This document shows, in pieces, positions 1 to 33,684 of a stretch of 33,684 nt of DNA. Made by a program: the position numbers and the translations under genes. Position 1 is the first letter of the stretch, and every line of letters starts with the position of its first letter. The stretch comes from an uncultured Bacteroidales bacterium (lineage in GTDB: Bacteria; Bacteroidota; Bacteroidia; Bacteroidales; WCHB1-69). The notes below the pieces were generated by a model. It was not told where the DNA came from. It saw nothing but the letters and a program-made list of their open reading frames with translations, and made no database searches. Where the stretch lies: positions 1 to 33,684 of the forward strand of contig CAJOKR010000044.1 in the NCBI GenBank assembly GCA_905235135.1. Reading direction: 5' to 3'.

Positions 1-467
1 TTGTCGAACATGAAGAAGGCAGCCTTGTCATCGCCGACGCACTTCATCGCATCGATGAGTTCCTGGGCATTCTCCTCCTCCTCAACCTGCTCGGTCACAT
101 ACCATTGCAGGAAGATGGTGGTGGCATAGTCTTTCTCCTTGGTGGCCAGGGCATAGAGGTCGTGGATGAGACCGGTCACGACTTTCTCGTGCTTGAGGGT
201 CTCCTCGAACATGTCGAGCGGCGACTTCCACGAGGTCGGGAACTTGTCGATGGCTTTGAGTTCCACCCGGGCCTGTTGGCTTTCAAGGTAGTGGATGAAC
301 TTGAATGCGTGCTCCATTTCCTCATCGTACTGCTTGCGGAACCAGTGGGCGATGCCCTTGTATCCTTTGTTCGAAGCGTCCATGGACATGGCCAGGTAGA
401 GATAAGCGGACCACATTTCCGCGTTGATTTGGGCGTTGATAGCCTCTTGCATTTTCACACTAATCAT
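1..467 (-). CDS. ftnA: Ferritin, 3' end outside the window
   Basis: About 155 residues are visible, starting MISVKMQEAINAQINAEMW, and the gene runs off the left edge after AFFMFDK, so only a few residues are likely missing. Ferritins of this family form a 24-subunit shell in the cytoplasm, oxidise Fe(II) at a di-iron site and store Fe(III). The four-helix-bundle signature is visible: Glu in NAEMWSAYLYL (first helix), the DEEMEHA motif around residue 50 supplying further Glu and His ligands, and EQVEEEENA in the last long helix. The ATG at 465-467 is chosen because it directly precedes the conserved first helix. A TATCTTTG promoter element lies about 50 bases upstream. The gene stands alone here, separated by 437 bases from mcrC. 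Family assignment is firm; the symbol is by analogy with bacterial non-haem ferritins. Confidence 0.93.
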   Translation of the reverse strand, partial: MISVKMQEAINAQINAEMWSAYLYLAMSMDASNKGYKGIAHWFRKQYDEEMEHAFKFIHYLESQQARVELKAIDKFPTSWKSPLDMFEETLKHEKVVTGLIHDLYALATKEKDYATTIFLQWYVTEQVEEEENAQELIDAMKCVGDDKAAFFMFD

Positions 468-517
468 GATAATAATATTTAATTGTTTGACTGTAAATGA
501 ATTAATTTAGTAGTCTG

Positions 518-525
518 CAAAGATA
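518..525 (-). promoter_or_regulatory. Bacteroidota -7 promoter element for ferritin
   Basis: On the minus strand this reads TATCTTTG, an exact match to the TAnnTTTG -7 element used by the primary sigma factor of Bacteroidota. It lies about 50 bases upstream of the ferritin start. No convincing -33 TTTG partner was seen. Confidence 0.6.
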
Positions 526-640
526 TTCTTTTTTTGGTGACAGACCTCCTGTTGTGTAATTTTTTTTTAACTGAGCTGCATTATGGGAGGATTATTCAAG
601 TTGTGTAACTGTCGGTTTCACATCAATCGTTGTTTTGCTG

Positions 641-689
641 TTTTATTTTTCTGCAAAGACACAGAAATATCAATTGCAGAAAAATAAAA
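641..689. other. AT-rich inverted repeat between ferritin and mcrC
   Basis: The 437-base gap 468-904 contains no gene that I can support. It holds a perfect 15-bp inverted repeat, TTTTATTTTTCTGCA at 641-655 and its complement at 675-689, around a 19-base spacer. It could be a second terminator for mcrBC or an operator. The sequence alone does not decide. Confidence 0.5.
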
Positions 690-794
690 GCATACTTTTA
701 TATGTTAAAGTTTCTGGAACAACAATTTTTCTATAAATCAAATGCCTCGTACATTTGAGCGGCGTGGAGAGGTTTGGCGAGGGTTGGTGCGGTG

Positions 795-830
795 AAAAAA
801 AGTTCTATTCGCCGCATATTTGCGGAGAAT
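795..830 (-). terminator. Likely intrinsic terminator of mcrBC
   Basis: Read on the minus strand, a hairpin with CCGCA/TGCGG at its core and ATTC/GAAT flanks (807-830) is followed a few bases later by a run of seven T (795-801). It lies about 75 bases after the mcrC stop. The gap between stem and T-run makes it imperfect. Confidence 0.45.
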
Positions 831-904
831 AAGGTATCACCTTGCCAAATTGTTTTCTGGGGAGCTCGCACTACGAACTGAAAGGGGTATAAGGAAGCGC
901 CTTT

Positions 905-2206
905 TTATTTGTGTTCATTGTTGTAAACGGGCAACGGCACGCTGATTTTGTAGAAGTTACGGTAATGGGGGATCTTCTGACCTTGTTGTTCAAATAAAAT
1001 GTCTGACTCCGGCTTCAATTCATCGGTGTTACCTGGATAGAGGATAATGCAACGTGGAGAATAGTCCTCTGGCAAATTTGGCAACAGCCGATCATCTCGG
1101 GCGTTTCCGCTCAGTTCGCGAATATCATCTATATCGACCCAACCTTCTACATATTTGGGCTTGTATTTGGCATCTAAAATCAGGTTTTCCTCTCTGATGA
1201 CAAAATCGGCTACTTGTCTCCCATAAAAACCCGCTTCCTGGAACATTATTGGATTGATGCCCAGTTTCTGCAACCTGTGCAACACCCACATCTCATACAG
1301 CCGCGCCATATCAATCCAAAACGGCGGGGTGGAATGTTGTTCGGAACTCGCCTCGCGAATGGAGTAGTCGAAACGGCGCAGGATCATCTTCGCCACCCTT
1401 ATCGCCTCTTTATACCCTTTGAACAGCTTGTTGGAAGACAACTTCTGCACCTGATACGGTTCAATATCATCAGATATATGGCTGAATGAGGCCTTCAAAC
1501 GATTCAATCGCAATTGGAGGTCAGGGTATTGGGACTGTCTTTTCAGACTATCACATCTGTCGAGGATGCGCTCGGAAAAGAGCAGTGCCTTTTTCAACAA
1601 GCGGTTTTCAGGAATGTCGTCCGTATATTCCTGATATTGGCAGTACATTCGATCACTACGTTGCTGGAACACATTGGTCTTGAGGTGCTTGCCGAACAGA
1701 ATCCGTCCCTTGACCTTGGCTTTCAGATTCTCTTCATGAAGGAGATAGTCCTTCTTCAAGCCATGCTTCACCAATCGTTCCAACAGGGAGATAAAATGCA
1801 ACACCAACAGGGGTGTCAGTTGATTGAGTTCTTCGTGGGTTTCGATTTGAGGTTCATCGAACTGAATGCCGTAGCATTGGGCAAAATAGTTTGATTCTTT
1901 TTGCGTATCGATTTCCAAAGCCGACAAGAACATCTGAATGAAATCGATGTCTGGCACTTTCGGTGTAACCACCACGGCAAGTTCATCAGACACGAGCCAA
2001 GCAGCACCGATGTAGTAAGAGGCAATCCAGTTGGAAATCCCCAAATATTTTGGTTCCTTGAGAAAATCAGGTTCCTCGAATGTCAGCCCCAACCCGACGA
2101 GATATTCCATTTTATCGGAATAATCACGTCCGTTGCCCCAACCTCTCGGATTCACAAAAGGCTGATGCTCCTGCAATAGGATAATATCTTTCAGATTATC
2201 AATCAT
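905..2206 (-). CDS. mcrC: McrC, nuclease subunit of McrBC type IV restriction
   Basis: 433 residues, a normal length for McrC. McrC is the endonuclease partner of the McrB GTPase; the complex cuts DNA carrying modified cytosines. The C-terminal half carries the PD-(D/E)xK nuclease core: Asp334 in VADFVI and Asp345-Ala-Lys347 in LILDAKYK, so the catalytic residues look intact. The preceding region (MARLYEMWVL) matches the helical part usual in McrC. The start codon lies inside the last codons of mcrB (8-base overlap), so the two are translationally coupled and form one operon in the usual order mcrB-mcrC. GC content is lower than that of neighbouring housekeeping genes such as glyA, in line with a horizontally acquired defence module. 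Confidence 0.93.
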   Translation of the reverse strand: MIDNLKDIILLQEHQPFVNPRGWGNGRDYSDKMEYLVGLGLTFEEPDFLKEPKYLGISNWIASYYIGAAWLVSDELAVVVTPKVPDIDFIQMFLSALEIDTQKESNYFAQCYGIQFDEPQIETHEELNQLTPLLVLHFISLLERLVKHGLKKDYLLHEENLKAKVKGRILFGKHLKTNVFQQRSDRMYCQYQEYTDDIPENRLLKKALLFSERILDRCDSLKRQSQYPDLQLRLNRLKASFSHISDDIEPYQVQKLSSNKLFKGYKEAIRVAKMILRRFDYSIREASSEQHSTPPFWIDMARLYEMWVLHRLQKLGINPIMFQEAGFYGRQVADFVIREENLILDAKYKPKYVEGWVDIDDIRELSGNARDDRLLPNLPEDYSPRCIILYPGNTDELKPESDILFEQQGQKIPHYRNFYKISVPLPVYNNEHK

Positions 2207-4922
2207 TTATGTCAACAAAATCAGCAACAGTCATATCCGAATTGATTGGTTTCGCATTGATGATGCCGTCTTTGATGTATTCGTTCAGCAGCGGCAGGAT
2301 TTCATACTGCCATTTCAGCTCCAGCTCGTATTCGTCTTTGGCGAAGAAATAGCTGTGCCCTACCATCAGATCCTCGAAATCCATATCAATCTTGTGCTTC
2401 TTGATGAAGGACTCCACGGCATCGAACAATGTAACAGCCTCTGGTATAGAATTTTGCTCGACCAATTTCCTGTCTGCCTTCAATGTGGCGAACGCGAACC
2501 GGCGGCGCACAGCATAATCTATATTGCCCACGCTGCGGTCGGTGGTGTTCATGGTGCCGATGATGTATAAGTTTGACGGCACCCCGAACGACTCTTTCGA
2601 GTAGGGCAGCGTAACCCTTATCGGATGGTCGCCCCCGATACGTTTGTCCGCCTCCAACAACGTAATCAGCTCCCCGAAAATCTTCGACACGTTGCCGCGG
2701 TTGATTTCGTCGATGATGAGGACATAGTTGTTGTTATACTCAACACAATATGTTTCCTCTTCTGTCACTGCAAATTCATCCTGCTGTGAAAAATCGTCCT
2801 GAAGGGCTTCATTTATCTCAGTAGAAATCGAAGGCAATAAAACAACTTGTTTTGCTCTTTTAAGCATCTCTTGCAATATTGCCCCATAGTTTATATAGTC
2901 CACTGTATTTGTCTGCTTATTTGTCAAATCTGAAATCAAAGTAAAGAATTCATCTCTTCCGTAATCTGAAATATCAAACTCATTCTTCTCCAAAAAATAA
3001 TCATAATACAATTTTAGATTGTCTTTGTTGATGGGTTTCGGACGTGTTTCTCCAAAATAAATATTGCGAAATTCGTATTTAACAGGCACCATACTTCGCC
3101 TAAAAGGCAAGACTCTAATCTTTTGCTTTTTAATATCTTCTTCAACCGATTTATAAACATTGTTAAAGTCTGTATCATCAAGGTTGTATTTGACTTTTGA
3201 AGAATCGGTCTTTGTCTCAACATTTTGTGAAATCGACTTATTTAAGTAATGCTCACGAATATATTGTCCAACAGCTGGTTCATAAGATTGATGTCTATAA
3301 TCATACTCTCCTGCTCTCACAGATTTCATTCTTATTGGATACGACCTTCCGTCACCTTTCACATATAAACTCCCTCCTTCCTTATAAACCAGAAACATTT
3401 TCGACGGATTACGAACACTTGGAATATATATTCCTTCTTTGGGGATATCTTTCAGAAAAGAATTGATAGCTTCGTCAATGTCATTGTGTACTGCTTGACT
3501 AACTGATACTCGATTCTCCTCCTTGATAAAATGAGATCCCCTATTTAAGTGAGATTGTCCTTCTTCACATATCTTCTTGAAAATCCCGTCCTCAACTTCA
3601 TAAGAAACCGTACCATTTTCTGTCTTAGGTTTTATCCCTTCCACAAAGTCTTCATAATCCATGGATTGGTGGAAAGTGACAAAGCCTATTCTTCCTTCTT
3701 TTTGGAGTTCTTCGTATCGACACATCACTTCTCCGTGGTCCTCCGGGATTTGTTCGCCGCAGATAGCTAACGCCAACGCTGCTGTATTATAGGTTTTTCC
3801 CGTGCCAGGCGCACCTTGGAGGATGATGTTTTTCTTGAGGCGAAGGATGTTGGTGTATTTTTGGATTTCTTCAGGTATCATATTAAGTTCACTTTTTGAA
3901 TCATTCTTTGATTTACTTGTTTCCATTTTCATCATATCTTTCATTTGCCAAAGTATATTTTGTGCAGTCAACAAATCACTCTGTACCAGACCATTAGTCT
4001 CTGTTAAAAATTTGTCCATCAACTCAACGTCTTGTTGTATCGTTTGCACAAACGGCTCAAGTAATTTCAAGTAATGTGAGTATTTTAACCCTGTTTTTTT
4101 GGTCTGGTCACCGATATAATTGCTGTAGTTCTGATAGAGCTCATCTTTGTAAAAGGTGTATTTCTCCGGATTCCAACAAGTTAGAAAAGCAGCTGCAGTG
4201 CGTTCATCATTAGCTTTCACATTGAACTTGTCACCACACAAATCTGCCATTCCATTCTTAAAATCAGACAGTCTGACTGATAATGGAACGTCCTCATTTT
4301 TTAACGATGCAAAATTATCTGCAAGCTGCTGAGGTTTCTCCTTCGACAAATACGTTAATACTTGATTAACCCGTGGAACATCCACAATGTTCTTTGTCTT
4401 GAACTTTTGTATGATGTCCAACTCCGATTTTCCGACACATTCCGTAATAAGCTGCCACTTATAGAGTTCGTCGGCTCCTCTATTATCTAATGGAACAGAC
4501 AAATAAGCCTCTTTATAGCGTTTAAGCAAATCAAGAATCAGCCAATCTTTTATCGCCTCCGCCAATTCATCGCGTAAAGTCCATTCATAATGTCCGTCAG
4601 ACAAAAGCCGTCCTTCTTTCATCGGAACAGGCCAGAAAGTCTGCTTGCCATCAGAACTTATCACATTTATATTAAGCTTCTTGCCGACACGTTTGGCAAA
4701 AGCGGTAATCATAGCGTTAACAGATTGCGGAGATCCTTCCTCGGTAACACCCTTACATGTGCTTTTATGTTCCGGAGAACGGAAAAACTTCAGCAATGAG
4801 TCCATCACCTTACCTACAATTACGGAATCCTGCAAGAGCTCAAACCACTGTTCTTTGGATATTCCCACATCACAGCTTGAATAGCCGTCCTCTCGACTGA
4901 TCAGGTTGATTGTTGCTGCCAT
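2199..4922 (-). CDS. mcrB: McrB, AAA+ GTPase of McrBC type IV restriction
   Basis: 907 residues. The AAA+ module is clear: Walker A GAPGTGKT at residues 370-377, Walker B with Asp738-Glu739 in VLIIDEINRGN (the NRGN extension is typical of McrB), and the sensor region GTMNTTDRSVGNIDYAVRRR with conserved arginines near residue 810. McrB hexamers hydrolyse GTP to drive translocation before McrC cuts. The first ~345 residues form a long N-terminal part that should hold the modified-base recognition domain; I do not recognise its family. A long insertion lies between Walker A and B (roughly residues 430-725). E. coli McrB is about half this size, so target specificity may differ. It is first gene of the operon, with promoter element TATCTTTG 33 bases upstream, and overlaps mcrC by 8 bases. 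No frame break was seen; it looks functional. Confidence 0.93.
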   Translation of the reverse strand: MAATINLISREDGYSSCDVGISKEQWFELLQDSVIVGKVMDSLLKFFRSPEHKSTCKGVTEEGSPQSVNAMITAFAKRVGKKLNINVISSDGKQTFWPVPMKEGRLLSDGHYEWTLRDELAEAIKDWLILDLLKRYKEAYLSVPLDNRGADELYKWQLITECVGKSELDIIQKFKTKNIVDVPRVNQVLTYLSKEKPQQLADNFASLKNEDVPLSVRLSDFKNGMADLCGDKFNVKANDERTAAAFLTCWNPEKYTFYKDELYQNYSNYIGDQTKKTGLKYSHYLKLLEPFVQTIQQDVELMDKFLTETNGLVQSDLLTAQNILWQMKDMMKMETSKSKNDSKSELNMIPEEIQKYTNILRLKKNIILQGAPGTGKTYNTAALALAICGEQIPEDHGEVMCRYEELQKEGRIGFVTFHQSMDYEDFVEGIKPKTENGTVSYEVEDGIFKKICEEGQSHLNRGSHFIKEENRVSVSQAVHNDIDEAINSFLKDIPKEGIYIPSVRNPSKMFLVYKEGGSLYVKGDGRSYPIRMKSVRAGEYDYRHQSYEPAVGQYIREHYLNKSISQNVETKTDSSKVKYNLDDTDFNNVYKSVEEDIKKQKIRVLPFRRSMVPVKYEFRNIYFGETRPKPINKDNLKLYYDYFLEKNEFDISDYGRDEFFTLISDLTNKQTNTVDYINYGAILQEMLKRAKQVVLLPSISTEINEALQDDFSQQDEFAVTEEETYCVEYNNNYVLIIDEINRGNVSKIFGELITLLEADKRIGGDHPIRVTLPYSKESFGVPSNLYIIGTMNTTDRSVGNIDYAVRRRFAFATLKADRKLVEQNSIPEAVTLFDAVESFIKKHKIDMDFEDLMVGHSYFFAKDEYELELKWQYEILPLLNEYIKDGIINAKPINSDMTVADFVDIND

Positions 4923-4954
4923 TATTCTTTATCTATATGTCAATATTTTCGCGG

Positions 4955-4962
4955 CAAAGATA
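4955..4962 (-). promoter_or_regulatory. -7 promoter element for mcrBC
   Basis: TATCTTTG on the minus strand, 33 bases upstream of the mcrB ATG. It sits just after the stop codon of the small ORF at 4970-5173, so mcrBC can be transcribed independently of it. Confidence 0.6.
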
Positions 4963-4969
4963 CGATTAT

Positions 4970-5173
4970 TTAAGAAAACTCTTTTGCTGCCTTGTATGCT
5001 TTGGAAACCTTGAGAATGTCGTGGATTTTCAACAACGCAATGGCTATGGTGATAAACATAGTTTTCCCCATCCCATACTCATCAACGCACCATCTCCAAA
5101 ACACCTCCACGAAAACGTAAGGTGCAGCTGCGCACAGCAACATGGTGATCATATATGAGGAAGCTTTTTCCAA
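4970..5173 (-). CDS. Small hypothetical membrane protein
   Basis: 67 codons beginning at a TTG preceded by AGGAG at a good distance; the first in-frame ATG is seven codons later. The product has two hydrophobic stretches (YMITMLLCAAAPYVFVEVF and MFITIAIALL) separated by a short charged loop, then a basic-amphipathic tail, which suggests a two-pass inner-membrane protein. I recognise no family. The frame is open for about 16 codons upstream of the TTG, so it may also be the 3' fragment of a lost longer gene. It sits between mcrB and a dead restriction gene, so a role in defence is possible but unsupported. It would need a transcript or homologues to be accepted. Confidence 0.35.
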   Translation of the reverse strand: MEKASSYMITMLLCAAAPYVFVEVFWRWCVDEYGMGKTMFITIAIALLKIHDILKVSKAYKAAKEFS

Positions 5174-5220
5174 TGCTCCTAATAACTTGTTATTTGTTCG
5201 TTTGTAGTAAAAACACAGCT

Positions 5221-5279
5221 ATTCCTGCAGCTATCTTGCGGCAGGAATGCCACTGCTCCTATTTCACGCGGCAAAATTA
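5221..5279 (-). promoter_or_regulatory. Candidate promoter and hairpin upstream of the small membrane ORF
   Basis: 5272-5279 reads TAATTTTG on the minus strand, matching TAnnTTTG. Just downstream on that strand is a hairpin with perfect 8-bp arms (ATTCCTGC at 5221-5228 with GCAGGAAT at 5241-5248). The hairpin could end transcription from the pseudogene or act as a 5' leader structure; it has no T-run. Confidence 0.35.
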
Positions 5280-5550
5280 CAACCCGACTGCGCCAAAAAA
5301 CGGACCTATGGTAAGAAAGTTTTCATTCTTCATTGCTTCTCTGTCAGTTTTTGGTACATTTTGAAAAGTTCGGCGACAATCTCGCTCTCCGACAGTTTCG
5401 GATCGAAACCGTATGCTTGCATTACGGCTTTGTCGTTTTCGCGATGGGCTTTGCGTAAATCGGCTGGCATGAACGTATCATCATAAAGGTCGGCCAATGT
5501 GCTGTCGTGATACTTTGCGCGGGTGTCGAGAATTCCCTGGGCGGTTTGCT

Positions 5551-5610
5551 CAATGGAGGCAACCGCGTCTCGCAGTTGCTGCGACTGCGAGGACGCAGTC
5601 GCCTCCATTG
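5551..5610 (-). repeat. 60-bp palindromic element (family P60), copy A, inside a reading frame
   Basis: Sixty bases bounded by CAATGGAG and CTCCATTG. Read on the minus strand it folds into a closing stem plus two hairpins: GCGACTGCG-TCCT-CGCAGTCGC and GCAACTGCG-AGA-CGCGGTTGC. It is exactly 20 codons and is read through by the type IIL gene as MEATASSQSQQLRDAVAS, immediately after the family-conserved YNNFPWP. Its partner copy is at 7856-7911; all nine core differences between the copies keep base pairing. Confidence 0.8.
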
Positions 5611-6780
5611 GCCATGGGAAATTGTTGTAAACGATATCCTTGGAATATCGATAATCGCTCTTTAAGCGGCCGCAAATCATCTTTACCCAAGCCATGTGAA
5701 CAAAACTCGTCAGCACTCCAAACTCATATAACTCTGCATCAGGAAGAATAAGAACAGAATTAGTAGGAATAGTATCATAGTCTAAAAAACCAATCGGAAT
5801 ATATTTCCTGCTTTCTGACGAAGTGGCAGGAATGATAATGTACCTTTCCGGATTCTTCAACTCCCTAAACAATGTTGGAGTGTCCGCAAGCTTCTGTCTG
5901 TCTGGGGCTCCTTTCAGCCTGTCTTGCTTGCACAAGGTTACACGTTTGTTGACTTCGGGAAGCTTTCGTAGTTCAGCAGGACTCGCACCTACGAGCCATA
6001 AGCACCACCTTTTCTTATTGTTGATAAACTCCTCAGCTCCTGTTAGTTTCTTTATGAATTTGGCAGCCGATGGTTCTTTGCTATAAACTCCTCATATTCA
6101 TCCGCTTCTATGATGAGATGACCTCCATCCGCCGGACGATTACCCGTGGTCATAAAAGGCACATCGCAAATCGGTTTGTTCCGGCTCTCTATCCAAACAT
6201 TTTCAGCATCAATCAGATAAGGATTGATATTCGAGGCTCCAACAGTCTCCGAATCATTGATAAAGATACGTTTGGGTTTAGTTTCCGATTTGGCGGAAGA
6301 AAAACCGACAATCACACAATGCACATGCGCTTTCTGCTCCGATTCGCTATCCCATCGGAATGTCCTGTACGCGAAGTCGATATGGATTCCGAACCGCTCG
6401 AACAGGGGCTTCCAAACTGCCGACACCTGCTCGCCTTGCGTGATGCTGTTGGTGGAAACAAAGGCGCATTTGGTGCGTTCGTTTTGAATGAGTTGCGCCG
6501 CCTTGAAATACCAGTTGGCCACATAGTCAATTTTCCCTGCCGATTTATACGGTTTTCCATTGTCATCAACGTAAATAGCCAGCGTGTCCTCCTTTTGTTC
6601 CTTACTTTGGAGGGAATATCCCACAAACGGCCCTTTCTCCGGGTCTCAGGGTTCAGAGTCGACTCAAACAACGACCCGAAAATCGTCGGGGAAATCTCGT
6701 TCCAGTCGAAATCGGCACTCGCCTTCTGCAACAAAAGTTGTTTGATTTCTTCGGTGAAATTGGGGATTTCTATATCGGGT

Positions 6781-6810
6781 TGTAGAGACGCACGGCCGTG
6801 CGTCTCTACG
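6781..6810 (-). repeat. 30-bp palindromic element (family P30) inside a reading frame
   Basis: A perfect 28-bp palindrome at 6782-6809, each half GTAGAGACGCACGG, within a 30-base unit. It is ten codons and is translated in the type IIL gene as VETHGRASLQ, next to the conserved FPYVNGGLF motif. Confidence 0.85.
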
Positions 6811-7281
6811 GTGGTTTTCCCGAACAAACCTCCGTTTACGTATGGGAATTGCGCCAGCACGGGATCCGTATAAGGATCACGGAATTCCGAAGGCGTATTA
6901 AGAATGCCAAACAGTTCAATCAATGCCCGACGAATATGGTTGGCGGGGAAGGCAGCCAAATAATCGTGGAAGGCCGTCTTGTTTCCAAACAGTCCGGCAT
7001 CTTCGGCGTAGAGGCAAAACACCAACCTAACACAGAGCACGTTAAGCGAGTGCAGGGTTTCGGCACTCGTCTTGTCCACGTACTGCTCTAACAGCGCGTC
7101 ATAGATGCGCCCGACCAGCTCGCAAGCCTTCACACTGACCTCCAACTCCCGGTCAATCCAAAATTTCTGAGCCTCGCCTTTCTCGTAGCCGTGGCCCTGC
7201 CAATTCTCAACAAACTTCTTTGCCGCTTTTGCTTGTTTTGCTGATGTTTTCATTGTTTTGATGTATTAAAAAACCAGATGG

Positions 7282-7289
7282 CAAAAGTA
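7282..7289 (-). promoter_or_regulatory. -7 promoter element for the type IIL pseudogene
   Basis: TACTTTTG on the minus strand, about 30 bases upstream of the ATG at 7253. The promoter of the dead gene appears preserved. Confidence 0.5.
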
Positions 7290-7343
7290 GTAATTTTTTT
7301 ACAACTTTTCAAGATTATTAAAAGGTAATATTTAACAGAGCAC

Positions 7344-7371
7344 GTAGAGTCACAAAATTTTGCGTCTCCAC
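7344..7371. repeat. Degenerate P30 palindromic element
   Basis: Begins GTAGAGTCACAAAA and ends TTTTGCGTCTCCAC. It matches the P30 consensus (GTAGAGACGC ... GCGTCTCTAC) with a few substitutions that disturb the outer pairing, so it looks like an older copy. Confidence 0.6.
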
Positions 7372-7372
7372 A

Positions 7373-7457
7373 CCCAAGTACTTCCCAAGTAGTTCCCAAG
7401 TACTACCCAAGTACTTGGCAAGTCAAAGTGCTTGCCTGGACTTGCCAAGTACTTGGG
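7373..7457. repeat. 11-bp tandem repeat and 18-bp inverted repeat
   Basis: Four head-to-tail units of CCCAAGTACTT (7373-7416; units two and three each carry one change). The last unit also starts a perfect 18-bp inverted repeat, CCCAAGTACTTGGCAAGT at 7406-7423 with its complement at 7440-7457 and a 16-base loop. The unit itself contains the palindrome AAGTACTT. The array is flanked on both sides by P30 elements. No gene is present here. Confidence 0.8.
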
Positions 7458-7468
7458 TGTGCCTTGCC

Positions 7469-7498
7469 TGTAGAGACGCAATGCATTGCGTCTCTACA
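7469..7498. repeat. P30 palindromic element, intergenic, perfect
   Basis: A perfect 30-bp palindrome with half TGTAGAGACGCAATG. It has the same ends as the coding copies but a different centre, with the changes in both halves so that symmetry is kept. Confidence 0.85.
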
Positions 7499-7557
7499 AT
7501 AAGTGAGTTTTCGCCACAGACGACAACCTTAAAAATCGTTAAAAATGCGTTTGCCTC

Positions 7558-7589
7558 TTGACAAAGCCTCTTTTTTTTGTGTATATTTG
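7558..7589 (+). promoter_or_regulatory. Strong orphan promoter reading into an intergenic region
   Basis: TTGACA at 7558-7563 and TATATTTG at 7582-7589, 18 bases apart, the best two-part Bacteroidota promoter in the window. No plus-strand protein gene follows until hemW at 9027, and DUF1294 and ogt lie antisense in between. The layout promoter, ~100 bases, boxA resembles a stable-RNA leader. Confidence 0.6.
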
Positions 7590-7688
7590 CAAAACTTTTG
7601 GCGCTTGCGGTGCGTATGTTGTGACTGAAATCCAATTAGTTGCCGCAGACCCAAAAAATTGAAATCCGTCTTTGTGCGGGCTTCAGAC

Positions 7689-7703
7689 GTTCTTTGACAT
7701 ATT
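7689..7703 (+). promoter_or_regulatory. boxA-like antitermination signal
   Basis: GTTCTTTGACATATT matches the bacterial boxA core (TCTTTGAnA) bound by NusB/NusE. It lies about 100 bases after the orphan promoter. boxA is known in rRNA leaders and in some CRISPR leaders; neither rRNA nor an array follows here. Assignment is by motif only. Confidence 0.45.
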
Positions 7704-7772
7704 GTTTAGTAATTTAAATATCGCATGCTCTTTTTCGTTGCAGCAGTTGGCATATTTTCGTGATTTTCCGTA

Positions 7773-8000
7773 GGAGATTCCGCTCGCTCACTACGTTCGC
7801 GGCGGAATGGTGCGCATTGTCGGCGAGGGAAGGGGGAAAAAGATGGGCGGCGGTCATGGAGGTGTCTGCGTCCTCGCAGACACACAAACTGCGAGACGCA
7901 GTTTGCTCCATACACACAACCGCCGCCCATCTTTTTCCCCTTTTGACCCCAAACGTTGTGCACCATTCCGCAAGGCGCGAAGCGCCGCAGCGGAATCTCC
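7773..8000. repeat. About 228-bp imperfect inverted repeat (MITE-like element or giant RNA hairpin)
   Basis: The ends are GGAGATTCCGCT and its complement. Further inside, GCGGAATGGTG pairs with CACCATTCCGC, and GGGGAAAAAGATGGGCGGCG (left arm, about 7833-7853) pairs with a complementary stretch near 7920-7940. At the centre is P60 copy B. Paired and unpaired blocks alternate. The several ORFs across it in different frames have no family resemblance and are by-products of the symmetry. It may be a non-autonomous mobile element, a nested series of palindrome insertions, or, given the promoter and boxA upstream, a long structured RNA. No flanking target duplication was identified. Confidence 0.65.
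7856..7911 (+). repeat. P60 palindromic element, copy B
   Basis: Bounded by ATGGAG and CTCCAT, with inner hairpins GTGTCTGCG-TCCT-CGCAGACAC and CAAACTGCG-AGA-CGCAGTTTG. It aligns without gaps to copy A at 5551-5610 (read on the minus strand) over 56 bases with nine differences. Confidence 0.8.
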
Positions 8001-8067
8001 TCCGTTTAACAACAAACTTCCCGAAAACAACATGGACGGAGCTTGCGAAACTTCAGCCGCGAAAAAA

Positions 8068-8340
8068 TCACTTCGCCAGCAACCACACCGCCACTACCAC
8101 CTGCGCCGCCAATATCGCCGGCACGCCGTACTTGAACTTCTTGTGCTGGGTCTTGTGGTGCCAGACCTGCATCCCCAACCAAGCCCCGACGCTGCCGCCA
8201 ATGGCCGCCAATCCCAACAGAACGCTCTCGGGAATGCGCCAGCGTTTATGCTGCGCTTTCCATTTGTCAATACCATAAACCAGGAAGGTCACAACCGTGA
8301 TGATGGCCAAATAGATCAGAATCAAATTTCTCGCTTCCAT
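8068..8340 (-). CDS. DUF1294 small membrane protein
   Basis: 90 residues. An N-terminal membrane segment (LILIYLAIITVVTFLVYGID), then the DUF1294 signature: DKWKAQHKRWRIPESVLLGLAAIGGSVGAWLGM followed by HKTQHKKFK and a last membrane segment (VPAILAAQVVVAVWLL); the described motif spans about residues 25-58. The family occurs widely in bacteria as a small integral membrane protein of unknown function, sometimes fused to a cold-shock domain, which is absent here. The gene ends after the repeat-rich region and lies 4 bases downstream of ogt, so the two probably share a transcript from the promoter upstream of ogt. Confidence 0.88.
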   Translation of the reverse strand: MEARNLILIYLAIITVVTFLVYGIDKWKAQHKRWRIPESVLLGLAAIGGSVGAWLGMQVWHHKTQHKKFKYGVPAILAAQVVVAVWLLAK

Positions 8341-8344
8341 GACG

Positions 8345-8956
8345 TCAAAACAGTGTCGGTTCCCATTTTTGGAGGCCGGCGCTTTTGGTGTTGGACTGCG
8401 TCTCCATATTCAGCAATTTGACCTTTCGGGAGACATCCCACCGATAGCCGCCGAGCGTGCCGTCGGTGCGAACCACCCGGTGGCAGGGCACGATGCACAT
8501 CACCGGGTTAGCCCCAACCGCCTGTCCCACCGGCCTCGCTGCCTTGGGCCGATGAATCCGCTCGGCAATGTGCCCGTAGGTAGTCACCATACCGTCAGGG
8601 ATGGTCAGCAGATCACGCCACACCTCCAGCTGGAAGGGGGTGCCGTACAGGTGCAGGCAAAGACTCGGCACTTTGTCGTAGCGGCGACGAAGCAGCAAAA
8701 GGGCTTTTTTGTGCAGGGAAACGGTACGATTGTAGAAACGCGCTTTGGGAAAATGCCGCCTTAACGTCGCCTCGGGTTCCCACTTCATAGCGGCAGGCAT
8801 CAAGAAACAGATTCCCTTGGGCGTCGAGGCAATCAAAACGCGCCCCACCGGGGCGGACTGGATGCTGTAGCTGATGGTAAGAGGCTTCTCCCTGCCTGAA
8901 AACTCCTCCCTTGACATCGGTTCTATCCAGATGCGGCAATGTTTTTTGTCGTTCAT
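8345..8956 (-). CDS. ogt: Methylated-DNA--protein-cysteine S-methyltransferase (Ogt/AdaC type)
   Basis: 203 residues from the ATG at 8956. It repairs O6-alkylguanine in DNA by moving the alkyl group to its own cysteine, a suicide reaction. The active-site motif CIVPCHRVV is intact, with Cys158 as acceptor, and the winged-helix segment with GTPFQLEVWRDL, YGHIAERI and PVGQAVGANP precedes it. The Ada-type phosphotriester (zinc) and AraC domains are absent, so this is the stand-alone form. The frame is open 13 codons further upstream, but the promoter element at 8975-8982 overlaps that stretch, so the later ATG is preferred. It is followed 4 bases later by the DUF1294 gene and is divergent from hemW. 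Confidence 0.92.
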   Translation of the reverse strand: MNDKKHCRIWIEPMSREEFSGREKPLTISYSIQSAPVGRVLIASTPKGICFLMPAAMKWEPEATLRRHFPKARFYNRTVSLHKKALLLLRRRYDKVPSLCLHLYGTPFQLEVWRDLLTIPDGMVTTYGHIAERIHRPKAARPVGQAVGANPVMCIVPCHRVVRTDGTLGGYRWDVSRKVKLLNMETQSNTKSAGLQKWEPTLF

Positions 8957-8974
8957 TTCAAGCGAATTGGACTG

Positions 8975-8982
8975 CAAAGATA
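8975..8982 (-). promoter_or_regulatory. -7 promoter element for ogt-DUF1294
   Basis: TATCTTTG on the minus strand, 19 bases upstream of the ogt ATG. It rules against the longer start, which would lie upstream of the transcript. Confidence 0.6.
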
Positions 8983-9013
8983 CAAAATTAAACACATTGG
9001 CCTAAAAAAAACG

Positions 9014-9021
9014 TACTTTTG
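9014..9021 (+). promoter_or_regulatory. -7 promoter element for hemW, almost on the start codon
   Basis: TACTTTTG ends five bases before the hemW ATG. With the usual spacing the transcript would begin at or within a base or two of the ATG, so the mRNA would be leaderless. Confidence 0.5.
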
Positions 9022-9026
9022 CCGCC

Positions 9027-10169
9027 ATGAAAGAAAAATGCGGTCTCTATATCCATGTCCCGTTCTGCAAGTCCAAGTGCGTTTACTGCGGATTCTATTC
9101 CACCGTGAACCAAAAGGATATGGACAAGTATTTGTCTGCTTTGGAAAAGGAAATAGTACTGCGAAAAGACGAACCGGCAGGTAAAGCCTTTCAAACCGTC
9201 TATTTCGGTGGCGGCACCCCCACCCTGCTGCAACCCGCTCAGCTGCAAGGGATTCTGGACGAGCTGCACACCCGCTTCCACATCGAGCCGGACACGGAAA
9301 TCACCATCGAGGCCAACCCCGAACAACTTACCCCTGATTACTGTAAATCCCTGAAATCGTTGGGGTTCAACCGGTTGAGTATCGGCATACAGTCGTTTCA
9401 AGATGAGATTCTACAATTCTTGGGACGGCGGCATACGGCGCAACAGGCTTTGCAAGCAGTGGAGAATGCACACAACGCTGGTTTCAACAATATCTCCATA
9501 GATTTGATTTACGGGGTGAATGAGCGAAATAATGAACTATGGAAGAAAGAGTTGGAAACCGCCTTCTCACTTCCGATAAAGCACTTTTCCGCCTACGCGC
9601 TCACCGTGGAGGAGAACTCCCTGCTCTACCGCCGCATTCAACAGCATCGGGATGTGGAACCCGACGAAGATTTAGCTTCCGTACAATATACTATATTGTC
9701 GGAAATGGTGGACAAGTCGCCGTTCGCGCAGTACGAGGTCTCCAATTTCGCGATAAAAGGTTGGGAATCCAAGCACAATTCCGCTTACTGGGACCGCACG
9801 CCCTACCTCGGTCTCGGTCCGGCGGCTCACTCTTTCGACGGCACACACCGCTCCTGGAACGCCCCGACGCTCGCCGCCTACTTCACCCAAATTGCGGATC
9901 GAAAGCCCTTCTTCGAGCGCGAAACCCTCACGGAAACAGACCGTTACAACGAGTACCTGCTCCTGCGGCTACGCACCCGCGCCGGCATCGACTTGCGGGA
10001 GATGGAAGCGCTTTTCGGACGGGAGCGCACGGACGGTCTGCTCCGGCATTTCGAGACGGACGTGGACACCCGCCACTACGAGCACACCCCCGACCGATTG
10101 AGACTGACTTCGGAGGGATTCTGGTTCGCGGACGGGATTGCGGGGGACTTGTTCGAAATCGGTTTCTGA
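9027..10169 (+). CDS. hemW: HemW, radical SAM haem chaperone (HemN-like)
   Basis: 380 residues, normal for HemW. The 4Fe-4S radical SAM motif HVPFCKSKCVYC gives Cys14, Cys18 and Cys21. Other family landmarks are YFGGGTPTLL, ITIEANPEQL, NRLSIGIQSF, LGRRHTAQQA, and ISIDLIYGVN. HemW is often annotated as oxygen-independent coproporphyrinogen III oxidase, but the short HemW branch lacks the extra N-terminal cysteine of true HemN (here CVYCGF, without a fourth Cys) and is thought to bind and deliver haem. The C-terminal HemN_C region (LRLRTRAGIDLREMEALFG) is present. The gene is monocistronic or the first of a unit, divergent from ogt with 70 bases between them. Confidence 0.93.
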   Translation: MKEKCGLYIHVPFCKSKCVYCGFYSTVNQKDMDKYLSALEKEIVLRKDEPAGKAFQTVYFGGGTPTLLQPAQLQGILDELHTRFHIEPDTEITIEANPEQLTPDYCKSLKSLGFNRLSIGIQSFQDEILQFLGRRHTAQQALQAVENAHNAGFNNISIDLIYGVNERNNELWKKELETAFSLPIKHFSAYALTVEENSLLYRRIQQHRDVEPDEDLASVQYTILSEMVDKSPFAQYEVSNFAIKGWESKHNSAYWDRTPYLGLGPAAHSFDGTHRSWNAPTLAAYFTQIADRKPFFERETLTETDRYNEYLLLRLRTRAGIDLREMEALFGRERTDGLLRHFETDVDTRHYEHTPDRLRLTSEGFWFADGIAGDLFEIGF

Positions 10170-10227
10170 ATTCAAACTATTTTCATCTTGTCTCAAATAT
10201 CGTAAAGACAGATTCACATTATTTGTG

Positions 10228-10235
10228 TATTTTTG
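10228..10235 (+). promoter_or_regulatory. -7 promoter element for the DUF3990 pair
   Basis: TATTTTTG, 19 bases upstream of the ATG at 10255, showing that this pair has its own promoter rather than depending on hemW. Confidence 0.5.
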
Positions 10236-10254
10236 CCGCATTAAACTTTATACG

Positions 10255-10716
10255 ATGGAACTATATCACGGAAGTTCACAAATAGTACAAAACCCTGAAA
10301 TCAGGATTGCGAAGTTCAACAAGGACTTCTACTTTGGTTTCTATTGCACTGCTTTATATCATCAGGCAGTCCGTTGGGCAACACGTTTTGGGGACGGATA
10401 CGTCAATTCTTATGATTTTACACCTAACCCTAATTTGAAAGTGCTTCGTTTTGAAACCATGACAGATGAATGGTTAGATTTCATCGCAGCATGTAGGAAC
10501 GGGAGCAAACACGACTATGACATTGTGGAGGGTCCGATGGCCGATGACACTATCTTTAACTATGTTCAGGGATTCTTAGATGGAAAAATATCTCGAGAGG
10601 CATTTTGGGATTTGGCCAGATTCAAAAATCCAACACATCAAATCTGTTTTAACACACCTGAAGCTCTTTTGACATTACGTTTCAACAAAGCAATCGAAGT
10701 TTATGAAGAAAAATAA
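10255..10716 (+). CDS. DUF3990 protein, probable ADP-ribosyltransferase-fold toxin
   Basis: 153 residues. The start MELYHGSSQIVQ, the FGFYCTALYHQAVRWA segment and the later YDFTP...LKVLRFE block match DUF3990 (PF13151), a family related to ADP-ribosyltransferases; the YHGS and FYxT-like motifs correspond to the NAD-binding strands of that fold. The catalytic Glu cannot be assigned with certainty. Cytoplasmic, no signal peptide. The stop overlaps the next gene by 14 bases, so the two are coupled. The pair has visibly lower GC than hemW and the GH20 gene around it, which suggests transfer. DUF3990 genes commonly occur next to small partner genes in gut bacteria. Family call is firm to moderate; the toxin role is inference. 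Confidence 0.75.
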   Translation: MELYHGSSQIVQNPEIRIAKFNKDFYFGFYCTALYHQAVRWATRFGDGYVNSYDFTPNPNLKVLRFETMTDEWLDFIAACRNGSKHDYDIVEGPMADDTIFNYVQGFLDGKISREAFWDLARFKNPTHQICFNTPEALLTLRFNKAIEVYEEK

Positions 10717-11143
10717 TACTGCCCTATTTTACACGTGCAGTCTGATTGAATTTATTGCCCGACAGACAAAAAATGAGAGGTCGCTTGTGGTGAATCTCTT
10801 AGGGGATAACATTGAACGTATTTACAAATATCAAGATGTTTTCCATAGCGAGCCTATCGAAAAAGTGGCGGATGATTTCATCACCCGTGCCAATATTCCG
10901 AACGGTCAATACGACAATGTGAAACTTTGTCGCTACAACGTACCTGATTATTGGGATATTGGCGAGGTATTTTCCCGTTTATTAGAAGATTGTTATTCTG
11001 AAGAAGAAACATTTAAAGGCATCCGCGAGGTTTATAACTCTTGGATTTCCATGAAAATCCTGAACTTCAACTCCGACCTTTATTACCAATCCCGCGAATA
11101 TATCGCGGAATGCTATCGCAGCGGGTATATTATTGCAGCATAA
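10703..11143 (+). CDS. Partner of the DUF3990 protein, DUF3791-like at its N-terminus
   Basis: 146 residues, overlapping the DUF3990 gene by 14 bases. The N-terminal ~60 residues (FYTCSLIEFIARQTKN, VVNLLGDN, YQDVFHSEPIEKVADDFI) resemble the pattern of DUF3791 proteins, which are frequent neighbours of DUF3990: a helix, a short linker, then a 'YDVLH...DDFI' type ending. The remaining ~85 residues (NVPDYWDIGEVFSRLLEDCYS, YNSWISMKILNFNSDLYYQS) are acidic and helical and unknown to me. No membrane segment or signal peptide. If the pair is a toxin-antitoxin system this would be the candidate antitoxin, in the less common toxin-first order. Resemblance is from memory and weak. Confidence 0.65.
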   Translation: MKKNNTALFYTCSLIEFIARQTKNERSLVVNLLGDNIERIYKYQDVFHSEPIEKVADDFITRANIPNGQYDNVKLCRYNVPDYWDIGEVFSRLLEDCYSEEETFKGIREVYNSWISMKILNFNSDLYYQSREYIAECYRSGYIIAA

Positions 11144-11159
11144 TAAAAAGAAACCAAAC

Positions 11160-12794
11160 ATGAAAAAGATCACCCTTTTGACTATCATCCTCGCGGCCGT
11201 CGTGCTATTCGGCTGCCAGAAGCCCAAAGCCGTCGTCGTCATCCCCGAGCCTGTGGAAATCACGCCCAAAGGCGGCCAGTTCACCATCGACCAGAATACG
11301 ATGCTCTGCTTCGACAATCTCGGGGCGGAATCGTCCGAAACCTCGAAGATGATTCGCGACCTCTACGAGAGCTACTTCAAGATGCGTCCCAACCTCGGCG
11401 ACGCAGAGAGCGCGAAGAAGCACTCCATCCTCTTCAGCATCAGCAAGAAAGAGATCAAGGACATCGGCGACGAGGGGTACGTGCTCACGGTGAAGCCCAA
11501 CCGCATCGTGGCGGAGGCCAACACCACCGCCGGACTCTTCTACGCCATGCAGACGCTCATGCAGATGGCCGGCACCGACAAGTTGGCCGACAGCAAGACC
11601 TTCGCCGTGCCCTGCGGCACTATCACCGACTACCCGCGCTTCCGCTACCGCGGCGCCCACCTCGACGTGTCGAGGCACTTCTTCGACACCGCCTTCGTGA
11701 AGAAGTACATCGACATGCTGGCGTTCTTCAAGATCAACAAGTTCCACTGGCACCTCACCGACGACCACGGCTGGCGCATCCAGATCGACCAATACCCCGA
11801 ACTCACCCGTGTCGGCGCATGGCGACCCGAACGCACCTCTTGGGATACGCTGCACCCCGTGCTGCCCGATGAACCCATGACCTACGGCGGCTTCTACACC
11901 AAAGACCAAATCCGCGACATTGTGCGCTATGCCGCCGCCCGGCACATTGACATCATCCCCGAAATCGAGATTCCCGGCCACTGCAGTGCCATCCTCGCCG
12001 CCTACCCGCAGTTCGCCTGCGACGACTACCCCTACACCGTGGCCGTGGGTCCCTACTGGCCGCCGAAAGCCATCATGTGCGCCGGCAACGACGGCGTGCT
12101 CACCTTTTACAAGAACGTTCTCAACGAGGTGGCCGAACTTTTCCCCTACCCGCTCATCCACATCGGCGGTGACGAGGCCTTCAACGACAATTGGCAGGTC
12201 TGCCCGAAATGCCAGCAACGCATTCAGGACAAAGGACTTAAGAACGAATTCGAGCTCCAACAGTGGTTGATGAACCAGATCGAGCACCATCTGGATTCCC
12301 TCGGCAAGAAAGCCATCATTTGGGACGACATCGTGTCGGACGACATGGTGAACACCTCCACCATCATGTGCTGGCAGGGCCATGACGTGGCGAAAACCGC
12401 CGCCAAGCACGGCAACGACGTGATCATGTGCCCCACCACGCACTGCTACTTCAACTACTACCAGTGCAAAGACAAGGACGAGCGGCTCTGCATGGAGGGC
12501 TACGTCTCCTTGGGCAAGGCCTACTCCTTCGACCCGATGCCGGAGGGCTTGAGCGAAGCGCAGCAGAAGCACATCCTCGGCGGACAGTGCAACCTCTGGA
12601 CCGAATTCATCAACGACCCCGAAACAGCCGAATACATGATCATGCCGCGACTTTTCGCGCTTTCGGAATGCGTCTGGAGCCCGAAAGAGAAGAAAGACCC
12701 GAAGAAATTCGCCACGAAAGTCGATTTCGAGCGTAATTTGATGAAGAAGTTGGGATACCGGCCTTCGAACAGAACGGTGATGGAACTGGAATAG
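11160..12794 (+). CDS. GH20 beta-N-acetylhexosaminidase lipoprotein
   Basis: 544 residues from the ATG at 11160, chosen because it starts the signal peptide MKKITLLTIILAAVVLFGC; Cys19 would be lipidated, placing the enzyme on the outer membrane or in the periplasm. After an N-terminal GH20b-type domain (to about residue 150) comes the catalytic barrel, with YRGAHLDVSRHFF, KFHWHLTDDHGWRI, EIEIPGHCSAILAAYP and the catalytic pair in HIGGDEAF (Asp338-Glu339). GH20 enzymes remove terminal GlcNAc or GalNAc from glycans by substrate-assisted catalysis, as in mucin or chitin-oligomer breakdown. No sus genes are nearby. GC is higher than the window average. A terminator follows. Confidence 0.94.
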   Translation: MKKITLLTIILAAVVLFGCQKPKAVVVIPEPVEITPKGGQFTIDQNTMLCFDNLGAESSETSKMIRDLYESYFKMRPNLGDAESAKKHSILFSISKKEIKDIGDEGYVLTVKPNRIVAEANTTAGLFYAMQTLMQMAGTDKLADSKTFAVPCGTITDYPRFRYRGAHLDVSRHFFDTAFVKKYIDMLAFFKINKFHWHLTDDHGWRIQIDQYPELTRVGAWRPERTSWDTLHPVLPDEPMTYGGFYTKDQIRDIVRYAAARHIDIIPEIEIPGHCSAILAAYPQFACDDYPYTVAVGPYWPPKAIMCAGNDGVLTFYKNVLNEVAELFPYPLIHIGGDEAFNDNWQVCPKCQQRIQDKGLKNEFELQQWLMNQIEHHLDSLGKKAIIWDDIVSDDMVNTSTIMCWQGHDVAKTAAKHGNDVIMCPTTHCYFNYYQCKDKDERLCMEGYVSLGKAYSFDPMPEGLSEAQQKHILGGQCNLWTEFINDPETAEYMIMPRLFALSECVWSPKEKKDPKKFATKVDFERNLMKKLGYRPSNRTVMELE

Positions 12795-12828
12795 TTCAAT
12801 GAAGAATGTAGAATGTAAAATGAAGAAT

Positions 12829-12862
12829 ATTGAGGCTGTCCTGCGAGGCGGCCTCAATTTTT
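12829..12862 (+). terminator. Terminator after the GH20 gene
   Basis: ATTGAGGC and GCCTCAAT form an 8-bp stem around a 14-base loop, followed by a T-run, 35 bases after the GH20 stop. The rest of the gap to 12955 shows nothing I can name. Confidence 0.65.
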
Positions 12863-12955
12863 GATAGGAGCCGATGTTCCCAATCGTCGAAAAACGCATA
12901 GCGTAGATATGCGGATCTATTTCCACGCATGAAAAAAATCATGTAAACAGCCAAA

Positions 12956-13140
12956 TCATTTTTCCGCTAACAACGGCAAGTGATCCTCCTTCAAAAGATT
13001 CATTCTTGTTGTGAGCATATCGGCATATTCTTTGGTCGCGGGTTCGTTAACAGGATAACAATCGGAAGACTAAATTCAACTTGCTCGAAGTTTCTGTCCA
13101 ATTCGTCCAGACTCACCCATTTTTTGGTATCAACTTCCAT
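12956..13140 (-). pseudogene. Frameshifted gene remnant downstream of the RhuM fragment
   Basis: An ATG at 13140 opens MEVDTKKWVSLDELDRNFEQ; the frame then breaks near 13054, and the next frame continues PVNEPATKEYADMLTTR to LLAEK and a stop at 12956. Adding one base joins both parts into about 60 residues of protein-like, charged sequence. I do not recognise the family. It overlaps the end of the RhuM reading frame by 28 bases in another frame, so the two were probably brought together by a deletion. It may alternatively be a small gene with a sequencing error. Confidence 0.4.
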
Positions 13141-13820
13141 ATAAACGTGATTCTCTTATTGTGACGTTCGATGTCCAGGCGGAAAGCATTGGTCAGACGA
13201 CTTACGCAGACTGTGGCAGTCACCCCATCTGCTCTCTTTGTCAACTGGGTTAAGACACTGTCATCGGCATAATTATCAACCAGAACAATGGATTTTTTCG
13301 CGCCACGAATCAAATCCGACACAAATTGGTAAGCATCAAATATTTGACCATCAAAGAAAATGCCTTGTTTTGGCGGAAGCGCGGTTTGGACCATCGTTTG
13401 AACCTGATTGGTGAGCTTTGCCACTTGGCTTTCAACTTGGTTCATTCTTTGATAGATGGCATAACCTCGATACAGATACTCTTTAAGCACTTGCGTAGCC
13501 CAGATGCGGAAATTGGTTGCTTGAATAGAATTAACCCTGTAGCCGACAGCAATTATCATATCCATATTATACATTGTCGTAGTTCGGCAGACTGTTCTGT
13601 CTTCTTCCTGCTGAACTATTTCCATTTTGGAAACAGTTGAATGAGTTTGCAATTCTCCCGATTCAAAGATGTTTTTAATATGCTTTGAAATTACAGGTAC
13701 TGCGGTTCCATAAAGGACTGCCATTTGCTTTTGACTCAACCAAACAGTCTCATTTTCAACAAGAACATCCAATTTCACTTGAAGGTCTTCCGACTGGTAT
13801 AACTTCATTTCAGTGGTCAT
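13113..13820 (-). pseudogene. RhuM-family protein, C-terminally truncated
   Basis: Start set at MTTEMKLYQ (13820). The N-terminal two thirds match the RhuM family (PF13310): VWLSQKQMAVLYGTAVPVIS resembles a helix-turn-helix, followed by MYNMDMIIAVGYRVNS and FRIWATQVLKEYLYRGY. A second part (GIFFDGQIFDAYQFVSDLIR, VDNYADDSVLTQLTKR) is found in Bacteroidota versions. The frame ends in an unrelated tail, KRITFIWKLIPKNG, just after LDIERHN, where full proteins continue for perhaps 60-80 residues, so the end is missing. RhuM proteins are common accessory genes near restriction and mobile loci, of unknown function. Low GC. It has its own promoter element upstream and may still produce a DNA-binding fragment. 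Confidence 0.7.
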
Positions 13821-13843
13821 AATATTTGTTTCTAAATTGGATG

Positions 13844-13851
13844 CAAAAATA
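13844..13851 (-). promoter_or_regulatory. -7 promoter element for the RhuM gene
   Basis: TATTTTTG on the minus strand, with TTGACA about 18 bases further upstream, together a good two-part promoter 24 bases before the ATG. Confidence 0.5.
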
Positions 13852-13897
13852 CAACAAAAAAGGCCGCTTGTCAAGAGGAAAAATCGTTTTTTTTATC

Positions 13898-15499
13898 TCA
13901 CCATTCCAGCTTCCGTTCTAACACCAGCTCCGCCCCCGTCCCCGGGTGTTCAAATACAATCCTTGCCGCGTGCAAATACAGCCGATCTGCACGGCGACCG
14001 TAAAGGTTATCTCCCTTGATGGGTCGGTTGAGCCCTTCCGCGTGGGCGCAGTGGACGCGCAACTGGTGCGTGCGGCCCGTGAGCGGGTGGAGTTCCACAA
14101 CGTACTCATCGACAACGAGATACTCGGTAATAGCAGGTTTCCCGTGCTTCTTATCGACCTTCTGGAACGGACGGTGCATCAGGTCGGGGACGAGCGGCAG
14201 TTCGATGCGACCTTTCTCCCCGATGGGCAAGGGTTCACCATCTAAAACGGCAATGTAAGTCTTGTCTATTTCCCTGTCTCTGAATTGTTTCTGTAGCCGG
14301 TAATGCGCGAGCTTGTGTTTAGCCACAACAAGCAAGCCGCTGGTGTCCATATCCAAGCGGTGGACGACAAGCGGGGTTTCCCCTTCTTTACAACGAGCTT
14401 GTAGAATGGAAATTACAGATTCTCGTTGCGATTTCCCAGGCACGCTCAACATTCCCGAAGGCTTGTTTACGACCCACAAGTCATCGTCCTCATAGACGAT
14501 TTCCAACTGTTCAGCAAGGGTGCGTTGTGGTTTGTCGGCCAGCACCTCCGGCGGCAGCATGTAGGTCAGCACGGGCTTGCATTTGCCCGAACAGGCGGGA
14601 TAGTAGTGCAGATGGTGACGGATCTCGTTGTCGGGCGACTTCCCCCACCAGAACATCGCCATCTGGACGGGTTTAAAATGGTGAATGTAAGCATATTGCA
14701 GGAGCTTCGGCTCACAGCATTCGCCCGTACCTGAGGGCGGCAACTGCTGGACGGTACCATAAAAAATGTCTAACAGATTGCGGCGTTCACCCGCGTAATT
14801 CAGCATCACAAAGTGCTCGAACAGCCAGTTCTGCAACGCCTCCGACATCGTTTTCCGCTGGTTCGCCAACTCGTCTATCCGTTGCTCGTAAACATCCACC
14901 TCTGCTTTCACTTCGGCAATCTTTTCCGACCAACGCTTCTTCTCGCGACGAAGTTCTGCCTTCAGAAACTGGCTTTCTTTTATGAATGCAGCCTCTTCTT
15001 CCGCCGTGAGCTTCCGCTGGGAACGTTCAGTATCGCGCTTTCCCTTAGCTTCCTGCATCTTCCGTTTGGCTTCCGCGATGGCAACCTCAGCATCCGACTG
15101 CAACTGCCGATAGGATTGTTGAACTTTTGAATAATCCTTATCGAACTGTAGTTCTGAAATCTTCTGATTTATAGCCGTAATCTCCGCCTCATGTACCTTA
15201 AAATAGCCGTCAGGATCCAGGAAATCGAAAACGGGCGGCACAAAACCGGGCAACACGGACTTGTCGTACAACTGTCCTGAAAAGGCCGCCAAATAATACA
15301 ATTGCGCATCGTCCTCCTTCTGCACCACCAGCACCCCGAACATCTTGCCTTCAGGATTGCCCTTCATCAACTCCTCCACCCGCGGCAGCAAATCCGCCAC
15401 CGCCGCTTTACACACAAGATGCGGCACATAATCAAACGGGTTGTTGAACGTTTCCGGCAACAACCCGTGATATATGAGGGGATGTAGAAGGTAATGCAA
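13898..15499 (-). CDS. RluA-family pseudouridine synthase with long N-terminal extension
   Basis: 533 residues, about 200 more than a plain RluA protein. The synthase domain fills the last ~200 residues: VYEDDDLWVVNKPSGMLSVPG, HRLDMDTSGLLVVAKH with catalytic Asp383, HPLTGRTHQLRVH near the end. It converts uridine to pseudouridine in rRNA or tRNA; the target is not predictable. The N-terminal half has a conserved-looking opening (LPETFNNPFDYVPHLVCKAAV), a LYYLAAFSGQ segment, then a charged coiled coil of about 110 residues (EAEITAINQKI to LANQRKTMSEAL). Long forms like this are usual in Bacteroidota. The first codon is TTG: the next in-frame ATG would cut off the conserved opening, and a stop lies just upstream. 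No zinc or S4 domain was seen. Confidence 0.9.
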   Translation of the reverse strand: MHYLLHPLIYHGLLPETFNNPFDYVPHLVCKAAVADLLPRVEELMKGNPEGKMFGVLVVQKEDDAQLYYLAAFSGQLYDKSVLPGFVPPVFDFLDPDGYFKVHEAEITAINQKISELQFDKDYSKVQQSYRQLQSDAEVAIAEAKRKMQEAKGKRDTERSQRKLTAEEEAAFIKESQFLKAELRREKKRWSEKIAEVKAEVDVYEQRIDELANQRKTMSEALQNWLFEHFVMLNYAGERRNLLDIFYGTVQQLPPSGTGECCEPKLLQYAYIHHFKPVQMAMFWWGKSPDNEIRHHLHYYPACSGKCKPVLTYMLPPEVLADKPQRTLAEQLEIVYEDDDLWVVNKPSGMLSVPGKSQRESVISILQARCKEGETPLVVHRLDMDTSGLLVVAKHKLAHYRLQKQFRDREIDKTYIAVLDGEPLPIGEKGRIELPLVPDLMHRPFQKVDKKHGKPAITEYLVVDEYVVELHPLTGRTHQLRVHCAHAEGLNRPIKGDNLYGRRADRLYLHAARIVFEHPGTGAELVLERKLEW

Positions 15500-15532
15500 G
15501 AATGTAGTTCAAAAAAAGTGATTACGGAATCT

Positions 15533-15586
15533 GGCTGTTAGCTATTGACTATTAGCCAAAGGCTAAAGGCCAAAAGCCAAAAGCTA
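15533..15586. repeat. Low-complexity GCCAAAAG-type repeat
   Basis: A run of near-repeats of GGCTAAA and GCCAAAAG with a small TTAGCC/GGCTAA hairpin (15552-15566) at the 3' end of the nitroreductase gene. It could serve as a weak terminator between the nitroreductase and RluA genes. Confidence 0.4.
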
Positions 15587-16207
15587 TTTCACCCAATACA
15601 CCCAATTCTCCTTGCGGGGTTTGGCTTCGGGATATACGCCGGCAGTGTAGCCGAGGATGCAGTTGCCGATACCCACATAATCGCCCTCAATGCCAAGGTC
15701 GGCGAGGATTTGCTTGCCCTCCTCGCTCTCGAAAACCTCCTTGGCACGGTGAATCCAGCAGGAACCGAGTCCCTTGGCATGGGCGGCGTTCATCAGGTTG
15801 CCCATCACGAGACTGCCGTCTTCCAAGTAGGTGGGGACACTCTTGTCGGCCAAAACGACCAGCACCACGGGCGCACCGTAAAACGGGTCAATGCTGTCAT
15901 TTTCCAACACACGGGCGTTGAGACGGCTCAGACTGTCGCGCATCTCCTTGTTCGTCACCGCGATGATAATCGGGCTTTGGCGGTTCATGCCGGTGGGCGC
16001 ATACGTACCAGCTTCGCAAATTTCTTCAATCACCTCCATCGGAGGAATCTGGTCAGTGTATTCACGCACACTGCGGCGTGTAAGCAAATTCTCCATAGTC
16101 GTGTTTTTTGCGGGTTTGTCATCGATGAACTCCGGCACCGTCTGCTCCTTGCAAGAAACAAGCAGCATCACTGCCGCACATAACATCATCGGGATAATCT
16201 TCTTCAT
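15584..16207 (-). CDS. Nitroreductase-family lipoprotein
   Basis: 207 residues. A lipoprotein signal peptide (MKKIIPMMLCAAVMLLVSC, Cys19) precedes a complete nitroreductase domain: NLLTRRSVREYTDQ, AGTYAPTGMNRQSP (FMN phosphate and ring contacts), FYGAPVVLVVLADK, MNAAHAKGLGSCWIHR and a GIGNCILGYTAG segment. Such enzymes are FMN-dependent and reduce nitroaromatics, quinones or flavins with NAD(P)H. Most relatives are cytoplasmic, so a lipid anchor is odd: outside the cytoplasm NAD(P)H is not available, and an electron donor in the envelope would be needed. An in-frame ATG at MENLLTRRS, after the signal peptide, would give a cytoplasmic form. Isolated gene; a family-P3 palindrome lies in the gap upstream. 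Confidence 0.88.
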   Translation of the reverse strand: MKKIIPMMLCAAVMLLVSCKEQTVPEFIDDKPAKNTTMENLLTRRSVREYTDQIPPMEVIEEICEAGTYAPTGMNRQSPIIIAVTNKEMRDSLSRLNARVLENDSIDPFYGAPVVLVVLADKSVPTYLEDGSLVMGNLMNAAHAKGLGSCWIHRAKEVFESEEGKQILADLGIEGDYVGIGNCILGYTAGVYPEAKPRKENWVYWVK

Positions 16208-16251
16208 TTGGTTGTTTGTTTATGTTTAACTTTTACTTTTTTCTCTTCTCC

Positions 16252-16277
16252 TTCCGGCCGACGTCAGGAGGCCGGAA
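16252..16277. repeat. Short palindromic element (family P3), copy 1
   Basis: TTCCGGCC, a ten-base loop GACGTCAGGA, and GGCCGGAA, followed by CCTC. A second copy with a different stem but almost the same loop is at 24562-24591. Both lie just upstream of minus-strand genes. Confidence 0.55.
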
Positions 16278-16291
16278 CCTCTTCCATATCG

Positions 16292-19028
16292 CTATAGTAC
16301 CGTTATCGTCCCTCTATACACAAACGGTTTCCCGTCAAGATTCTTCACGCGGATAATCCAAACATAGACTTCGGAGACTTTGGCATTCTCGCCAGACCAG
16401 CGGAAATTCATGTCGTTGGTCTTGTAGATAAGCGAGCCCCAGCCGGTCGTAAATTTCAATATCGAAATCGGTAATGAAGCGATGAACATATTCCGGCAGG
16501 AAAATATAGTCGTTGAGACCATCCTCGCGGGAGGGCGATATCGCATTGGGCATGAAGATGTTGAACTCACAAGACTGGACGGTGTAGTGGTCAGAGGCCT
16601 GACATTCGCCCTGCGTCACCGTCACCGTGTAGAGTCCGGGCTGCGTGACGGAGATAAACTCGGTGGTGTCGCCAGTATTCCAAATGTATTCCTCATATTC
16701 GGAAACAGCGTCAAGCACCAGCTCACCGTACTCGCAAAAATCATCTCCCGAAGTCACAATCTCCACCGCCGGTTCCAGAATCTCAAGATGCATGGTCACG
16801 ATACTGTCACAACCATGCGAATCAGTCAAGGTCTGGTGGTAGTCCCCCGATTCCACATACGTGTGGCCGTTCCAAGTGTATTGGTTGCACGCAACGTGGG
16901 AAAATTCGCCAAACACGCTGTCGCGAACGGTGAGTTGGAGGATGAGCACGCTGTCGCACGCATACCCGATCGGTGACAGATGCACGGAATCAGTCAGCTG
17001 GTGAGGGATAACGGTACTGTCGGCGGGAAAGTGGAAGAGACCTCCGAAACCGGTATAGCTGTGACCCGGGCAGACAGTGTCAAACACAATCTGACGTTTC
17101 ACGCTGTCGCGGACGGTAAGTTCGAGAATCAGGAAGCTGTCGCAACCCATCTCAACAGTCTGCAGAAGCAACGTGTCCAAAACAGTCCCGACCTCAGCGG
17201 TGCTTGTGGCTGGGATGGTAAAACCATAACCGTTATAGGCCTCACCTGGACAGATGGTGTCATACACCGTCTCATAGACAGTCGGGTGGACGGTAATGAG
17301 AATGGAGTCAAACAAAGGCTCGTTGGTACAGCTACGAGAATCGTGTGCGACCACCGTGTACCAGCCACTATGCTCCGGAAGCACATTGTTCCGCTTATAG
17401 GGCTGTTGCATTATTTCAAAATTGTTGGGTCCCAAAATCCTGTCTATTGCAGCATCAATAGTGTCAAAGCCAAAAATAATGGTATCCCCTTGACAGTAAT
17501 CGAAGTGGGTAACTGCCGTATCGAATATAATCGAACTCACCGAGGTATAGTTGCTGAAGTAACTGATGGAGCAGTCGTCATAGCTGCCGTTGATGTCGAA
17601 CACACCCATGTGGAACTTGCCGAGAGAATTGGTAACCCGGAATGTGACCATATTCGTAGCTGACGGCGCATATAAGGTCGAAACATCCTTACGACAGTAC
17701 TTATACGGCCCGAAAGGCACCGAACTCCAATCACTCGCCGTGATGACATTGGAATTGCCATTGATCTGGAAACCAGAAGTGTAGTTTGCATCGCACAAAA
17801 GCGTAAGATACAGCGATTTGTTATTCCCGTTGGCAGACTGCAGCGGCCGATAGCCCACAGATCTGGAAACAGTACAGTTGACTGGGGGCAGCTGGGTACC
17901 TCCGAACTCTTTACCGGCACCCGTAATCTGAAACACGAAAATAGGAGCCGGCAGCACCTCGCCTGTGATATCATCCGTCCGGTTGGCATAGATGAAAATA
18001 GGATTGTTATTCGTGAAATGGACTTTCTGCTTGTCACCACGATTCATCGTATAGGTGGTATAGGTCGGATTATTGATATTGCCGCTGACAACATACACTT
18101 CGGTGCTGTTCTCCAAGGCATAAATGAAGGCATAGTCAAGATAATGGTTTCCTCCCCCACTCGTGGCAGGCGCCGTGTTGTTAACGCTCGACGGAGACGG
18201 CACCACGATGTATTCGCTGCCCGCCATGGATTCCGGAACCAACTGATCGGCAACCAAGTCCGCACTGCCGTTTCCGTTATCGGTAGTCTCTGTGCAATAG
18301 GGGGTTACAGAATCGTCGGAAACATCCACCACGATGGGGTTGTTGGAGGTAATGATAGTACCTCCGAGATGGTTGGCGGCGGCCTGCGAGCTGGCGGCGA
18401 GGGTATATACCTGCCCCCGCTGCAAGGGAACCGTAAACGGAACGTTGGCCGCATGTCCGACACAAGCCTTCGACGGCGTGATGTTAACCGTGGTATTATC
18501 CTCTGTGGCAATAATCTCAACCGTATTTTTCGCCTGCGAATAGGCACCGGAACTGCTGCCGTTACCATTGGCAAATTGGAACTGGGTGGTGACAAGAAAT
18601 TCCGTTCCGAGACCGTTGGCTCCTTTTAGTGCATAAATCTCGCTATTATTCTGACACACAGCCACGTATGCATTAATCGTGGCGGTAGAGTGAATATAGA
18701 GGCCGTTGTTGGATGTTTGGTTATGGTTGCATTCGAAACCGCTGAGGCCAGACGAGTTCGACACTAATGTCAGCGTGCTGGAGGAATTAGCAGCCACATT
18801 GAGTGTGGTGCCCACCTGGGTGTTGGAATAGGCCTTGGTCACCGTAACAGTTGCCGGATCGTCATATGTGGAGACCACCAGCGTGATGGGCGTATGTGCG
18901 TGTTCCGACGTGAGTTTCGGCACCGCAAACCAGAAAGCCGTGTCCGACTGTGCAAAACCCGTAATGGTACAGCACAGCAACAGCACCGCGAAACCAAATC
19001 GCCTGAATACAGTTATGCTCTTTGACAT
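16292..19028 (-). pseudogene. IgGFc-binding-like T9SS cargo protein with a C-terminal frameshift
   Basis: Begins MSKSITVFRRFGFAVLLLCC with a Sec signal ending ITGFAQ. The N-terminal ~500 residues match the IgGFc-binding-protein N-terminal domain of Bacteroidota surface proteins (DTAFWFAVPKLTSEHA, YDDPATVTVTKA, GAGKEFGGTQLPP). Several ~80-residue modules follow, each with a CDS core (GCDSFLILELTVRDSV, ACDSVLILQLTVRDSV, HGCDSIVTMHLEIL), then the CHU_C/T9SS type B sorting domain (FNIFMPNAISPSREDGLND, FDIEIYDR). One extra base near 16442 breaks the frame after EIYDR; the other frame resumes as WGSLIYKTNDMNF and ends KPFVYRGTITVL at 16292. The broken version ends at 16335 with an unrelated tail. 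Without its sorting signal the protein should not reach the surface. A sequencing error is possible. Confidence 0.85.
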
Positions 19029-19053
19029 AAAACTTTTTTTCAGATTAAGGCTG

Positions 19054-19061
19054 CAAAAATA
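19054..19061 (-). promoter_or_regulatory. -7 promoter element for the IgGFc-like gene
   Basis: TATTTTTG on the minus strand, 25 bases upstream of the ATG at 19028. It supports that start over longer in-frame ones. Confidence 0.5.
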
Positions 19062-19095
19062 ATAATTTTTCCTTATGGAAAATATGGAAAAAGTG

Positions 19096-19103
19096 TATCT
19101 TTG
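19096..19103 (+). promoter_or_regulatory. -7 promoter element for glyA
   Basis: TATCTTTG, 55 bases before the glyA ATG, back-to-back with the divergent promoter at 19054-19061. Confidence 0.6.
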
Positions 19104-19158
19104 CATTTTCTAATTATGAACTTAAAAAGGTTTATTATCAATCAAATACATCGTTAAT

Positions 19159-20439
19159 ATGAAAAGAGACGAACAAATTTTCAACCTCATCCAGCAAGAG
19201 CGCGAACGCCAGACCAACGGCATCGAGCTGATTGCTTCTGAGAACTTCGTGAGCGACCAGGTGATGGAAGCCATGGGTTCCGTTATGACCAACAAATATG
19301 CGGAAGGCCTTCCGGGCAAACGCTACTACGGCGGCTGCCAGATTGTGGACCAATCTGAAGAGCTGGCCATCGCCCGCGTGAAAGAGCTTTTCGGCTGCGA
19401 ATGGGCCAACGTGCAACCGCACTCCGGCGCCCAGGCCAACATGGCTGTCCTGATGGCTTGCCTGCAACCGGGCGATACCTTCATGGGCCTCGACCTCAAC
19501 CACGGCGGTCACCTTTCCCACGGCTCCCCCGTGAACTCCTCCGGTATCCTCTATCGTCCTGTGGCTTACCAAGTTGACGAAGAGACCGGTTGTGTCAACT
19601 ACGACACGATGGAGGAAGTTGCCCTCCGCGAGAAACCGAAGTTGATCATCGGCGGTGCTTCCGCCTACAGCCGCGACTGGGACTGGGCACGTATGCGTCA
19701 GATTGCCGACAAGATCGGTGCCATCCTGATGGCTGACATATCCCACCCCGCCGGCCTCATCGCCAAGGGTCTCCTCAACAACGCTGTGGCTCACTGTCAC
19801 ATCGTGACCACCACCACCCACAAGACCCTCCGCGGACCTCGCGGCGGTCTGATCATGCTCGGCAAGGACTTCGAGAATCCGTGGGGCAAAACAACCCCGA
19901 AGGGCGTCGTGAAGATGATGTCCCAGATCCTCGATTCCTCCGTCTTCCCGGGCTGCCAGGGCGGTCCGCTGGAGCACGTCATCGCTGCCAAGGCTGTCGC
20001 TTTCGGCGAGGCCCTGACCGAAGACTACGCCAACTATGTGAAGCAGGTGAAGATCAACGCCAACGCCATGGCCAACGCCTTCGTGCAAAGAGGCTACAAG
20101 GTCATCTCCAATGGTACTGACAACCACCTGATGCTCATCGACTTGAGAGCGAAATTCCCCGAAATGACCGGTAAGGTGGCTGAAAACACCCTCGTGAAGG
20201 CCGACATCACCATCAACAAGAACATGGTGCCGTTCGACACCCGTTCCGCCTTCCAGACCTCCGGTATCCGCGTGGGTACGCCTGCCATCACCACCCGCGG
20301 CCTGAAAGAGAACGACATGCCCGTCATCGTGGAAATGATTGACAACGTGCTCTGCGATGTCGAGAATGAGGAACTCATCGCCAAGACCCGCAAGACGGTC
20401 AACGACATGATGCACGACCGTCCGCTCTTCGCTTGGTAA
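19159..20439 (+). CDS. glyA: Serine hydroxymethyltransferase
   Basis: 426 residues, full length. A cytoplasmic PLP enzyme that converts serine and tetrahydrofolate to glycine and 5,10-methylene-tetrahydrofolate, the main source of one-carbon units. Landmarks: [64 protein letters not shown], and the PLP lysine Lys222 in [14 protein letters not shown]. The C-terminal domain has [15 protein letters not shown]. Codon use is strongly biased to C-ending codons, typical of a highly expressed gene. Monocistronic: its own promoter, then a P30 palindrome and a strong bidirectional terminator. Confidence 0.97.
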
Positions 20440-20453
20440 TCATCTTCCATACC

Positions 20454-20483
20454 TGTAGAGACGTGCCATTGCGCGTCTCTACG
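20454..20483. repeat. P30 palindromic element between glyA and its terminator
   Basis: TGTAGAGACG and CGTCTCTACG ends with a partly mismatched centre. It lies directly before the terminator stem, 15 bases after the glyA stop. Confidence 0.75.
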
Positions 20484-20490
20484 AGCCAAA

Positions 20491-20520
20491 AAAAAGCCCC
20501 GACATCGATCGGGGCTTTTT
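20491..20520. terminator. Bidirectional intrinsic terminator, glyA and DUF5723 cluster
   Basis: AAAAAGCCCCGA, loop CATCGA, TCGGGGCTTTTT: a strong GC stem with A/T tails on both sides. It serves the convergent glyA (plus) and the minus-strand cluster ending at 20540. Confidence 0.9.
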
Positions 20521-20539
20521 CAATTCTAATTCTCTAATA

Positions 20540-22000
20540 CTATTCGTCTTTATCCTTTTTCTTCTCCTCTTTCGCACTCTTCTCCCCCTTCGGATATTTC
20601 TCCTTCCAGTTTTTATAATGTCCCCAGTTGAAGACGATACCGGCGGTGGCCGTCAGCTGTGAAGCGTTTTTGACCGAAAATGCGGCGATAATATTCTGCG
20701 TGCCGGCATAGATATTCAAGAAGCCTAAGTTGAAGCCCACTCCGACACCCAAATTGTCGAACAAGTTGCGCTGCATGGTGTAAGCCACACACAAATCGAA
20801 GGCATTGAAGAAACAGCCATCGTAGGCAATGGTGAGGGAAGGCTGGAAATAATGGCTGGAGAAACGTAATTGCGTGGCAGCACTCAAACGATGATGCTTG
20901 GCAAACTCATAGTCGGCCTGTATTACCACTCTCGGAGCGAGAGTTGTTGTATATTTCCCTGTAGGAGCGATTTCCAGCGGGAAATACTGCGCCAACGTAT
21001 CCAGCAATTCTGAGATGTTCTCCCCGTTGATCAAAGCCTGGATTTGCGATGCGCTCAGACCGCTGAACGTGAACGACCCATTGTTGTACATATTGCCTGC
21101 ATCATCCGGATAACTGGTCATGGCCACAGTGGAGGTCTTCCAGCTTAAGAAACCAAGATCCAGCACGCCCGCGGACAAACTGAACGCTTCTGTCGGCTTA
21201 AACGTGATACCCAAGTCCAAACCGAAACCCAGATTCTTGCCCGCGTTTTTCAGAATCGTTTTCACGTCCGTATTGTAATCAAAATTAAAGCCGTCCTGCT
21301 GGTTGAAGGTCATCGTAAAGGGCACAATGGCGGCTGCGCGCATTGCGGCATAGTAATCCATGGTAATGGTATAATCGGTGGGATCCGTATAGATCTGCGC
21401 GGAGAGGCTTTGGGTATTCAGATTGGCGATACCGAAGAGCAATCTCGGACGAATCCCGAACGATACCTTGTCATTGAATTCATGCCGGAAACTGATACCG
21501 AGTTCCTGATAGGCCGTCAGATTGATGTTCATATCCAAATTCGCAGGCTCGTCAACGTATGCCATGTTACCATAAATGGGGAGTCCGAGCACATCCCGGG
21601 AGTATTTGACATCGAGATTTGCACGCAGCCTATAGTCCACCGTGAGGAATGAACGCTTGTTGATGCGGAACCCGAACCCAAGAATCTCCATATCGGCAGC
21701 GACTCCCAAATAGTTGTTATCGGAAAGGTTGTTCACGAAGCGCGTGGCGGTCAGCACGGTAGGATAACCCTCCGCATTGGTCTCGAAGAGGTTATTGTAA
21801 CGGATGGCACCCAAATTCACCCCAGCGTGAATATTACCGGTGGGAAGGCTGAAATAGCCGTTGTAGATGGTGGAGCTGGATGGCAGATCGATATGCTGGA
21901 AGGGGGAGATACGCATGAAGTGGGTCACGTCAAGTCCTTGGGCTCCAGCCGTCAAGCAGCTGCCCAGCGCGACCATCAAAACCAGAAAAAACTTTCGCAT
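20540..22000 (-). CDS. DUF5723 family outer-membrane beta-barrel protein
   Basis: 486 residues from the ATG of MRKFFLVLMVALGSC (an ATG three codons earlier is also possible). A Sec signal ends at TAGAQG. The mature part alternates hydrophobic and polar residues in many beta strands with repeated aromatic-glycine motifs (GVNLGAIRYNNLF, LSAGVLDLGFLSW, GVGVGFNLGFLNIYAGTQN), as in DUF5723 proteins of Bacteroidota, which are predicted outer-membrane barrels resembling OmpP1/PorV-type porins. The C-terminal tail is very lysine- and glutamate-rich (KYPKGEKSAKEEKKKDKDE) and probably periplasmic. The gene starts a few bases after the upstream lipoprotein stop, so the two are co-expressed and may form a complex. 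Function unknown. Confidence 0.85.
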   Translation of the reverse strand: MRKFFLVLMVALGSCLTAGAQGLDVTHFMRISPFQHIDLPSSSTIYNGYFSLPTGNIHAGVNLGAIRYNNLFETNAEGYPTVLTATRFVNNLSDNNYLGVAADMEILGFGFRINKRSFLTVDYRLRANLDVKYSRDVLGLPIYGNMAYVDEPANLDMNINLTAYQELGISFRHEFNDKVSFGIRPRLLFGIANLNTQSLSAQIYTDPTDYTITMDYYAAMRAAAIVPFTMTFNQQDGFNFDYNTDVKTILKNAGKNLGFGLDLGITFKPTEAFSLSAGVLDLGFLSWKTSTVAMTSYPDDAGNMYNNGSFTFSGLSASQIQALINGENISELLDTLAQYFPLEIAPTGKYTTTLAPRVVIQADYEFAKHHRLSAATQLRFSSHYFQPSLTIAYDGCFFNAFDLCVAYTMQRNLFDNLGVGVGFNLGFLNIYAGTQNIIAAFSVKNASQLTATAGIVFNWGHYKNWKEKYPKGEKSAKEEKKKDKDE

Positions 22001-22011
22001 AGCACCCATAA

Positions 22012-23589
22012 CTAATTGCCTAAGTTAACCAAACTGTTCAAGTCCACATTCATTCTTGCAGACAATTGCAGACGGATTGCCTGAGCCACATTGATGGAAA
22101 TGGGGTATTCATCAGCAGTTAGACGGGCCTGCAGGATGATGTTGTCGCAGTCGAACATGCGCTGGACCGCTTCGAAATTCTCCTTGGTGGCAAAAAGTTC
22201 GCTGAGACGAGGGATGCCATTTTGCGCACACAACACCATCTGTGGCGACGTAAAGAGGCTGTCCTTAACCGTAGCGGTCTGTGAGTCATAGAAATACACC
22301 TGCATCTGGAAATTCAACGGCAGGCCGTTGGCAATACCCAGACGCATCAGAAGATTGGTGAATCCCGACTCGGAAGGCAGGTTGATGCCGCCAAACGGAA
22401 TTGTGTCACGGAACATGATGTCGTCCATGTTCATCTCCAACGGAAGGACCACAGTAATACGAAGGCTGATGAGCTGGTCGTCGCGGAACACGAGTGTCGG
22501 GGTGCTGAAACCATCGGGGTTGATGACCGCATTGCCGTTGAGTTTGAAGTGGTCGTAGTCTGGAGAAAGTAACAACGAGCTGGCTATCGGAAGGTTAACT
22601 GGCACAAACTGGGTGGTCGAAGCAGGTATCTCCACGGTAGCGGGCGAATGTGAAAGCAATGATGAGGAATAGCCACCGCCCGACAGTTGTGCCTGATTCA
22701 ACACAATAGTGCCTCGCACCGGGAAAGAGTTCAAAATCTCGCAGGTGACTTCCGGATTCAGAAGTGTCATAGTGCCGGAAATGTGATCCCGCAAGAACTG
22801 GCTGTCGAAATCCCACTCTTTATCCACGGCAAGATCCACAGCGGTGAATTTACCACGTATCTCACTGAATGCAACATGGTTAAACGAAACACTGTAGTCG
22901 AACGAGAGTACATTTGGCAAAGAACTGGTGCTTGCATTACATGAGACCTCCATGAAGATATCGATCTCATTGTCAGAAGGAACGGTGAGAGAATAATTAG
23001 CGAGATTGAGCGTGGTTGTGTAGCTGCCACCCGAAGATTGGGCCTCCACACGGAACTGCTGTCCGCTGGCATTGGTCAGTTGCGGACAGGTGACGACAAT
23101 CTGCGTAGGCTGCATAATGTTATACGTGACATGAATCGAGATTTCTCCCGATTTCAGCGAAGCACTCTCCAGCAGAACCTTGTCCGTGGGGAACTGCGTC
23201 GAGAGGGTGTCGCGGTAAAGCAGCTGCACATTCCCCTGCACCGGCGGAAGATCGACCGAGGAGAAGGATTTGGACCCCGACACCGAAATTTCGTTATTGA
23301 AATACGCATCCAAATACTCCGACGCGGAGATTACCGAGTCGAACGTATATTCATAACGAATTTCGAGGGTTCCGTCACTGCCTTGCTGGAGATACCCCGA
23401 ATTGTCGCTCATCTCCAAAATATCACCGATGGTGTATTCGGCATTGACCAACGGGAAACCCCAATCGCCATTGGCATCTATCCCATCCAGTTGGGAAAAG
23501 TCAAAAGCGTTTTGGTTTTGGCAGCCCGTGAATAAAACCGCCGTCAGAATAACGGCTATACAAGAAATACAATGGTAAATTTGTCGCAT
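22012..23589 (-). CDS. Large hypothetical lipoprotein paired with DUF5723
   Basis: 525 residues. A lipoprotein signal (VILTAVLFTGC, Cys23) is followed by FDFSQLDGIDANGDWGFPLV, a stretch common to Bacteroidota lipoproteins that sit next to DUF5723-type barrels, and then beta-rich sequence with many Ser, Thr and Pro and few Cys. No catalytic motif or carbohydrate-binding motif was recognised. It is the first gene of a two-gene unit with the DUF5723 barrel (3-12 bases apart), so it is probably an outer-membrane lipoprotein working with that barrel. A TATTTTTG promoter element lies 24 bases upstream. Function unknown. Confidence 0.75.
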   Translation of the reverse strand: MRQIYHCISCIAVILTAVLFTGCQNQNAFDFSQLDGIDANGDWGFPLVNAEYTIGDILEMSDNSGYLQQGSDGTLEIRYEYTFDSVISASEYLDAYFNNEISVSGSKSFSSVDLPPVQGNVQLLYRDTLSTQFPTDKVLLESASLKSGEISIHVTYNIMQPTQIVVTCPQLTNASGQQFRVEAQSSGGSYTTTLNLANYSLTVPSDNEIDIFMEVSCNASTSSLPNVLSFDYSVSFNHVAFSEIRGKFTAVDLAVDKEWDFDSQFLRDHISGTMTLLNPEVTCEILNSFPVRGTIVLNQAQLSGGGYSSSLLSHSPATVEIPASTTQFVPVNLPIASSLLLSPDYDHFKLNGNAVINPDGFSTPTLVFRDDQLISLRITVVLPLEMNMDDIMFRDTIPFGGINLPSESGFTNLLMRLGIANGLPLNFQMQVYFYDSQTATVKDSLFTSPQMVLCAQNGIPRLSELFATKENFEAVQRMFDCDNIILQARLTADEYPISINVAQAIRLQLSARMNVDLNSLVNLGN

Positions 23590-23612
23590 AACATATTATT
23601 TGATTACGGCGA

Positions 23613-23620
23613 CAAAAATA
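23613..23620 (-). promoter_or_regulatory. -7 promoter element for the lipoprotein-DUF5723 pair
   Basis: TATTTTTG on the minus strand, 24 bases upstream of the ATG at 23589. It separates this pair from the sigma/anti-sigma-like unit upstream. Confidence 0.5.
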
Positions 23621-23665
23621 CAAAAAATAACTTAGTTTTCGTACTATGTTGAAAAAAAATAAAAA

Positions 23666-24496
23666 CTACGTTCGAATGATACGGACTTTGCCAGTGGCCT
23701 GATTTTCAATACCGTTGTAGAGGAAGGTGAATTCATAATTATAGACTCCGTCAGGGCAGTTGCCGCCGTCCCAAGAGTTCTGATAAGAGCCGCTCTGATA
23801 GACGATACGATTGTTCTTGTCACGCACAACAAGCCTCGGAGAGGTGTAGTTCTCCAATCCTTCAATGACGAACTTGTCGTTGACACCGTCGCCATTCGGG
23901 GTGAAGAGGTTGGGAATGCTCAGATGTGCAGGTGGCGTCCATTCGACATTCTCGTCCGAAAGGGTCCTCAGCACGGGATCGGCCGCCAACTGTTTGGCAA
24001 GTGTGGAATTCGGGGGAAGAACCTCCTGCCGCACGTTGGTTTTCGGAGCTTCTTTCGTCGCAGATTTGGCCGGTATTTCGGGCTGAGATGACGAGGTTTG
24101 GCGCGTCTCGGCAACAGTAGGTGATTTCTCCTGTAGAGACGTACCTTGGCGCGTCTCTACAACGACAGCAGATTCCTCCTCCTGTGAAAATGTAACAGTT
24201 TGCGAAGACGCAACATTTTGCGTCTCTACAACAGCCTCCTGTGGTTGCGTCTCAACGGTTTGTTCTGTTATTTCCGTCGCCGCAAGATCCTCATTATGAT
24301 GTGATTGTCGCAAAATACCGAATGCCACGCCACCGCCGATGGCGATAATGCCCACCGCAATGGCCGCCCACTTCCATACCGTATTACGGCTCCGACGCAC
24401 AGGCATCTCCGCATCCAAGCGCGACTCCAACCGACTCCAAACATCCTCCGACGGCCGCTCATTGTAATTGTCCAATATTTCTTTTATATCTTTCAT
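23666..24496 (-). CDS. Membrane protein: anti-sigma-like N-terminus, repeat-derived linker, CHU_C-type C-terminus
   Basis: 276 residues with no cleavable signal. Residues 1-40 (MKDIKEILDNYNERPSEDVW) look like the cytoplasmic start of Bacteroidota anti-sigma-type proteins. One membrane segment (residues ~42-63, WKWAAIAVGIIAIGGGVAF) follows. Residues ~70-150 form a low-complexity linker largely made of P30 elements read in one frame (VETQNVASSQ, VETRQGTSLQ, AETRQTSSSQ). The last ~85 residues form a gliding-motility-associated (CHU_C) domain: LSIPNLFTPNGDGVNDKFVI, ending NQATGKVRIIRT. That domain normally is a T9SS sorting signal on secreted proteins; here it would sit in the periplasm on an inner-membrane anchor. 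Located 124 bases after an ECF sigma gene, so it is the likely cognate regulator or sensor. It is intact. Confidence 0.8.
   Translation of the reverse strand: MKDIKEILDNYNERPSEDVWSRLESRLDAEMPVRRSRNTVWKWAAIAVGIIAIGGGVAFGILRQSHHNEDLAATEITEQTVETQPQEAVVETQNVASSQTVTFSQEEESAVVVETRQGTSLQEKSPTVAETRQTSSSQPEIPAKSATKEAPKTNVRQEVLPPNSTLAKQLAADPVLRTLSDENVEWTPPAHLSIPNLFTPNGDGVNDKFVIEGLENYTSPRLVVRDKNNRIVYQSGSYQNSWDGGNCPDGVYNYEFTFLYNGIENQATGKVRIIRT
24083..24230 (-). repeat. Three P30 palindromic elements in a row inside the anti-sigma-like gene
   Basis: Copies at 24083-24112 (strongly diverged), 24132-24161 (best preserved, ends GTAGAGACG and CGTCTCTAC) and 24201-24230 (one arm decayed). All are read in the same frame, beginning GTA GAG ACG or a derivative. 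A further fragment encoding VETQPQ may lie at about 24247-24258. Different decay suggests stepwise insertion or duplication. Confidence 0.7.
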
Positions 24497-24561
24497 ATCT
24501 CGACTGTTTCTTTATCTATCTTGATTGTTTCTTTCAAACTGTTTCATTCCCCTTTCCTCCA

Positions 24562-24591
24562 TTCCGTTGCCGACGATAGGAGGCAACGGAA
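24562..24591. repeat. Short palindromic element (family P3), copy 2
   Basis: TTCCGTTGCC, loop GACGATAGGA, GGCAACGGAA, then CCTC. The 10-bp stem differs from copy 1 at 16252-16277 but the loop differs at only two positions. It sits between the sigma gene and the anti-sigma-like gene and may lower downstream expression. Confidence 0.55.
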
Positions 24592-24620
24592 CCTCGTTCT
24601 CGCCAGGGCACGGCCTCCTG

Positions 24621-25166
24621 CTAACTATCCCCAAGCTCCGCCAGCATCCACTTACGGGCCCGCATAAACGTAACGCGCATGGACTCTTCCTTGGTGCCGA
24701 GCTTTGCAGCAATTTCGGCAAAGGAGCAGCCGTCCAACGCCCGAAGGTTAAAGACGACACGCAGAGGCTCGGGCATCTTCTGCAACAGCTCAAACACCAT
24801 CCGCGCATCCAAAGAAGTAGTAATCCGCTCATCCTCGCTCGCTTCAAAGTCCATGTCCAAGTCACTTTCCGCCACCTCGTTCCGAAACCGCCGGACAGAT
24901 CGGTAGTGGCTGATAGCTGCGTTCACCATCACCGAATGAATCCACGTGTTGAACGTGCTGTCCCCCTTGAACGTGTCAATACTCTTGAACACTTTCATAA
25001 AACCCTCCATCAACATATCCTCCGCTTCCGTATCCGTATTGGCATACCGCCGACATACAGCGAACATACTCGGGGCATACCTGTCGTATAACTTCCGCTG
25101 GCTTAACCGGTTATTATTCAAACACCCGTTGATAATCTCCTTAAGTCCGAAATCTTCTTCCGTCAC
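24621..25166 (-). CDS. ECF-type RNA polymerase sigma factor
   Basis: 181 residues. Region 2 (RKLYDRYAPSMFAVCRRYAN, AEDMLMEGFMKVFKSIDTF, FNTWIHSVMVNAAISHYR) and region 4 (LLQKMPEPLRVVFNLRALDG, SFAEIAAKLGTKEESMRV) are complete; region 3 is absent, as in all ECF factors. The start is GTG: an in-frame stop lies three codons upstream and no nearer ATG fits region 2. An 18-bp near-palindrome, ACGAAA/TTTCGT around a CCGG-like centre at 25192-25209, is just upstream and could be an operator. The next gene is a single-pass membrane protein that looks like its anti-sigma factor. No FecR-type protein or SusC is adjacent, so the signal is not obvious. Confidence 0.92.
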   Translation of the reverse strand: MTEEDFGLKEIINGCLNNNRLSQRKLYDRYAPSMFAVCRRYANTDTEAEDMLMEGFMKVFKSIDTFKGDSTFNTWIHSVMVNAAISHYRSVRRFRNEVAESDLDMDFEASEDERITTSLDARMVFELLQKMPEPLRVVFNLRALDGCSFAEIAAKLGTKEESMRVTFMRARKWMLAELGDS

Positions 25167-25231
25167 ATCTCTCTATGTCGCACGAAACCCGGATTTCGTT
25201 ACAAAAAAAATGAAAAATTATTGTATCGACT

Positions 25232-26197
25232 TCACAACTGCCTCAACCTCACGCAGATAGTCTCTTGCTCTTGTGGAGCATAGACAAATCCATCCACCGT
25301 GATGCAGGAGGTGCTGTCAGGAGAAATTTGGGTGAAACTATAGAACGGGCCGCCCATTTTGTCGCGGACAGTTTCCCATAACCCTCTCAATTCTACACCA
25401 TTATGATAACGAATTTGGATATTTTGAGCCATTGGGTAACCTTCGATGTTGGCCACGAGCGGGTAAGCACCTGCCACCGCGCCCTGGATGTAAGCCTTGG
25501 TGATTCGGTCGCGCTCGGCCACGATGTTCTCCTTCGTGAGCTCATATCGCGGCGACTTGTAAAGCATCACGAAGCGGTCGTTCTTGGGCGTCCGGAAACA
25601 GAGCCAGAGGAAATCCTCCTCCTCGCGACCCACGAAATAGCCATCGGGAATCGTCATCGAAAGACCGAACTTCTCCTTAATCTTTTTCTCAATCACCGGA
25701 TTATTGAGTTTGCGGTGGGCGTTCTGCAGACGAGCAATATCGTTGTCGTACATCGCTTTCACAATCTCGTCCTTATGCGCAAGGAAGAGCGCCAGACAGG
25801 AATCCTGCTGGTTGCCGCGAATCTTGATGAGAACCTGCGGGCTGGTGATCGGATTTCGGGCAATTTCGAACGTATTTCCTGCATAATCAGGATTATAGTC
25901 GAACTGCACGATGTTTCGGTGGCGCATAAACGAGGCCTTGTAATCCGCGTTGGAACATTGGATGACATCGAACATCGGCTCTATCTGGTTGATGGCGGGC
26001 TGCGGCTGCTGGATAACCTCGTAAATGGCCTTCACCGCCGCCTTCGACCAATAGTTCGTGTCGATGGCCAAAATCATCTCGCCTGCCTTGCCAGTGGAGA
26101 AATTATCGACCTTGATGCCCGATGAGCCAGACTTCTGACGGCAGGAGACCGCAGTCAAAAGCACTATTATAACTGCGAAATAACTGATTTTCTTCAT
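25232..26197 (-). CDS. DUF4837 family lipoprotein
   Basis: 321 residues. Lipoprotein signal MKKISYFAVIIVLLTAVSC with Cys19. The mature protein matches DUF4837 (PF16125), found almost only in Bacteroidota: GEMILAIDTNYWSKAA near the start, NIVQFDYNPDYAGNTFEIARN, IPDGYFVGREEEDFLWLCF, and YPLVANIEGYPMAQNIQIRY near the end. Function is unknown. The gene ends 66 bases before the sigma gene on the same strand, so read-through into the sigma operon is possible, and is divergent from dprA. No frame defect. Confidence 0.88.
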   Translation of the reverse strand: MKKISYFAVIIVLLTAVSCRQKSGSSGIKVDNFSTGKAGEMILAIDTNYWSKAAVKAIYEVIQQPQPAINQIEPMFDVIQCSNADYKASFMRHRNIVQFDYNPDYAGNTFEIARNPITSPQVLIKIRGNQQDSCLALFLAHKDEIVKAMYDNDIARLQNAHRKLNNPVIEKKIKEKFGLSMTIPDGYFVGREEEDFLWLCFRTPKNDRFVMLYKSPRYELTKENIVAERDRITKAYIQGAVAGAYPLVANIEGYPMAQNIQIRYHNGVELRGLWETVRDKMGGPFYSFTQISPDSTSCITVDGFVYAPQEQETICVRLRQL

Positions 26198-26243
26198 TTT
26201 CTAAAATTTTATTTTTCTAACGATTTTATATCTATTTTATTGT

Positions 26244-26251
26244 TATCTTTG
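26244..26251 (+). promoter_or_regulatory. -7 promoter element for dprA
   Basis: TATCTTTG, 57 bases upstream of the dprA ATG, in the divergent DUF4837-dprA gap. Confidence 0.55.
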
Positions 26252-26307
26252 CCGCTTGAAAAACAAAGTGCAAAAATAAAATATTCTTCATAAACCAAAG
26301 GCAAAAA

Positions 26308-27411
26308 ATGCAAAACGAAATTTTTTATCGCATCGCACTGAACAAGACGGAAGGGCTGGGAAAGGCCGCCCTCAAGCAGATTCTGACGGCTGCAGGCACC
26401 GCAAAGAACGTCTATGAATTTCCCGAATCGTGGCAACGGAAACTGCGAAACCGCAAGCGCACCGACGTGAAAATCCAGCTCACAGACAAGATCAAGTATC
26501 AGGTTGAACGGGAGTTGCAGCTTATGGAGCATTATCAGGTCCAGCTGTGTCATTATTTGGACCCGATATATCCCCAGCGGCTGAAACGCTGCAACGACGC
26601 GCCAGTGTCATTTTACTACAAGGGCGGCGGCGACTTCAATCCCGCGCGGGTATTAGCGGTGGTAGGCACTCGAAACGCCACCGCATACGGCATCAAAAGT
26701 CTCACAAAGATTCTCAACGAGCTGAAAGAGAACAACATCGCCACCGTCAGCGGATTAGCATACGGCATTGACACAGTAGCGCATGAAGAATCGCTAAACC
26801 TCGGAATGCCCACAACGGCAGTCTTAGGCAATGGGCTGCACACCATCTATCCTGCAAGCAACAAATCGCTGGCTGAGCGAATTCTGGCAAACGGCGGCAC
26901 GCTCGTCAGCGAGTTCGACTTCGATACGGGTCCCGACCGTATGAACTTTCCCGCCCGCAACCGCATCATCGCGGGCATGGCAGACGCGGTTTTGGTGGCC
27001 GAAAGCGCGGTCAAGGGCGGAAGCATCATCACGGCCCACATCGCCAATTCCTACAACCGCGACATCTTCGCCATCCCGGGCACCATCTTCGACGACATGC
27101 ACGCGGGCTGCCACGACCTCATCCGTCGCAACATCGCCGCCATCGCCACCTCTGGGCAAGAGATTCTCGAAATGATGAACTGGGATGCCAATTCAACCCC
27201 GCAAGCCATTCAGACACAGCTCTTTCCAGAGCTCACCGAAGACGAGGAGCTGGTCTATCATTTTGTGGAGACGGGCAAGAAGTCCATTGACGAGATTTCC
27301 GAGCACTGCGCCGGGTTCTCGCCCTCCAAGCTGGCCGGTATACTACTCACGTTAGAGCTGAAAGGGGTGCTCGTTGCGCTGCCAGGGAAGAGCTATGGGA
27401 CGGAAATATGA
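26308..27411 (+). CDS. dprA: DprA, DNA-processing protein
   Basis: 367 residues. DprA binds incoming single-stranded DNA during natural transformation and loads RecA. The Rossmann-like domain is complete: VLAVVGTRNATAYG, ATVSGLAYGIDTVAHE, AVLGNGLHTIYPASN, GGTLVSEF, NFPARNRIIAGMADAVLVAE, GGSIITAHIAN and FAIPGTIFDDMHAGCHDLI. N-terminal ~100 residues form a helix-hairpin-helix/SAM-like part (EGLGKAALKQILTAAG). The C-terminal winged-helix domain (ELTEDEELVYHFVETG to GVLVALPGKSYG) is present. Its stop is 3 bases from the stop of the convergent yifB/comM gene, another transformation protein. Confidence 0.96.
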   Translation: MQNEIFYRIALNKTEGLGKAALKQILTAAGTAKNVYEFPESWQRKLRNRKRTDVKIQLTDKIKYQVERELQLMEHYQVQLCHYLDPIYPQRLKRCNDAPVSFYYKGGGDFNPARVLAVVGTRNATAYGIKSLTKILNELKENNIATVSGLAYGIDTVAHEESLNLGMPTTAVLGNGLHTIYPASNKSLAERILANGGTLVSEFDFDTGPDRMNFPARNRIIAGMADAVLVAESAVKGGSIITAHIANSYNRDIFAIPGTIFDDMHAGCHDLIRRNIAAIATSGQEILEMMNWDANSTPQAIQTQLFPELTEDEELVYHFVETGKKSIDEISEHCAGFSPSKLAGILLTLELKGVLVALPGKSYGTEI

Positions 27412-27414
27412 ACC

Positions 27415-28959
27415 TCACTTCCTCCCCCAATTGTCCCGATCCAAATTCCGGAAATTGATGGCCTCGCTCAGGTGGCCGATTTCGATGTTCGGGCTGCCGT
27501 CGAGGTCGGCGATGGTGCGGGCCACCTTCAGGATGCGGTCGTAGGCGCGGGCGGAGAGACCAAGCTGGTCCATCGCCTGCTTCAAAATCAGCTGCCCACC
27601 CTCGTCGATGCGGCAGTATTCCCGCACCATCCTGCTGCTCATCTGCGCGTTGGCAAACAGTCCCGGATGTCCCTCAAACCGCCGCTTCTGGATTTCCCGA
27701 GCAGCTACCACCCGCTTCCGAATCTCCGCACTGCGCTCCGAAACCTTGTCCGAGGCCAGCTCCTCATGGCTGACAGGAACGACCTCCACATGAAGATCGA
27801 TTCGGTCCATCAACGGACCTGAGATTTTGCTCAGATAGTTCTGCACCTCGTAGGGCTTGCAGGTGCAGGCAATCGTCGGGTGGTTGTAGTTGCCGCACGG
27901 ACACGGATTCATAGCCGCGATGAACATGAACGATGCCGGAAACTCCACCGAATACTTTGACCGTGAGATGGTTACGCGCCGTTCCTCCAAAGGCTGCCGC
28001 ATCACTTCCAACACCTGCCGCTTGAACTCGGGCAATTCATCAAGAAAGAGTACCCCATTGTGGGCGAGACTGATTTCCCCCGGCTGCGGGTGTGTGCCGC
28101 CGCCCACCAAGGCAACGTCGCTGATAGTATGGTGCGGGGCGCGAAATGGCCGGGTAGAGATAATAGATGCGTAACGGCTCATCTTGCCTGCCACTGAATG
28201 GATTTTGGTGGTCTCCAACGCCTCTTCCAAACACAACGGCGGCAAAATCGACGGCAACCGTTTGGCTAACATGGTCTTGCCGGAGCCTGGCGGACCAATC
28301 AAAATCACGTTATGTCCGCCCGCGGCCGCAATCTCCATTGCCCGCTTGATGTTCTCCTGCCCCTTTACGTCCGAGAAATCGTACTCGTAACGGTCAAGAC
28401 TGTCATTGAAGGCACTGGTCACGTCAATGCGGGTGGGCTCGATGGGGAGGCCCTTGTCGAAGAAGTCAATCACCTGTTTGATGTCGGTCGCACCGAGCAC
28501 GTCGATGCCATCCACGATGGCGGCCTCCCGTGCGTTCTGGATGGGCAGGATGATTCCCTTTTTCTTGCGTTTTCGAGCCTCCAAAGCAATGGGCAATGCC
28601 CCGCGGATCGGCTGCAACGACCCGTCCAACGACAGCTCCCCGAGGATGAAATAGTCCTCTAGGTCTGCCGCTCCGGCAATCTGCTCAGATGCGGCCAAAA
28701 TGCCGATGGCTAAGGTTAGGTCGTACGCCGAGCCCTCCTTGCGGATGTCCGCCGGTGCCATGTTCACCACAATCTTGCGGCCCGGAATCTTGTAGTTATA
28801 GACATTCAGCGCGGTTTCAATCCGCTGCTGACTCTCTTTCACCGCGCTGTCGGGCAACCCGACCAAAAAGAAGCCGATGCCGTTATCGACATTGACCTCC
28901 ACCATGATGGGTATCGCGGAAACCCCCATCAATGCACAATTATTCGTTCTTATCAACAT
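27415..28959 (-). CDS. comM: YifB/ComM family Mg-chelatase-like AAA+ ATPase
   Basis: 514 residues. The ChlI N-terminal domain (FFLVGLPDSAVKESQQRIET, PADIRKEGSAYDLTLAIGIL) is followed by the AAA+ core: Walker A GPPGSGKT at 222-229, NGVLFLDELPEF as Walker B, a four-cysteine motif CPCGNYNHP...CTCKP, and the C-terminal Mg_chelatase_C part (SARAYDRILKVARTIADLDG). ComM is a hexameric helicase that promotes branch migration when transforming DNA is integrated; in species without competence the role of YifB is unclear. It is transcribed from a TATCTTTG element and converges with dprA, the two stops being 3 bases apart without a terminator between. Confidence 0.95.
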   Translation of the reverse strand: MLIRTNNCALMGVSAIPIMVEVNVDNGIGFFLVGLPDSAVKESQQRIETALNVYNYKIPGRKIVVNMAPADIRKEGSAYDLTLAIGILAASEQIAGAADLEDYFILGELSLDGSLQPIRGALPIALEARKRKKKGIILPIQNAREAAIVDGIDVLGATDIKQVIDFFDKGLPIEPTRIDVTSAFNDSLDRYEYDFSDVKGQENIKRAMEIAAAGGHNVILIGPPGSGKTMLAKRLPSILPPLCLEEALETTKIHSVAGKMSRYASIISTRPFRAPHHTISDVALVGGGTHPQPGEISLAHNGVLFLDELPEFKRQVLEVMRQPLEERRVTISRSKYSVEFPASFMFIAAMNPCPCGNYNHPTIACTCKPYEVQNYLSKISGPLMDRIDLHVEVVPVSHEELASDKVSERSAEIRKRVVAAREIQKRRFEGHPGLFANAQMSSRMVREYCRIDEGGQLILKQAMDQLGLSARAYDRILKVARTIADLDGSPNIEIGHLSEAINFRNLDRDNWGRK

Positions 28960-28984
28960 GAGATTTCGCTTTTGCTTTCGGCCG

Positions 28985-28992
28985 CAAAGATA
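28985..28992 (-). promoter_or_regulatory. -7 promoter element for yifB/comM
   Basis: TATCTTTG on the minus strand, 26 bases upstream of the ATG at 28959. Confidence 0.55.
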
Positions 28993-29036
28993 CGAAATTT
29001 ATTATTCGGATTACATATTGATAAAAATATTTTTAA

Positions 29037-29058
29037 TTTTAACTATTATTAGTTAAAA
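29037..29058 (-). terminator. AT-rich hairpin after the yhcC gene
   Basis: TTTTAACTA, loop TTAT, TAGTTAAAA: a perfect 9-bp stem about 50 bases after the yhcC stop. It has few GC pairs, so it may be a weak terminator only. Confidence 0.35.
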
Positions 29059-29108
29059 AAATTTGGAAGATTTTGGTATTCAGCGAATTGGACAACAAAA
29101 CGCTTTTT

Positions 29109-30041
29109 TTATGCCAATTTCCCTTGAAAAGCACCTCGAATAGCGAGTTCCGCTTCAATTTTTCGTACGAGTTCATCGTGTCTTAGCAAATTCCAACGTG
29201 AAACGGACAAAAAACGCGGTGGAGCCTCCGCAGAGAAACGTTCCACAACAATTTCCGGAGAGAGCCACTCGAGATAATCGCACATAAATTGGACGTACTC
29301 TTCCGCAGTCATCGTGTGAAAACGCTCAAGAAAAGCCGCATATTCCGCTTCCATCGCCGTATTATTGAAAACCTGCAGTTGGTGGAATTTTACAAACTTC
29401 GGTTTCAACTCGTTGACTTTCAGCACATCCTCTAACCATTGCGAAGGTGTCTCCCCAGGAAGCCCGAAAATCAGATGGGCGCAAGTAGTTATCCCGTAAT
29501 CATGCAATTTATGGAACGCCTCATAAGCACATTCCACCGTATGACCACGATGAATATGCTCAAGCGTCTCATTATGAAAGCTTTCCACACCAATCTCAAC
29601 ACAAAGAACCGTGCGGCGGTTCAATTCCGAAAGGTAGTCCAAAACCGCCTCAGACAGACAATCAGGACGGGTGGAGATGATAAGTCCCTTGACATCCGCC
29701 ACCGACAGCGCGGCCTCAAACCTCTCACGCAACACGCGGATAGGTGCGAAAGTATTGGTATAAGCCTGGAAATAAGCAAAATAGCCGTTATTGGAAGGAT
29801 AACGCTTCTGGAAGAATCGTTTCCCTTTCTCTAATTGACCAACAACATCTTCATTGTCAGAAAGATACGAAGGAGAAAACGCGGCATTGGCACAGTAGGT
29901 ACATCCGCCTTCAGAACGGCTTACGCGGTTCGGACAGCTGAAACCAGCATCCACCGGCAATTTCTGGATTCGGCCACCAAACTGTGTCTTACAAAAGCGG
30001 CTGTACGAATTGAAACGGCGCTCGTCACCCCAGGGAAACAT
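29109..30041 (-). CDS. yhcC: TIGR01212-family radical SAM protein (YhcC)
   Basis: 310 residues from the ATG whose first base is also the last of the upstream stop (TGATG), which points to coupled translation; a GTG one codon earlier is possible. The family motif is a widely spaced Cys set: FSCPNR (Cys36) and GGCTYC (Cys47 and Cys50), rather than the usual CxxxCxxC. Other landmarks are YFQAYTNTFAPI, GLIISTRPDCLSE, CVEIGVESFHN, HLIFGLPGETPSQW and FHQLQVFNNTAM. YhcC proteins are radical SAM enzymes with unknown substrate; relatives resemble Elp3 and MiaB-like architectures. Soluble and cytoplasmic. It forms an operon with the small lipoprotein gene upstream, an odd pairing. Confidence 0.92.
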   Translation of the reverse strand: MFPWGDERRFNSYSRFCKTQFGGRIQKLPVDAGFSCPNRVSRSEGGCTYCANAAFSPSYLSDNEDVVGQLEKGKRFFQKRYPSNNGYFAYFQAYTNTFAPIRVLRERFEAALSVADVKGLIISTRPDCLSEAVLDYLSELNRRTVLCVEIGVESFHNETLEHIHRGHTVECAYEAFHKLHDYGITTCAHLIFGLPGETPSQWLEDVLKVNELKPKFVKFHQLQVFNNTAMEAEYAAFLERFHTMTAEEYVQFMCDYLEWLSPEIVVERFSAEAPPRFLSVSRWNLLRHDELVRKIEAELAIRGAFQGKLA

Positions 30042-30553
30042 CACTCCGAATCCTTATATAAGAGATTGTCACCGAAGGGATCCAGCGTGTGAACCGTCTT
30101 CTTGTCGGGGTTTACCAAGAACATAAACTCCTTATCTTCACCGTTTTGCGTATATTTTCCCGTCACCATGAAGAGCAAAACACCCTCAGTCAGAAGGTCG
30201 CCATTGTCAATCAGAGTCTCCATATCTGCGTTAATACGGTGTATTTCACGGAGATACAGACCGATCACCTCGCGACGGTTCGTATCATCGGAATCGTCCA
30301 TGTACATCTGCTCGTAAGCCGCCTCCATGTTTCCCAACAACTCCGAAGTCAGTTTCGCATAGCCAAACTCAGTGAGCGTATCGACACTGGTGATGGTTAG
30401 GTTCTTGTAACCCGATATTTCCTCGTCTTGGAGGTAGGTCTTCGCGACCTTTTTCATCTGCCGGTTCAGCTTGTTCTGCTGCATCTTCTGGCATCCGCCG
30501 AAGCAGAACAACAGTGCGAGGAGCATTACGATAGTGTGTTTGGGAATTGTCAT
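30041..30553 (-). CDS. Small hypothetical lipoprotein
   Basis: 170 residues. Lipoprotein signal MTIPKHTIVMLLALLFCFGGC with Cys21, then a basic stretch (KMQQNKLNRQMKKVAKTYLQ), an acidic region (YMDDSDDTNRREV) and a compact C-terminal beta part (FMVTGKYTQNGEDKEFMFLV) ending NLLYKDSE. No family is recognised with confidence; the layout resembles small Bacteroidota lipoproteins with a cystatin-like or DUF-type fold. It overlaps the YhcC gene by one base and is probably expressed with it. It lies 48 bases downstream of the DUF4831 gene on the same strand, so all three may belong to one transcript. Confidence 0.7.
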   Translation of the reverse strand: MTIPKHTIVMLLALLFCFGGCQKMQQNKLNRQMKKVAKTYLQDEEISGYKNLTITSVDTLTEFGYAKLTSELLGNMEAAYEQMYMDDSDDTNRREVIGLYLREIHRINADMETLIDNGDLLTEGVLLFMVTGKYTQNGEDKEFMFLVNPDKKTVHTLDPFGDNLLYKDSE

Positions 30554-30600
30554 TTTTGTCTATTTTTTGAGACTTGAGACTTTGGAGATTTGGAACCTGT

Positions 30601-31701
30601 TTAGAAAATAAAGCCAATGCCTTTGATTCCCTTCAGCTGCTTGGAATACAGAGGAACAATTTGGAGAGAGCCGGCCTGATGCATGTTCATGATGCCGAAA
30701 TCGTGAACTTTTGCACTGGCGTGCGCAAGCGACATCTGCACGGGTTTCGTGTCGCGAGTGATGTAGCCGTACTGCGGATATTGAAGTTCCACAATTTCGG
30801 TAATGGACTTATTATAGATTCTATTGAAAATCAGATTGTAAGCATCGGCATTTGCTCCTTTATCCTGGCTAAAACCCTTCGAGGAATTGAAATAGAACGC
30901 CGTGACAGGGCTAAGGTTCTCTGGGGTAACATAAACGTAAGACGTTGTATCAGCGATAGATATACCAGCGAATAGGCTCATATAGTTATTTTCCCAACCC
31001 TTAAGTTCAGCCAACATCGTCTGGAGAGCCTCACCAGAATACGGGGTTTCTTGCTCGCCAGCAACGAGATTGTACTGATCCTTGCGGCTTTTCACAATCG
31101 CATCAGCGGCCTCACGGGCTTTGCTCTCAAAACTTTTTGAGACCGTTTTCGTATGACTGGCAGGCACTTGCGTCACCACACCGTCAATAATTTTAGTATC
31201 CACGAACGCCTCCGACTGCTGGGTATAAGAGATGTCGGCATAATTCTTAAAGAAGTCGGGAAGGGAGGCGGTATGAGTCGTATAGGTGGTAAGCGGTGTC
31301 ACGGCAAGCACATCGGACGCGGACATACTCTCCTCCTGCCACAACTTCGCAAGGTTGGAATTTGAGGTATAAGCTGTAAAAATCTTCGATTCATCGGGGG
31401 CTGTAATCGGCTCAACGTCAACGGAATTGAGGGTATAGTAGGTGCGATTTTGCTGGATGATGTTCGTGAGACCGAGCAGACTCTCGGCATAGTCGGCAAA
31501 ATAGCCACGCACCTCCTGCACCTTTGACACGGAAACCGTCACTTTTAACACAGTGGTCGGCAGCGCATACTGCACACGGCCCACATATTTCACCCCTTTT
31601 TCGGGGAAACTATCCGACGGCGTGCGGGGATAAACCTGAACCTGTGCGAATGCAGAGAAAGATAACGCACAAATAATCAACGCAATAACATTCTTTTTCA
31701 T
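30601..31701 (-). CDS. DUF4831 family protein
   Basis: 366 residues from the ATG of MKKNVIALIICALSFSAFAQ, a Sec signal peptide that ends at AFAQ; this start is preferred over one 14 codons earlier because it gives a clean signal. The mature part matches DUF4831 (PF16115), a Bacteroidota family: GVKYVGRVQYALPTTVLKVT, YFADYAESLLGL, ETPYSGEALQTMLAELKG, YVYVTPENLSPVTAFYFN and a C-terminal AGSLQIVPLYSKQLKG. Function unknown; probably periplasmic or outer-membrane associated. A P30 element lies immediately upstream at 31731-31760, between this gene and the protease gene. Confidence 0.85.
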   Translation of the reverse strand: MKKNVIALIICALSFSAFAQVQVYPRTPSDSFPEKGVKYVGRVQYALPTTVLKVTVSVSKVQEVRGYFADYAESLLGLTNIIQQNRTYYTLNSVDVEPITAPDESKIFTAYTSNSNLAKLWQEESMSASDVLAVTPLTTYTTHTASLPDFFKNYADISYTQQSEAFVDTKIIDGVVTQVPASHTKTVSKSFESKAREAADAIVKSRKDQYNLVAGEQETPYSGEALQTMLAELKGWENNYMSLFAGISIADTTSYVYVTPENLSPVTAFYFNSSKGFSQDKGANADAYNLIFNRIYNKSITEIVELQYPQYGYITRDTKPVQMSLAHASAKVHDFGIMNMHQAGSLQIVPLYSKQLKGIKGIGFIF

Positions 31702-31730
31702 TGTCCTAATTTTAAGGTTTTTATAACGAA

Positions 31731-31760
31731 TGTAGAGACGCAAAATTGTGCGTCTCTACT
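31731..31760. repeat. P30 palindromic element, intergenic
   Basis: TGTAGAGACGCAAAATT and complementary right half ending GCGTCTCTACT, nearly perfect. It lies 30 bases upstream of the DUF4831 start, where it would be transcribed into the leader or act as the end of the upstream transcript. Confidence 0.8.
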
Positions 31761-31792
31761 ACTCATTCTACATTACTATTATTAATTCAACA

Positions 31793-32485
31793 TTAATCGC
31801 GTCTTCCTCCAAGGAAAATCATCACGTAGTACAGCAGGGTAGCCAGTGACGAGAGGGCGGCGATGAGATAGGTACGGGCAGCCCATTTGAGAGCATCCTT
31901 AGCCATAGCCGTTTCTTCGCCCGTTGTAATAGCGTGAGAATCAAGCCATTCCACTGCACGGTCGGAAGCATTGTACTCCACCGGCAGAGTGATAATGGAG
32001 AACAAGGTGGTGAGGGCGAACAGGACAATACCGACGAGCAGCACCCATTGACCTATGAAGGAGGAGAAACTCAGCAGGAGAACGCCGGCGAGCAGGATCC
32101 ATTGCGAGAATTGGGAACCGAACTGCACAGCGGGCACCAACTTGGAGCGCATCGTAAGCCATCGGTAGGCAGTGGCGTGCTGCACCGCGTGACCGCACTC
32201 GTGAGCCGCGACAGCCGCCGAGGAGATATTGCGCCCCTCGAACACGCCCTGGCTCAGGTTCACCGTCTTCTTCGTCGGATCGTAGTGGTCGGTGAGATAA
32301 CCGCCCGTACAAGTGACCTGCACATCATATATTCCATTGTCCCTCAGCATCTTCTCGGCCACTTCCTTACCGGACAGACCACTACTGAGCTGCACTTTCG
32401 AGTATTTTTCAATCCGCGAGGTTAAGGTTTTCTGGATGATGAAGCTCGCGATCATCAGCACCACAAAAATAATCATGTATCCCAT
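31793..32485 (-). CDS. YugP-like zinc metallopeptidase, membrane bound
   Basis: 230 residues. An N-terminal membrane anchor (MGYMIIFVVLMIASFIIQKT) is followed by the zinc-binding motif AHECGHAVQHA (His95, Glu96, His99) and further hydrophobic segments (WILLAGVLLLSFSSFIGQWV, LLVGIVLFALTTLFSIITL). The third ligand is probably a Glu in the EYNASDRAVEWL motif, as in the family (PF04298, Zn_peptidase_2). Such proteins are inner-membrane proteases of unknown substrate. Length and motif are complete. TACTTTTG 23 bases upstream is its likely promoter. Confidence 0.9.
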   Translation of the reverse strand: MGYMIIFVVLMIASFIIQKTLTSRIEKYSKVQLSSGLSGKEVAEKMLRDNGIYDVQVTCTGGYLTDHYDPTKKTVNLSQGVFEGRNISSAAVAAHECGHAVQHATAYRWLTMRSKLVPAVQFGSQFSQWILLAGVLLLSFSSFIGQWVLLVGIVLFALTTLFSIITLPVEYNASDRAVEWLDSHAITTGEETAMAKDALKWAARTYLIAALSSLATLLYYVMIFLGGRRD

Positions 32486-32507
32486 TGCTTACATTTTTTT
32501 TGAAGCG

Positions 32508-32515
32508 CAAAAGTA
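32508..32515 (-). promoter_or_regulatory. -7 promoter element for the zinc metallopeptidase
   Basis: TACTTTTG on the minus strand, 23 bases upstream of the ATG at 32485. Confidence 0.5.
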
Positions 32516-32558
32516 CACTTTTTTTGTTATGACGATGAGGGTGTTTTTACGCAAATCA

Positions 32559-33684
32559 TCACTTTTCCTTGACGCATCGCACACTATATCCGAGCCCCGA
32601 CATCGGGTGCTTTTTAGTAACGGAATCGCAGGCATAATCAACTGCATATATGCATTTTGCCATTGATTCTTGGACCCTCTTTGTGGACCAGAAATATGTT
32701 TCGGTCAACATTCCCTCGAAACGGTTTAGCGTCCCATTGTAGTAACCGGCAGGCAAGGCTGTAAAGCCAGTACTGTTGTCACCTGCTCCAACAACCCAAA
32801 GGTCTGGCGAACGTAGCGATGGGGTTCCGTATTCGTTCAAGCGCTCGTAATGCTCGGGAGTGGGCAAGAACCATCCGTCGGGACAGATACCCTGGATGTG
32901 ATTGTGACCGTTGTCGGCACTGTCGCGCACTGCCGCCTCGAATGTGTAAAGCCGTCCATAGGTTCCTACATTCGCCACTGTGTCAGGATGTTGCCAACTG
33001 TAGTAAGCATACTTTCCTGTGATGTCATCTCCATTACTGTATCTCCGAGACTCCAAATTGCGTTGGGTCCAGCAGTCGCAGCCGACACGCACCCCATGAT
33101 AGACATTCCCTTCAAAGTCCACTGCATCAGGACATTGCGGGAAAGCAATCACCACATGTTGCTCGCAGGTGTCGCTGTAGCCGCACACCAAATCGGTCGC
33201 CGTCCAGACAACGATATTGTCGCCCTGTGCAAAGAGATTGTCCTCCGGAATCTCGCTGCTGATGCGGAAGGGCCACTCCCCGTCGTACAGGAGCATGGGG
33301 GTGCCAAGCCTCTCAGGATAGATGGTCATGACACAATCCCCGTAGGCCAGCGTGTCGTAAACATTCGGCGGACAGACAATCGAGAAATCTGACACACAAG
33401 GGTTTACAGTCAACTCGTGAATCACTACACTGTCACAGCCGTTTGTCGCCGTCAACGTATCGCGAATCTCATAAACTCCTGGAGTTGTAATGCCCTCGAA
33501 AGTGTGTTCCGAGACGGTAACATGCTCGTTCTCAATCTGATTTTCGAAGACCGTATATCGCACCGTATCACGCTGAACCCTTCTCGCATCCACATGCAGG
33601 AAAACCACGCTGTCGCAGCCGCTGGTCGTCTGCATTCTTAGAGCAAAGTCCGTTGTGCTACCGGGCACTGATGTAACTTCCACA
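32559..33684 (-). CDS. FISUMP-domain surface protein, 5' end outside the window
   Basis: At least 374 residues; the frame is open to the right edge, so the signal peptide and more domains lie outside. Visible parts are two GCDS modules (TTSGCDSVVFLHVDA and TNGCDSVVIHELTVN), an HYR-like domain (CPPNVYDTLAYGDCVMTIYP, CGYSDTCEQHVVIAFP) and a C-terminal FISUMP domain (TIGR02145): YHGVRVGCDCWTQRNLESRR, GRLYTFEAAV, GICPDGWFLPTPEHYERL, STGFTALPAGYYNG and GYSVRCVKEK. FISUMP proteins are often numerous paralogous surface proteins in Bacteroidales and Fibrobacter; their role is unknown, possibly adhesion. No T9SS domain is at the C-terminus, so export is probably as a lipoprotein or otherwise. The GCDS modules are shared with the IgGFc-like protein at 16292-19028. 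Confidence 0.88.
   Translation of the reverse strand, partial: VEVTSVPGSTTDFALRMQTTSGCDSVVFLHVDARRVQRDTVRYTVFENQIENEHVTVSEHTFEGITTPGVYEIRDTLTATNGCDSVVIHELTVNPCVSDFSIVCPPNVYDTLAYGDCVMTIYPERLGTPMLLYDGEWPFRISSEIPEDNLFAQGDNIVVWTATDLVCGYSDTCEQHVVIAFPQCPDAVDFEGNVYHGVRVGCDCWTQRNLESRRYSNGDDITGKYAYYSWQHPDTVANVGTYGRLYTFEAAVRDSADNGHNHIQGICPDGWFLPTPEHYERLNEYGTPSLRSPDLWVVGAGDNSTGFTALPAGYYNGTLNRFEGMLTETYFWSTKRVQESMAKCIYAVDYACDSVTKKHPMSGLGYSVRCVKEK

Follow-up and report, generated by a model that had tools for sequence, protein, structure and literature searches.

A short palindromic repeat resembling double-foot REPs occurs in frame in conserved genes of an uncultured Bacteroidales bacterium

The 2018 paper on the double-foot REPs of TnpA_REP subclass 2.4 reportedly has Corneloup as first author. 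As described in the accessible part of that paper, these REPs, which belong with RAYT group 4, have a GT[AG]G foot and a C[TC]AC end, have hosts among the Bacteroidetes and Cyanobacteria, and are found both beside tnpAREP and within it, there as a rule between HuH and Y, leaving its frame intact (PMC6006769). The intragenic GTAG and CGTC REPs of Di Nocera et al. (2013), in the available portion of their text, give in-frame peptides in many genes, and the TAG of GTAG is often a stop; in recB, two Xanthomonas have different REPs at roughly the same site, RPE sequences are CGTC-tagged, and Bacteroidetes are named there under CGTC repeats and not under GTAG ones (PMC3733652). In the orthoswitch of Nunvar et al. 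(2013), as presented in the part available, orthologous RAYT genes carry different flanking REP classes, and old variants may be partly replaced by new ones (PMC3686654). The accessible text of PMC8266576 states that group 2 and group 3 TnpA_REPs cleave adjacent to REPs, mostly at CT, and perform strand transfer in vitro, and it calls REP spreading poorly understood. Going by these portions, published work already covers REPs that lie in frame in genes and within tnpAREP, the latter case also for Bacteroidetes. The initial annotation knew of no such system in Bacteroidales; the double-foot class is on record for Bacteroidetes (PMC6006769).

The element described here, P30, is a palindrome of 28 bp (GTAGAGACGY..RCGTCTCTAC), which comes to about 30 bp with its mostly present T/A flanks; a T stands 5′ of GTAG (or an A 3′ of CTAC) at 146 of 206 ends. 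It was noticed in a window of 33,684 nucleotides from the genome of an uncultured Bacteroidales, a gut bacterium. There are 186 exact copies in that 3.26-Mb genome versus none of the reversed pattern, and 168 copies versus none in a 1.50-Mb sample of it; the palindrome is real, and its repetition is not due to chance. Both feet of the double-foot class are present (5′ GT[AG]G and 3′ C[TC]AC), and GTAG is paired with CTAC in the copies found. In the GTAG REPs of Di Nocera et al., in contrast, GTAG is an unpaired tag at one end only, according to the available text; we rejected an assignment of P30 to that classical type, which its paired GTAG does not fit. The dinucleotide CT directly precedes GTAG at 33/206 ends, against a background of 5.2%, but TT is commoner (71/206), contrary to what a simple CT-cutting model predicts. 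The palindrome, queried with one core, also occurs in three cyanobacterial plasmid records. In titles and abstract beginnings, with subscription papers mostly outside reach, we recognised no description of P30 in Bacteroidales housekeeping genes, and among the matches listed for the literature query GTAGAGAC all were unrelated, judged by title.

The copies in the window are collected in Table 1. The three coding copies (3/3) share the GTA GAG ACG frame, as had been annotated, and the phase of the two P30s in the CHU_C-domain protein is shared by the decayed and half copies in its linker. This protein had been labelled anti-sigma-like; Pfam finds a type IX secretion domain (CHU_C) at the end of it and returns no anti-sigma family with E up to 0.01. 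The copy in the type IIL (MmeI-like) gene is in frame, as claimed, but its host is not an intact gene: it is split into three ORFs (6312-7253, 6052-6624, and 5330-5935), and the P30 therefore sits in a decayed gene; three homologues lack 11-13 residues at its position. Instead of at least five intergenic or flanking copies, we count three good ones and one degenerate one. The last copy in the table probably lies upstream of the true start of its ORF.

Table 1. P30 copies and remnants in the window.
Feature	Position	Strand	Context
P30, core CACGGCCGTG	6782..6809	-	VETHGRASLQ within broken MmeI-like (type IIL) ORF 6312-7253; not in three homologues
Degenerate P30	7344..7371	.	Intergenic
P30, core AATGCATT	7470..7497	.	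Intergenic
P30, core GCCATTGC	20455..20482	.	Intergenic, flanked by convergent called genes
Decayed P30 remnant	24083..24112	-	AETRQTSSSQ, linker of CHU_C-domain protein
P30	24133..24160	-	VETRQGTSLQ, ORF 23666-24496
P30, 3 arm mismatches	24202..24229	-	VETQNVASSQ, ORF 23666-24496
Probable half copy of P30	24239..24256	-	VETQPQ, linker of CHU_C-domain protein
P30	31732..31759	.	Overlaps called 5′ end of ORF 30601-31743 (TTG start)

Since P30 with its usual flanks amounts to ten codons, it can be inserted without a frameshift. Of its three phases, one ends in TAG, which would be tolerated at gene ends; the other two are open and would yield a ten-residue loop, VETxxxxSLQ or, less often, xRDAxxxxVST. 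In the 1.50-Mb sample, 23 of the 168 copies lie inside genes called by our own hexamer-based caller rather than a standard program: 20 are read in the VET frame, three in the RDA frame, and none in the TAG-containing phase. Frame usage is thus biased, yet more than one frame is used; the claim of the initial annotation that the frame is always the same is refuted by the three RDA copies. Four VET copies are possibly not internal, two near called starts (L090 and L112) and two near stops (L026 and L029, the latter with GTAGAGCC arms), and without them the counts are 16 VET and 3 RDA. In 32 of the 168 copies the G-TAG of P30 supplies the stop codon of a called gene.

Comparison with orthologues, which had been proposed as a check, identified true insertions: AroA, LpxB, and LpxK all have relatives with empty sites, and in the filled orthologues the frame of each site is kept. 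For example, our LpxB is filled and that of relative G012 is empty despite 95% identity (tblastn), with a net difference of 30 nt, the same as against G013. AroA and LpxK are empty in relatives with net lengths other than 30 nt (36 nt for LpxK against G012), and intergenic regions compared with G012 and G013 were mostly too diverged to give net lengths. In a model of LpxB (mean pLDDT 86.4), the insert residues 241-249 form the only segment of at least three residues with pLDDT <50. Four copies were left out of the orthologue counts: those of L169 (LpxB) and L143 (AroA), located elsewhere and with four arm mismatches; that at position 24 of L128 (AroA), close to where the extended frame starts; and that at position 834 of L132 (AroA site 2), which is decayed.

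Four genomes, belonging to three genera, have P30 inside or next to a TnpA_REP gene. The TnpA_REP of the same genome (L354:2-637; MPNHIH..WQ..YIENN) carries an in-frame P30 between HuH and Y, read as SETQNFASLQ and having the core AAAATTTT; two imperfect P30-like copies follow downstream, at 797 and 1170, and the contig begins at the gene. In G038 there are two exact-pattern copies, both (2/2) inside TnpA_REP ORFs with the frame kept, one between HuH and Y (L356) and one N-terminal to HuH (L352). The TnpA_REP of G015 has no P30 inside and is bracketed by two identical ones; in G044 a cluster of P30s flanks and enters tnpAREP, and the gene is truncated after the insert. We sought the cognate motifs NH[IFV]H, WQ, and YIxNNP, by motif alone: our protein and that of G015 have NHIH, WQ, and YIENNV (the final P is missing), and those of G038 have NHIH or NHLH, WQ, and YIQQNP and YIINNP. 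The YIENNV ending of our protein counts against the RAYT link, as does its lack of a Pfam match with E up to 0.01. A further point against the link is that the 104 kb surrounding 34 Pfam Y1_Tnp hits (four in our genome and 30 in relatives) contain only three P30-like copies; L016, L017, L062, and L066 among these loci are, by motif, apparently another Y1 class. L016 and L017 are from our genome; of its other two hits, L018 is a long frame that lacks the motif pair looked for, and L019 has its own REP. A correlation between Y1_Tnp count and P30 density (Spearman 0.66, n = 36) was dropped because genome size correlates with both and so few P30-like copies lie at these loci.

We hold, with a probability of about 0.78, that P30 is a mobile repeat, short and non-autonomous, of the double-foot REP type, which would be spread on single-stranded DNA by the TnpA_REP of the same genome (the RAYT group 4 or subclass 2.4 HuH nuclease), with selection retaining those in-frame copies located in loops, in linkers, or at ends. 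As far as the available text of PMC6006769 goes, subclass 2.4 REPs are like P30 in feet, host phyla, and frame-keeping entry into tnpAREP; P30 differs in lying also in unrelated genes (among them lpxB, lpxK, and aroA), with empty orthologues and differing cores at fixed sites. Asymmetry is typical of classical REPs, and the full palindrome of P30 counts against the REP reading. The initial annotation had likened P30 to Rickettsia palindromic elements, selfish DNA turned into peptide, and the likeness in behaviour stands, both being palindromic insertions tolerated in frame and absent from orthologues; membership does not, since P30 has GTAG/CTAC ends rather than the CGTC tag given for RPEs in the part of PMC3733652 available, and is located in and beside TnpA_REP genes, so that it is better taken for a double-foot REP. 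An RPE-like selfish palindrome spread by another route, found near tnpAREP only incidentally because these genes collect REPs, is improbable in our judgement: it would account for the in-frame peptides and for the P30 density, which does not differ between the 20 genomes with a TnpA_REP match (E<=1e-10) and the 16 without among 36 of the genus (P 0.41), but it leaves aside both the feet of the published class and the recurrent position at TnpA_REP genes, above all the two of two in G038. Least probable is that P30 is retained as a functional RNA or DNA hairpin, a terminator or mRNA stabiliser, with the coding copies as spill-over. Enrichment in convergent gaps (31/137 classed copies versus 76/745 gaps, odds ratio 2.6), depletion in divergent gaps, and the called genes that end in a P30 TAG agree with such a role, though the convergent enrichment and the TAG stops speak for the REP reading as well; the copy number, which ranges from 0 to 225 within one genus, and the lack of a fixed T-tract 3′ of the palindrome among the copies listed argue against it.

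The less expected part is that orthologous filled sites have different cores in different species. The orthoswitch of PMC3686654, in its accessible part, is seen at RAYT loci, whereas the core differences of P30 lie at orthologous positions within housekeeping proteins. One LpxB core is almost confined to a single relative, with 22 copies there and none in 32 of 36 genomes, which suggests in-place replacement of hairpins inside essential enzymes. We infer from such comparisons of cores that the differences stem from replacement out of each species' own pool, which could proceed through the constant arms, by strand transfer or by gene conversion; essential enzymes may thus have parts of their sequence rewritten in place. 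Going further, the insert in LpxB, LpxK, or AroA could be a re-writable ten-codon cassette, its central residues overwritten by the hairpin that happens to spread in the species concerned; the probable means would be strand transfer by TnpA_REP at CT steps in the constant arms, and host proteins would be edited concertedly across the genome; we rate this extension at slightly less than an even chance. Repeated independent insertion into a hot spot is an unlikely but serious alternative, given that relatives with an empty site are intermingled with relatives whose site is filled (as in LpxB) and that 5′ flanks differ slightly; against it, most filled LpxB alleles have in common a derived flank, LQNGN or something close to it, which is absent from empty ones, and the inserts at AroA site 1 mostly come with similar added residues on both sides. 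Symmetry could also be maintained if a mutation in one arm were carried over to the other by hairpin-templated repair, and among 99 exact-arm 28-mers of the genome sample 61 have a perfect core and 25 a single mismatched pair. We nevertheless find this account hard to credit, since a single site can have cores that differ at several symmetric pairs simultaneously and that match discrete types common elsewhere, since the imperfect core GCGCCATGGCAC has itself multiplied (seven copies in the sample) and recurs at LpxB in four relatives, and in view of the LpxB core that is almost confined to one species. The core found in our TnpA_REP is the commonest, with 21 of the 99.

As P30 is locked in frame in conserved proteins, it offers aligned sites with empty controls, which allow insertion, loss, and core replacement to be scored. 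Should the turnover of cores be true in-place replacement, a domesticated transposase edits the sequences of essential proteins, and how REPs spread can be tested directly.

The P60 hairpin is separate from P30. An origin by nesting of P30 in P30 was dropped, its sequence being different and the half-arms close to P30 (28/168 copies) being mostly dimers or fragments. Two exact core variants of P60 occur four and three times in the 1.50-Mb sample.

An exact search of the whole 3.26-Mb genome (118 contigs) for P30, a palindrome with constant arms and a variable core (GTAGAGACGY-N4..14-RCGTCTCTAC), returned 186 matches, and the reversed-pattern control on the same genome returned none. A mismatch-tolerant scan of the window plus 77 further stretches (1.50 Mb, 46% of the genome) identified 168 copies, with none in the reversed sequence of that sample; the window itself holds six P30 palindromes (one with three arm mismatches) and one degenerate copy. 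Most copies in the sample are 28 bp long (154/168). Exact-arm copies have a T before GTAG (or an A after CTAC) at 146 of 206 ends, which makes 30 bp a plausible length for the unit that moves. P30 is present in 34 of the 36 genomes of the genus (0 to 225 copies each) and in 38 of 296 genomes of a phylum sample (mostly 1-6 copies), both including our own, and in 8 of 24 genomes from other families of the order. One core also matched three cyanobacterial plasmids; on NZ_LR882937.1, a Planktothrix plasmid, a P30 with core TTGCATGCAA lies beneath a gene annotated as a type I polyketide synthase.

According to our own gene caller, 100 of the 168 copies are intergenic, 45 lie across a gene end and 23 are within a gene. 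Called genes make up about 90% of the sample, yet few copies are internal, so P30 avoids genes strongly. One phase of P30 opens with an immediate TAG stop, and this TAG is the stop codon of the called gene in 32 of the 45 gene-end copies. The internal copies all use the two open frames: 20 are read GTA GAG ACG (VETxxxxSLQ and variants; the VET frame), and three are read xGT AGA GAC (RDAxxxxVST; the RDA frame), in LpxK, in a 1973-aa protein at locus L087 and at AroA site 2. The palindromes and in-frame habit described in the initial annotation are real, but its claim that the frame is always the same is refuted. When four copies close to called gene boundaries (two at starts, two at stops) are set aside, the split is 16 VET to 3 RDA (probability 0.002 under equal use of both open frames); the window copy at 6782, left uncounted because the caller placed a spurious ORF there, would make it 17 to 3. 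Two relatives, G012 and G013, contain 54 copies in the 0.59 Mb of their sequence that was covered, 15 of them within genes (13 VET, 2 RDA), counts that are not independent of ours since several of the sites are orthologous. Peptide compatibility is our guess at the cause of the VET bias.

The initial annotation had proposed comparing coding hosts with orthologues lacking the insert. AroA, LpxB and LpxK were matched in 33, 32 and 35 of the 36 genus genomes, respectively (our own counted in each), and for each protein we compared 30 sequences (loci of 29 relatives and our own), leaving L169 (LpxB), L143 (AroA), L128 position 24 (AroA) and L132 position 834 (AroA site 2) out of the counts. P30 was found in 7 of 30 sequences in LpxB and 9 of 30 at AroA site 1, every one in the VET frame, and in 5 of 30 at AroA site 2 (plus a decayed remnant in L132) and 4 of 30 in LpxK, every one in the RDA frame. 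A third AroA site, at about codon 55 of the extended frame, has P30 in 4 of 30 sequences, two of them with 3-4 arm mismatches. At the P30 site, the net difference between our LpxB gene and that of either G012 or G013 is 30 nt, a homology search found the LpxB match of G026 (outside the 30 loci) interrupted there, and the MmeI-like fragment in the window has 11-13 extra residues at P30 relative to three homologues. As judged from these sequences, the P30 peptides are insertions, not old peptides. Pfam identified EPSP synthase, LpxB, LpxK and GH97 among the hosts. In an AlphaFold2 model of LpxB (31 sequences; mean pLDDT 86.4), the sole segment of at least three residues with pLDDT below 50 is 241-249, inside the P30 peptide and predicted to run from helix to strand. 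Among named records, the closest relatives of LpxB belong to Bacteroidales MAGs, many of ruminant origin.

One and the same site has different cores in different species: there are four among the seven filled species in LpxB, nine strings in nine species at AroA site 1 (some related or mutual reverse complements), five in five at AroA site 2 and two types in four species in LpxK. At a GH97 site our genome, G012 and G013 have three different cores within matched flanks of 72-86% identity, and at another, inside a C-terminal domain that by eye is of YPNP type, our genome has GTAGAGAC arms vs GTAGGGGC arms in G013. Sites were compared with G012 and G013 in 38 cases and judged by eye: 14 were filled on both sides, with an identical or almost identical core in six and clearly different cores in eight; five further comparisons were omitted (palindrome or remnant displaced, decayed or poorly aligned), and the rest were empty or too diverged. 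The main alternative explanation is independent re-insertion at the same point, but the filled alleles mostly share derived flanks, which makes it less likely. The core at an older site looks like the one spreading in that species, since ATGTGCACAT, the LpxB core of G003 and the single core so tested, has 22 copies in G003 and four in three other genomes, and is absent from the remaining 32 of 36. The 1.50-Mb sample also contains four copies with GTAGGGGC arms and four exact-arm copies of a related 29-bp palindrome with GTAGAGCC arms.

Pfam Y1_Tnp matches led nowhere at first as a route to an enzyme. In G044, a relative from another family, a P30 cluster includes a truncated gene encoding MPNHIH with an in-frame P30, and a search with this gene gave matches, some weak, in 34 of 60 genomes. 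The single match in our genome (L354) is an open frame of 212 aa that encodes NHIH, WQ and YIENN; an in-frame P30 separates HuH from Y, and two imperfect P30s follow downstream. In G015 the TnpA_REP gene is flanked by two identical P30s, and both exact-pattern P30s of G038 are inside TnpA_REP ORFs, in one case ahead of HuH and in the other between HuH and Y. PMC6006769 describes, for TnpA_REP subclass 2.4 of Cyanobacteria, Bacteroidetes and other phyla, double-foot REPs (GT[AG]G at one end, C[TC]AC at the other) as well as REPs within tnpAREP that leave the frame intact, the pattern seen here for P30. The likeness to Rickettsia palindromic elements in the initial annotation stands for the in-frame habit and not for the class: P30 is most likely a double-foot REP belonging to a RAYT group 4 system, with a probability of roughly 0.78, slightly lowered to this level because the association covers three genera and not four. 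TnpA_REP presence was no predictor of P30 density among the 36 genomes, many incomplete, which counts against the RAYT assignment. Published work already includes in-frame REPs and, in Xanthomonas recB, a case of different REPs near one position of a gene; distinctive here are P30s in housekeeping enzymes that have orthologues without the insert, and cores that differ at fixed coding sites, one nearly species-private. Another TnpA_REP-like gene, with NHVH..YIQNNP, is found at L019 (G000:C20), its ends encoding GGAAFLPQ/RQECR peptides that derive from another repeat, of GCGGCATTCCTGCCG type; G013 has a gene like it (L314), and L313 has a third kind, with ASSV peptides.

The MmeI-like (type IIL) restriction-modification gene of the window is broken into three ORFs, and a homologue on another contig is a 1081-aa open frame. 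P60 is a longer hairpin (core CTGCGAGGACGCAG), and exact copies of its core are few in the sampled 1.50 Mb; its first copy in the window lies within an ORF that stays open, close to the junction of the MmeI TRD match and the C-terminal match. The linker of the CHU_C-domain protein contains three peptides that derive from P30, plus a half copy, as if it were a landing pad for P30.

Locations of the repeats and of two genes in the window
Feature	Location	Strand	Remark
MmeI-like gene	window 5330-7253	minus	
P60, first copy	window 5540-5608		inverted relative to second copy, 80% alike
P60, second copy	window 7856-7924		
CCCAAGTACTT units, repeated	window 7373-7461		partly palindromic, adjoin P30 copies
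CHU_C-domain protein	window 23666-24496		
GTAGAGCC-arm palindrome	L029:19173		
GTAGAGCC-arm palindrome	L088:14320		
GTAGAGCC-arm palindrome	L126:5804		
GTAGAGCC-arm palindrome	L126:15123
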